From Bryum argenteum (lineage: Eukaryota > Streptophyta > Bryopsida > Bryales > Bryaceae): a stretch of DNA of 64,000 nt. Location of the stretch: contig CM073321.1 in NCBI GenBank assembly GCA_037043015.1, positions 33,892,101-33,956,100 of the forward strand, given 5' to 3'. Shown one piece after another: positions 1 to 64,000 of this stretch. The notes under the pieces are model-generated. The model saw only the letters and a list, made by a program, of their open reading frames with translations, had not been told where the DNA came from and made no database searches. Both the position numbers and the translations under genes were made by a program. The first letter of the stretch is position 1; each line of letters begins with the position of its first letter.

Positions 1-2
1 AA

Positions 3-611
3 GTCACAATTGCGGTTGGAATCAAGAACACAAGGCCAGAGCTGATGTTGTATTCTACCATGGTCATGCTTCGAGCTGAAATAGTTCTTCACAAGGATAT
101 TGATTGGACCACTCTGATAGGTTTGAACGTGGATTTATTGGATCGCAGGAACCGATTCATTCCAACGAATTGGATGGGACCAAGCAGTTGTTATACTACT
201 TATTCAGAACGTTCAGCTGATATGGATGCCCAACTTCAACAACATGGAACTTCAAGGGGATATGGGAGCACTACCCAAGATACAAACCATGACGATCGTC
301 AAGCACCAGTATCCTTTGATACATGAAGTGAGGGGTATTACCATGGTAACCACCAATTCAGTACTCCTATGAGTTATATGCCACCCTACTAGCAAGATAC
401 GTACGGAGTCGAACGCGAATACGGTAGAGGTGGATCTAGTTCAGAGTACCCATCCCCAATGTATACAGGAGGTACACATGGTTTAGAAGGTGAGCAAGGT
501 AGCGGATTCAATGTTCAAGGCAACTTAAGCTCAACTCGGATGATACCTACATCATTATTGCCTTGCAAGGGGCCAATTTTGAAGATCTTGAAATCCATAT
601 TTTGTTTATGA
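3..611 (+). pseudogene. 3' end of an unidentified gene entering from the left, with two in-frame stops
   Basis: One frame stays protein-like from the window edge to a TGA at 609-611, interrupted by TGA at 324-326 and TAG at 390-392. The first 60 residues are mixed globular sequence (for example HKDIDWTTLIGL and RFIPTNWMGPSS). The remainder is a low-complexity tail rich in Gly, Ser, Tyr and Gln, such as YGRGGSSSEYPS and GLEGEQGSGFN. Such a tail resembles the disordered C-termini of some plant transposase-derived genes, but I do not recognise the family. Both stops are one transition away from sense codons (CGA to TGA, CAG to TAG), so decay is more likely than a true gene end at 326. The start lies outside the window. 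Confidence 0.4.
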
Positions 612-829
612 ATGGAATATCCGAATGTATGACCATATCATATATTAATATATTATGCAATTTGATAATTTCAAGGGATTTGATCGAAATGTCTTGTATT
701 TTTACTATGAGTGCACTTGGCGATGATAATTTCTTTTGTTTGGCTGTAAGCCTCTTTTCACGTTCACACCTAACATGTGCTGAGTTCATCAATTTAGACA
801 AAAAATGCCATAAGTAAGAAAAGTCATAG

Positions 830-1500
830 TATGTTTGATTTGACTATCGACAAACCATTAATAATCCAACTACGCAAGGTTGATATAATGAAGAAGTTTC
901 ATAGTTCATTACATATCCTCAAATGTTGGTCGTGCAGGTTTGAAGATATTTTTATTGAAGGTATTCAGTAGGGTACATCTTTGGAATTGGGTACATGTTG
1001 CAATGGTGAGATGTAGCTTGAACACTAGTGAGAATTGAACAACATACTTGTGAGAATTGTTAGAAATGATTTTATGCAATACTATAGAAATCCATGCATG
1101 TGTTTTGAATTTGTTTAATGGAAATTACGGAAGAGAAGTTATTAAGAAGTGCAAAACTAGATAATTCTAACTAATGAAACCATATGTTAATCTGTAAACC
1201 AAAATAACAGACAATGGAGAAGAAGTCATTCATTGCAAGGTATATAGAAACAAGAATGTACTTGAAGTACCTACATATACATGGCATGTAATACATTTGA
1301 GTCCAAAAAATTGCCTACATCCACATTATGACTTTTATGAAGAATCTGAAAAGCTAATAAAGCCGCAAGAACTACAACAGATGTGCAATACTAATTTACT
1401 ATTCGTACTTGGTGCGAAAACGGCCATTCGGCACCGGCCAATGGAATGATTCCATGAAGCGGTTGACAGTGTGGGTCAACATATACTTTGCATCCGCCAC
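830..1500. other. intergenic, no gene seen
   Basis: This is AT-rich sequence with no open frame of useful length on either strand and no recognised repeat. It separates the gene tail at the window edge from the 3' end of the minus-strand kinase-like pseudogene. Confidence 0.5.
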
Positions 1501-1506
1501 CATCTC

Positions 1507-2885
1507 CTAGTATTGGTAAAAAGCATTTGCCAAGTCTTGATTTGACCACCGGTCTGGCCCTATTGGATGTTGCAAATTCTCGTAGGCCGTCGACATGGTC
1601 TTCTTGAGGATTCGTTCTGCTATCCGTGCCGTAGCAAACGCCTCCAAAGCTCTATCAAAGAAGGGAATAATGCCAATGTCATCACTCTCTTTGTACAAGT
1701 ACGCCACCCGAGGATCCACCCAATATCGTGCTCGTAGAGTATCAATTCTCTCTTCGGGTTTTGTGAACGTGTACAAAGACCTCATTTTATCATCCATGCT
1801 CGTCGTTAACCCCTAATCGCATACACCAAGATACACTCGTGATTCATCTTAAGAGAAGTGAAGAATTATGTTGTCTGATGACACATTGTTGTGAAGGTAG
1901 TTCATCCGGTGGACTTCACCTATGATATGCACTAAAGCCCAAGCAAACTCAGTTCGTTTTTTGCGAAACCAAACCAACTGCCAAGCTTGAATAAGCTCAT
2001 CATCGGAATGAGGTGTGAGTGCGATATCTTCATTAACATCATCTCCATACTTTGCATCAAGGGCCAACATCGATCGGATCGTCCTGCCATTCCACCAATA
2101 CGTATAGCTTTGGAACTTATTTGAATGAATGGCTATAAAACGAATAACACCTGGATGTTGTATCCTCACGGCGAACGCCTCATTCTGATGCTCCACCTTG
2201 GCCAAGTCTGGTCGTGTCACTGCTTGGTTGGGAGTCTTTGCAGCAAATTCCTAGTACTCTTCAATGGTCGGAACCCCTCTTATGTGCACTTTGGAAATTG
2301 TGCCATAACCACCTCTTAGACTCCTCTTCTCAAGTTCGACGATACGGGCCGTGTCAGGAATTACTACCAAATATTCATGCGACCCTGCTCGACTAACTTT
2401 CCTTCTTCCGTGTTCCACCATTTTATGGAGCCGCGCCGGTTTTGATTATTGGAATACGGTCTCATCGCCTGTTGAAAAGCCTCTGCCTTCAATACCACAT
2501 CCCTAAACTCCGCATCATCCGCTCGATCTGTTTTCTGGTACTTCTTCAATATGACGACAGCGTTCCATAGAGCATCGATAAATCTATCGTCCAACCACTC
2601 CGTAAATCCAAGCTTATCAGTCTCCGGTCTCCACACCGGATCTTGGGGCGCTTCTATTATGAGGTCCGTCATGTCCTCTTTGAATTTGGCAGGGGCTTCT
2701 TCTTTGTATCGCACGTATTTGCTCAACTAACATGAAAGACTGTTGGCCTCATAAAATCTTACAATTACATTCTCCCAAAAAAAGTTCTTGCACTTATTCG
2801 AGAGGTGCTTCCTACGCTCATGATGAAAAAACGCGGAAGGCCTCCGACCTCGATTCCCCCCACTGCTCCCAACTCCATGTTTTGG
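1507..2885 (-). pseudogene. kinase-like pseudogene, left copy
   Basis: Reading leftward, an N-terminal part starts MPKHGVGSSGG at 2885, has a TAG at 2727-2729 and continues in the same frame to 2364. The kinase fold then follows. Near 2300 lies a glycine loop, GGYGTISKVHI. Near 2160 is HPGVIRF, followed by YTYWWNG. Near 1890 is a catalytic-loop equivalent, LHNNVSSDNIILHF, with the HRD Asp replaced. The metal-binding segment GVCD is followed by a TAG where the right-hand copy has Trp (CDWE). Stops after IILHF and after CD, plus a stop near the glycine loop, break it. The DFG motif is replaced by CDW in both copies, so even the ancestor may have been an atypical or inactive kinase. The partner copy is at 47.1-49.9 kb. 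Homology between the two copies is clear, while kinase assignment is by motif order. Confidence 0.6.
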
Positions 2886-3049
2886 CATCTTTTTGAAAAA
2901 AAATTGCAAAATTTCCCCCCTTACAAACAGAAAGACTTCTTTCCTTCCCAGGATAAGGAGCCAGTGGATGAAAATTAAAAATATTTCCAACCTACAGCCA
3001 CTCCGCACCCTGAAAGGGAATGAAAGAAGTGAGGAGGGTGGAGGACCGG

Positions 3050-3370
3050 TCAGCCTTATGTAGGCCGCGGTCGCATGGCCGATCGACCGACCTAGATCCG
3101 ACGATCGCTGACCGACTGGCATGACCGATCGGACGGCCCACGCCGACCGCGACTGATCGGACGGCCGCGATCGATCGAACAACCGATACATACCGCGACC
3201 GATCGGTCGGCCGACGCCGACCGCGCCCAATTGGACGGCCGACCTAAATCGCGACCGATCGGACGACCGACCTAAACCGCGACCGATCGGACGACCAATC
3301 CGTTGGCTCCGACCGATCCGACGCCATCGACCGGTCAGTCGGCCGTGGCCGATCGGACGGTTGTGGGCCG
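3050..3370. repeat. CpG-rich degenerate repeat block (GACCGATCGGACGGCC-type)
   Basis: About 320 bp of irregular repeats are built from CGACCGATCGG and ACGGCCGACC and are dense in CGATCG palindromes. Half-sites reading CGACCTAAA occur near 3240 and 3275. The block sits directly upstream of the start of the minus-strand kinase-like pseudogene (2885) and may be its promoter or leader. It makes long open frames on both strands because it is GC-rich and short-period, and I do not regard these as coding. Confidence 0.6.
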
Positions 3371-3780
3371 CCCAATCCAATCAATGGTAACCACCTAAAC
3401 TCCCAACAACACTTTCAACGGCTAAGATGCGACCTCCAATACGATCTAACGTTTAATAAATTTACTACTGTCATAGTAATTCTAATTTACCCCCCGGACG
3501 GACTTCCGGACGGACGTCCGGACGTCCTTTCAAAAAACATTAAAAGACGTCCGTATTGACATCCCTGTGTTCAACACAATGTTAGACACTTGATACTTTT
3601 TTGGAAGTACCATATAAAGAGCTTCCCCGTGGAGACAACGTGTATCTTACTAGTACAATCAAGAAGGTACATTGTATAACGTCCAGCCTTGAACATATCT
3701 TGCAACTTTTAATTCAAATAAATAAAATAAATAGAAATATCCAACACACGAGCATTTTTCTAAAACTTTATCCCTTTACT

Positions 3781-5539
3781 CTAATGTTCTTCCATTGTAC
3801 TTCCACTTTTTTCTCCTTGGTACCATCTCCGATATTTCTCCTTTGTCTTATTTGCAATACATAGATCTTCGATCCTTGCCTTTGAGAACCTCTCCTCTTC
3901 TGCGCACACTAGTAGCTTTCTGAACAACTCCTCAGTTGTCTCATTGCCTCCTAAACTTTGACCCTCTATTACAATTCCCATGCAATCTATTGGATTGAGT
4001 ACTAGCTTTTCTTCCTTCTCCCTCAATCTTCCTGATGCTTGACTACTAGCTAATTTCACATTTCGATCTTAGAGCTCAAGACATCGCATACCCTAATTAA
4101 TCTCTTTAGCTCGTTTACATATTGACCTTGGTCCCTGGCTCCTGCAACCATAGTTTCCTTCTCGCGACCCCAATTATTGACCAATTACCATTCGTCAACC
4201 TCATAATATCTCTTTTTCACTTCTTCAAATGGTTTTGCCTGCTCCATGAGTATTAACTCATAATCGACCTGATCCGATGCATCGGGAGCTGGAAAGACAT
4301 TTGTCGGCACCTCTTGGCTCTTAAGTTTTACATCCTTGAGTTCCTCAATGTCATGCTAGAGTTCAACACACTTTCTCTCTTCCAATGACAAAGCATGAAA
4401 CAAATAATGATATTCCTCATAAGCCATCTTGATCTCCTTGATGCAGTTATCTTCGGGTTCCTCCGTAAGGTTATCATTGATGACTAATTGAATTTCCTTC
4501 TCCAGTTCTACTTCTTCATTTCCTTCTCTTTCTAGCCCTTCAGTTGTTTCCATTGGATATTCTTGAATCCCCTCCTCTATGCTAACATATTTTTTGAGGA
4601 GGGGCGCTTATACTAGGCCCGAATATAACTTCAGATTGACTCAAACCTTGTGCACCAAACATTCCTTCAACCTCCATGTGTTCAATGACATCGGCTTCTC
4701 CTTCTGTTCGTAGGTCCTCGACGTGCTTCAAGGGTGCATTAGTCACCTCCGAATCCCGCACGCTTGTTTCACCCATAAGAGAGTGTTCTACGTCACCAAT
4801 AGAACCTTCTAAAAGAGGAGTATGATGCTCCCTCTCTTGAACCTCTTCTTCATCAGAATTAGAATTTTCCCAAACATACACTTCATCTGCATCCCCATCT
4901 TTCCAATTCGATGTTGTTGTAACACCTTCTCGTGGGTTTTCTGACAATGGAGCTCTTGGATGTCTTGCTTGGTTGGAAGGAAGATTTGTGGCGTTTTATT
5001 CAATGAGCTCCAACCACCACATTCTCCAATATTACCTCCGCATACACCATTTGAGCAATATAATACGAAACCGCGTTCTTGGTGACATTCTTGCCTTTAT
5101 AAAGGAACCTCCATACTTCAATACATCGTTGTACAAATTTGTCATGCTTACGATAGTGCAGATTTGCAGCATTTACTTTGATGTGCGTCTCAAGTCGAAA
5201 GTGTGGAAACAACTTGCCAATGTGGTACTAGGCAATATAATTCTTGATTGTTTTCAGATTCCAAACACCCTCTTCGGTCTCCCACCAGGGAAAAGCGCGT
5301 TGAGTAGCATCTTGTAGAATGCGGTGATTCCTCTTTTGTTTCTTTCCTTTTCTAGTGCGTCTTTGGTCGAGTACTATTTTACGTTCTGCAATTGTACTCA
5401 TTGTGACCATCGAACGCAGAATGCGGCTAGGATGTGATGTTCGATGCAAAACACCAAAAATAGTGCAGTCCATGTTCTTCGAACAATCGTGCAAGCAGGT
5501 GACAACTTTGAGTTGACACCAGACAATGCGCAACAGCAC
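3781..5539 (-). pseudogene. coiled-coil family pseudogene, left copy (relative of the RING gene at 43.9-46.3 kb)
   Basis: Reading leftward, the N-terminal domain (5539-5000) contains basic RKGKKQKRNHRIL, then AFPWWETEEGVW, then QRCIEVWRFLYKGKNVTKN. These align with RKRRGNPQRKRLHVL, AFKGWEDELDMW and QRCIEVYQVLYSTPCVERN of the right-hand copy. A very acidic segment follows (4947-4582, for example NSNSDEEEVQERE). Next comes a Glu/Lys-rich coiled-coil region (4553-3781) containing EEVKKRYYEVDEW and ELFRKLLVCAEEERFSKARIEDL. Several frame changes and stops separate these pieces. No RING domain is visible here, although the right copy has one. The function is unknown. The shared N-terminal domain shows that the two loci belong to one dispersed family. 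Confidence 0.5.
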
Positions 5540-5837
5540 GGCACGTGGACTGAAAAGTGGCGACTACGGCCAAGAATGATTGTATATAACTTCCTGTCGC
5601 AGGGCGACCCTCGCAGCAAGGGCGACATCATTAGTGCGAGTGGTGATCCAGTATTTCTTGCAAGAGTCGCTCCGGGGCGAATGGCGGTCCGGCTGCAGCA
5701 TAGCTCCAGGGCGACCGGCGGTACAGCTGCAGCAGAGGTCCAGTTGCAGCAGCGTTTCGGAGTGCGCGAGAGCTCCTGCTCGTGTTCTTGGATCCTCTTT
5801 CTTTGATAGTCAAATTTTGAATTAACCGCTTCAAGCA

Positions 5838-6750
5838 TCTCCCCCATTCCCCCTTCAATCCCCCTCATCCCCCTCATTCCTCCTCATTCCCCCTCATTCC
5901 CCCTCGGTTCTTCCTATTTCTCATTGCCAAATGAAAATGATTCTTATGGTCATGGCATTTTGCGAAGAGTCGTTACCATGATAAATGAAAATTTAATTTT
6001 AAGCGCATTGGATACTCTTGTGGTGTAATATGGATTTAGATCGGTACAAGACTAATCGCAATTTTAAAATAAAATTCTCATTATTCTCTCTTTTACCTTC
6101 CCCCTTTTACCTCCATTCCTTTCAAATGATTTTACTCTAACCAATCAATAATTTTGGAGTCTCATGTTCTCTTTCATATAATGAATACAATAGATGAAAT
6201 AATTGTGACTTTCGTGATATCTAGGTTTGATTTATTCATCATAATAAGAGCAGCGGATATCAAATACTTTCACGGAATTCACAAATAATGGGTTAAATAG
6301 TACCCTCAGTAATTGGTTGATTGTAATGTAAGCAAATGATTATTGTGTTTCATGCATTGAAGAGGCTGAGACTCTATAAATGAGTACACATTTAATTGAT
6401 TATTATAAATAGTTAGGCAGAATATGACTTGTTAAAATATACATCATACAAAAAAATATATACCATGTGCTGCCTACCAAGAGGACGAGAAAGTCTCACC
6501 CCATCCTCTCTTCCATTCATTATTATCAATTTAGACCTCTCATGTCCATTTCTTATGAATTGAATGATCATAAAATGGGAATTATGGGACCAACGATCCG
6601 AAATTACTACCCTATGCGTACCTTGTTAATTTAAACTAATACATTATAAACTATAGGACTCTTTTACCCTTCCCCCATCCAATATTCATCCTCATCTCAT
6701 CCTCCTAGTAACCCTAATGGACTCGCATGCAATATAAACTGGGAGAATTA
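5838..6750. other. intergenic; short C-rich tract then AT-rich sequence
   Basis: A pyrimidine-rich microsatellite of CCCCTCATT units lies at about 5838-5905, just upstream of the coiled-coil family pseudogene. The rest is AT-rich with no convincing open frame on either strand. Confidence 0.5.
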
Positions 6751-6759
6751 CCGATTGCA

Positions 6760-7060
6760 AATATGGCAACCGGCGGTGCAGAGAAAGCGACCGACATTGC
6801 CTAAGGGCGACCAACGGTGCAGAAAGGGCGCCTGGCGGTGCCGAAGGGCGATCAACGGTGTAGAAAGGGCGACCGACGGTGCAGATAGACCAACCTCCAA
6901 TGGCAGGGCGACCGGCGATTCAGAAAGGCGACCGATGGTGTAGACAGGACGATCGGCGGTACAGATAGGGCAATCGCCGGTGGCTCGGGCGACCGTCGGT
7001 GCAGATTCTGTAGACCGCCGGTGGCCATATTCCTGTGCTTAAGAAGGCGACCGACAGTCC
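6760..7060. repeat. CpG-rich degenerate repeat block (GGGCGACCGGCGGTGCAGA-type)
   Basis: Roughly a dozen imperfect units of 20-24 bp have the core GGGCGACCGNCGGTGCAG. The same core recurs at 46.5-46.67 kb and in a modified form at 50.0-50.19 kb, each time next to a gene start. The block is a candidate promoter-associated repeat and its open frames are treated as by-products. Confidence 0.65.
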
Positions 7061-7761
7061 ATTTTCACCATTTGCTCGTCCCTCCTTTCGCGCATTGACT
7101 AGTATCGACTTCACTATTGCTACTTGCTTGCTTGTAGAGGGAATTTGCGTCTCTACGGATTTTTTTGATCGAGGCACTACCCGTTGTAGCTGCTACATCC
7201 ATGGTGCCACATGACCAAGGTCGATAGATAAAGAAGAGGATTGAGATGAAGCGCATAGGGATCTTGAAGAATCCGAAGATATTAGCGTTTAGAGGATGGG
7301 AGGAAGAGACGGAGCTGTGGTCTTTTGCCATGTGTGTTAGATATGTGGAGTGGTCCCACATCAACAAGCTCTTTCCTCTCCAACGGCACAACATTCATCC
7401 GTCTGACAATGAAGCAAACCTTTGACAGTGCCATAATGACATATCTAAAGTCAGATGCATACACGCTTGGCATAAGAGATACGGGAACAACCATATTTTT
7501 AAATATGAGATTCCATACTTCTAAGCAAGAATGGTATATGCGGAAACAATATCCAGGAAGGGGGTGGATTGGTCGACTTGTGCACGTTTGCCTATACAAA
7601 AAATTCTGAACCTATAGAAATTGGAGTAACATCAACTACTGTTGAAGGAGAAGGAATTGGAGGTGTACCTATAAGTCCTTAGGCCAACGCTGAAAATTAC
7701 GTAAAATGGTCTTCTGAATCCTCGAATTAAAAACACACACACAAATACCAGCTCAATGAAC

Positions 7762-10508
7762 CTACTGGTAACATAACAAATATGACATAGGGGAATACTT
7801 TTGAGGCAACTTCAATGCAAACAGGAGGTGGGCGTCGCGGATACAAATCTTTTCAGCTCTTGGAGAATCAGAAACTACCTTTGTATGGCCTAATGGATCG
7901 CCGGTTCGTTGAGCTTTATGGGCAACATGAAGTAATAGTTCTTCGGATATTGGTCCACTACCACCCTTGCCACCTCCGTTGAAGTCGTGGTAACCCACTA
8001 CTTGGAGGAAAGCATGAATATAATCATCAACAGCTGCAACGTACAAGTCCCCCCCTGTTGCCGGACGCTTGCAACCATTTGTTATGGATAGATTCCGCAA
8101 GGTTACATGAAGGCATCTCCGCGAGCTCCTCTGCAAAATATTTATTTCCCTGCAAGGTGCAAAGACATTTGACTTAGTAACAAAAGAAGTTGATCACGAT
8201 ATCTAGAGCGGTCTAGACTTGCGTCACCGCAAGTCTAATCTAAAAATAGTTTTTTTAAAATTTTAAATATTTTAAATAGTTGTTAATGTAAACGTTCAAA
8301 AAAGTAGAATATTCTATAATAAAAAAGTAAATATATTTTACGGATTTACTGGACATAAAAGCACGTGTACATAATTGCTACAGTGGCGGCAGACTCACCA
8401 GTTCCATGAAGCCACCCCACTCCCTGTATCGGAGGTGCCAGAATGCAAGCTAGTGTTCGAGGTGACCTAATCCAACTTCAGAGGTGGCCTTGCGCCGACG
8501 CTCACCACGCTCGGATTGCCCAGTATCTTGTCTCCGCCTCAGCCATGGTGCGTGCATCTTTGTATTGCTTACAAAGATGTCGATGTTGATCTTGCAGCTC
8601 GTGCACAATGTATTGTTTGGTGTGTTTCTCTAGGGATTGCGTCCAATGGAAGTACAAGTCCGCTCGCGGCCTTCCATGGACACTTTAGGGTCTCCGGAGC
8701 CGTAAATAATCCGCACAACGTTCCAATTGGCTTGCGCACTATCGGCCATGAACCCTTAAAACTGCCGCGCTTCAACTTCGTTTATGTCCATGATGTGGTT
8801 TAAGTTCTTCCAAAAGAGGATTTGAGATTCTCCGTCTTCAGACTGGAAATCACAGCATGCAATAGTTAGAATGCGGCAGATTTTTGAGTCATAAACGCGG
8901 TACGCCATGGTGGTCCAGTTCTTGACACGCTTGACGCGGTTGAACATCATCCACGTGTGGGACAGGTCGCCTTGGGGCTGCATACGACGAACAAGGTCAA
9001 CACCGCTTCCATGGCCGACCTCAGACATCTTGAAAATGAAAACTTTGTCACTTTTATCTCTTTGGCTCGGGAACTGGTTACGTTGGATGTAAGCCCAATT
9101 GCTGAGGCCTCGAAGCTTGGTGATCCCATCAAGAACACCGTATCTGCGCAAGTGCTTAAAAGTGGTAATACGATTCCTGACGCTCGGAGAGTTAAGCTCC
9201 TTAAACTGATCGAAAATAGGTTCTAGCTCCTCGAGGGTAAGCTTGGAGGTTACAGGGTCACCTTCTTCGCGGAGAAGTAAGTTTCCGTGTAAGTCCTTGC
9301 TTGCCGCCATGACTATTTTGGACGTGGTAGCTTGTAGATTACGTTCTACGTGCTCCTCTATTAACTCATCAATTATTTTACGTGCACATCTGTAGTCACC
9401 GACGTTGACAGGATGTTCGTGCGTACCAATATGCACACACGCCCGCTCTTGACTCTCCTCTCCGAATACGTAAAATATTTTAGAAGGGCATAGAGCAACA
9501 CAAACGGAAGGTTCTTTGCAGATTTTACAGACCAGTGTTGAAAAAGGAGGAGGCGCGTGGTCGGCAGAGAAAGGGTCCTTGATAAAGCCCTCGAACTCCT
9601 CCTCATTCACTTGTGCTCTGCGGTCAGGTCGTAGCAAGAAGCCGCAGTTCTCATTGTAGCATTGAAGATGACCTACACAGTTAGAGTAGCGGAATGACAA
9701 ACCGAGGTTGTTACTGATGTTAGTAGTCATTGTCCTGGTCCTCACATGACCGTCGTATCTTTTGTCTATGCCTTCCATGGATTTGGCTACCTAGACAGCA
9801 GTAGTTGGTAGAACAAGAGGGAGAATGTACAGGACATCACCATTGAAAGTGGGAGGCAGGAAAGAGACGCTGTGAGTACAAATGGAATGGAAATCAATTT
9901 TTTTTGGTATAGTTTTGTTGCGAGATATACTACCTAGTCTACGGAGCGAGGAAATAATGTTTTTCGGTTTTACGACTTTAGACGCGCGAAGAGAAGAGGG
10001 GGTGGTTTTGAGACTGTGTTCAGAACCCGATGAGGGAAAGGTAGATTTGATGATAGTCGACGAGACTGGATGGACGATTTTCTTTCATCGTCGGATGAAT
10101 CAGAAATATCAATTCGGACTTCGAGTCTGAGTTCGACCTTGACACGAGCAAGAACTAGAACAACTGTGGAGATGGTAGAAGAACTACGACGGTAGAGGCG
10201 TTCATGACGGACTCTGTCAAGCTGAACAGTCGATACTGTCTGAGCCGTAGCTTATACATTTTACAGTTACTCTCTAGGGCGACTGGTTTGACAAGGACAG
10301 AGTACTCGACAAGATTAGTGTTTGGATCCAAGACTTGATTCTCTAACCAGAGAGAGGAGTCATCAAACCCGAAATGAATTGCTAGCTAAGACGGAGTGAC
10401 TTCTGCCAATCCATCCACCCCCGGAGGAATGCAGATGGGGGGACTTAAGTCTTCAAACCTAATGGCAATGACGTCTGCAGCGGGAGGTTGGGGAACAGAG
10501 GATGCCAT
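7762..10508 (-). pseudogene. Mutator-like (MULE) transposase pseudogene, left copy
   Basis: The gene starts MASSVPQPPAADV at 10508 and runs leftward. An N-terminal domain is followed by a 340-residue open block (9778-8756). That block holds a zinc-binding module of the GCM/FLYWCH kind, with Cys pairs in NCVGHLQCYNENC and CKICKEPSVCVALC and His in HIGTHEHP. It leads into the transposase core (HTWMMFNRVKRVKNWT, AYRVYDSKICR, CCDFQSEDG). After a stop at 8753-8755 the core continues with GFMADSAQANWN and MEGRERTC. A 249-bp GT-AG intron (8398-8150) precedes a C-terminal part, AEELAEMPSCNLAESIHNKW and then DLYVAAVDDYIHAF. Damage includes stops in the N-terminal part and at 8753, and a frame change at a seven-C run (8049-8055). 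Upstream is the left terminus of the giant element (10875). MULE assignment is from family knowledge of the ADSAQANWN block and zinc module. Confidence 0.75.
8150..8398 (-). other. intron in the MULE pseudogene
   Basis: On the minus strand the donor is GTGAGT at 8398 and the acceptor is TTGCAG ending at 8150. Coding sequence on both sides (REWGGFMEL before, GNKYFAEELAEM after) belongs to the same transposase C-terminal region. The intron is AT-rich compared with its exons. Retention of a clean intron argues for decay of a genomic copy rather than retroposition. Confidence 0.6.
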
Positions 10509-10870
10509 GATAGACGTAGACGACGAAGACAACATTAACAAGTGCACGAAGAAAGAGAGTCTTTATTGCCATTTGAAAGTTCAAATACGAGCAATTGGTG
10601 TAGGGTGTTTGCATACGTATTTAATACCTATTAGACGTAATTTCTTATAAAAAAACGTACAGATACTTGATACCCTTGATCGTGAGCATGATGATTTGAA
10701 AGCACATTACTTATAAGACTTAAATTATCTGGACTGACATAATTGCATTAAGTAGTTACGATTAAAAATATTAGATACCCCGATAAAATAAGTAGGTGTA
10801 GAAGGTAAAGTGACGCCGGCTGTCATTGTCAGAGATTTAGTTGGATAATAGATGCGTTCAAAAGTTAGCT

Positions 10871-10902
10871 TATTAACACGTAATTCATTATAATGGGAAT
10901 AT
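10871..10902. mobile_element. left terminal inverted repeat of the giant element, with TATT target duplication
   Basis: Positions 10875-10902 begin AACACGTAATTC and end ATGGGAATAT. They are the exact reverse complement of 33307-33334 over all 28 bases. The four bases outside, 10871-10874, are TATT, and the four bases outside the right end (33335-33338) are also TATT. Similarity stops immediately beyond these points, as expected for true termini. Confidence 0.85.
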
Positions 10903-11577
10903 TCAAATTATCATCAAATAACATATTTCGTTAAAGTGAGAATATTTCTATTATCATCGGCCTAAATTCCACAAAAAGGACTATAGGGCGACCTAAAGTG
11001 AAAAACAAGAAACTCAAAACTCTCTAATATAAGCAAAACATCCCATTAAAACAAGAAACTCAACTATATTGAGAACATATATTTGGAATGGTCAAAACAC
11101 ATTCCATATCTAATCTGAAAAGAATAGCACATCAGAACGGAAAACACATTAAAATGAGAAATCAGAACAATGTCAAATATTACATATAGTTCTAAACATA
11201 CGATTCTATGTAATATATCAGTTACAATACAGTTCCGCTACAAAAAAATTACACCAATCTACTTATCTAATTCTGCCTAGACATGAAAACTCTAATCAAC
11301 TTCAACGTAATTGAGCTTAAATCCAATTTGAGCAAAAATTATGGACGAGCTCTTGCCAACTTTGTCCTACATACTAACTAAAGCCGCGATTGACTATTTA
11401 GGTTGACGTGAGCTAAATACCAATGCTTCAATAACCGAAATGTTTCTTCCTCCTCCGCCTGAAAACCCACGATACTTTGTTGCTCTTCTCCACTTTGTCC
11501 TCTATAATAGCTAAAGCCGCGATTGACTATTTAGGTCGACATGACCTAAATACCAATGTCTTGAGTGATCAAAAATC
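10903..11577. other. left subterminal region; tandem 133-bp repeat with two dyads 3' of the DUF7869-like gene
   Basis: This is AT-rich sequence without a gene. A 133-bp unit beginning AAAGCCGCGATTGACTATTTAGG occurs twice, at about 11380 and 11513. Each copy contains one 9+3+9 dyad, at 11397-11417 and 11530-11550. Placed just beyond the stop codon at 11578, these dyads could mark the 3' end or terminator region, or act as transposase-binding subterminal sites. A further half-site, GCGACCTAAAG, occurs near 10989. Confidence 0.6.
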
Positions 11578-14513
11578 TTATTCCTCCTCGCCCTCGAAAT
11601 GCAGAATACTTTGTTTGATGATAATAACCTGTTGCTCAGATATTGAGATTGTTGGACGTTGAGAACCAGCTTTGGCACTCGATTTCCAAGCTGTAAAAAT
11701 AGCACCTGCATATAGCCAGACCGGGTCATGGCTGTCATCAAAGACCCATTTAAAGTTCTTCTGTGTGTCCCAGCCAACATAGGTATCTTGAACAAGAGCA
11801 CGCTTGCTAAAAGGTTTAAAAAATTGAATTTGAATACATCCCGGATTGTTGCGATCTACATCGAAATCAGTCAAAGCCCTCGCAATCCAAAAAGGTCGAG
11901 CATCTCCATCTGCAGGACGTAAAGCCAAAAAGTAGCCGGCAAATACATCTCGACCAACGCGAAAAGACTCTCTTGGTTTATCACACAAGCGGCCAATAAA
12001 ATGGGGGTCTTGCCCATATTCCTCGCGTAATTCGCCTGTGTGCAGATATTCTCGAATCAACGGTACTCGAGACAAAGGCCAACATCCATTCTTTAAAGTA
12101 GTAGAAACCTCCATGGGTGCCAACAATAAATCATTTACTGCACGCCAATATCGTAAAACAGAATCATGTCGTCGACGAAATTCTCCTGACAAGTCTTGAG
12201 CACATGAGGTTTCCCACAACTTAATGAACCCTGCTATACCTTTCACAATTTCATCGAGATTCTTCATAGGAATTGACGCTAGAGGCTTCATTTCTCCCGT
12301 AGGCAATAGAGGCATGCCAGTAATAGAATTCTCTTTCCACAATTTTATTCCTTCACAAGTTGATGGAAGCCACTCATTGTCGGAACATAACATCTTGTAC
12401 TTCATCATGGGCCACCCGTTGTCATGTTTGAAAAATTTGAATTGTTGTCCTTCCGAATGACCAACGAGAACTTCGTCTTTAGAAGCAATGAAATCCTTGA
12501 TATATCCTTTGAAATCGGGAATCTCCTCAATCAGATGTGGAATAACTGGGAGTGCCTCAGCATCCATGAAAGATTTCATAAGAAGAGGAATTGTCAAATA
12601 GTCGTTCTCCTTTAAAATCATACTCCAACGTCCAAAAAGAGCGTCAATATCTTTATGAGTATGCCCAACTAAAAGAAAATTGACGTAAATTTCACGGAAA
12701 ACACCCATATGTACCAGAAGGGACCAAAAACAAAACATGAATCGATTTTTGTTATCGGAGGCGGTGTTGTCAAGTTGCACATGTAAAACAGGAGGAAGGG
12801 ATTCCGTAGCACCTGATGACTCACTCTCAGGCAAAAGAGAGTTTAAACAAGCATCTTTACCGATAAGCAAAGCCTCAAACAAAGGATGCGTTCCAGATCC
12901 AGCAAACAATGACTTCGAATGTGATATCGGAACTCCTTCTAAATCTCGGAGAAGCTTCAAAATAGATCCAACAGTGTGATTGCAATCACTCGGATAAATG
13001 TCAAGTCCATAGTGAGCATAACGAACATCGCAATGTCCGTGGGCAATCATTCCCGTCACAGCAATAGGGAGCTTCATAAGCGCATCATTTGTTTTTGTTT
13101 TGTGAGAAAACAAAGGACAAGCCGTTTTTGCATGATCCATTTTGTCGTGGATAATGCAAAGAACATCTTTGGGCCTTTGAATAGATAAAGAGCGGTTTGT
13201 ATAATAATACTCACGATGTGTTCGCTGATGGTCCAAGTGCAGTTTAAGCTTTTTGATCCACATGTTCTCTTCACTTGAATCTGGCACCATGGACTTGATC
13301 ATGGTCTCAAGTTTATCACACGTTGCACATCGTGCAAAATTGTCTCCGGGTGCTTTCTTCGAATACTCGGAGAATATAGTTCGCCTAATCTTGCTGAGAG
13401 TACTTTGAGCAATGAATTTCAGCCCCAACCTATCGTTGATAAGATTGATATCTGGGATCGTATCTTTCCATTTGAAGGACGAAGGCAATGACCGTGATAC
13501 TACTTTGAGTCCATTACTCAGCATCTTCGCTTTGTGCGGCATATGATCAGCTGCGTTGTCGATTAACACTTTCAGCGTTGCAGCAGCTTGTTTCCAATGA
13601 AGTCGTGGTTTCTTCGAGCCAACATTCCCGTGATGTCGAGCCCGTAAGCCAGCAGCCGCCTCTCCTTTCTTCCTGTAAAACGTTGCAGGAGGAACTCCAG
13701 TAATATTCTGCCATGCTCGAGCACAAATATCAATACCTTCCGTTGTAACCATCATACTTCCGTCAGCAGTTTTATGAAATCGATGATGTACATCAATCTT
13801 AAAGTGCGCCTTGAACTTAAAATCAGAAGACTCGTACATTTGCTTTCTCAAGGTGAGAATCTTCTGGCGAGGGAATGGCTGACAGCAATTTTTACTGCAA
13901 CACTTCATACTTGCAACCAAATTGACAGACTCTACGGTCAATAGTTGCTCTTCCCTCCTAGTTCTCTGAATCTTTGGATGTCTTTCTCCCAAAGTATACG
14001 GACGAACTCCTTTCCTCTTTGGTTGATCACGAGCATAAACCGCAACATTGTATTGCTCCCGATGCAAATGATCAAGTAAAGACCAACCATCATGAATGGC
14101 GTGGCTGAGATCCCATTTTAATGACTGAAATATTGTATCAGAAGGCAGAAACTCTAAATCCAAGCACTTTACGATCTGAACAACTACTTGATCATCTCGC
14201 AAAGGCTCGTCATCAGAACCCAGTACACAATCAGATCCCACACTTTGACAAATACCCTCTGCAACAGCGGCCCCTCCATGATTCAATAGTGTCACAAATT
14301 TGGTTATCCATTTGCATCTCGGGAGTCCAGGACAATCCTTCAAACGATCCGGCAGAACAAGCTCAACATCTTCCAAATCCTAATAACCAAAAAACAATTA
14401 CGTTAAACAAGGAACCACCTTAGACGTTGATGGAAACAAAGCCGTAAAGATTCTAATACCTCTGAAGAAAGACCTCGATTGTCCCAGTCGTCATCGGACG
14501 CACTACTCGCCAT
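11578..14513 (-). CDS. DUF7869-like protein, transposase candidate (951 aa, two coding exons)
   Basis: The start is ATG at 14513 (MASSASDDDWDNRG). Coding exon 1 ends at 14460, an 80-bp phase-0 intron (GTATTA to ATTAG) follows, and exon 2 runs 14379-11578. The frame is fully open for 951 codons, the best-preserved gene here. Around residue 170 is a Cys cluster (CCSKNCCQPFPRQK). Around residue 240 is CARAWQNITGVPPATFYRKK. Mid-protein is CATCDKLE. At about residue 560-610 come LHVQLDNTASDNKNRFMFCF and then FLLVGHTHKDIDALFGR. This order, cysteine module, ARAWxxxxGV...FYR, LDN...NKNR, LVGHTHKDID, matches the DUF7869 family found in many eukaryotic repeat-rich genomes. The conserved Asp/His residues suggest an RNase H-like recombinase fold, but that is inference. 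Upstream, in its probable first intron, lies the left 30-bp array. Two dyads lie 3'. Intact coding suggests recent activity or selection. Confidence 0.8.
14380..14459 (-). other. 80-bp intron of the DUF7869-like gene
   Basis: The donor GTATTA follows codon GAG (14462-14460), and the acceptor ends TTATTAG before GAT at 14379. Phase is 0 on both sides, so the reading frame passes cleanly from LSSE to DLEDVEL. It contains no dyad, unlike the larger introns of the ParB-MTase gene. Confidence 0.75.
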
Positions 14514-14679
14514 GTAGAGCGGTCACACCCTGATTATAGCTCCGTGAATAAGCTATACAACATGACAAAAGATACAAATAACCATTAGTAAAAATGAGTA
14601 CGCAAACATGAAACCTCAGAACATGCTGAGAAAAACCTATGGAATTAGTAATAAGGATCGACCTAAACACTACGTTTAC

Positions 14680-15960
14680 CATACAGCAACCTAACCACTG
14701 CCTCAAGTTGGGTTCGACCTAAACATTCCCTGTTTAGCAGGCAGCGACCTAAACACTGTGCGCTGATAACAAAGGCGTCCAAACACTTCGTGCAGATCAG
14801 AGAGTACTTACAACTGTGCGTTTAGGAGGCAACAACCTAACCATTGCGTAAAACACGCAGAGACAACTAAGTGCTCTTAGCAGGCAGGGACCTAGTCACT
14901 CACTGAATAGCAGGCAGCGACCTTTACACTATGTTCAACGCCATACACACCGCTTATTTACCAGGCACCGACCGAATATCTCTGCGTTAAGCAGGTAGCG
15001 ACCTAATCATACTGCACATAACAAAATTGACCTTACAATGTGCGTTTAGCAGACAGCGACCTAAACAATGTGCGTTTAGCAGACACCGACCTAAACAATG
15101 TGCGTTTAGCAGACAGCGACCTAAACAATGTGAGTTTAGCGACAAACCCTAAACAATGTGAGTTTAGCGACAAAATGACCTAAACAATGTGCGTTTAGTT
15201 TAGCAATGACCTAAACACACTAGGTTAAAAAGACATCGACCTTTACAGTGTGCGTTTACCAGCCAGCGACCTGAACACAATGTATTTAGCTGACATTGGC
15301 CTACAGAATGGGCGTTTAGCAGACAGCAAGCTAACACTGCGTTAAGATGGGAGAGTCAAAACCACTCCGTTTATGAAGTAGCGACCTAATACTGTGTTAA
15401 ACAGGCATCGACGTTTACACCATGCGTTCAGCGGGTAGCGACCCTAAATCTGTGCGATTAGCAGGCAGCAACGTAAAGCTCTGCGTTTAGCAGGCTGCGA
15501 CCTAAAATTTGTGCGTTTAGCAGGCTACGACCTAAAATCTGTGACTTTGGCAGGCTGCGACCAAACAGCTATTCATTTGTGCAGGACACGAAAGTCATGC
15601 GGTTAGCGGTCGGACCTACCAACATGCGATTAGCGGTCGCGACCTAAAAGTCATGTGCGTTTAGCGGTCACGACCTAAAAGCTATGCGTTTAGCGGTCAC
15701 GACCTAAAAGTCATGCGTTTAGCGGTCACGACCTAAAATTTGTGCGTTTAGCAGGCTACGACCTAAAATCTGTGACTTTGGCAGGCTGCGACCATACAGC
15801 TATTCATTTGTCTGGGACCTGAAAGTTGTGCGGTTAGCGGTGTCGACCTACCACCGTGCGATTAGCGGTGCGCGACCTAAAAGTCATGCGTTTAGCAGTC
15901 GCGACCTAAAAGTCGTGTGTTTAGCGGTCACGACCTAAAAGTCATGCGTTTAGTAGGCAA
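14680..15960. repeat. left 30-bp dyad array
   Basis: About 40 imperfect units have a period near 30 bp, for example around 15055-15135 where three consecutive units are almost identical. A typical unit reads TTTAGCAGG, CAG, CGACCTAAA and then a short linker with GTGCG. Read on the minus strand it is CTAAACGCACA plus TTTAGGTCGCTGCCTG, the same unit as the right array. The array therefore lies in inverted orientation to 24385-25645. It sits upstream of the DUF7869-like coding exon 1, between a probable leader donor (GTAAGC near 16205, minus) and the coding start, so it is probably intronic. Confidence 0.9.
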
Positions 15961-15980
15961 AATAGAAAATACCAGATTTT

Positions 15981-16060
15981 GGGACCTAAATGCACACCCA
16001 TCGACCTAAATGCACATCCATCGACCTAAATGCACACCCATCGACCTAAATGCACACTGT
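15981..16060. repeat. four 20-bp half-site repeats, left
   Basis: Four tandem 20-bp units have the consensus TCGACCTAAATGCACACCCA. They hold only one half of the dyad (CGACCTAAA) at 20-bp spacing. The mirror image, three units of GTGCATTTAGGTCGATGGGT, is at 24310-24363. They mark the inner edge of each 30-bp array. Confidence 0.9.
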
Positions 16061-16189
16061 GATTCTAGTATTTCTAGGAAGGTAAAATGAATCCCGCGGG
16101 GAAGTCGCAAAGAGCAAGATAAAAGAACAAATCAATTGCGCATGGATTTGCAATTGCGTATGGAAATGGCGAACCTGATACAGAGCACC

Positions 16190-16705
16190 AAGAAACCCTA
16201 GCTTACTGACGAACACCGTGGAACAGAGACCGAATGCAAGAGCAAACGCATGCAGCAAATCGATGAGGAGATGGTGCGCATTGACGAGGAGCGGAGCGCT
16301 GACAGGACGCAGCGGAGCGGAGCGAGTGAGTCGCGCGAGCGAGCGGAGTGCGCCGGGCAGACGCAGCTGAGCGAGCGCGAGCGAGTGAGCCGCGAGCGGA
16401 GCGGAGCGCGCTCGCAGACGCAGAGGGAGCGTAACGAGTGGGAGGGGTGGCTTGGCGAGCAGAGCGGCCCGAGCGCTGGCCGGGATCGGCCGGGCGTAGC
16501 GAGCCGGGCCAGGGCCCCCGGCCGGCACGGCAAGGCGGGAGCCGTTCGAATTCGGGCGGGAAGCTCCCGCCAACGGGCGGCGGGTCGCCGCCACGCTTTT
16601 CATGGCGCCACGCTCGGCCGCGCCTTGCGACATGGCGGCGTGGGTCGCGCCGAAGCCCAAGGGTGCCCACGGGTGCCCGGGGGTGCCCGAATCGCCCGCT
16701 GCCCC
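16190..16705 (-). promoter_or_regulatory. GC-rich leader/promoter block of the DUF7869-like gene (inferred)
   Basis: This CpG-rich segment contains simple GAGCGGAGCGAGC-type repeats and abruptly borders the AT-rich core at about 16706. On the minus strand its 3' part is pyrimidine-rich. It contains GTTCGTCA followed by GTAAGC (around 16208-16201), a plausible donor for a leader intron that would contain the left array. It mirrors the right GC-rich block, and both inner edges carry GGGCAGCGGGC or its complement. Promoter role is inferred from position and composition. Long open frames here arise from GC bias. Confidence 0.45.
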
Positions 16706-18750
16706 AGATTATTTAATTACGACATATATTAAAATTAGAAAATTAAGACATAATTTTGTATTGCAATTAACTGATTTGTTACAAAATCATTGATAAAAAT
16801 TTTAATTCTACATAGGTTAATAAATAATTTACTACTCTTTCTATCACAAATTCTAACGTTGTGATAAATTATTCACTTTAGATCAATCTCAAAAGAGGTG
16901 AATAAAATTAATTCATACCGAATCATAGAATAACACATTCTAAAGAACTAAATTATTCCATACCTAGAATAGTATATATACTTTACGAGTTACTAAACTT
17001 CGAATATTGATCATCAAATAACTCATTTCAAATCTTAGAATATTTATCTTACAATATCTAGATTTGTATCGTAATGAACCAATTTTTAATCAAAATTCTT
17101 ATATATTATAGCTATTATATCAAACTTCATTTACGTAATATTTATTTTAGTATACCACAGCAAATCTAGTAAATAAATATAATAACAAGACAAAACATAA
17201 TGTACGTAGGTAATAAAATTTGAATATTGCAATTACAACAATTTTAATCATAGAATACCTCTATTAGAAATTATTAGTACTAATATATGTACTAATAATT
17301 ACTGAACCGTAATGTTATTTTCCATGTACTTAGATTAGAATATTTTTATCACTTAAAATAAATAAACACAGGAATTAGGGTTGTACTACTTATTAAATGT
17401 TTGAAACCTAATTATTCTTATATTACGTCACCGAATTTAGTAAGAATTATGTTAATATAAGTTTATACTTATTTACTAAATACTAACTTAAGTATACTTC
17501 ACTCTAAATTTGATCAGACTATTATCTATAAAGGAAAAGCAAATAATTTAATATTATTTTCATACCATTAAAGATGTAACAAATATTATATTTAAACTTA
17601 TTAGATTATAAAGATTATTAAGGCTTTAAATAAAGTATAACTATTTATTTTTATAACTTTTTGTAAACTAAATCATTCCTATAACTTTTTAGAAAAATTT
17701 AATATTTTTCAGATAATAAATTCATCTTATGTTGTTAACTTTAATATAGTCTTCAGCTTATTACGTATCATTTGATATAAATTTTTTATAGATGTTCTAT
17801 ATTATATTTATCAAAAACGTATTTATTCACTAAAATACTACCTATGATTCAATGTATAATATAAATACATGAACCAGTTATAAATCATCAAAATGAGCGT
17901 ATATTTCTCTATATAATCATTAAAATCAAACAAAAAAACATAAATTAAAAAACAGGAATAAAAAATTTAAACAATCAGAGTATTTTAATGTACATAAATC
18001 TAAGAACAAATTAAAATATATTTTAAAAGAGTAAAGTTATTCTTAAATTTTATAGAATTTTATAATACTCAAATGTAAATGATAAATCAAATTTTCATAA
18101 ATAAATAAATAAAGAAATATATAAACACGATTTTCAACTTAAATATTTATTTTATATTAAGTTAGATATACATGTCATTCGTATTAAACGGTCAACTTAT
18201 ATTACGGTATAATATTATGTTAATATATACTTATCTACTTGCGTCGATTTTACCGTAGTAGTAACGGTAATTTTTTTACGACAACTTTAATATCCATACG
18301 ATTACATTTACATTAAAATTTGTGACAAACATACACTTTTTTTTATTGAGTTATATTATAACTCGGATCTGTTGTTTGAATGAAGTTTGCGCAAAACTAC
18401 CTCCACATAAAATTAGTATAATTTCGTTCAACTTATAATCTCAATATTTTGGACGTTAGCTAGTGTATAAGCGCGACATATGCAAACACCATTTTGCAAT
18501 GCAATCACTCTTTCATTTACAACGTTTGAATAAGCAATTTGATGCTTTCAAATGAAAACATATATTTCCGAGAAGAAAAAATTTTATCAATTATCGCTAA
18601 GTTGTATTGTAACTAAAAGTAAAGGTACATTAACTTAAATCAATACGAATTTATAATTGTACAAGAGAGAAAATTTAATCTATTGTGACAATTTTTAATT
18701 AATTAACCATTTTTAATATTACTTATTTTACAACGTTATATGGTGTTATA

Positions 18751-18781
18751 AGCGGGCATCAAGAGGCAGGTAGGGCAACCT
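18751..18781 (+). repeat. 31-bp GC-rich direct repeat, core copy
   Basis: The segment begins AGCGGGCATCAAG and ends GGTAGGGCAACCT. It matches 23356-23386 with one mismatch in 31 bases, in the same orientation, 4.6 kb away. The copy at 23356 lies inside a GC-rich tandem block, while this one is isolated in AT-rich DNA. It may be the remains of another leader edge or a conserved site. Confidence 0.8.
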
Positions 18782-19104
18782 AAAATATTAATCAAAATCT
18801 AATTGTGAGAAATTAAAACTATTAGATGTTTATGTCTTGGATTATTTGATCTTGTGTAACCATAGGAATAAGAATTATGAAAAGTAATTAAAGAAATGTA
18901 ATTTTTTAGTACTGAACGTTTTTGAACTTAAACTTAGGATTAAAACACGTAATTCGTTAGAATAGGAATATTGATATTATGAAATTGATGAAAATTGGGC
19001 TACGTTAGAACAAAATATATTGTGAGAATACATCTAGTTCGACCCAGATTAAGCACACATTTATGCAGTATTTAACTAAAATTACTTTCGATCTATTTAT
19101 GGTT

Positions 19105-19155
19105 TAGGATTTAGAGTTTTGAGTTTAGGGTTTAGGGTTTGGGATTTAGGGTTTA
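19105..19155 (+). repeat. interstitial telomere-like tract
   Basis: Degenerate TTTAGGG units occur here (GTTTAGGGTTTAGGGTTTGGG). TTTAGGG is the standard land-plant telomere repeat. A similar tract is at 59495-59540. The array is too short and degenerate for a chromosome end. It could reflect repair or simple-sequence growth. Confidence 0.7.
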
Positions 19156-19193
19156 TACTAATTATAGAACGCACATTCTTCATATTTAGTCAA

Positions 19194-19343
19194 AACACGT
19201 AATACGTTATAATGTGAATATTAAGATTATCAAATTGAGCTTGGTTTAAGTCAAATGTACTGTGTGTGTACATTTAGCTCGACTCCACCTAAACCAACAT
19301 TTCTCAAAAGCAGTGATAATACCATTATAACGAATTAAGTGTT
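19194..19343. mobile_element. 150-bp MITE with termini related to the giant element and TCAA duplication
   Basis: The left end (AACACGTAATACG...) differs from the giant-element terminus at 3 of 28 positions. The right end is a degenerate inverted copy ending AAGTGTT. TCAA flanks both ends (19190-19193 and 19344-19347). One 9+3+9 dyad lies inside at 19273-19293 (TTTAGCTCG, ACT, CCACCTAAA). A decayed relative starts at 18944 (3 mismatches of 28), exactly 250 bp upstream. The MITE shows that these termini, a 4-bp duplication and the dyad belong to one family. Confidence 0.8.
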
Positions 19344-19592
19344 TCAAATATGTAATATATTTCAATCAGTAAATAATTATATGATATTGAATTACAACAC
19401 TTTTTACGATAAATAATATCTATATATTCAATGACAATTTTTCTCATTGTTTGCCTTAGAGAAGGTGTATTCAGCGGTTGTTTCTGACGTCATTCCGAAC
19501 AATCGACTCACTATCCGATTGGCACTCTTCTACGCGTTAACTACCTCATCAGCTTTTGAGCTCACGTTCTTTCATTATGTTGTCTGGACGAA

Positions 19593-19988
19593 GTGACGAA
19601 CTTTTCAGAAGATCACTTCAATAAATTCCTAAGTAGCAACAATGTACATACATCTAAGGGATTCAATACAACACTTTCTATAATGAGCGGCATTACTAGA
19701 AGTTCTTACTTTGTCATTAATGATGAACAATCGAGCTGTAAAAATCCGACTATTGAGAGTGCGATCCGAGAGATTGAGTCTGATTATTGAGGTGTAGAGT
19801 ACAACTTACTAGTGTCGATAGGCATTAACGATGTGAAAATCATGGAGTTTAAAATTTCTGAAGAAAAACTCGAAGTGCTTTCTATGTTGCAGAAGAGCTT
19901 ATACTTTAAGAAGACTAACGCACTAAGTACTCAGAAACTCACCACTCTATTGCCATATCCACCTGTTGAATCTTTCTTTCAAAGTTGA
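19593..19988 (+). pseudogene. unidentified gene relic in the AT-rich core
   Basis: One frame reads about 65 codons (TNFSEDHFNKFLSSNN...), has a TGA at 19788-19790, and continues for about 65 more codons (GVEYNLLVSIGINDVKIME...LEVLSMLQKSLYF) to a TGA at 19986. Amino-acid composition is protein-like, in contrast to the surrounding AT-rich noise. I do not recognise a family and see no splice sites of note. Confidence 0.3.
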
Positions 19989-22900
19989 AATGAATCAGCA
20001 TTATTGAGACCTTTTCAACATCGGCAAAGCATTCGATACGTAGTATGTTCAGCGATTTAGGTTCATGGCTGTCTACAACGATGAATTCGCTTGATGTCGA
20101 GTGGGTTCTAACTCTCTACGAATTGTGTACCTATGTTATTTAATTTATTAAGTTTTAAATCTGGGCAAACAACGTCGTACGCGGAATCGATTGTACTAAC
20201 GTTTACGAAAACATAAACCAATGAATTGCTTATGAAAATCGAAACGAATGAAAGTATTCGATCATACATAATCTATTTGATGTTTCATCAATATGAATAA
20301 ATTTATCAGCTGGCGTGCACTTTAATACTTTCTTACATTTATTAGAGGAAGTGAGAGACGACATTCGACTCGTGTTCAGTTTCAATTTAGTGCAAAAAGA
20401 TTGCAATATGCCTTATATATTTTGCATTCTTCTATGTTGAGGAATGTTACATTGCTACATATATGATAAAAGATTGTGGAATCGTGAAATACAAAGTTCT
20501 TTCCTACCATGTTTGCAATTGTGTTTCTGATAGAACGAATGCACATAAACGAATATCAGTTTTGATACATACGAAGAATGAAGAATTATGAATCTTTATT
20601 TATTGTAATCTGTGAACTTTCATTAGTTATACATTGAAATTGTTTTATACACACTTTATTGCTTATTGGAAATACACACATTATTTATTTGATATATAAC
20701 GTTACCAATATGATATACACCGTTTCTTGTTTGGTATATAACGTCGTTTAAAAAAACGAAAAAAAACTAAGAAATGATGTTTAGAAAAAGAAGAAATGTA
20801 ACTTAACGGAATTATTTTCATTTAAAATCTACTTTAATTGTAAATGCTTGCGAATATATATCATATAAATTAAATGTTGATCAAGTTTGCAATTTAATTT
20901 AACTGACTAATATCTTAAAGATTTGTAAATTTGAAATATTCATACTTTTATGAAACAAATAAACTATTTTACTCTATTTATCAAGGAATTATACTAATTG
21001 TTATAAATTTTAAAAAAAGAAGTAAACCAAAAAATGAATAACTAAGAAAAATTATTAATTCTGATTAAACTAAAAATTAACGCGTATAAATTATATAATG
21101 TAATATATAGAGTTATATCAGTATTACATCTATACGGTGTTTACTAATTAATAATGTACAGAATGAATGAAATATTAAAAAATGATGAAAATATAGATTA
21201 ATGAAACGAAGACCTAAATTTCATTATTTGTCTATAGAAGTATCATTTTATGATACTTATTAAAAAAAAAAAAAAAAATTGTGGAAGTGGAAAGAAATAT
21301 TAGTAACATAATCGCATCTAGATGTAATGTTAGGATTGCAATTGAACTAACTAACATTATTTAATAAGGAAGGCATGAAAAAGTAGAATGTAAATGTAAT
21401 AACAGTTTAAACATTCAAAATATATTAGAAAATGAAATGAAGGTGTTATTTTTGTATTTTTTGTTTTGAAGTTTAAATTTACGTAACTCGATTTATAGCA
21501 AATAATCAAAGTATTTAGAATACAACTACAATAAACGTGTAGTTACAAATATATTAATAACAAATGAAATAGTTGAATTCGAGCTAATAATGACTATATA
21601 GAAATAGTACAATTTGGACAAAAACAAACGTATAAAGCAAGTAGTGTATTAATTTATATGAGTTGACGAGATTTGAAATTCTTAAAACTTGAAAAGTAAA
21701 AAGAAGAACTTAGATGTTTTATACATTATGAACATATTTATCATGAAGCATCGTCTTAATAACTGTATAATTATCGTAAATATTGACTTGTGTGTATTTG
21801 AACAATGTTTGTAAATTATGTATCATTTGTTTTATAGTTAATTAGGTTATATATAATCTTTAAAATTTTAGTTAGTACTTGTAAATAATTATGATTAACT
21901 AAAATAATTCATTATATGATTATCTTTTGGGCTATTTCTAGCAAAATAGCACATTTTCATAGAAATCATTTTAGCTAAAAATCATTGGAAGCTTGTGTAA
22001 GTTAAATCGTACAAACATGTAATACTCTTATCGAAGATACAGTCAACCAATATTTGGAATCTTATAAATTGGAAGATCATAACATAGTAATATCAAAAAT
22101 AAACTGCAAAATTTTATTATTTATATTTTGAGGTAAAATTGCTACTTATAAACATATTGCAATGAAATTATAACCAACGGGATTTAGTTGTTCGCATTTA
22201 TTTTCATGAGATTTTTATTCAAGTAAAATACACCAAATAAAATTCTTGGCTAAAATAAAAGTCATGCAATGGTAAAACTACTAAACATTAGAAATTATTG
22301 GAACATAATTTTCTTAGTTAGTAATTGGAAATAGTTATCTTTAAGTACAAAGTAATAAAGTAGAAATAAATAATGAGAATTTATAATATTTACGTCTAAT
22401 TCTTACAATAAGAAAAATTAGAGGTGTTTGTGATTGAAGGCTTATTTAGAACAATGTACGAAAACAAAGACAATGCTATGAATAGAATGGCGTTTATAAC
22501 TTAACATATTTGTACTATGTTACAAAATGAATAAAAAAGTAACTTTCATAATTTGCTGATTGCCCTTTCAAATTGGGGTTGGATCATTATCCGCTTGATT
22601 GAACTCATTGGGGTTAAATAAATCTCAAAAAGTGTAGTTAAGTGGTTTAGAGAATATTCTATAGCTTAGAAAATTAATAAGTGTAGACATTTTGTAAGTA
22701 ATGAAAGTGCTAAAAAAACATACAAAAATAGATATTCATTTGTGGATTAGAGTGATTGAATTTAACAACGTGTAGCAATTTAAGCCCTAAAGACTCGAGG
22801 AGTTTGAAGAAAAACTTAGATGTGTTATAAAATATGAATTCGATAACCTTTATGAAGTAGCGCTTCAAAGATAGTATAAAAATCTTATTCCCTAAATTAG

Positions 22901-23349
22901 ATCTATACGGTTAAATTTTCCCAAAATAAGTAAGATTCATTTAATAATTAAATAAAGAGAGTAAAACTTTGAAAATCCATATAAAGTTTAATTTCTATTA
23001 TTAGTATTTGGAAATTTCTATGATTGACTAAAATCACATATTATATGATAAAATGGAGAGAGGCTACAAGTAAGCTATGAGAAACCTTATTAGTTTCCCT
23101 AAATAGTAAATTTTCTTACACTAAGAAAACTTTGCATTATTTGTGTTTGAAGGCTTATTGTGAACAATATATGAAATGAAATGGGATCTGTAAATTGGGT
23201 GTGGTTCCCAACTTACCAAACTTTTGGAATGTTAAAAGAAATTCCAAAGAAATTCTTTTTTTATCCAAGTAGAACCTCCCAAAAATCGGGAACGACCATA
23301 AAATGGACTTTTGGGCTCTGCGGGATTAAGTACTAAAATATTACATTGT

Positions 23350-24199
23350 TTGGGCAGCGGGCATCAAGGGGCAGGTAGGGCAACCTGGGCAGCGCTGCCC
23401 CATCACGGACGGGCAGCGGGCAGCCAGGGCACCCTGGGCAGCGCTGCCCCATCACCCAAGGGCAGCGGGCAGAGAGGGGCAGCCCGGGCAGCGCCCTTGC
23501 GCCGCCGATAGCCCGTGGAGCAGCCCGAGCAGCCGCCACGCGTCGGGGTTTCTTGGGCAGCTGGCGGGGTCGCCGACATCTCCCGCGCAGGCGCCCCGCC
23601 GACACTCGCTCTCTTTTGTTTTTTCGTCACAGCTCCTCGCGTTTGTCGTTTCTAGCTCCCCGCGTTTGTCGTTTGCAGCTCCGTGCTTCTTGTTTGCCAT
23701 TGCCGCCGTTTGCAACTCCCGCATTAGTGTTCATTTCAGCTCCGCCGCCGTTGCTTGTTTGCATTTGCAGCTCTTGCGGCGTTTTTTGTTTGCATTTGCA
23801 GGTCCTCGGTCCGCCTTTTGCTGCTCTCCGCCCTTTTGCGCCGATCGCGCTGTGTGTGTGCTGGGTTTCGCCTCGCCCTCCTCTCGCGGCTCGCGCACCT
23901 CCTCGTTGCGGCCCTGTGCTTCCGCAGCTCTGCTTTTGATCTGCTCTGTTGATCTGCTCTTCTGATCCTCTGCTTTTGTTGCTCGCCGATATTGACGCCG
24001 TTTTCTTCGTTGCCGCAAACCTTTTTCCGCGGTCCTTCTGGTGGGTGTTTTGAATTTGTTTCATCTTCACATTGTTTCTCTCCTTGTGTTCCATCTCCTT
24101 ATCTGTGTTTCTAACCCTGATTTTGTGGCTAGGGTATCTGCGCATTCGGACTGCTACTTTGTGCGCTCTAAAACGGCCTTTGCTTTCTCCATATTTTTC
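23350..24199 (+). promoter_or_regulatory. GC-rich repeat block plus pyrimidine-rich leader of the ParB-MTase gene (inferred)
   Basis: The first 150 bp are GGGCAGCG-type repeats that border the AT-rich core. From about 23600 the plus strand becomes T/C-rich with few ATGs in good context, typical of a plant 5' leader. It ends in TTTTTCAG followed by GTATGC at 24200, a plausible splice donor. The next strong acceptor is TTGCAG at 25380, so the intron would contain the whole right array. The left side shows the same arrangement, mirrored. Transcript evidence is needed to confirm the leader. Confidence 0.45.
23356..23386 (+). repeat. 31-bp GC-rich direct repeat, leader copy
   Basis: This copy is partner to 18751-18781 with one difference. 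It begins a run of shorter GGGCAGCG/GGCAGCCAGGGC repeats, about 23350-23500, at the edge of the right GC-rich block. Confidence 0.8.
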
Positions 24200-24309
24200 A
24201 GGTATGCAATTTGTTATAGCATTGCAATTTGAACGCAATTCCATTTGAATTTGATGTTGCGTTTTGCAACCTCTCAGCACGATTAATTTTCCATAACTAG
24301 AATAAGATT

Positions 24310-24363
24310 GTGCATTTAGGTCGATGGGTGTGCATTTAGGTCGATGGGTGTGCATTTAGGTCG
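24310..24363 (+). repeat. three 20-bp half-site repeats, right
   Basis: There are three tandem units of GTGCATTTAGGTCGATGGGT, the exact mirror of the four units at 15981-16060. Each carries one half-site, TTTAGGTCG. Confidence 0.9.
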
Positions 24364-24384
24364 CAAAATGAGAAAATTCCTATT

Positions 24385-25645
24385 TCACGAGCTAAACGCA
24401 CATCTTTTAGGTGGAAATTTCTGGTATCTCCCATTTCACGAGCTAAACGCACAGCTTTTAGGTAGCTGCCTCCTAAACGCACACTTTTTAAGTAGTTGCC
24501 TCCTAAACGCACAGTTTATAGGTAGCTGCCACCTAAACGCACACCTTTTAGGTAGTTGCCACCTAAACGCACACTTTTTAAGTAGCTGCCACCTAAACAC
24601 TCACTTTTTAAGTAGCTGCCTCCTAAACGCACAGCTTTTAGGTAGCTGCCACCTAAACGCACATCTTTTAGATAACTGCCTCCTAATTGCAAACTTTTTA
24701 GGTATCTGCCTCCTAATTGCACATTATTTAGGTAGCTGCCTTCTAGACGCACAGCTCTCTCGTAGCTGCCTGCTTCATCAACTGCTTTTAGGTAGCTGAT
24801 TTCTAAACGCACAGCTTATACGTATCTGCTTCCTAAACGAACAGATTTTAGGTAGCACCCTGCTAAATGCACATTTTTAGGTAGTTGCCTCCTTAACGCA
24901 CATCCCGTACGTAGCTTCCTCCTAAACGCACAGATGTTATGTACATACCTTCTTATCGCAGATCTTTTATGTACGTGCCTGCTTAACGCTTATCTTTAGG
25001 AAGCTGCCTGCTAATCGCACATCTTTTAGATAGCTGCTTGCTAAACTGACAGCTTTTAAGTAGATCCCTGCTAAATGCACTCTTTTCGGTAGCTGCACCC
25101 TTATTTTACAACTCTTTCGTAGCTGCCTCCTTTACACACTGCCGTTAGGTATCTGCATTTGAAGCGTACCTTAGTATTGCTCATCTCTTACCTAGGTGCC
25201 TGCTACACACCGGTTCTATGTAGGTGCCTGCTAAACGAACATATTTTAGGTAGCTGCTTGCTAAACGCACAGTTCTTTCGTAGATGCCTCCAAAACGCAC
25301 AACTGTTAGGTAGATGCCTGATATTGCTATGCTTTTAGATAGCTGCCTGCTGAACGAACAGTTATTGTGCTGAATTGCAGACATCGCTCGCACCAAGCAG
25401 ACCGCTACAATTGTTCCCGCTCCCGCAGAGAGGGACATCCCTTCTGGGAGTCATGATGAATCTCATGACAATCAGTTATGATTTTTTCTTGTACTTTAAT
25501 GGTTTGTTTTAGAATTCTGATGTTTTGTTTTTAAATTCATATCTAGTGGATGTTAGGTAGATGACATCATAGCGCACATCTTTTAGGTAGATGCCTGCTG
25601 AACGCACATCTTTTAGGTAGATGCCTGCTAAACGCACATCTTGTT
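24385..25645 (+). repeat. right 30-bp dyad array
   Basis: About 35 units occur, with an exact 30-bp period from 24390 to about 24880 and looser spacing after that. A typical unit is TTTAGGTAG, CTG, CCTCCTAAA, then CGCACAGCT. The unit is thus a 21-bp dyad plus a 9-bp linker. A 30-bp step is close to three helical turns, so bound proteins would line up on one face of the DNA. The last units (25550-25640) flank the H3-like exon on its 3' side. Because 30 is divisible by 3, the array creates open frames of decapeptide repeats on both strands, which I regard as a by-product. Confidence 0.9.
25380..25475 (+). CDS. possible coding exon with a histone H3-like ARTKQTA segment
   Basis: After a good acceptor (GAATTGCAG ending near 25380) the sequence reads DIARTKQTATIVPAPAERD followed by IPSGSHDESHDNQ before a TGA at 25478. 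Positions 25386-25406 encode ARTKQTA, identical to residues 1-7 of mature histone H3, with codons typical of plant H3 genes. The exon lies between the array and the ParB-like exon. I could not find a donor that joins it in frame to the exon starting at 25662. The best donor (A/GTTATG at about 25474) gives the wrong phase, so an extra exon or a frame lesion would be required. Coding status is therefore uncertain. Confidence 0.35.
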
Positions 25646-25661
25646 GCTTCTTTAAAATCAG

Positions 25662-27017
25662 GTACCGTTTGACCTTAGTACCATTGAAGGGTACCTGGAG
25701 CCCCTTGTTGTCGAGCCTACAGATGTACTTGCCTCTGCTGTCGCGGACGTGGAGAATTACGGCATGTTGTGGACTCCTAAGCCCAATTCCATTTTGTCGT
25801 GGTCCTTGTACCCGAAGGAGAAAGGAATTTTCCACCTGTTTCAACAGTCTGGAACTAATCCTGCCCATCTCCCATTCTGCAACGACACTTTTATTTACGC
25901 GGTGAACTATGAGGAGTCACACCTTTTCATCACGCTGAGGGTGACCTACGTTCGTGGATACGTCTTCACCATCGTCTTTCCCCAGCATGAGGTGCGATAC
26001 TCGCACAACACCATCAAGTCTTACATGGTCGGGAAGACGGAGGCGGGGCTCCTGGACTACATCGTAAGTGGCATTCTGAATGTGAGCACTCCGAAGAAGT
26101 TCGTGCAGACCTACCAGCAGTATTGCATGCACATCTGGAGTGCTCTGAATGACTTCGAGAGATGCAAGGCGAAAGGCAAAGCACCCGTAAGGAAGGCACT
26201 CATGCCTGCTTTTGAGGAGGGTACGGGGTCAGGAACAGCGCGGTCTGGTATGGCCTCCATCGTGGTAACTCCTACGCCTTCGCGGAAACGCCGCAACTCA
26301 AACCCATCGCCAGTAAAGCAGCAGAAGAGAATCAAGAGTAGTTTGGCAGGCAGTACAATTACGTATATGAATCCTTCTATCAAGCATGCCACAACCGAGA
26401 AGGACATCGACTACGAAGTTGCCAGTAAGACTCTGAAGGACTTCTGGGAGAGGTGCGAGCCTTGTTACGTTTTGGGCAAGGACTCGGCTCTTGTCAATGT
26501 GGACATCGACCTCCTGGAGAAAGCTGATGCGCGATTCATCGTCCGGAAGCTTGAGCCTGCTGGAGTTGTCCATTACAAGAACATCCTGACGAATTCAATC
26601 GATTTGAATTCAAGGCAGACCATCATCATCATGCCCATCATCATTGTGGCTCCTCCGACTTGGGACTGGAATGCACTTCTCGAGTCAAAGTGCAACTTCC
26701 GTGTGATCGATGGGCAGCATCACGTCGAAGCTGCCAAGGAGCTTATCATGGAGGCTAGAATCTCCGAGGATAAGATTACCGCCTTGAAGACCTGGCGGGC
26801 TCATGTTGTCTGGCATTCAGACGCCAAGATGATCATGGACGTTTCCATCATGGCGAACAAGACCAACAACGCGGGAACATTCACACCCTCGTGGGCCACA
26901 AACATATTGGCCGCGAGAAGTGTTTGGATTGAATACGGGTCGCCCGCGAAGTGTGGTGCGAAGCCCAAGTCTGGTCGGGAGACAATCGAGCAAGCTATCG
27001 CTCGAAAAAACTATGAG
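25662..27017 (+). CDS. ParB-MTase gene A, exon with ParB/sulfiredoxin-like domain
   Basis: The exon opens after the acceptor AAATCAG at 25661 (VPFDLSTIEGYLEP...) and ends at GAG 27017 before a perfect GTAAGT. It is open for 452 codons. The N-terminal half is a globular domain of unknown type (NYGMLWTPKPNSILSW, HLFITLRVTYVRGYVF). A basic linker follows (SRKRRNSNPSPVKQQKRIKS). Then comes a ParB-like domain with the signature FRVIDGQHHVEAAKEL near 26698-26745, then WRAHVVWHSDA and FTPSWATNILAARSVW. The IDGQHHVEA box corresponds to the GxxR/DGHHR nucleotide-binding motif of ParB/Srx folds; His replaces the usual Arg. The arrangement ParB-like then MTase-like recalls phage and plasmid fusion enzymes. 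The same blocks are recognisable in copies B (50.3 kb) and C (37.8 kb). It is the first securely coding exon of this gene. Confidence 0.65.
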
Positions 27018-27222
27018 GTAAGTCTTGCATTTGTTCATAATTTTCTCTGCTTGATTTGTGGCGTTTAGGTCGACGCCACCTAAGTTCCAGGTGTTTAGAT
27101 CGATGCGAGCTAAATTCTGTGCGTTTAGGTAGACTCGACCTAAATTCCGTGCGTTTAGCTGGACTCGAGCTAAATGATCATCCCGTCATTTTCTTGAATT
27201 GATGTCGACCTTTCGTTTTCAG
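27018..27222 (+). other. intron of gene A with four dyads at 30-bp spacing
   Basis: The donor is GTAAGT at 27018 and the acceptor TTTTCAG ends at 27222, phase 0. Inside are four 21-bp dyads starting at 27064, 27094, 27124 and 27154, exactly 30 bp apart, the same period as the arrays. Their half-sites vary in matched fashion (GGT/ACC and GCT/AGC forms). Confidence 0.85.
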
Positions 27223-28550
27223 GATTTTGAAGAGGCCATGGTGAAAAGCTTCATGAGCATCAACACGAAACCCCAGGACAAGCTCTTGAAGCCAGCGGAC
27301 CTCCTCAACGAACTAGAAATCATCACCGCTTCTGAGGAGGTGTACCAGCTGTGGTCCGAGGTTATCATTGCAGTCCAGATGGGAGAGTGGATAGACCCCG
27401 ACACTTGCGAGCCTTTCAATCGGAATCTCGACTGGGAGACCAAGTCCAAGGATGTGTTCTTGACTCGCGATACCTTCAGGCAGATGTCTGGATTCGAGGA
27501 GCACGACTTCAAGACACTAGCGCTTCATCTTCTGAATAGGACTCCGGACCGGGACCTTCCGTATCCCAAGGTGTCCTTGAAGAAACCGGCTGAACTATCG
27601 GGAGTGCGTTGCGATAAAGGTTTGGGTGAGAAGCGCAAGAGGAAGAAATGCGTTGCAAGAGAGTTCCACAACATCAAGCCATCATCAAGGTTATTCGACA
27701 GTGCTGACAAGTTTGTGGTTGAAAAGTGGAAGCTTTTCAAATTCGAATACAACGTAAATCGGCAGACCATGTCGATGCTTCTTTCCGTGCCCGGAGACGT
27801 GTTCTTCAGCGACTACCGGCAGAAGAGGACGAAGAACAAGAGTTACAAGAGATCTCCGAGTACGGTGCGGAGTTCTTCAAGAAGTTCTTGGAAGTGAAAG
27901 GGGATTTTTCACGCCAACCCCGGAAGTTCATACAAGAATGTTTGATCTTTGAGGCGTTTCGATTCACCGGCCGATAATGGGTATGCTTAGGACGATGGAA
28001 GATGCGCGTTGGGCATCATCGACCTGAGATGCGTCCCCGGCCATAGTAGCAGGGTGGATGACATTTCGAATGTGTATTTCAAGGACTTCTGAATGCTTGG
28101 AAGGATTCCGTGTATGACCCCTCCATCAAGAATCCCGACGTCTGGCTTATCATAACGGAGACTACCGATCGTCATTGCCAGGCCGTCGTATATTTCAACG
28201 CATTCAAGGATATGTACAAGTCGAAGGCAGTTCATTACGCACCCGCGAACGACGAGCGTCTCAACGGTATCATGGAGGGGAAGGTCGTGGGCAAACACCG
28301 CGTTCCGCTCTTCTTTCTCCTCAAGAGAACCTCCCATGTATCGGGGGTATTCGATGAAATTCCGGAGGTATTCTATGCCCCGGACTTGCCCCTGTATCAC
28401 AAGCCAGGAGCTTACAGGGAATTCGATTTCTGCATCAACGACAACAAGTTGCGCTTGGAATTTTACATTCGCGTGCTGCGAATGTTTACAGTTCCAGGAA
28501 ACAGATTTCTGTCCATCATGGGTGGATCTAAGCCCATGCTTGCAGGAATT
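27223..28550 (+). pseudogene. ParB-MTase gene A, helical linker and MTase-like core, with frame breaks
   Basis: The exon starts in frame after the intron (DFEEAMVKSFMSIN) and stays open to about 27820 (GDVFFSDYRQ). Homology to copy B then moves to another frame (EEDEEQELQEISEYG, EFFKKFLEVKGDF), then to a third segment containing ALGIIDLRCVPGHSSRV near 28020, then to the frame open from about 28086 (LLNAWKDSVYDPS...NPDVWLIIT). The MTase-like features are an IDLRCVPG segment where N4/N6 aminomethyltransferases have DPPY, followed by PDVWLIIT, then LRLEFYIRVLRMFTVPGN and FLSIMGGSKPMLAGI in place of the FxGxGTT S-adenosylmethionine loop. The exon ends at 28550 before GTAAGT. At least three frame changes mean a damaged gene, missed micro-introns, or sequence errors. 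Catalytic residues look lost in any case. Confidence 0.55.
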
Positions 28551-28807
28551 GTAAGTTTGTCATTCCTTTGGGCGTTTAGGTTGATGCCACCTAAATGCCT
28601 GTTTTTGTCAAGTTCGCATCGTCTGTTCCGTATTACTTGTCATCTTTATTCGTCTCTATCTAAATTACACTTGATTTACTTGGCGTTCGTCAGACTTGAC
28701 AGTGATTTGGGCGTTTAGGTCGATGCCACCTAAATGTCTCTTTATTTAAGTTCACATCTGCTCTTCTGTTCTTCTTTGTGGACTAACTTTGTGTTTTCAT
28801 TTTGCAG
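28551..28807 (+). other. intron of gene A with two dyads
   Basis: The donor is GTAAGT at 28551 and the acceptor TTTTGCAG ends at 28807, phase 0. Dyads lie at 28575-28595 (TTTAGGTTG, ATG, CCACCTAAA) and 28714-28734 (TTTAGGTCG, ATG, CCACCTAAA). The two are nearly identical and lie 139 bp apart. Confidence 0.85.
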
Positions 28808-30947
28808 ATGCTTAATCTTCAAACTCATATTGTCTACAAGGACAAAGATGAGTTGGAGAAGTACGAAGCCGTCCGTGACAGTAGTTTCAATCTGGATCCG
28901 AACGACTTCTGTGTGGACGCTTATGTGAATCTAGAATGGGTTCATGGTCCGAAGCCTGGGTCCTCGCCTAAGGCTGGGGTTACCGGAACTTATCGTCGTG
29001 GCGAGGCATCGGCATCTGGTGGTCGTACTCGTCGTGGTAAGGCAGCCTCTCATACTGTCGCTCCTCAAGGGGAACCATCGTCTGCTGGTGGTGGGAATCC
29101 TTCGTCTGCTGGTGGTGGTGATCCGTCCTCTGCTGGTGGTGGTGATCCGTCGTCTGCTGTTGGTGGCGATCCGTCGTCTGCTGGTGTTGCTCGTGGTGGT
29201 CCTTCTTCGTCTGGTGGCCGTGCTCGTGGTAGTAATCGGTCGTCGGGTGGCCGTGCTCGTGGTAGTAATCCCTCGTCTGGTGGTGCTCCTTCATCCGCTG
29301 CTCGTGGTGGACGTGGTCGTGGTCGTGGTCGCGGTCGGGCATCTACTGGGCCTTCTGGCGTGCTGGCTTTGAGTATTGAGCCCATTCAGTGCATCGATCC
29401 TGTTTACAGGAACCTGCTCATAGATATTGGCCCCGATGACGACGTTGATGAAGCTATTCCATTTGTCAGGCGGCGCAGATCCTTGGCCCGCGGTGGGGAT
29501 TTAGGTCGCGTCGACCTAAATCCCCCTACACTCCTCGAGGAGACACTTGCCTCCACGGGCCTCCCCGTAACTCTTAGCGACGATGACAATGAAGAAGACA
29601 ACTCAGATCATCGTCGAGAGACCCGCACCAAGGCTGCAAATGACGTTTTCGGGTCTGAATCGGAGGAGGAGGTGGTTCTCGGGCAAGAGAGGTTGCCCAG
29701 AGATGCGCCTACTTCTGACGGAGAGAACGCCGAAGAGGGTGCCGAGGAGGGTACTGCAGCGTCTGAAGAGGATAACAATATCGATCCCTCTCCTATGAAT
29801 TTGGGAGATGATGTTGTTTCCTCCCCGGCTCCTGTGCAAGCCGGTTCGTCGGATCCAGCAGTTCCAAGACAGCCATCACCGCCTGCGCCACCTACAAGAG
29901 AGTCATCCTTGCCTCCGCCGTCTCTTGTGCTCGCATTGCCTGCTCCTGCCCCTGTTCGCGGACGGTACCTCCCTTTCATGAAGAAGGGGGTTTGGAATAA
30001 TCGCGCCGACGACCCTGCTGAGAAGGTTAAGACTACATTTTTCGATTTCTCAGCCGAGCCGGATTCCCCCACGCCAGGGAAGGAGGCTGACGATCCTCTC
30101 ATCAATCTTGGTCTCGGTCCGCAAGAGAAGGGTGAACCTTCACAGCCGCGAGTCAAGATTGAGGCGAACATTCCCGTTCCACTGCCGAAGGATGCTAAGC
30201 GTGCCCTACGTGAGAAGGAAAAGGAAGAGAGAAGGGCAGCAAAACGAGCTGAAGAAGAAGCTGCGAACGCAAGACGCGAGGCGCAAAGGCTTGCAGACCT
30301 TGCGAGGTTGGAAGAGCAAAGGCGAGAGGATCAGGATGGACTCAAAGTTTGCGAATTTGGAGAACTCAAATTCAAAGTTCTTGGCGATTTGAGTGATTTG
30401 AGGGTCTTGTTGACGCAGATAGCACAGGTGGCTCAGCCCCTTGCCTCCTTCAATCCCGTCAATCAGCCTACTTTGGCTATCTGTGGGCCTTCAACCTCCA
30501 CCAGCCAAACGCCACACCAACTCGCAGCACCTCCGAATCCGGCAGTTCCAGCCAGCATTCTTCCTGCTTTGTCGACGCCAGTACCCGACGTTGTAGTTGA
30601 GGAGATCATCAGTGACGCATCTCGTTCGGAAGCTGATATCGCCAAGCAAGATGAGTACCATGGCGATCATCCGCTCGAGACGCAAGACCAGCGAAACGAC
30701 GTCGTGGACTACGAGGCTAGCGACCACGGACGAACACATGAAGATCTTCGTGATGGTGCTTGCTCACTCTTGGTGACCTCTGTTTCGGTTGATGCAACCT
30801 CCGTGCAAGAGGTTCCCTCGGGTAGTCATGACTTGCAGGAAGATGCAGAAAGAGCGGTAGAGGGTGCCCCAATCTCCCCGGACAACGAACATCGAACTCT
30901 CTCTCTCGAATCTCGAATCGGACTCGATTACTGCGACAAATCCCACG
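28808..30947 (+). CDS. ParB-MTase gene A, last large exon: end of MTase-like fold and long disordered acidic/coiled-coil tail
   Basis: The exon begins MLNLQTHIVYKDKDELEKYE, which completes the MTase-like fold at the position where active enzymes read like GxxTxxAALxLGRxxxGxE. Next is a Gly/Ser/Arg tract (SAGGGDPSS repeats, GGRGRGRGRGR) near residues 70-180. Acidic and proline-rich stretches follow, then a charged helix (LREKEKEERRAAKRAEEE...LARLEEQRREDQ) around residues 455-505, and further low-complexity sequence. It is open for about 710 codons and ends at G/GTAAGC at 30948. Copy B has a shorter equivalent (FAALQRKYNEGMAYGKKLEEIL). A dyad is embedded in coding sequence at 29500-29520, where it encodes LGRVDLN. 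The RGG-like tract and charge pattern suggest nucleic-acid binding, inferred only. Confidence 0.65.
29500..29520. promoter_or_regulatory. 21-bp dyad inside coding sequence of gene A
   Basis: Reads TTTAGGTCG, CGT, CGACCTAAA, with matched flanking bases GGGGA on the left and TCCCC on the right, giving one of the longest palindromes of the set. It is translated as DLGRVDLN within an otherwise acidic linker. Conservation of both halves inside an exon suggests selection at the DNA level. Confidence 0.85.
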
Positions 30948-30978
30948 GTAAGCTTTTTATCAATGGTTGCAAATGTAT

Positions 30979-30999
30979 TTTAGGTCGGGTCGACCTAAA
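30979..30999. promoter_or_regulatory. 21-bp dyad downstream of the last large exon of gene A
   Basis: Reads TTTAGGTCG, GGT, CGACCTAAA, perfect in both nine-base halves, 27 bp inside the intron whose donor is GTAAGC at 30948. It lies between the MTase-like exon and the HAD-like exon. Confidence 0.85.
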
Positions 31000-31486
31000 T
31001 TTCTGTTTATCTTGTTGATGATCATCTACTCAAATTATTCTCTGCTTGTATCATTTTTCATATTGTAATAATTTTTTAAGCGGCGCTCCTTGTTTTACTG
31101 AGTCCGGCATTGAAGACGGCGAGTAGGTCTTGCGAGTTAGTCTTCGAATTATTGGATGGTGTGCCACGATTGTAGATATTACCATGTAGTGACTCCCCAT
31201 TCAATAAAATGAAGACTTTTTTATTTATCACTTCCGTCGCCGCATCGCGTCCGCGTCGTTCTTCCTCATTCTTGGCGCTAAATATCGTCATTCTTCTATC
31301 AGGCCGCGCCTCGAGTACCTTATTCCGTCCGCTTGCCACGGATCCCCACCGACCACCTTGACTCGTGCGTCGGTGCGGTGGTCGATCCTCAATCACTCCG
31401 GCGATCATTTGCATGCTTCCGCATTTCACAAGGTAACACTCTTGTTTTAATATCATCCACTATTGTCATTGGTCGTCGCTGCGCAG

Positions 31487-32319
31487 CTAGATTGCCCAAA
31501 TCTTCGAGCAAGACTTTTCCTACAACCCTCAGTCAACCCCTACCGCGTGTGCCATCAGTTAATGGATACCGTTCCATGCCCAAGTGGTTGAACGTGGTGT
31601 TGGAGTTGAACGGCGTCCTTTGTTCTACTACCCCTATGTCTCAAGCCCCATCCCGATACCTTATTTTTCCTGATCCCAAACACCCTCCTGTTCTGTCGTC
31701 AACTATCCCCACCGTAGTTGCTAACACGGTAGTATACTGTCGTCCTGGCCTTACCCCATTCCTCAATGTGTTAGACCGTTTCTGCCACATCCACGTTTGG
31801 AGTACCCTTCAACCTAAAGTAGTGGACGGTCTCTGCACCTTCCTCTTCTCTAGAACTGTTGCCGTTCCGCAGATCATACTGGCCTCAAACTCCTGCGATG
31901 GTCTCTTGTTGAAGAATTACACGACGGCCATGTACCCTGGCACGACTAATCCTATCTTACTTAAATATCCACGTCGACGTCTCTTGACTAGAAGAGATGC
32001 TAATTTCAAAGCCCAGAACTTTATTATGGTCGATAGCAATCCTGCGGCTTGTATGGCTGTTCCTCCACTGAACACTCTCTTTCCTGATCCTTGGGTCCAT
32101 TCACATCTGGGTCCACCCTCAGACTCTTATCCACTGAAATTAATCCACGAGTTTTGTTTTGGCATACATTTGGGAGGTCCGCAGAACTTCCGTCAAGTTA
32201 TGACTAGTAGACCCTCTCACAATGACTTGTCGAAGGACTCGGGGTTGTACGGCATTATGTCTCGGAATTTGCCCTATGTGTGTAACCAGCTCCTACTAAA
32301 TGGAAGAACCATGTCGTGA
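31487..32319 (+). CDS. HAD/FCP1-like (DLNG subfamily) domain, copy A
   Basis: An exon is inferred after acceptor GCTGCGCAG at 31486 and runs open to TGA at 32317-32319. The HAD nucleophile region is WLNVVLELNGVLC near 31595, where active FCP1/SCP-type enzymes have DxDxT. Plant relatives with DLNGLL are known. Here the first Asp is Glu. YCRPGLTPFLNVLDRF and IHVWST follow, matching the RPGL..FL...VWT motif of NLI-interacting-factor phosphatases. FIMVDSNPAAC corresponds to the acidic motif near the end of the fold (DDNP in copy B). Copy B (53857-54556) keeps DLNG and IIDDNP. Whether this is a separate gene or the last part of the ParB-MTase transcript is unresolved, although copy B has the same order. 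Confidence 0.6.
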
Positions 32320-32483
32320 TTACTTTCATGTACGGTATTGGTTAAAATTTGTTTTTTTGCTTTTTCCTTGACTCACTGTTCTTTTGTAGTCATGGATTTG
32401 CGAATTGCCACTTTCGATTGTTCTTGTGAGTCTACCATTAGAATGCCTTTTAAAGATTTAGTGTTTCTTTTTATTATTCTCAG

Positions 32484-32974
32484 GTTTTCAGCGATGGACA
32501 ACAAAGTGGCTCCGTGGATGATATTCCTCCAATGGGTCTCTCTACGATGTCAGATCCGTCTTACAATAGTGAGGGGTCGAGGACACTCTCGGAGTTGGAG
32601 CGAAGGCGGTACATTTATCTTGCTCGAGATGACACATCTGCTGTGGACTACACCAAAGACGTTTTGGATGATGATGATGATGAATTGATGATGTTGTTGA
32701 TAGTTACGTCAGTGTACCGATTCGAATTGTGGCGGCTTCTCGTGAGAACATCCCGGCTACGGCGACAGGCACTGTGGCACGGATTACTAATACCTCTAGT
32801 CGTTCTATGGCCCTTGGTGTTCCCTGCGATTTAGCTCCCGTCAACCTAAATCATCCTTTGCGAACTACAATGGCGCGTGTGGGACTATCCTTTGAAGGAG
32901 ACTATCCCCGAGTTGTTGGGAAGCGTGACAGAAATGAGGCTTTTGGTGATGCTCGTCCACGTAGTACTATGTAG
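32484..32974 (+). CDS. small acidic ORF downstream of the HAD-like exon, possible 3' exon
   Basis: After acceptor TATTCTCAG at 32483 the frame reads DGQQSGSVDDIPPMGLS, then SELERRRYIYLARDDTS, then an Asp run encoded by a GAT microsatellite near 32665-32685. Just after the GAT run, coding character continues in another frame (VSVPIRIVAASRENIPATA...) to a TAG at 32972. The frame change at a microsatellite suggests slippage. A dyad lies in this coding segment at 32830-32850 (TTTAGCTCC, CGT, CAACCTAAA). The product is unknown. Confidence 0.4.
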
Positions 32975-33306
32975 ATTTTTCTGGGCTTTACTTTAGGAGG
33001 TCTACAATTACACCAATAATTTGTTTTCTGGATTTTTCAATCAATAAACCTTTCTCCTTTAGTAAATTTGTGTTAATCATTGATTGTATTTTGAATGTAT
33101 TCTTCTTTTTGATTAAGTATAGTTTGTATATTCATTACTATGTCTTTTTATTTTGAGAATATTCTACTATATTGATAAAATGTGCTCTTTATTTTGAGAA
33201 TACTTCTCTCTATATTGATAAACTTACATTCTTTGGTAATGTATTTGGCTTGGTGCTCTCTAAGTGCGATTGTATTACCGTAAATCGTATTTACCATTTT
33301 GTGTAT
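32975..33306. other. right subterminal region of the giant element
   Basis: AT-rich, no gene. A short imperfect tandem repeat of about 55-70 bp (TTTATTTTGAGAATA ... TATTGATAAA) occurs around 33145-33230. It could hold the 3' end of the HAD/acidic transcript; an AATAAA-like signal (AATCAATAAACC) lies near 33040. Confidence 0.5.
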
Positions 33307-33338
33307 ATATTCCCATTATAATGAATTACGTGTTTATT
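33307..33338. mobile_element. right terminal inverted repeat of the giant element, with TATT target duplication
   Basis: Positions 33307-33334 start ATATTCCCATTATAATG and end AATTACGTGTT. They are the exact reverse complement of 10875-10902. TATT follows at 33335-33338, matching 10871-10874. Confidence 0.85.
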
Positions 33339-33633
33339 CTGGATTGTCAGACAAGGTCATAGCGGGATGTTGGGGAATACGCATTGGTTGATTAGGGTTT
33401 TTTAGCCGCATGAGGGAACTCATATAATGGAGTTGAAACCCGTAGTTCGACCTCTTCATTTGCAGTGAGAACTCTTGGACTCGTTAGGTGGAACGTGTGA
33501 TAAGTTATCTCCAAGCAAGCAGCATGGACTAAACCGCTAGCGGTAGTGAGAGAGAAAAAGAAATAGGTCAGAAAAAGAAGAAGCGGGGGGTGATACGAAG
33601 TTCACTTACTCTAAAGCACTGAAGCGTAGTGCT

Positions 33634-34197
33634 ATGCGGAAGCCAGATGGGAGAAGCTTTAGCGGCAATGATCGAGAGCCAGACGGGTACGATATATTGA
33701 TAGACAATGATGTGCTACCGCCATTTAGGCGGACTACTACGATGCGAACACTCAACCTCGATAGTATCCCAGAGAGTGTCGCGACGGACGAAGCTGAAGA
33801 AGAGGAGGAGGAAGGACGTAGAACACAGTTCAGGACGTCTAGCGAGATTGTTTGCTTGGATGGGGATGACGATGGAGGTGTGGATTCTACACATGAGGTA
33901 ATGAAGTAGTGTTTGTTACAAATATGTGGATATTTGTACAGGTCAAACTATTCCCGAATACGTATATGGATTAATATTAGCATGTGTTGTCTTCAGGGTG
34001 GCAGAGGATCGGAAGAGGAGGACAATCGATCAGGAGATGAAGGACGAATGTTTGAGGAGAAAAGAGTCGCTGATATGGGGGAGAGAGCAGAAGCCTCTTT
34101 TCATCAGGAAACACATAATGATACAACGGATGGATTTGAAACAAGTGATGAAGAATTAGAGGAGGTACATGAGAAACCCTACTTCCTGGTTTGCTGA
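33634..34197 (+). CDS. small acidic protein gene, two exons, unknown
   Basis: Exon 1 (MRKPDGRSFSGNDREPDGYD...GGVDSTHE) ends at 33897 before GTAATG. Exon 2 starts at 33997 after GTCTTCAG in the same phase (GGRGSEEEDNRSGDEG...) and runs to a TGA at 34195, or to a possible further donor at GAG/GTACAT. The upstream frame is open further back (FTYSKALKRSA), so the true start may be earlier. The protein is very acidic, with Glu and Asp runs, and has no recognised domain. It lies just outside the right terminus of the giant element and upstream of ParB-MTase paralog C on the same strand. Confidence 0.4.
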
Positions 34198-34620
34198 GAG
34201 GACCTAGGGTTGGTTAAGTATACAATCAACGAGAATTCATTCTTCAATTTGATGTAGTTTTGACTGTTGACATGATATAGATTCATGATATATAGGGACA
34301 CATGAGTGACTAATATATTTTATAGAGATTTTGTAGTGCAAACATTGTTTTGATAGTGGTATGAATTATACGTAACATCCGTATTCAAATGTAGGAGAGA
34401 ATGATGTGAATGTAAGGGTTTCTTGGTAAAATATAAGCGAGTGTCTCATGAACATGTGAATGTTAAAACTATTGAGTATACGTTTGTTTTGTTGTCATAC
34501 GTATAAATCATATTAATATCGATTGCACTACCTAAGTGCGGTGATCAAAAATACAGTACATAGTATTGGTGAAATTATTGTGGACAAAACAAAATACTAG
34601 TACATTACAAAGTAGGTCTA
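34198..34620. other. intergenic AT-rich stretch, nothing recognised
   Basis: No open frame or repeat that I can support. It ends where the GC-rich block preceding paralog C begins. Confidence 0.5.
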
Positions 34621-34624
34621 GTCG

Positions 34625-34930
34625 AGATGGCAGCCCGATTGCAGCCCGATGGCAACCCGAACCCGCGAGCACCGCTCCGTACAACCCCAAGCTCCCTCCC
34701 TCTATCGATACCAGGTCGATGGTACCCTGATCCTGATCCCGCTCCATCCGCCTGCGTCTTGCCGAGCTAACCACCATCGGTGCCTCGATCCGATCGCCTT
34801 ATCCGAGCTCTCTGTCTCAGGAGCAGTCCGCAGGTGAACTTCGCCCTGGCCGTTTGGCATCGGCAGGTCTCCGCCCAGCGCCGCCCTTGCAAAAACCCTA
34901 CAATAGACAGTACCCGCCAAGTAGGTTGGA
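34625..34930 (+). promoter_or_regulatory. GC-rich leader-like block upstream of ParB-MTase paralog C
   Basis: C-rich sequence with short repeats of GGCAGCCCGATTGCAGCCCGATGG at its start, followed by a T/C-rich leader-like stretch. Its position, about 200-500 bp before the first coding ATG of paralog C (35135), parallels the GC-rich blocks preceding other families in the window. Promoter function is inferred. Confidence 0.35.
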
Positions 34931-35639
34931 TCCGCTAAGTAAAGAGCTCGGCAAGCATATATTTGTAGAAATTCTCAGATGGCTGACCAAAAGCGTTGCA
35001 GAAGAGATTGTGCCACTTAGAATAGAATGGACAATGAAGATGCTAAGAATGGTTTCTTATGGTCTTCTTTGCCTTATCAACAACACAAAACTTATTATTT
35101 CTAGTTCGGTTTGAAGGAAGGAGGTGCAATTCTAATGGCAAGCTTTGCCGAAGAAGAAGATCTGACAGTGCGGCGCGAAGGAATAGACATCGAAAGAGAA
35201 GACGCCGAGATCAATCTACAGAATGTGAGTACAGAGTCATGAGAATCTAGCTTGCTATCGGAGTTTTAGAGATGCCATCGCTATCAACCTAGAGAGGCGA
35301 TTAAGACGCGTGCGGAGTTGGAAGATTGGTACTCGAGGGATTCCAAGGTTTCAAAAAAACTTCCATAGAACTCGAACTTTATTGCACTAGTATGGTACAC
35401 ATTTGCAAAAACTCTCAAACTGAATGTGGGTAGATCCCGCACACTGTCCTCACACACCAAGGAAGTCCAGAAGTGCCGATGGGGATTGGGCTTCTAACTT
35501 ACTGCACCAGCTCGAACTCGACCTTGCACTTGACATTTTTCTCTTGAAACGATCTAGAAATCCTACTTGTACTTCTTAAACACGGCCTATGGATGCTTCC
35601 TGACGCACAGAGGTAGGGCTCGAGATAACCGAGGTTAGT

Positions 35640-36775
35640 GATGCGGAGAAAGAGCATGGCAGGAGAACAAAGGCCCTGCCTTTGCCCGCAAAAATTGGGC
35701 CTCCGGCACCATCTCACAACCCGTGCTAGCCACCATCCAAGCGTCATCGCCTTCTTCCTCAGTCAGAGAAGATCACCTTCATCGATGTGTGGTTGTTTGG
35801 TTAATTTTTGTGTCAAAGTGGTCCCATGCCTGCCAGTCTTGCCTCGACGCAAGGCTGGGGGGGCGCTGCCTAAATGACTATTTTTTGTATGAATTTTTGA
35901 TATTCATCGTCATTCATGACTTCTTCCTTGTAGTTTTCGTGATATTTGTGGTCCTCGTGTAGATTGCTGTGGCCACCATCTTAAGCTTGGCGATGCAGAG
36001 AAAGTCCATGGTAGGGAGATGAGGGCCCTGCCGTTGCCCGCGAGGATCAGGCCTCCGGCACCATCTCATAGCCCACGCTGGCCACCATCGAGCGTCATCG
36101 CCTTTTTGCTGGGTCGGGCAAGATCAGCTTGATCGATGTGTGGTTGTTTGGTTTTCTTTTGTGTCGAAGTGGTCCCCTGCCTGCCAGTCTTGCGTCTACG
36201 CAAGGCTGGGGGCGCTGCCTCAATGACTATTTTTTGTATGAATTTTTGATATTCATCTTCATTCATGACTTCTTCCCTATGGTTTTTATGATATTTGTGG
36301 TCCTCGTGTAGAATGTTCTAGCCACCATTTCAAGCTTGGCGATGCAGAGAAAGAGCATGGCAGGGGGATGAAGGCCCTACTTTTGCCCGCGAGGATCGGG
36401 CCTCCAGCACCATCTCATAGCCCGTGCTGGCCATCATCGAGCGTCAACGTCTTCTCGATGGGTCGGGGAAGATCAGCTTGATCGATGTGTAGTTGTTGTG
36501 GTTTGTTTTGTGTCAAAGTGGTCCCTTGCCTGCCAGTCTTGGGTCGACGCAAGGCTGGAGGGGCGCTGCCTCAATGACTATTTTTTGTAGGAATTTTCGA
36601 TATTCATCGTCATTCATGACTTCTTCCTTGTGGTTTTCGTGATATTTGTGGTCCTCGTGTAGACTGCTGTGGCCACCATCTTAAGCTTGGCGATGCAGAG
36701 AAAGATCATGGCAGGGGGATGAAGGCCCTGCCATTGCGTGCGAGGATCGGGCCTCCGGCACCATCTCAGAGCCCT
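35640..36775. repeat. tandem repeat, 351-bp unit, 3.2 copies
   Basis: Copies start at 35640, 35992, 36341 and 36692 with the sequence GATGCRGAGAAAG, so spacing is 352, 349 and 351 bp. The fourth copy is cut off near 36775. The repeat lies inside the 1.95-kb intron between coding exons 1 and 2 of paralog C. Open frames within it repeat with the unit and I do not regard them as genes. Confidence 0.9.
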
Positions 36776-39700
36776 TGGAGGAGGCAGGAGGCGGAGATGG
36801 GAGGCGGAGATTCTTATATCTCCGCCTTGAATTCTTGTATTCTGTTCTGGAGAAACTCCGCCTCCTGCCTCCCGTGTCCGTCACACTTTACCTGTTGACG
36901 TTGATCGGGTTGCACGAGCGGTTAACATGCGAATTTATAAGAATGAGGCCAAAGCTAGACGTATCGAACCAAAAGCATTAGCTAGAGTTGCACCTAGACG
37001 TTCTCCGCGACTTGCCGCAAAGTTGCAATTATCTTAGTTGTATCGTCACATGATATGATGAGTTTATCATATACTTAATTATAAAGGCGTTGTGTTTTAT
37101 CAATTTTATCGCATTGTTAATTTGACACATTCTTATTCAATTTGTGGTGTGTTGTATTTGGTTTCTGGATTGCCAGATGAACTTAGCTCAAGTCCATATC
37201 GATGAAGATGACGAAACCACCCCGCCTCTTCTTACTTCTCCACCAACTCTTTCGTCTGATGGAGAGGAACAATTACGTGATAGTGTCGTAAATGTTGAAA
37301 ACATTTGCACTAGAGTTCCGGAAGAGAGTCGTTCTAAAACCCAGCTTCATCCTCAAGCCGTGCACGATCATGATGGACTCGACGCTATTTCAGAAGATGA
37401 AGACACTCCTTTACTTGGGAGTGTCAATGTTGGAATCGTCCATATGCCAACTCATCTTCAAAACAAAGATTCAGAATGGAGTGCGAACGAAATGAGAATG
37501 ATTCACAAAAGTGACTTCATTGCGATCATTAACAGGTTTCGGTTCAAACCTGTTAAAAAGTCTCGCATGCTAATTTCTTTGTGTCGTCTCGTCTGTTATC
37601 CTAAGGTTTGTCCTATCTCGCAACAAGACGTGAGGAAATTGGAGAATGAGTTCAAGAATGGCTATTGGGAAGGCGATTGGGTAATGTACGTTTCTCCTTT
37701 TGATAGGAAAGGGAGAGAAAAAATGGTTGGTGTCGAAGATGCGGTGTGAACAAATCCTCTGTGGAAAGCTACAAATGAAGAGTTCGAGACGATGCTGAAG
37801 TCTGATCTAGATCTTCAGCATCTCAGTGGCAAGTATTATTATGTGTACGAAGATAACCACCGTGTTACCGCATGGATGCGTCATATTGAAAGGTACCACA
37901 AGATGGATCCTTCGTGGTACATCTCCGTGGACTGCATTGTTTTCGATGCTCTTGGAGAGAGCAATCTCCTCCTAGACGCTATGAACGACATAAATTGGTA
38001 AGTGATTGTCACATTCATTCAAATCAATTTCTTTGTACTCTCTTTCACTACGATGTTTCTCATATCTGATTCCGCTATGTAGGTCTATCAAACATGACCA
38101 TGTCGAAGACAGTTTGTGTACAAAACTGCAACGGATGATAAAGTTTGGGAAATTGAAACTTGAGGACGTTAAGGACCTCCCGAGAGGATTACAGAATTTG
38201 CAAGAACGCCAAAACAAAAAAAGAAACTTGGTATCCGGTTACACTTGACGTTTTCGTTAAATTTTTATATGCGGTAAGTTGAATTTTAAGTGCTTTATCG
38301 TAATATTTTGCATTTGGTTCTTCACATTTTCTTACTGCTATTGATATTTTGTACGAAGGAGGTTAGCAAAAGCATCGGACGAGGCTAAAGCAACTTACTA
38401 CGCCATTGTCCCTAAGGATAAACAAATAGGGCCGGGAGTATGTGGTGCCATGGATAACGCCATCAATTCAGAAATTAAATCGATTCGTAGCAAGAATTTT
38501 GACAAGATGGTCGCTGTCGCCAACAACAAACTTGGGAAAGTATTTCCAAAAGAGGTATACATCACTTTCTTCTCGGATTCAATATAAGCCTGATCGTCTT
38601 TGTGTCCTATATGATAATTGAACTTTGTCAATCTCCTTCATGTGCAGATATACTCTCACTATAGCAAGAACGACAAACCGGATATGACAATTGATCGTTT
38701 GCACATGGTAGCCACCACAAACGTTCACTTCAATTTCAAGGGAAAGCGGCTGCAATGATGGAACACATCATCCGAAGTTCGTTGATCTGTTCACTTTCCA
38801 GAAGACCGTCCAATGAAAGATAAAACATTGCTTGCTTTTCTACATCACGCATCTCTTTGGGCACATATAACTTGGAGCTTATCAACATGTTTTCTATATT
38901 ATTGTCGTTACGATATTTTAAATTCTAACAACTTTTCTTTTTTTTCAAGCTAGAGCAATCCCTTTCAACTAAATTGCAGAAACTCGTAGAAGATGACAAT
39001 CTCAACATTCAATGGAATGATTCTGTCTTGAAGCCATCCGCGTATGTCGAGAAGTGGACGTTGCTCTTATGGAAGAAGGCATTTGGGAACTACCTTTCTC
39101 TTAATGCAAGTCCAAGGTTCATTAAAGGCTCCGATCTTCAGAAGATTGGTAGTGGAAAAGTTACATTGAAACGTCTTTTATTCTGGTATACATTTCAGTT
39201 GCCTTTTACATGTAACAAAAGTTTTATGAAACATTCAATTTTGGCATTCTAATTTGTTCTCTTGAATGTAGGTACTTGAAACAAGAGCTTGTTGCCAAAG
39301 GAGCATTTGCTTCTTGGTCCATTTCAGTAGAGTTCGAAGACGACTCCGTGTCCAACGATTCCTCCACCATCTTCTCCGAAGACCAACAGAGGCGGTTTTC
39401 TACAACACAATTACTGACTGGTGGTTGGTTTCTTGAGTGCCAGGATAACTACGTGCATAAGGAGGAGAAGCATCTTCTTCGAAACCTCACTACAAGCACT
39501 GCTAGCGCCGCACCTATGGAGATAGACAACGATGACGACGATGAGGACTTCTCAATTTTGCGAGACGCACCTGCCCCACTCTCTTCACCTCTTTCAGCTC
39601 AACCGCTCAAACATCGGGCCAACAAAAAGCAACGCAACGCTGTAGCGGAGCCTGTAGTAGATCTTGAAGAGGAATCCAAAGAAATTACTCCCCTCGCAAA

Positions 39701-40235
39701 AGACATTCCAGGTACAGAAGAAGCTGATTTGACTCAGGCATCAGATAGAGCGACCAACAATGCAGGTAGACGTGGTCGACAATTGACTCAGATTTCTGCA
39801 GGCGCTCTCACGAAGGCGGGGTCCCCTCCTCAATCTTTCACAGTCGACCACAACTCCGGAAAGAAGTTCGCTTCACTCCCTTTTCTTGAACCGAAGCATG
39901 TTGGAAACTGCTTGTCTTCTGAGATTACTATTCCTCTCTCAATGTACTTGGAAAAAGGGGATATTGGAGCTTCTGTTCAAAAGGCAGCTTATGAAACTAA
40001 AGACTGGGACACGCAAGTCATGGAAATCATCAACCACATCAAAAAGGTATTATGTTTTAAATCTTTTATTACATTTTTCAGAAACTTTGATTGGAACATA
40101 TCGCTTACAACATGTCTAACTTATTGTGATTTGCAAAGATTGGCAAGGACAGAAAGTATCCATGTAAGGAGATGGGCACGAAACACCCGCATCACGGTAT
40201 TGATCTTATCTATGCAGACGTTCCTGAGCACTTAC

Positions 40236-41846
40236 TGTGAGCCAAAAAACCACCATGGAGTGGCCTTTGGTCACAAGGGGATTGACAAGAACAACACATG
40301 AAGAGAGGAACAAGGGAGAAGAGAAGACGAGAAAAAATAAAGAAGGAACAAGGGGAAGTGAAGAAGAAAACCCTCGCCGGCCTCCTTTTAACCCTCTTCC
40401 GGTTCTTGGCTCGCCATTGCTTCATCTTAGCTTCGATTTGGGCGTGCCATAGCTTTTTGGAAAGCTAAGTCAATTTTGCACTCACCCCCAAAATCTCAGG
40501 AGCATAGGATCAAAACCCGAGGACTGATGGCCAAAATACTGGGGCCTACTTCTTTTAACCGCCAGCGGGAAAACCCTTCAACACCCCCAACTTTGGAGGG
40601 GTGTTTCTCCCTCTCTAAAGATTGGATCGGGGCATGCCATATACCCCTGGAAAGCTCTTTTGGAGCTCTACCTACTCTAGAAATCTCAGTAGCACAGAGA
40701 AAAAACTCCGTGACAGATTGCTGTTTGAACACAGCTGGTTTGTTCACTGACGGGGGGAAACCGTTTTCGACACCCCGACTTTGCGAGCAAATTTCTCCTT
40801 CTCTACAGCTCGGATTTGAGCATGCTTACTACCATTGGAAAGCTCTACTAGAGTTCTATCTATCTTAAAAATTGCAAAGGAGTTGAAGTAGAATTGAGTG
40901 AGTTATGGGGGAAACAATCTGGCTGGCTTTCATGGGGCAAGAACAAGCTCCTATCTTAGCAAAGGAACTCAATAAGGAGGAAGATGAGTGAGGCAAGACA
41001 AGCATTTTGAGAAGGGCTCTCCTTCTCCTAACTACTAACAATTCAAAAGACATGATCAAGGTGAACAAAGAGGAGAAGGAGGCCCATAGCCTTCCTCCTC
41101 CTAACTACATAGATGGATAGATAGGTGAACAAAATGGAGGAGAAGGAGGCCCAAGGCCTTCCTTCTCCTACTCTAACCTAAACTAAGAGGAGATGGAAGA
41201 GGTAGACAAACAAGATATGAGACAAACAAGATGGAGGAGAAGAAGGTCCATGGCCTTCCTTCTCCTACTCTAACTAGATTGAGTGGGTTATGATAGCTTG
41301 GAAACAAGCTATTATGTACAAAATGAGAGCCTCCAAAGAGGCGGCTCACCCTAAAGCCTAACTAAGGCCTAAGCCCTAACTACAGCCTCCACGGATAAAT
41401 AACCGTCACTCCACGCGCTCCGTCCTTGAAGCCTCCATTCTATCAACCACTTCATCAATGAATGTAGCCTCACATGTTACCACAAGGTTAGATGGATGAG
41501 ACTTACAACAATCAAATTTCAAACACAACATGGACATTAAAGACTAGTTGTACAAAGCCCATGGTAAAACGCTTAATTCTAATTTAAGCAACTAACCCTA
41601 TTTCTAATTTAGGATCCACTAAGGAATTTTTCCTCCTCTAGCCTTCCACACCCTAAAGCTTAAATTAGTCTTAAACGTCCCATTAAAGGCCTTGCAACAA
41701 CTAACCCCTAATATACAAATTGCATTCAAAACTAAATTATTGTATATTCATCAATTTACCTCAAGATGTCATGGTTTCCAAACACTTCATTAATGACAAT
41801 CATTATTAACAACATTTAAACAAGAGAGCACTCTCACGCTCTCACA
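40236..41846. mobile_element. solo LTR, 1,611 bp, with CTTAC target duplication
   Basis: Begins TGTGAGCC and ends CTCACA, so the ends form a 6-bp TG...CA inverted repeat, the standard LTR form. The 5-bp sequence CTTAC occurs immediately before (40231-40235) and after (41847-41851). No gag or pol coding is seen inside. Removing the LTR and one CTTAC copy brings the flanking MTase-like codons into one frame. It is therefore a solo LTR left by recombination after insertion into an exon that was still coding. LTR lineage is unknown. Confidence 0.9.
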
Positions 41847-41851
41847 CTTAC

Positions 41852-42654
41852 CCGTGCCTGACGTGTCGCCCGTCGAAATCCCTTCATGGACCAAGCGAGA
41901 GAAAAGCTACTTCGAGAGTGTGTTCTTTTTTGCTATCTACAACTTGACAGACGAGGGTGCGATACTTGTAATGCATCCCAAGAACCGTCGAGTGGAGAAA
42001 GCTCTGGATGCCGAGTCCAAGGCTCTTGATTTCCGAAATGTGCAAGATTGGTGAGGATATAATTCCATGCCAATGGCCTCGACAAACCCTCACTTGAAAA
42101 CAGTATTGCCTTCATTCTGCATTCTAATCATCATTCATGATTATGTACAACGTTTTTTTAAATCTCTCTCATGGATTGAATTTTGCAGACTCACAACTTC
42201 CACATTAAGGTCTTTGTTTGGAAGTCTTTCGCCACCAGATTCTCCATCAGGCAGGTTGCGAAAGTGTACGCACATGTACCCATTCTTCCTGACATGGAAG
42301 ACCATGTTTTCAATTTTGTGAGCAAAGACTCCATTCGTAAGAAAGAAGATGGTACTCAGTGGTTTGGCTCGCGAGAGAAGGAATTCCTCTTTCATCCAAT
42401 GTTTTATTGATTCTCTCACAGACGAGCGGGGAATCGTCTTTGAGTGGAGCCCTAGTACAGGTTAGTTGTTGCTAATACCAACTCTCATTCAACTTATTCA
42501 GTATTGTAGTTCTGATGTAGGTTGCTGTTATGTAGGTGCTTCCGTGATTGCCTGCGCGCGATCAAACTGTCATCCCATTGCTGCTGAAGCTGATGAAGAG
42601 ATATTTGACGGACTTTCAACCGCATACGTAGATGGTACCGCTTTTGAAAAATAA
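41852..42654 (+). pseudogene. paralog C, MTase-like C-terminal exons beyond the LTR
   Basis: Contains YFESVFFFAIYNLTDEGAILV at 41910-41975, a segment typical of the strand after motif IV in aminomethyltransferases. Next are HNFHIKVFVWKSFATRF and a long segment to HPMF near 42405. Then GIVFEWSPSTG near 42430-42460, a short intron (GTTAGT to TGTAG), and ASVIACARSNCHPIAAEADEEIFDGL to TAA at 42652. The last block fits the S-adenosylmethionine-binding region (GxGxxxxAxxxxxxxxxAxExD). It is the clearest methyltransferase evidence of the three paralogs. A frame change separates HPMF from the FEW block. Confidence 0.55.
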
Positions 42655-42966
42655 AGCGGCGATTTGGTTCCAGATTATGACTACGTTAGAGATACTTCTG
42701 AACCGCTTCAGAAGAAGCAACGCCCAACATTTTGTGCGTAATTATATCTTACTTTCCCCCTTCTATTGTCACCTTCACTTACTTTTATTGGTATTGACTT
42801 TTTCTGTACTTTTAGCATCGCAGGTTCAAATCGACACTTGATTGGCGACGGAAGTCTCTACAGCAGTCCTTGGCAAAGTTTCACTCTACCATCTTATGCG
42901 GAGAGGATAACTCAGGATTTTGTCGCTGCCCCTTCTCCCATTTTATCGGACAATACTAGACGTTGA

Positions 42967-43939
42967 CGCTTTAGCTCGAGAGTGCTCGCGTTTATAAACA
43001 ATGAGGCTGATCAATGTGACCAACACTTTAATGGTTGTTCACCATCAGCATCCTAGGTGTTTTTATTTTCTTGGTTTGGTTTGGACTATGAAGAGTCATA
43101 TATCTCTCTAGTTGCCCTATGGCATTGGTCATACATGTAGTCTTATTATACATTTTTATATCTATATACGACGTATACCTATTAATCATGAACGTTTAAC
43201 GATTTCTTAATTGAATTCATCTAAATGTTGAAATTTTAAATTCAATGCAGACTAAAAGTTTCAAAACGTTTCTATATTTTCCATTGGAGTGATTGAATCT
43301 TGCCAATGTTGGTAAGGGCTCTGGTTCAGTATTTGTATAGCTCAGGATAGCTGCTCTACGACGCACTGCAACGCTCAAACGAGGCCGAGGAGAATCGAAC
43401 TTGGACCACTACAATGCCACGTGAATGTCTTTCTGCCCTCCTACTACACGGAGACACGGAAAGAAGACTTGTAGTTATAAACTTCAGATTTTATAAACCT
43501 AATCATTTACATATAATTCTGACAAGTGTAATAGGTAATTGATGACGTCAGCCCTAATTATACTCTTAACCTTAAAATCATTATTGTGAATTTATTGATG
43601 TCCTAATGGGCCCTTCCAAATTTTGGTTCAAGTTTTGTATTTGTCAGTGAATAGGGCCAGTATATGATTTGAATTGTATGGATTACACATGATGATGCCA
43701 GCCCTAATTTAATTAACTTTTCTTTAAACTTGCAAATGTGGATTATTTATGAAATATTGTATGACCTAAATACCATAAAAAGAAATGGATAAAGGACCTA
43801 TATCTACGGTTTTTGGTGCTTTTATGCCTAAAAATAACCATTTCAAAATTTCAGCACCACCCATTCCATGGTAATAGGGCCATTAATTTGTACTTTTTTT
43901 TTTCTTACCGCTCAAACTTTACGGCTCACCGCTCAACAC
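42967..43939. other. intergenic; short imperfect duplication
   Basis: No gene supported. GATGACGTCAGCCCTAATTA near 43541 and GATGATGCCAGCCCTAATTT near 43690 are related, giving an imperfect duplication at about 148 bp. Otherwise AT-rich. Confidence 0.45.
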
Positions 43940-46289
43940 TCAACGCTCACACCGGTGGTTTCCCCACAGAGGGTTGAAGCATTCTCCAGAAATGAGTTTA
44001 CGCTTTGCACAAGTTTGTTTAAATGGACCATCTGCTTTTAAGATCAGATCTAAGACTCTAGAGTCTTCTAAGTCCAGCAAAGTCTTTCTTGTGAGGGGAC
44101 TATGTTCATCCAATGAATAGTCCAGCGCTTGGGACTCGTGTCGTGGCCCCCAAGTAGATTCAACAAATTGACACTCTTCCAAATCTTGAATGGAGGCATG
44201 GCCTTCACCATCGGTTACTCTCTTCCTAAATTGATTCCATCGATATCCCATGGGGTGGGGCCCCAACTTCAATATATTGGAGCTCACATCAAAATAGCCT
44301 CCAAGGCATTGGAAGAAGAACATCCTATGGCCCTCATGTTGTGGACCTTGTCCGGCAAGTATTGATGCAACTCTTAGAATCTCATTTGGGTCAGTTTCCC
44401 AGTTCAACTGAGAGCTAGGAGTACTCTTCTCGAGATCATGTTCACCTCTATGCCAACTCCAAATAAGGTCTCTACCCCAGAATCGAACCTCGTCAGTAGT
44501 CTCAGCATTGTGTTCCCAAGAAGGCGGCATATAAGTTCTTAGATTGAACATCTCGTTAAACCGCTTGTGAAAAGGTGCTTTGCATAAAGCAGAGCGACTT
44601 TGAGTCAAACAATGAACCAAGAGACATTGTGGATGATACATATGGACACAGGAACCTAAAGCCCATCCTCTCTCAGATGCAAATAGATTTAGGCATATGG
44701 AACACGTAGAGTGATCCAATACAAACTGTGCACGGTTGGGTCACAATAATGTCCTTGATGCTACATCAACGTGTGCCGACATGTGGTATTTGAAATTCCA
44801 CTTAGCCTTGCTCCAATCTAGAACCTTTGTAAAAGTGTCATCTTTCATCTTCATGTCCATCATAAGAGTATTGTCAAACAATGTATCCACACTCCGCCAC
44901 GAGGTCATACCGAACGTTCTTCGACCAGCTCCACTAGTAAAATTCTTATCGATCTTCTCCAACTCCGCTGCAACTTGTCTACCTCTGTCCACCGAAAGTA
45001 TACATGTCACCTTCCGATGGTGATAAGTGCCAGACAACTGCGACAAATGATCTTCCAGTTGTTGATTTTGTTTTAGTAAAGAGCTGTAGTCGTCATAGAA
45101 CATGAAATGGGAAGTACGAAGGAATCCGGAATCTGGTTAAAGATAACGAATCTTGGATATCACTTTGTACATATTCTTCCTGTTCCAAGCCCTGCATATT
45201 AAGAACAAGACATGGCTGAGCTTTCACAGGGCGGCGCAGTTGAGGGCGTTGCGGTAACATTTCTCCAAAAGCCAGGTCCTCCGTAAGGCTAAAGACAACT
45301 CTATCAACATCCGCCATGTCCGATTTCTCTGATTCTCAAAGAATGTTACGTGGGTGAGATAGTTCTTGCATCTTCTCGCGCATGCGTGCATATTCCACAG
45401 AAAGCAGGTCCCTTTCTTTCACCTTCTCCTCATACATTGCTCGTGTTTTCTCGAGATCTGCTTGCAATCTTGCTACTACACTGTCTTTGCTCTTTAGAAG
45501 AGCTTTGAAATCAGAAGATGTGTCAAGTTCATCCAATGGTAAGATGCTAGTACCAAGGGGCTCTACTACGGTTGAATGATTACTTGCTATTAGAGGGCGA
45601 GAGCCACTTGTTTGAGGAACGCGGCCAGGTAAATTACAACGATGATCTGCATGAATCACAACGCTGGAGGGAGGAATAGCTCACCGTACTTGACGCACCG
45701 CCTTACAATGCCGCAAACCATCTGAGTCACAGTCCTCTTCCGCTAGCACTATGATAGGAAGCATCTTCTATAGCCTTGGTAATAGACCTCGTCACTCCGA
45801 TGCCACCATTAGGAGCATCAGGGAATCTTAGAATGCCTGTCAGAATGTCACTCGTTAAAGGTTGTGTTACATGCTTCCCCTCTTTGACAGTATGTCCAAT
45901 GCACTCATTTATCAAGAGCAACCTTAGCGTATACTCCACGAGCAAGAAACAAGGGAACCTCGTTGCGCTCCACACATGGCGTGCTATACAAGACTTGGTA
46001 AACCTCAATGCATCGTTGTTTGAAGTTTGGGCAATCGCAATACTTAAGATTTGCCTTGTTGGTGTGTCGATGGAAATGGTGATGCGACAGAGGGAATTTC
46101 TTGTCAATGTGACACCATTCAATGAACGATTCGCAACTTGCCATCATCCACATATCTAGTTCATCTTCCCAACCTTTAAAGGCAAGCTTATTTGGATTTC
46201 AAAGCACATGCAATCTTTTCCGTTGTGGGTTGCCCCTCCTCTTCCTCTTCTTGTCGTTTTCTGCCTTCTTTAGTTGGCCGGGAGTAGCC
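43940..46289 (-). pseudogene. RING/coiled-coil gene, right copy of the dispersed family
   Basis: Starts MATPGQLKKAENDKKRKRRG near 46289. The N-terminal domain (AFKGWEDELDMW, CHIDKKFP, QRCIEVYQVLY) matches the left copy at 5.0-5.5 kb. A coiled coil follows at about 45550-45360 (LLKSKDSVVARLQADLEKTR, MREKMQEL) and another near 45090 (LLKQNQQLEDHLSQL). At 44719-44550 is a RING-like motif: CSIC, then CVHMYHPQC, then LCKAPF. It has the C-x2-C and C-x-H-x3-H-x2-C parts but lacks the usual final CPxC. The segment to 43940 (about 190 residues) is unrecognised. One TGA separates the coiled-coil part from the RING part in the same frame, and there is a stop after the basic N-terminus, so this copy is probably inactive. 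A ubiquitin-ligase role would follow from RING family knowledge but the eighth ligand is missing. Confidence 0.55.
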
Positions 46290-46499
46290 ATGGATGAAAT
46301 AGCCAAAATCGATACAATAAAATAGTCTTTACCTAACCGGAGCGAGCATGCCGCCAATTTAATGGATGTAAGTCTACGCACCAGCGTGGTAAACCAAATA
46401 ATGAGTTCACGGATGATGAGGGATTATATATAGGGCAACCACGCGTTGGGGTGACCACTGGTACGAAAGCAAGGCAACTGACAGTCTAGATAGTGCTAG

Positions 46500-46670
46500 G
46501 ACGTTGCACAGGCAACCGGCGGTTCATTGAGGGGCGACCGCGGGTACTGCTGTAGCGACAATGGGAGGTAGGGCAACCGCCGATACAGTTGTCGCGACAG
46601 CTGGATGTGGGGCGACCGGCGGTGCACGACTTGAGGAGGGGCAACCGGCAGTCCACAGGGATATATAATC
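46500..46670. repeat. CpG-rich repeat block (GGGCGACCGGCGGTGCA-type) upstream of the RING gene
   Basis: Five or six imperfect units contain GGGGCGACCG, GGGCAACCGCC and GGCGACCGGCGGTGC. It matches the block at 6760-7060 and lies about 200-380 bp upstream of the start of the minus-strand RING/coiled-coil gene. Confidence 0.6.
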
Positions 46671-46699
46671 CCTAACCCGCGGTTTGCAAATTACTTTTC

Positions 46700-46955
46700 G
46701 CCAAACTCCTCCCTCGGTCCTTGCTCTCCTCCTCCGCCTCGGTCCTTGCTCTCCTCCTTCGCCCTCGGTCCTTGCTCTCCTCCTCCGCCTCGGTCCTTGC
46801 TCTCCTCCTTCGCCCTCGGTCCTTGCTCTCCTCCTCCGCCTCGGTCCTTGCTCTCCTCCTTCGCCCTCGGTCCTTGCTCTCCTCCTCCGCCTTGGTCCTT
46901 GCTCTCCTCCTTCGCCCTCGGTCCTTGCTCTCCTCCTCCGTCCTCAGTCCTTGCT
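46700..46955. repeat. minisatellite, 23-24-bp unit in 47-bp pairs
   Basis: About eleven copies of CTCGGTCCTTGCTCTCCTCC alternate between a CGCCT and a TTCGCC ending, giving a 47-bp higher-order unit repeated about five times with almost no divergence. Open frames on both strands (Ser/Leu-rich on plus, Glu/Gly/Lys-rich on minus) are products of this repeat. Confidence 0.9.
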
Positions 46956-47094
46956 CGTGGAAATGCGCATAGCGAGGTCAGACGGGTTCTTGAGGTTTGG
47001 TGCACATTGAGAACATCACCCCGATTTTTTGCCAACTTCCACAACAAGTTCAACGACGAGTAGATCCAAAAAGAAACAAGAAGGAGTGCCAACA

Positions 47095-49873
47095 TGGGAT
47101 CTAATGCCCCCGTATCATTTGCAGCAGATATTGCTATGCAAGAACCTAGTGGAAGCGCAGGCCAGAAGAGGAAGAAGAAGAAAAACAAAAAAGAGCACAT
47201 TTGGGATTCCCAACATCAAATTATAGCCAGTATGTAGAGAAAGCGTGTTTGGATTGGTATGAGGAAACGGAGGCTCAATTCCTAGAGCACAACTATTTGA
47301 AGAATGTTAGGACGGGTGTAGAGAGACTGAAGAACAAATAGGAGGCAATAATTGATAATGTCACAAGCCTTTTCAAAGGATGCCCGAACACCGTGGTGAG
47401 CCAAGAGGACCCCAGGAGTGACGCCCCGGGCTTGGCAAGAGACAAGGTGAGGTGACCAAGGAGAGTCCCGAGAAAACAACACGCAATGGCGTCGCGCTTG
47501 GGACAAACTTGGTTGTTTGCCTTACATGGTCCAAACCTTGTTCAAGCACGCACCCATGGGTCCAAAGAACGCGCGATTTGGAGTTGTGAGTCATGAGATA
47601 TGGCTCTCCAAAGTTGGAGCGCGTTCCTGGACACTCCGAGACTCGGGAGTGTTGCCTTTCGAACTCAATGTGTCGACCTTCGTGGAGGGCGGTATGTTGC
47701 ATATTGCCGGAAAGCTAATGACAAGGGCTTTCTAGAATGCTAAGGCTCATGATGAGCAAAGCAATAGTCTAGGAGATATGGCTCCTCAAAGTTGTCGGGA
47801 CATCGAGACTCGAGAATGTTGCCTCCCTGGACACCAAATATTCAGAGGGGCATATCTCCCTTAGGACAGCTCCGACTTTGGCAAGTAGATAGTTTATCGT
47901 TATCTACTGAAAGATTAGATGTCAAAATTGGTCTCGCATGTCCCATTTGGATACCTGAGCTAGGAGCTAGCCCGAGGAGAAGTTACGGCCCGTTTTTGAG
48001 ATCAAGGCAAAAACGGGTGGTCTTCCAAAAAGAAAGTGTGTCACGGAAGGCCCCTCAACACAAGAGGGGGGGCCTACCGAAGACTCCAGAGAGTACTATG
48101 AAGAGGGGTGGTCTCCCTCCTCACTTGCACATGGTGCCATGAGGAGCCGGGGTGGCTCCAAGGGGTGAGCCTTGGGATGGGGCCTCACTCCCGCACCTTG
48201 TGGAAAATGGAGAGTGCTTTGGAGCATCTCTAAACATGGGGTTGGGAAGTGTCCCTCTCCAAGTTAGTCCCCGTGATAAGTAGTGCCGGTTCCCGGGAGT
48301 AACCGGGAATGGCTCAAAAGGGTGAGGCATGGAAAGGAAGCCTCACTTCTACACCTTGGGCATTGTGGGATGCTTTTGAGCATCCCGCAACATTGGGTTG
48401 GAAAGAGTCCCGCTCCAAACTAGTCCCCGGGAAAACTAGTGCCAGATTCCCGGAGGGTTTCCGGCAAAGTCCCGAATGGACTGAGAGACAAGAGTGGAAG
48501 GGGACTACTGGGAAGTTGGACAATGGATAAAGCGGTTAGCTCCGGGGGTGATTAGTGTCACCTTTGGGAGCTTGGAAATTTGTGGAAGGCCGTTCCGAGC
48601 CACCAAGTGGCATACCCATGTGTTGGTGAAAGTTCCGGGTTGGCATGCCCATGTGTTGGTGGGAGTTCCGGGTAATGAGTATCCGGTAATGAGTTATGGA
48701 GTCAAAGTGGGCTGGACACTTTGACTTAGAATGGTGCTAACATTGTGTGTGTGGGGCACATGCAAGTGTTAGCAAAGTCGTGGTTGATTGCTACCAACTA
48801 AGTGAGCTGGGATTTGGCTACCAAGTAAGGAACGTTAAGAAAAAAAAAGAGTTGGAGTAATTATTGTCGCGACAAATTAGGCCATGGCAGAATCATATGA
48901 ATTCAAGGATATTGATTATTATTCGCAATACCAATTGTGGCTAGAGAATACAATTTCACAATGCAGCTTCAATGTGAAAGAGTCGTGGAAGTGGCAATTT
49001 GGACAAAGATCTCTAATTGAACAGAAGCAATTTAAACACAAGATGGCTTAGTAGCAACGCTGAGTTCAGGGACTTAGCAAAAATAAAAGCCGGGGGTTGG
49101 CATGGCAAAAAGACGCTTTGCTAGCCTCTTTTGAAGGAGAGACTGGGTTAGGAGTAGTGTGGATTTCTCAAGACGCTACGATAGAAGCTCTATTAGCCCT
49201 CGACATGGAGGGAGGCCATGGACTAGTGCGGAAGGTGCGGATTGTTCGAGTAGACCACGTTCCAAATTGGGTCACCTTTGCAGCAAAGCTTTCCAAAAAT
49301 TTGAATATGTAGAAGAGGAGGATAGAGACTTCAGCAGAAGCTCTTATATGTCCTTTGAATCATCCAGGTGTTATCAAGTTTTGGGCGTTGCATACAAGAA
49401 CATTCGAGGCTTACACATATTGGTGGAATGGAGGATCACTACACCAAAGGCTGAAGTTAGATGAGAAGGTCGGCGACAAACATCTTAACTGCTCCAATGT
49501 AAAGGACGTTCCGAGTGTCACTACAGAAGAGGCTGTCAGAATTAGCCTTTTCCGTTGTCATAGGATGAAGCTAGCTTGGAGTTTAGTGTACATCATGAAT
49601 CTGGTGCATAAGATTAGTGTACTCCACAACGACCTATCCCCCTCAAACTTACTATTGCGTTTCTCAGATCTCCGTAAAGACAAGATTTGTATTGGAGTGT
49701 GTGACTGGGAGATGACATCTTGTATAGTAGAACAACAACCTTCACGTTATAAATACCAATCAATGAAGAAAATAAATGACGATGTAAAACTTCGATGGTG
49801 GGTGGCGCCCGAGATGTTCTATACCTTTGGACAAGAGAATTTTGATACAAATTTGCACATCCAAGAACTCTGA
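47095..49873 (+). pseudogene. kinase-like pseudogene, right copy, with LTR-like insertion
   Basis: A plausible start is MGSNAPVSFAADIAMQEPSG at 47095 with a basic KRKKKKNKK run. After a frame change come NYSQYVEKACLDWYEETEAQ and NVRTGVERLKNK, then non-coding sequence to about 48880. Coding resumes at MAESYEFKDIDYYSQYQLW (48884), and after stops reaches the kinase-like part: EGGHGLVRKVRIV (glycine loop), NHPGVIKFWALH, TFEAYTYWWNGGSLHQRL, then HNDLSPSNLLLRF (catalytic loop) and GVCDWEMTS (DFG position), with WWVAPEM as the APE equivalent. This copy keeps the catalytic-loop Asp and Asn. One stop separates the glycine loop from the HPGV block. It lies upstream of ParB-MTase paralog B on the same strand. 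The joining of the part before 47356 to the kinase is inferred. Confidence 0.5.
47357..48864. mobile_element. LTR-like non-coding insertion, boundaries uncertain
   Basis: GC-moderate, non-coding sequence resembling the solo LTR at 40.2 kb in style, with long plant-LTR-like runs and no open protein. It starts TGTCACAAG and ends TCGCGACA, which would give TGTC/GACA ends, but the flanking five bases (GATAA and AATTA) do not match. It contains an imperfect internal duplication of about 159 bp (about 48151-48300 and 48310-48450; shared AGTCCCCG, CTAGTGCC and TTCCCGG). It separates two parts of the kinase-like pseudogene. Confidence 0.35.
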
Positions 49874-49984
49874 CATCCAACCACAGTTGCATCAGATTTG
49901 TATGAGGATGGCAAGCGCATCCACATGATTGATGTACAGAACAAATTTGACGAAGAGTTATTCCCAAATTTGACGGTGCCAGGC

Positions 49985-50190
49985 GGTTAGTTGGTCCGGG
50001 GCGACCGCCGATTTAGGGCGACTGCAGGTCTAGGCGATTGTCAGTCCAAGGAGTCTGCCGGTCGCCCAGTGGCGACAGTCGGTCGCATAGGGGCAACAGG
50101 CGGTCGCTAATAGGCGACCGGCGATCGCGCAAAGTTGCGGTGGACGAGGCGATTGCAGGTCTAGAACGAGTTCCAGTCCTACGTGGCGCT
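49985..50190. repeat. CpG-rich repeat block upstream of ParB-MTase paralog B
   Basis: Irregular units of GGGCGACCGCCGAT, GGCGACTGCAGGTC and GGTCGCCCAGTGGCGACAG occur in both orientations. It lies just before the first recognisable codons of paralog B (about 50.38 kb). Confidence 0.55.
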
Positions 50191-50379
50191 GTCGCTCAAA
50201 TATAGTCATCTTATTGCTAAGTTGTACTGTCTATGCGGCAACCACGTAGGATTCAACGTGGACATGGTAAATCAAGGGTAACTTTTTTGAAGGAAAATTT
50301 TTTGTAGATTCTATTAGACATTCTGAGGTTGAATGTCTGGCTGACATGCCGTGTCTGCTGATGTTTGACAGTATCACAT

Positions 50380-53271
50380 AAGACAACCCTGGTCAGGATG
50401 CATTCGGTTTCGAAAAATCTGACACGAAGATGGAGATTGACACCATGAAGATGATCGAGTCACCTCCAGAATGGACAATCTGTGCATTCGAGAAGAAGAG
50501 CAAGACAGGCTTGATGAATTTTCTCATCAATATGCCTAACAGATTGTAGAAGCAAACGCTCTGCGTAATGCCAAAATTAGAGGTGAACCCGACCTGCTTG
50601 GCTGATATGCAAAACTGCAAGTTTTCGATACTCAACGGCCAACACAATGTTCAGATCGTAGAAGCAAATGCTTGAGACCAACGTGTCCGAAACAATTTGT
50701 AAAGACTTCCGGAGGTGGCAAGCGTTTGTAGTTTGGACAAAGGATGAAGCCAAACTCCAAAAACTTTCGGCGTTCTATAACAGAGTGAATCATTTTACCC
50801 CGTTTAAGCCGATGTGGGCATCGAACATCCTTGCCGCCCGCATGATATGGAAGAACTAGGGGCGCCCCCCTGACAGGCATGCAGCAGCTGGGGTGGCGGA
50901 CAAACGAGTGCAAGCAAAGCGTGTTGTGTCCATGTATGCAAATTTTGATGTAAGAATTAGTTCAAGTAGCACTGCAACTCTATCTTTCTAAATTGTCAAT
51001 TATTTATCATGGTAGTTTAACTTGCTCAAGCTAAAAAGATGTCAGTTGAGCTCGAATTGAGCTAAATTGTCACTGCAGCTTCATCAACTCCTACAGTTCT
51101 ATCTGCATTGATTCTGTCCCCCTAAGGCGCACTTTAGCTCAAGTCGAGCTAAAGTGATCACTCACTTATACTCCGGAATCGTGTGACTGATTTATCGTGG
51201 CAGTTTAGCTCAAGTCGAGCTAAAATGTTGTTGCTGCATCATCAACCCAACACTTCTTACAACCACTCCTTCTAGATTTCAAATGCACACTTTAGCTCGA
51301 CTCGAGCTGAAGTGATCACTCTCTTATACTCTGAAATCTTACACTCTAGTTCTGTAGCATTGCAAAAATTCGTTGAATCAATTTGAGATAGGTTCTCCAT
51401 GATTGATGTTGCCAAGGCCCAAGTAGAGGTGAAGAACAAGGTCTTGTCCCTCACTAATGAGCTAAAGATCATTACCTTACTTGATGATCTCTGGGATCCA
51501 TGGACAGAGTTGATTGGAAGTGTCGCTCAAGGGACCCTTATCAACCCCTACTCCTTGAAGAAGTTGTGTGACAAACTAGGGTTCAAACGAGATAATGACC
51601 AAACCCTGTCGAGGGAATTCTTTGAGAACCTCCGTAACCTTTTAGAGTCGGACCAAATAAAACTTTGTCCACATATGCTCAATACGTCGGGTCCGTCTTA
51701 GAAACTGGAATATCCGAAGGTTACTCTCAAACAACCAGCAACCCTTCTTGAAGATTGCTACTCCGTCAAGGAGTACGTTGAACGGTTGAAGCAGAAGGTG
51801 AGCGCCCAGCTTCAGATCCACAAGATCCGACCCACACTCGGAATCTTCAAGAATAACAAGTTCGACGTAGATGTTTGGAAGAAGTTCAAGAAAGACTATC
51901 ACGTCACCAAGGCCTCAAAGCGCGCACTTTTGGAATAGAGTAACCTTGAGAAGTATTACATGGATCAAAGGCAAACTCAGCACAGGGATTCCCGCTGCAA
52001 AGATCTCTCTCCCTACGCAAAGAGGTTCTTTGAGGTATTCCTTAAGAAGCGCGAGAAGTTCATAGGCCCTATTGGTAGTGATCATTTTTGTTCCTTCCAG
52101 TGCAAAACACCTCATAAGCTTGGAGTTTGGCCTGGAAACTCATGGCCGAAAGATGCATCGGAGATGAACACATAGGAATCATTGACTTCAGATTGGTTTC
52201 GGGTAGTGGTAGCACCTCCGATTCCTCGCGTGACCACCCATTCTTCGAAATGTTTATAGCGACCTTATCGTCCTAGAACAAGCCAGCTCTTACAGATGTA
52301 CCGTGCTAGTTTTTTATTTGCGGGAACGACGGTGATTACGCGCAAGTTGAGGCGCTCGCAAAAAATCCAGCCTACTTTCCAGGGTCAAATTATATGTTGA
52401 TTCTATCATTGTACTATCCATCCCCGCACGAACAAATCGCTAGATACTCTGCAAAAGCAAAGCAAGCCTCAGAGCCCGTGCGTCTTCTCTTCCTGATTAG
52501 GAAAGACGTGAGACTTGCGAAAATGCCAGAGAAGGAATATCGCGCTCCAAAACACGTGCTTTACGAGAAGCCCCGAAAATACAACGAGTCTCAGTATCAC
52601 ATGTACTCGATCAAGTTAAGGATGGATTTCTATCTGCAGGTTATCCAGCTTTTTTGTAATGAACATGAGAATATTTCGCATGTCTACGCCGGCAAAAAAG
52701 CAGTCAACGCAAGCGTCGTAAGCTTCCCTCCACTCCAGTTGATGAGCAAAATATGGGATTCGACAGGACTTCTCGGACATCGTAGGAGTCGCGTACCGCT
52801 CCTAGGCAAGAAGGTGGCAGGGAAAGTACAAAGCGGAAACATAATCCCTTGTCAAAGGACTCACCCTCAAGTAGGTTCAAGGCTGAGGAGAGTGCCGAAT
52901 TTGCTGCACTACAGAGGAAGTACAACGAGGGGATGGCTTACGGGAAGAAATTGGAAGAGATCCTTGCCCAGCAGCAACTTGCGCAGCAGATGCGGGATAA
53001 ATTAGACCAGGAACGCCACAAGAAAATGATGGAGATGATGCGTGCTTTAACTTCTGGTCAGCCATTAACTTCGGTTCAAACATTGGAATTCGCTACTGCT
53101 CAGAGTGGTGATGCAGGTGCTCGACCTGGTCGTCCTAGTACTTTACAACCACTCACGTCCCCTCCGCCTCCTACTACCGAGCCTTTCGCGCCTACGCCTT
53201 CCTTGCCTACTCCTAAATTACAACTTCAGCGTGACGCAGAAGAACAATCTACAGGTCCTCCTTCAACTTAG
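50380..53271 (+). pseudogene. ParB-MTase paralog B, decayed
   Basis: ParB-like remnants are FSILNGQHNVQIVEA near 50623-50667 and WQAFVVWTKDEA...FTPFKPMWASNILAARMIW to 50859, aligned with gene A. After a 450-bp intron region with dyads, the helical part is open at 51399-51700 (KIITLLDDLWDPWTELIG) and continues past a stop (LEYPKVTLKQPAT) to about 52175. The MTase-like part includes IGIIDFRLVSGSGS near 52180, SEPVRLLFLIRKD, and SIKLRMDFYLQVIQLF followed by ISHVYAGKKAVNASV near 52690. The tail (52849-53271) has a coiled coil (FAALQRKYNEGMAYGKKLEEIL, MRDKLDQERHKKMMEMM) and a proline-rich end. There are several stops and frame changes. Motif IV (RLVSG) and motif I (VYAGKK) are both degenerate, as in gene A. 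Confidence 0.6.
51046..51311. promoter_or_regulatory. dyad cluster in the first intron region of paralog B (GCTC variant)
   Basis: Dyads lie at 51046-51066 (TTGAGCTCG, AAT, TGAGCTAAA), 51133-51153 and 51204-51224 (both TTTAGCTCA, AGT, CGAGCTAAA) and 51291-51311 (TTTAGCTCG, ACT, CGAGCTGAA). A weaker one is near 51016-51035. All have a C in place of the G at position 6 and the matching G in the other half. Spacing is 87, 71 and 87 bp. The corresponding intron of gene A carries four dyads of mostly the GGTC type. Confidence 0.8.
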
Positions 53272-53392
53272 ATTTTGGATCGAGTGTATAGTATTTAAGT
53301 TGTAAATACCGGAAAAAAACATATATAAATGTGAACTTTTGTAGCAAACTCTGAGACATTTTTGTAATTAATACAGGCCTTACTATTTGCAG

Positions 53393-53413
53393 TTGAGCTC
53401 AACCCAAGTTAAA
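53393..53413. promoter_or_regulatory. dyad between paralog B tail and its HAD-like part
   Basis: Reads TTGAGCTCA, ACC, CAAGTTAAA. It is degenerate but keeps the 9+3+9 layout. It occupies the same relative place as the dyad at 30979-30999 in gene A, between the coiled-coil tail and the HAD-like exon. Confidence 0.65.
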
Positions 53414-53856
53414 TTGTTGCCCTTTTTCCTATCTGCTTCTTGTTGGCTTCCATATTCTATTTCCTCCATCCTATTTTTGTCTGATTCTACAAATTTCTCC
53501 TACGCTGCCAGATGTAAATTTGGATGACGAGGCAATCAATATTCCAGTAATGGATGATGTCACGCTTGAATGTTATGGCCATGAGCAGATTCCATTGGTG
53601 TAGGACACACCCAAAATCCATAATGCCTCACATCTAGAGAATGACGTTGCAGTCCGTGATGACATAGATTGCACCCAACAGTCGTTCGGGTCAATGGGTG
53701 TCCAAGTTGACTTAGAAGAGAGCAATTATGATAATTAGGTATATTCAAATTCACACACTCTACTCTAAACCATCGCCTTGTTGGGATGTATTACATGATT
53801 CTGTCCTTAAATTCATCGAACTAATGACAAAAAATCTCCAGTAATTTTGTTGTAGT

Positions 53857-54556
53857 GTGCCGTTTTCTATCCAAATCAACGACGCATCGGTCACTGATAT
53901 AAGTTCTAGAGAAGGCATAGGTCACGTTCCAAGAAAATCCTCCAGTACTTGGTTAAATGTTGTTCTCGACCTCAATGGTATCCTCTGCAATTGTACCCCA
54001 TTTTGGAAAGCTAAAGGATACAGAAACCGTGACTTCCTTGTTCACTCGGCCACGTTGCCAACTGAGGTGGGGAAGAAGCTTGTATGGGTGAGGCCCAACT
54101 GTAAGGACTTCCTCTCTCGGGTGGCATCGTTCGCTACCATCACGGTTTGGAGTTTGATGATGACAACAACCACAGAAGCCATTTGTGATTTTCTCTTTGG
54201 TCCTATAAACCCTATAAGGCCCCTACAAATTCTTGGTCAAGAAGACTGTGACATGATTCCCTTGAAATCTGGTGGGAGCAGACCTTTGTTCATGGAGGAA
54301 CCGGGAACTCAGAAGTCTATCTTCCTTAAGACCTTGTCAGCTCGTGTCTTCAATAGCTACGATGGTTTTTAAACGGAGGCTAATACGCTCATCATAGATG
54401 ATAATCCGGTTAAGCACGTGCTTAATCACCGTGAAAATGTTCTACGACTACCGTCTTGGTCTGACAAGGACAATGGGGCAGATGAGAATTCTAATTTATT
54501 AGATGAGCTTTTGCCGTATCTCTTAGAGCTCCATGAGTTCAACGGTCTCGTTAGCT
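53857..54556 (+). pseudogene. HAD/FCP1-like domain, copy B
   Basis: Open from the acceptor GTTGTAG (about 53856) to a TAA at 54370-54372, then coding character continues in frame to TAG near 54556. Motifs: WLNVVLDLNGILC (nucleophile region; Asp kept, second Asp is Asn), VWVRPNCKDFLSRVASF and ITVWSL, then after the stop LIIDDNPVKHVLNHRENVL (late acidic motif) and LLDELLPYLLELHEF. It matches copy A throughout and keeps the motifs better, apart from the stop. The DLNG form is known in a plant branch of FCP1-like proteins. It may end the paralog B transcript. Confidence 0.6.
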
Positions 54557-54885
54557 AGTTTTGGTCATCGTTTATTTTGGACGTGCTATGTCATATGATG
54601 ATCGTACATTATTAGATATTTATAATAATATATAAAAGGCCTTAATAGATTGAAATATCATTTTGTGGAGTAGTTTTTGACTCTTTAGTTTAATTTTAAT
54701 TTATTCTCTTAGAATGTGAAGCTCCTGTACTGGATTAGTGAGACGTTTTATATAATTGTGAATTTTCATTTTGTGAATATGAAGACAATGTGATCTTTTG
54801 TTTTTTTTAAGACAAGCATCTCTTGCATGAATTTCATGGACTCTGGATAATTGATGATTTGTTTGGAATGTTGTTGAAATAGATT
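54557..54885. other. intergenic AT-rich stretch
   Basis: No gene or repeat supported. Probably holds the 3' end of paralog B and the leader or intron of the next gene. Confidence 0.45.
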
Positions 54886-54892
54886 ACGCAGG

Positions 54893-56122
54893 ATGATTGT
54901 CGTGCTTCTCTGGACTCTTTAACACTAGGACCGATTGCTACCGTATCTGTAACATATAAGTTACGCTTATCCATAGGGTGGTGGAGGCTCATTGGTTGCA
55001 CGAAATGACTTAGCTTTTGGTGTAGCACTTCCTAACAACTTGCCTAAGATAGCTACAACAACAATATACCAATAGAACATACTTTAGATGCACTCATACG
55101 GAGTGAAATGAGTACGACATGAGATTCTAGAAATGGTTCAAAATGGATAATTTTGATTGGTCAAAGTCGTGGGTCATATCCCACATTAGCATGGTCTAAT
55201 CAATCAAAATAGTTGCTAGGCAATGTATACAGACCATTGATGTAGAAACATCAAGGGTTCAGGCTCAAAGCACAAGAAAAAGATAGGTGTGTTTCAGCCC
55301 TATAAGCGTAACACATATGTTACGCGTAACATATATGTTACGCGTAACATATATGTTACGCTTATCGGTCCTAGTGTTAATGTATGCTGAGAATTTTGGG
55401 CCTTCACTCCGGAGTAGAAGACTTTCATTGCATTTTGTTGAAATGACTCAACCTACTATGGATTTTTTGACAATGGCGGTAGAAGATGGTGTAGTTAACA
55501 ACCTCGTCACTCACTCGTCAACTCCGAAAGTGTTTCAATCGGCTTCCCGCGTGTGGCCTCCAAAATTAATTATAATGGTTCTCCAGTTCAATTTTGATGT
55601 ACGCCTACCAAACGTATGTTATACGACATTGACGTGGGTATTTCTGAAGAAGTTTTTGTAAAGTTTTGTTTCTACATGTGTTGAGAAATAACTCCATTGT
55701 GTCCATTCTATGCTTTGAGCTAAGTGTTTGCAAGAACGAATATCTATTTGTAGCTCTACTCTTGTACATTCTAATACGTTAAACAATTCGTAAAAATTAG
55801 ACTCATATGCTACCTATTGCTCTTATGTATCTATTAGCTTGTTCAATTATAAGTAATGTTGTTGGTTTGTTTTGTTCACAATCGTGTTTTGGAGAGTCCG
55901 AAACCTTATCCTTCGAAGTTCACTGAACAAGGAGCAATGAAGCCTTCGTCAAAAAACCGCCGCGACTCGCTACCTAAGTCAAGCATTGAGGATCAGCGTC
56001 GCGAAAGATTGCAACGCCTTTTTGATAGTCCATTGATGCAAGAGAGTGACTCCAACTGGACACATCGGCGTCAAAGAGCATTCATCCAATCTTGTATTGT
56101 CGCTTATGGTGGAACTCCGTAG
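54893..56122 (+). pseudogene. unidentified gene interrupted by a piggyBac-like MITE
   Basis: After acceptor TTACGCAG near 54890 the codons read DDCRASLDS up to the MITE at 54923. Beyond the MITE the frame continues (MYAENFGPSLRSRRLSLHF, FLTMAVEDGVVNNL) to a TAA near 55660. A further open exon-like block at 55856-56122 (PKPYPSKFTEQGAMKPSSKN, RRERLQRLFDSPLMQ, WTHRRQRAFIQSCIVAYGG) ends in TAG. I do not recognise the protein. The second block looks like a short basic C-terminal exon. Removing the MITE with one TTAA gives uninterrupted codons. Confidence 0.4.
54923..55376. mobile_element. piggyBac-like non-autonomous element (MITE), 454 bp, TTAA target
   Basis: Ends CACTAGGACCGAT (54923-54935) and ATCGGTCCTAGTG (55364-55376) are perfect 13-bp inverted repeats, flanked by TTAA at 54919-54922 and 55377-55380. 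The TTAA target and a CAC start are typical of the piggyBac superfamily. Near its right end are three nearly identical 18-bp palindromic units of CGTAACATATATGTTA (55305-55363). A single related unit (GTAACATATAAGTTACG) lies near the left end (54950-54966), so the inner ends are also inverted. No transposase is encoded. Confidence 0.85.
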
Positions 56123-56431
56123 TTGTTACGCCCATTAGCTACAGAACGAGTTCTGTACAAATTTGATAGTCATTACTCTTATATGACATATTTTGTGAAT
56201 CATAATTGATATTCACAAGCAAATAAAAGAAATATTCATTTACTCCTATAGATCCTTTTTCTATGATTTGTTCACAGTGATGACTCTATTTGCATATATT
56301 CATATCATGTGTGATGCATGATCCTGTACTTTATGCTTAACATTGAACAATATTTTATGGGGTTCATAATAATATAACGAATATGGGGTTTGTAATAATA
56401 ACCACCAAGCTATTGTTGATGTTTGCTTGAG

Positions 56432-57665
56432 ATGGCAACAATTCGTGCAGACGATGGTCATGCCTCTCTTAGAGTTTTTCCGCAATTAGATGGTCGAATA
56501 GTAGTCAATGCTCATTCAAAGGCTCACCTTGAAGTTTGAGTTCAAATTGGACTCGCTGGTAGAAGAAGAATACAATGCCAATGGCGTGCTGCATTATACA
56601 GATGTTGTTATATCTTGTGCAATTTTAGAAGGTGGTGTTTGGATTCTGAAACCCTCTTCATACTGCGTGATCAATGAGCAGACAATTAAGCTTCACCGCG
56701 TACACCTCCAAACTGCAATAGTTATTGCCACAGTTCTTAGCTCTAAGTCAAAGTCTAGTGCACTTGTTGATGTCGTAAGTGAGCCCACGAAGTCTGAGTT
56801 CTTAACTTAAGAAGACCAGGATGTAGACTCTAGTCTAGGACCAACGAAAGTAGGTTAATAACTTGTTTCATCAGATACTCAGGCACAAACAAGAGTGTCA
56901 AGTCAAAAGCTGCCTTGTCATCTTTGACGAGTGGTAAAGTCAATATCATAGCTTGCATTTGCAAACTCTAGTTTTGCAAGGGAGCAAAGAGTGAAGTGAG
57001 TGAGCTAGACCTTGATACATTCTAGCATTCTTTTGTTTATTGGTTGCGTGCAAAATATGACGGAAACCAAGCGTATGGGTTCTCTCCACTTCCTCTTTAT
57101 GCAAAGGTTGGTCATGCAAGAAAGCTTTACGGGATGGAAAAAGCTCATGACGACCATATCTGGTGTTATTTGAGTACTGGCAATATCTAAAATCACCATG
57201 GTTTAAATTTCCGTGCCGCTTAGTGTGTGAACATCCTCCGCTGTAAAATTCATAGTTGTCAATATTTTTCTTCTGAATGTCGTCATGATAGTGTGAACAA
57301 AAAGCAATGGGTCAGTCATATCAAGAAACCGCTTCTTGTTAAGATTCACCCATTAGATTCATCTAGATTGTGCAATTTGTAAACAACCACCTTCACGTGT
57401 TAAGTTATGTGATGCATGTCATGTGTTGGATGACGGGTGGAGAGTCAACAACTCGTGCATGCATACATATTGAACATCATGATCACCCGGTTGCAAGGAG
57501 TGATTGTAGAGAGTCAAGAGTCTTATGAGATCATCTATGATTGAAGTCTCTAGTCAAACGTGTTGTAAAGAGAATTGCTTACAATCATTTCCACGAAGAC
57601 AAATTCATGTTATTCGCTCTCAACTACATATGCACGATGGAGTCTATGGGCAAAATAAGTGTCTC
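56432..57665 (+). pseudogene. MULE transposase pseudogene, right copy, 5' part
   Basis: Starts MATIRADDGHASLRVFPQLD at 56432. A frame change leads to the open block FEFKLDSLVEEEYNANG...KLHRVHLQTAIVIATVL (to 56810), matching the N-terminal domain of the left MULE copy. Near 57070-57270 come ARKLYGMEKAHDDH and NHHGLNFRAA, then CVNILRCKIHSCQYF, aligned with MEGIDKRYDGH, NNLGLSFRYS and CVGHLQCYNENC of the left copy. Near 57450-57500, CIHIEHHDHPVAR matches CVHIGTHEHPVN. Many stops and frame changes. The catalytic part is not recognisable downstream, so the copy is truncated or too decayed. Confidence 0.6.
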
Positions 57666-57794
57666 CTTGGGGTCCATAGATAGATTCACAAGGACCTTGC
57701 TAACTCGGAGTTGATTACCTTGAAGTCTACGAGTCCGGCAAGGATTATAGTTAAGTGGTTACAAACATCTACTCATTCATAGTCGGAACAGATA

Positions 57795-58409
57795 TTTAGC
57801 TTGAATTGAGCTAAATAGTATATAGTACCATCAGATACTTAGTTGTCTATAATAAAAGAAATTGGATGTTTATCTCAACTACAACAAAAATTGAAATTAT
57901 GTGGTTACAAATATTGACATCATTCATCTTCGTAAGAGCGATTTAGCTTGTATTGAGCTAAAATGTATATGATAACATCATGTTTCTCATAAACGTGATT
58001 TTTTCCATCTAGATGTATAGCTCAAATAACTATACAAGTAATGTAGTGATTCATCAAAGGGTGATTTACATGCTCCAATAAAGTATACCTAGCTCAAATC
58101 AAGCTAAAGAATTAATAACCTCATTTGGATCATACTACTGCAGTTAGAGCTTGAATGTTTTTCTCGAATTGAGCTTTATAATCAAGAAGTGGAAACATTA
58201 TCTGATTGATAATACTAAAGATATACCATAAACTCTATTGAGCTCAAATGAAGCTAAATAATTAGAAAATAGAAACATCATCCGGTTCATAACATTGAAG
58301 ATTTGAGTTCGATTTTTTAGCTTGACTCAAGGTAAAAATCTCCCAACATGCTAATGTTCTCATTAAACCATTATTATTAGACTCACGGTTTAGCGCAATA
58401 CAAGCTTTA
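57795..58409. promoter_or_regulatory. isolated cluster of seven dyads (GCTT/GCTC variant)
   Basis: Starts at 57795, 57942, 58088, 58158, 58238, 58316 and 58389. Each keeps 9+3+9, for example TTTAGCTTG, AAT, TGAGCTAAA (57795) and TTTAGCTTG, TAT, TGAGCTAAA (57942). Spacing is 147, 146, 70, 80, 78 and 73 bp, near multiples of 73-75. No gene is visible in or around it. It may be the intron or array remnant of a further, otherwise erased element. Confidence 0.8.
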
Positions 58410-60500
58410 TACAGAAGACTCATTAATTAGCTTGCTCACTCCTTGCCATACTTTGCACCTAAAACTTTGGAGGTCATTGTAAGGCACATCGAATCAATTT
58501 GATTTAAATACGGTAGTTATGAATGGTAGTTTCAGTTGTTTCTAGGACTAGTTTTAAACAGTAGAGAATCAAAAGGAACCTAATAATCATTGATACAAGA
58601 AGGAACACGTAGTAGTATTAAGGCAATAACATACCTCTCAAACCGTCTTCAAATATCCGACCCTTTGTTGTTCAGTGGCGTATCGTTTCTCTAGTTTCTA
58701 GTGCGTCTTGAATCTTTAATACTTAATATAACAGGACACTTAACTCGCCTCATGGTTACAAGAAAAAGAAGGATATGCACAATTGTCCGATACAAATTTT
58801 TGAATTATTGAAAAAACAACCAAAAGAATAAGCAAGAGAATAAGCAAGTGAATAAGGAAATCAAGAGGGGTTGAGATACAGAATGAGGGATGCCGGAGTG
58901 GAACTACCATATCGACGTCCGCCGCATTAGGTTACTCTAGGGGCATAACACGAGCAAAATGAGCGTCAATCCAAATTGTTGGTCGCTGGACATGAATATC
59001 TGTATTACTATGTAGGGATTACTACGCGGGAATGTTTAATAGTCAATTATTTTTAGACTGCATTTTCTTGTGAATGAACTTGTAGGCACGACTATTGTAG
59101 GGCGGATATTATAGTCGGGAAAATTCAAGGCAAGAGTTTGAACTCCATCTTTAGGTAGAAAATTTTAAAGTCAATTTTCTCTGCGGGGTTGGTTTAGCCA
59201 TGATGTTTCCAACTAAATATTGGTAACATACCTCGTACTTAGTTGTGACAAAAATTAACTCAATTTTTCAAGTAAATGTCACTTGTCATCTTCTGATTAA
59301 TTGGTGATGACGTTTGCCTCTCAAATATTTGATTTTGAAGTTCTATTTTGCCACAACACTGTCCCAAATTGACTATGTTGTACAATAGTCAAATATCTTC
59401 TTATGAAAAACAAGGCTTAGCTTATTATAAGACTTTAAAAGAAAAACAATAATTCCATTATAGTTCAAAGATTAGAGATACTTATCCTTTAGAATTTTAA
59501 GGTTTACAGTTTAGGGTTTAGAGTTTAGAATTTAGGGTTTTGTGTTTGATAGACCTATATGTTTTTTTTTTTTTTTTTTTTTTTTTAAGGTTCAGGGTAT
59601 CGTGTCGTGGATTTCAGAAGATGTAAGGGCATCTATAATCTAGAATTTTCTTGTAGTTTTTCATGTATTTCTAATTAGAATCAAAAACACATATGAGTTA
59701 TGGAAAAAATTTCATGGAATACTCCAACTTAGATTTCAAATGCTTAAATTGTATATGTAAATCTTTTGAACAATAATGACCTTGGACAAAGGAATGAAAT
59801 GGCTTGCAACCAAGACAAGTTTTGAATTTAGAATGTCAACTTATAGAAAATTTAAAGCTCTTATACAACATGGGAGAAATAAAAATTTGAAAGAAAAAGA
59901 AGATTTCTAATGACTTAATTATAACATATTTACACATTCTTTTCCCATGGCATTTGCAACGAGCTTGAATAAAATTTTAACACCTTCCCAATATGGAGAA
60001 GAATGTCTTCTTTTTGAAATAGGTGATATCAAGAAGGTTGGTAAAGGTGTAAATAATAGTATTGGGATTACATTATAGTCGAGCAAAGCCCTCATTTCGT
60101 AAGTCCACTCATCAATTTGAAAAAAACTTTAAATTATTTTCACTTTTGGTGCGCCCTTGACTAATGCCTACTATTGCTCAAATATTTTGAGTCATTCTAA
60201 TATTAGCTTGTATCTAGTGTGCTAGCTAAACTTGTGTAGGATTGCTTGGACATGTTTACATATCTCGAATACTCAATTCAATAATTCTTAGAACCCATTA
60301 TTATTGGAGTCAAAGTGGCCATTGCATTGAAGATTTTAAAAACATTTTTGTAAAAATCAAGACTGTATATAAGTTTTTGAGATCCAATAAGTGTAAAATA
60401 GATATAGAACCCTAAGGAACATATGATGACATAAAAACATGGTACTGCAAAGTCTAATATTAGAGGTACTCTTTCATTTGGTTTACTTTGCTCTACAATC
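58410..60500. other. intergenic; telomere-like tract and long T-run
   Basis: Mostly AT-rich without supported genes. TTTAGGG-like units at 59495-59540 resemble the tract at 19105. A T-run of about 28 bases begins near 59560. A short minus-strand open frame near 60278-60526 has a hydrophobic stretch but no recognised family. Confidence 0.45.
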
Positions 60501-60535
60501 TTTTCAAACTCAAAGTTTCTGTACACTATGGATCA

Positions 60536-61262
60536 TGAGATATAACAAGAAAATTTTATCATTTTCATGGTCATGGCCCTTGTTTGAAAGCAATGATGTT
60601 GAAAAATAAAAAAGATGCAATTGTAAGCGGCTAAGTCACTCTTAGGGTGTAAAGTGGAGTTTAAAATGCTCAAATTCCAATTCTCATTCATCACCATTTT
60701 TCCTTTAACATTCTCTTTTTCCACCTTTTTATTTAATAATTAAGTACATGCACATAAATTAACTTTGAGTCTTATGGTCTCCTTAGGTAGAGACACTTTA
60801 CACAACAAACTCAAAATCTATGATAATGAAATTAAATATATGATTGGAGAGTAAGATGCTCTTGGTCTTGTTCGGCTATAGAATCCTTGAGAAATAAAGA
60901 ATGACCAAAGTATGCTAATTTTTTTGTAGAGGATAATGTTCTCATGGTCTCCTTGAGTACAATTAAATTGTAGCTAATTTCCTCGCTTGAAGGATAATGT
61001 TGGAAGCAATGCAGCTCAAAAATCATATTCTCATTCATGTTTGATTATTTAAAGAGAAAACAGGAAAAAGAGAGTTCTTTACGGGAAATGATGATGAATT
61101 ATAATTGAAATTTGAGCTTGAACATATTTGAGTCTAAATCCACATTACACTACTAAGAGTGTCCAAGCCGCTTACAATTTCAAATTTTATTTGAACTTTA
61201 GCTATGGTTCGCGACTAAAAGCCATGACCATGAAAATCATTTAATTTTCTTCATCATGGCCA
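60536..61262. repeat. imperfect inverted repeat with about 170-bp arms
   Basis: The left arm (about 60536-60705) and right arm (about 61088-61262) are reverse complements at many blocks: GCCATGACCATGAAAAT, AGCCGCTTACAATT, TAAGAGTG and AATTTGAGC. The spacer is about 380 bp. The folded RNA would be a long imperfect hairpin. It may be a foldback element, a MITE, or a source of small RNA. Confidence 0.65.
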
Positions 61263-62000
61263 TACCTTCAAAGTGTGCTCCATGACCCCTATAGTTTTGT
61301 CGAAGCATTTGCTTTGACTGAACTATAATAAAGAGGATCGTGAAACATATTTTTCTTGGGATAATTTAGCCTACTTTAGAGACCTCAAAGTTAGTCGTCA
61401 TACTCTATTTTTGAAGTAATGTAGAGTCAAATGAGACCAAGAGCATTCTATTCTCTAATACTAAAATTATGTATCCTATTGATATGGCTCTTAGTTGGTA
61501 TTGTGAACCAATTTTATTGGCATATAATGCCTTTGTATTGAATTTTATCATACCTCATCGTGAATAATCAAGCATTTCTTAAGGTTTATGGATCTTGTAA
61601 GGTTATAAATTGCATATACAATATCCCAACTCAAGTAGGAAGATGAATTTGAAGACTTCTTAGTAAAATTTACCACAATGGATGTTTGGGCCTTTAAAAT
61701 TTTAATCAGGTTTTTTACAACAAAGGGAAAGAATCTGGTTTCCAACTTTGAAGATTATGATTTCTCAAAGCATGATGATTTTAAATCAAAGATTTTGTAT
61801 ACATATAGAGATAGGAATTAGGCACTAAATCCTACAGTTACATATTTAAAATCACAACTTGATATCACACTTCTCACCATACATTTGATGAAGGCAATTT
61901 TAAGGAAAACACATGCAAATATATAATTACTTCAAACCTTGGGAATTAAACAATCTAATTCTCGAAACAGTAAGATTTGTCATAGATATATGGTAGACAA
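61263..62000. other. intergenic AT-rich stretch
   Basis: No supported gene. It adjoins the point where the Ty3/gypsy integrase reading ends near 62006, and may contain decayed 3' sequence of that element. Confidence 0.4.
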
Positions 62001-62005
62001 TCATC

Positions 62006-64000
62006 TCAATCTGCCTGATTGGCTTGAACAAATCTCTTCAACATGTTAAGTAGAATTTTGTTCGTGGATTCAACTTGCCCGTTTTCGTGGGGGTAGTAGA
62101 CTGTGTTGGTCCGGTGTTTGATCACGTGGTTGTCCAGGAGATCCTGTATGACTGTGTTCACGAAATGAGTTCTCTGATTGGAAACTATTTCCTTTGGGCA
62201 TCCGAAACGTGTAATGATATTTTTGTATATGAACATGGTTGTTACCACTTCGGTATAGAGGTTTTGCCTCCACCCATTTGGTGGTATAATCCGTGGCTAC
62301 GAGGATGTATTTGTATCCTTGCCGCGTTGCAAGTACTATTGGTCCCACGAAATCCAGTCTCCACTGTTGGAAGGGACCCAGGGGTGCAATTGATTGCAAC
62401 AGTACTTTGCCTTGGTACTGAAAGTTTGTGGTGGAAACTTGGCAGGTGTGGGAGTTCTTAATGTAGGCATATACATCCTTGTGGACTCTCGGCCACCAAT
62501 ACTTGGCGGCAAACACTTTTTTGATGGTGGTGTGGAGGCCTTGGTGTCCTCCCGCGGGTCCATCGTGGAGGTGGCTTATGATCGCCCGTTGTTGTTCCGT
62601 GGATACAGATAGCCGAATCACGTGATCCGTTCCCTGCTTGTACAACTCGCCTCGTACCATGGTATGGTAGTTTTGAGAAAAATAATCCAGCGAGAGCCTC
62701 TTAGGTTAGACGGGGTCATCCCTTTGGTTAGGTATCGCAGGATGTCGCTACGCCAATCCTTGGGGTGATCCATGGTTATCGTTGCTGCTTGGATATATGC
62801 CTTATTAAATGAATTTTTGATTCCCTCCGTCGTGGCGTTGGTATCCCTGGATAAGTAGTCTGCGACAATGTGTTGCTTCCCCGGGACGTACACTACTTCG
62901 AAGTCATATTCTAGTAAGATCATGATCCATCGGGCTGCCCTGCCTGTAACCAACGGTTGATTTACCAGGTAAGACAAACAGTGATGGTCTACCATGAACC
63001 TGAATTTCTTCCTAAGGAGATAGTGTCTGAATTTCTTGACTGCATAAATCATAGCCAAGGCTTCCCGTTCTGTTGTGGAGTAGTTTTCGTTCAGCCTAAT
63101 TTAATAGTCAACTGGCATAGGCGACTAGTTGGTCGTGTTTGCCGTTGATGTTTTGGGCGAACATGACGCCCTACTGTGATGTTTGAGGCATCCGTGTGAA
63201 CGTGGAATGGTTTTGACCTATCCGGGGCAATCAGAATCGATGCGTTGGAGTATGCGTACTTGATTTTTTCTACTGCTGTCTGAGCCTCTCGGTTCCAATC
63301 GCAGGAGTATGTGTATTCAGCGTGGTTCGACGCGGTAATTGGTGTAATGTGTGTCAGCTTTTCAATGTAAATCTGATTGAATTGTGACAATCCAAGTAGT
63401 CGTTGTACACCGTTTTTTATCCTTGGGTGGTGTCATGTCGAGGATATAGCGGATTTTCTCTGGTTTGGGGAGCTTGCCATACTTAGAGACAATATATCCG
63501 AGTATAATCCCGGCGAAATATAAGAACATGCACTTTTCCGCGTTGAGACTGACTGCGTTGGTTTGACATTGGTGGAAAATTTATCGGAGGTGAGTAACGT
63601 GGTCTTGCATCTTTCCGTAGACTCATCCATGATCCAAGTAGATTCTAAAGAATTGTTTTAGATACGGTCTAAAAATCAATTCCATCACCCATTGGAATGT
63701 CATCGAAGCATTCTTCGCCCCAAATGCAGTGTTCGAATTGATATGGGTCCCATTCCATGGGGAAAGCAGTTTTGCTTTTATTCTGCTCTACCATAGCTAC
63801 TTGGTAATACCCTCAGAAGCAATCGAGGAAGGAATAGATTTCATGGCCAACAACTTTATCAATGATCTCTTCAATGTATGAAAGAGGATAATGGTCCTTT
63901 TTCGTGGCTGCGTTGAGTTTCCCGAAATCCACGCAGATACGTAGGTGCCATTCTTCCTAGGAATGATCACCATGGGTGATAGCCACGGCGCCGCATCTAC
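62006..64000 (-). mobile_element. Ty3/gypsy-type retrotransposon pol fragment (RT, RNase H, integrase), decayed
   Basis: Reading leftward from the window edge: reverse-transcriptase remnants (APWLSPMVI, SFLDCF near 63820, a YLDHG box near 63625 in place of YLDD), then RNase H (FHVHTDASN near 63190, YFEVVYVPGKQHIVADYLSR-like segment near 62860). Next are an integrase HHCC-type zinc region (HLHDGPAGGHQG, YWWPRVHKDV, CQVS near 62530-62470) and the catalytic core (LDFVGPI, KYILVATDYTTKWVEA near 62300; GCPKEIVSNQRTHF; PHENGQVESTNK near 62060). Domain order RT-RNase H-integrase is that of Ty3/gypsy elements. Stops and frame changes in the RT, plus loss of everything after the integrase core, mark it as dead. 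The 5' part lies outside the window. Confidence 0.85.

Follow-up and report, generated by a model that had tools for sequence, protein, structure and literature searches.

The genome of the moss Bryum argenteum is rich in large transposons in which a palindromic dyad is repeated through the noncoding parts, and the sequences suggest that these dyads are sites for a protein encoded by the elements. The dyad was first described in an earlier note on the window analyzed here, a stretch of 64,000 nucleotides, as two 9-bp half-sites separated by three free bases. Within this window, 38 sites matched that pattern with at most 3 mismatches, compared with 0.35 predicted from shuffled sequences. All 17 sites that had been named individually were recovered at this threshold, 2 of them exactly (29500 and 30979), 12 with 1 mismatch, 2 with 2 mismatches (27064 and 51046), and 1 with 3 mismatches (53393). 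A genome-wide search retrieved 7,070 exact dyads, versus 0 for the reversed control and a chance expectation of approximately 0.06 under equal base frequencies. With these figures, an origin of the sites by chance was ruled out. The sites are also tied to the element: 42 of the 50 family A dyads listed (106 were found) are located within 8 kb of a match to the accessory gene described below, with 1.4 expected. Among nine loci at round coordinates, 8 were free of dyads, and L018 contained 6 dyads beside a DUF7869 gene. The exact dyad was absent from IMG/VR, where DUF7869 relatives could not be confirmed; one stretch fit a peptide pattern there but was not found by tblastn. An Rfam search found no match, and the open-licence PMC literature contained, among the matches listed, no paper on this dyad motif and no paper on DUF7869.

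The dyad-bearing elements are DNA transposons integrated into the genome, and they have terminal inverted repeats and target site duplications. The window contains a complete element of family A (10875 to 33334; 22.46 kb), which was delimited by aligning it with an independent copy (C7:5900001-5950000). It is bounded by 28-bp terminal inverted repeats (10875 to 10902, forward strand, and 33307 to 33334, reverse strand; termini AACACG..CGTGTT), with TATT immediately outside both of them; the 4-bp target site duplications of full elements were TATT, GGAT, and CAAG. The element encodes a DUF7869 protein, which is the presumed transposase (11578 to 14379, reverse strand; Pfam PF25273, E value of 6.6e-42), and a multiexon accessory protein with a DGQHH motif. 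The DUF7869 gene has a pair of dyads at its 3' end (11397 to 11550), and the left array, composed of units of approximately 30 bp with imperfect dyads, is located upstream of it (14673 to 16057). There follows an interarray core (16058 to 24308) with a GC content of 18 to 37% over 17 to 23 kb and GC-richer edges, which contains a MITE-like unit (19194 to 19343) whose ends are terminal-repeat sequence and which bears a single dyad, at 19273. The right array (24309 to 25366), with a main block of 21.9 units according to a tandem-repeat finder, precedes the accessory gene. Although the pattern had been said to recur in every unit of both arrays, no unit was exact, and only 8 units of the left array and 8 of the right one matched within the threshold, each with 2 or 3 mismatches. 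The array units are asymmetric, reading approximately TTTAGGTMGCNGCCTSCTAAA along the direction of each flanking gene.

The accessory gene is on the forward strand. Its exon 1 (25386 to 25475), both edges of which are degenerate in the window copy, encodes a peptide, ARTKQTATIV..., that matches the ARTKQTA of the histone H3 tail, and is separated by three array units (25553 to 25642) from exon 2 (25656 to 27017, from the start of the open reading frame to the splice donor), which carries the DGQHH motif. Two GT-AG introns, at 27018 to 27222 with four dyads (27064 to 27174) and at 28551 to 28807 with dyads at 28575 and 28714, flank exon 3 (27223 to 28550), whose frame is broken near 27.9 to 28.06 kb in the window copy. 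The open frame of the exon 4 region (28808 to 31018) includes the dyads at 29500 and 30979. For both the accessory and the DUF7869 protein, there are copies whose frames are open. Further downstream, we found an open reading frame resembling NIF/CTD phosphatases (31282 to 32319, forward strand; PF03031, E value of 1.1e-7 for 31333 to 32319) and a dyad close to the right end of the element (32830 to 32850). The window also contains a portion of a second, different family (50394 to 54573, forward strand), with dyads at 51046 to 51311 and 53393 in the same two introns of the accessory gene. Beside a DUF7869 fragment there are five more dyads at the above threshold (57795 to 58336), where the earlier note had counted seven up to 58409.

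The earlier note had termed exon 2 ParB-like and had compared the dyads with ParB/parS partition. Clustered palindromic sites are indeed common to both systems, but here they belong to a eukaryotic transposon, with no replicon and no sign of replicon partition. The window accessory protein had no Pfam match at E values up to 10, ParB and Srx profiles included, its exons had no Pfam match reaching the cutoff, and the relatives tried gave no ParB match in Pfam either. When the PDB was searched, profiles built from accessory alignments gave either an outer membrane protein at an E value of 0.87 or nothing at E values up to 5. We thus discarded the ParB/parS reading; judged by these searches, the accessory protein is one without a recognized fold. 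The large open reading frame matched only DUF7869 in Pfam at an E value cutoff of 0.01, and a MuDR-type transposase was not found. The H3-like exon corresponds to H3 residues 1 to 7 in family A and to 6 of 8 residues in family B, where an in-frame ATG lies three codons ahead of MPRTKQ and the H3-like N terminus is a candidate start. This exon was not found in any of the four more diverged loci examined.

The placement of the dyads follows a common scheme. They occupy introns, 3' ends, and the regions upstream of the DUF7869 and accessory genes; the coding segments of the element genes, which amount to 44,371 of 214,000 bp, contain only 3 of 199 dyads, the other 196 lying outside. The same two introns, which are of the GT-AG type in families A and B, bear dyads in all six copies of the accessory gene, and this placement is kept across families whose accessory proteins are approximately 26 to 36% identical. 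The possibility that the dyads are functionless minisatellite units of palindromic form, spread by slippage along with the transposons, would agree with the many dyads in tandem arrays, the family-specific array spacing, and the recent copies compared, in which dyads show no consistent extra conservation. We consider it highly improbable, as single isolated dyads persist and a core common to families with such diverged proteins occupies the same introns, though spacing and spacers differ. Another reading takes the dyads for autoregulatory operators to which the accessory protein binds, repressing or activating both element genes and setting copy number while silencing marks are left untouched. 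This idea is consistent with the arrays that directly precede the two genes in families A, B, and C and with the palindromic form, since dimeric operators are typically palindromic. However, the many sites per element, which extend to introns, 3' ends, and a gene-less MITE, exceed what operators need, and an exclusively autoregulatory role seems unlikely.

Analysis of the exact genomic sites refined the motif itself. (i) The spacer is not free, as had been assumed, since at least 5,878 of the 7,070 exact sites carry A-N-T in it and have the form TTTAGCTCGA-N-TCGAGCTAAA; the dyad core is thus a 10+1+10 palindrome. Spacers between dyads, checked as second palindromes, were mostly weak. (ii) The claim that half-sites vary in matched fashion held for the flanks outside the core in the two big families, with 1,221 sites of type CCA..TGG, 1,323 of type CAG..CTG, and only 3 mixtures of the two, and for C/G at offset 5 of the core (0.91 matched, 0.69 expected), which mainly separates family A from the rest; the core is common to families B and C and different in A. 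(iii) It failed at the Y/R positions, where 5,878 sites were intact, 568 altered on one side, and 23 on both sides, the latter compared with approximately 14 predicted under independence, a mild excess at most. These changes look like CpG decay. (iv) Flank type is not uniform per element, as locus L012 contains both CAG..CTG and CAC..GTG; TAG flanks were fully matched in 4 of 19 cases, and family A flanks were mostly unmatched. (v) The observed/expected ratio of CpG, used as a stand-in for methylation, was 0.69 within 60 bp of dyads, 0.93 to 0.99 at 61 to 1,000 bp, 0.86 beyond 1,000 bp, and 0.71 in eight dyad-free loci. A two-fold symmetric site for a dimeric DNA-binding protein, as initially suggested, fits the 10+1+10 core, the scarcity of dyads in coding sequence, and the flanks that match in two families, and we infer such binding from these features. 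If the dyads instead acted in leaders, introns, and 3' parts of transcripts as RNA hairpins with 9-bp stems and 3-base loops, an excess of G-U over A-C pairs on the sense strand would be in line with it; 46 versus 24 pairs were observed overall and 35 versus 16 without the window (P = 0.011, with tandem copies not being independent). We regard this as highly unlikely, because the palindromic A-N-T loop in at least 5,878 of 7,070 sites is explained by a DNA site and not by an RNA loop, and because a MITE without a gene also bears the dyad.

This MITE is a mobile 161-bp derivative in which terminal repeats and short unique stretches are kept along with a single dyad. Its copies keep the central dyad, and 11 of 14 have perfect 4-bp target site duplications, two of those 11 sharing flanks; in 6 of 20 copies the ends were not found. 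Its composition, together with dyads lying approximately 0.5 kb inward from both ends of the window element, would suit internal transposition sites on which the DUF7869 protein or a helper builds a synaptic complex. In the En/Spm (CACTA) transposon, TNPA binds subterminal motifs, and there too many copies of the motif of an element protein lie inside a DNA transposon. The dyads of the window element, in contrast, are mostly found in the two mid-element arrays and introns, so that such a role appears quite improbable. As to classification, Lanisha is reportedly a group that was described from the moss Ceratodon, and DUF7869 relatives were found on the Ceratodon V chromosome. Lanisha is a proposed superfamily of DNA transposons (Maumus 2020, as cited in PMC12730594), and its wider group has target site duplications of 2 to 5 bp, compatible with the 4 bp seen here. 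Most of that wider group is said to end in CA..TG, whereas the ends here are AAC..GTT. The motif GHTHx[DE]xD, in which catalytic residues were assigned in this analysis, is present in 82 of 99 relatives, but the C(2)C/H(3-4)H motif that in Lanisha follows GHTH is absent from the window protein and from all 82. Membership in Lanisha was rejected on the features tested.

A better analogy than ParB/parS is offered by VANDAL transposons and their VANC motifs, a sequence-specific anti-silencing system of Arabidopsis (PMC5735166 and PMC10398659). The short motif bound by VANC21 occurs in introns, intergenic regions, and terminal noncoding regions, VANC6 binds another motif, and tandem repeats are formed by both (PMC5735166). 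The moss elements likewise combine a DNA transposon, an extra protein, and a short motif that is repeated in noncoding regions, forms tandem arrays, and differs between related families (here in flanks CCA..TGG versus CAG..CTG). However, the moss dyad is a palindrome of at least 21 bp, whereas the VANC motif has 8 to 9 bases; the presumed transposase is a DUF7869 protein and not of the MuDR type, as in VANDAL; and the accessory protein contains a DGQHH motif, with an H3-like first exon present in two of the families. We tentatively propose, with slightly less than even confidence, that the dyads are sites for an element-encoded dimeric protein with a VANC-like anti-silencing role. The accessory protein would most likely bind the 10+1+10 palindrome as a homodimer at sites that fill the noncoding DNA of the element ahead of its two genes, within introns, and at 3' ends, and its H3-like N terminus may engage or decoy host chromatin factors. 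Local silencing would then be lost, element proteins would be made, and copies in trans would become mobilizable, in the manner of VANC but with other proteins and another motif. We counted in favor of this proposal the exact sites and their ties to the element, the near-absence from coding sequence, the shared intron placement despite diverged proteins, the matched flanks, the dyad kept in the MITE, and the H3-like first exon in families A and B, and against it the accessory protein having no recognized fold, the diverged loci in which that exon was not found, the in-frame ATG ahead of it in family B, the mixed flanks, the lack of extra dyad conservation, and the G-U excess as a hint at an RNA role.

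It is possible, though less likely than not, that mosses independently evolved a sequence-specific anti-silencing system with an H3-tail-mimicking protein and family-specific site variants, which aided the accumulation of elements on a single chromosome that may be a sex chromosome. If so, land plant transposons would have acquired sequence-specific escape from silencing at least twice, by means of proteins and motifs that are unrelated, and the moss version would join DNA recognition to histone H3 mimicry. This would offer a testable reason for the crowding of elements on a single moss chromosome, as well as a compact palindrome usable for directing chromatin states. Even without the anti-silencing reading, the sampled palindromes of this genome are tied to a single kind of transposon and to elements derived from it.

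The dyad, a 21-bp palindromic pattern (TTTAGSTYG, three bases, CRASCTAAA), occurs 38 times in the window at up to 3 mismatches, versus 0.35 expected from shuffles, and two of these sites are exact. A genome-wide pattern search retrieved 7,070 exact dyads across the 258.8-Mb genome and none for the reversed control pattern. The form TTTAGCTCGA-N-TCGAGCTAAA accounts for 5,878 of the exact sites, so that the outer spacer positions are A and T in at least five-sixths of them; the version of family A, the transposon family of the window element, is TTTAGGTCG..CGACCTAAA (106 exact palindromes). The earlier note had placed a dyad in every unit of both arrays, which was overstated: the left (14673..16057) and right (24309..25366) arrays contain only 8 sites each, all with 2 or 3 mismatches.

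When the window was aligned to an independent copy from contig C7, sharp boundaries appeared at 10875 and 33334. The ends are identical 28-bp inverted repeats, outside of which lie 4-bp duplications, namely, TATT in the window and GGAT at C7. At C1:507054-528556, a family B element shares these ends, one identical and one with 1 mismatch, and carries CAAG duplications. The dyads between the boundaries at 10875 and 33334 therefore belong to a DNA transposon bounded by terminal inverted repeats. Its middle is an ~8-kb core whose interior is AT-rich and whose edges each carry an array; beyond these two genes diverge: leftward a DUF7869 gene (the presumed transposase) and rightward a multi-exon accessory gene, followed in several families by a NIF/CTD-phosphatase-like gene (window 31282-32319; L011 8129-8938). 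Family B (C1:506-526 kb) repeats this order, as does family C (C1:200-220 kb), and the arrays are 8.3 kb apart in family B and 8.0 kb in family C. Where relatives of the window DUF7869 protein carry an organism name, they come from Ceratodon purpureus (its V chromosome included) or Physcomitrium patens, which makes a moss the most likely source of the genome. Noncoding stretches of window 18786-20149 are 74 to 78% identical to the family C core (L010), whereas the DUF7869 proteins of families A and C share just ~48% identity; either module exchange or constraint may account for this sequence pattern. Telomere-like TTTAGGG repeats are present in the AT-rich core at 19096-19155 and likewise in family C (L010 5969). 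Left of the element, a gene at 8756-9790 has a relative at 57116-57537 that adjoins a DUF7869 fragment, and may belong to a gene of a different transposon. A 349-bp tandem repeat (~3.2 copies), also outside the element, spans 35632-36777.

Within 12 sequences, coding segments of element genes make up 44,371 of 214,000 bp and hold 3 of 199 dyads (at most 2 mismatches). These three are apparently one homologous exon 4 site in two families (window 29500; L013 4655). Because the families differ in their open frame here, the site may lie in a small unrecognized intron. All six gene copies compared (window family A, the second element at 50394..54573, L011, L012, L013, and L016) carry dyads in each of two introns, one following the DGQHH exon and one preceding exon 4; one of these dyads, 53393, has 3 mismatches. 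Element genes were present in eight of nine loci chosen for dyads, the exception being L017; of nine loci at round coordinates, eight were free of both dyads and element genes, and the ninth, L018, had 6 dyads adjoining a DUF7869 gene.

The symmetry extends beyond the half-sites. At offsets 11, 12, and 13, bases were complementary in 0.75, 0.80, and 0.62 of 210 sites (three counted twice, since loci L003 to L005 overlap), versus 0.43, 0.37, and 0.39 expected. This complementarity is mostly between families, with a smaller excess within loci (632/995 versus 593, standard deviation 10; 199 sites). The earlier proposal that half-sites vary in matched fashion is borne out by the flanks of two big families, with 1,323 CAG..CTG pairs, 1,221 CCA..TGG pairs, and 3 pairs of one mixture of the two genome-wide; TAG flanks match fully in just 4 of 19 sites, and most flanks in family A are unmatched. 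The proposal is not borne out at the Y/R positions of the half-sites: the change from TCG to TTG is one-sided in 568 sites and two-sided in 23 (~14 predicted under independence), which looks like CpG decay rather than paired change. A one-sided C/G exchange at offset 5 was seen in 41 dyads, 30 of them on C1.

A MITE of ~161 bp has the ends of the large element and a single central dyad. Copies were found on nine contigs among the best 40 of 466 candidates; ends were located in 14 of 20 fetched copies, and 11 of these 14 had perfect 4-bp duplications, including two with common flanks that are probably one insertion, copied within the larger element. The dyad has decayed in some copies. In 12 autosomal copies it departs from the majority in 10/252 cells (0.040) versus 29/1,008 (0.029) for the rest, and the higher divergence is due to CpG (16/144 overall). 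At non-CpG positions the dyad shows 2/204 departures versus 38/1,787 for all such positions, which is only suggestive of lower change.

The family A introns of the accessory gene read as GT-AG. In family B, exons 1 to 3 splice in phase at GT-AG sites with one stop within exon 3, and exon 4 is frame-broken. A 1,042-residue P. patens protein aligns with 75% of the exon 1-3 query at 31% identity. No accessory protein exon reached a Pfam cutoff; DGQHH lies within the conserved part and may be why the protein had been named ParB-like. Histone H3 starts with ARTKQTAR, and the first exon matches this tail, with ARTKQTA in family A and PRTKQSAR in family B. It reads M-ARTKQTATIV in the C7 copy (L028, minus strand, nucleotide 9816) and M-PRTKQSARIV in family B (L013, minus strand, nucleotide 8734), with a further in-frame ATG three codons upstream in family B; the window copy (25386) retains ARTKQTA with degenerate exon edges. 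An H3-like search pattern had 3 matches in 605,294 six-frame residues, all in these first exons, and one additional match among the fetched proteins (ARSKQ, within the DUF7869 relative P0060). No H3-like first exon was found in the four more diverged loci. With the family A protein as query and the best 96 of 996 candidates scored, 78 of 100 accessory gene matches among those listed fell on C1, the largest contig (44.1 of 258.8 Mb), which might, at a guess by analogy with the Ceratodon V, be a sex chromosome.

Several results count against the reading proposed below: two flank types occur within one locus (L012), recent copies showed no consistent conservation specific to dyads, the dyads have a sense-strand G-U excess, and the CpG signal is ambiguous. 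The dyad layout resembles that of VANC motifs in the Arabidopsis VANDAL anti-silencing system. Two studies (PMC5735166; PMC10398659) place VANC21 at introns, intergenic regions, and terminal noncoding regions and its motif in tandem repeats, with a different motif for VANC6. The sites, their placement and symmetry, the MITE, and the H3-like exon are observed. In our reading, which infers both binder and role, the dyad would be recognized by a dimer that the element encodes and that would have a chromatin function.
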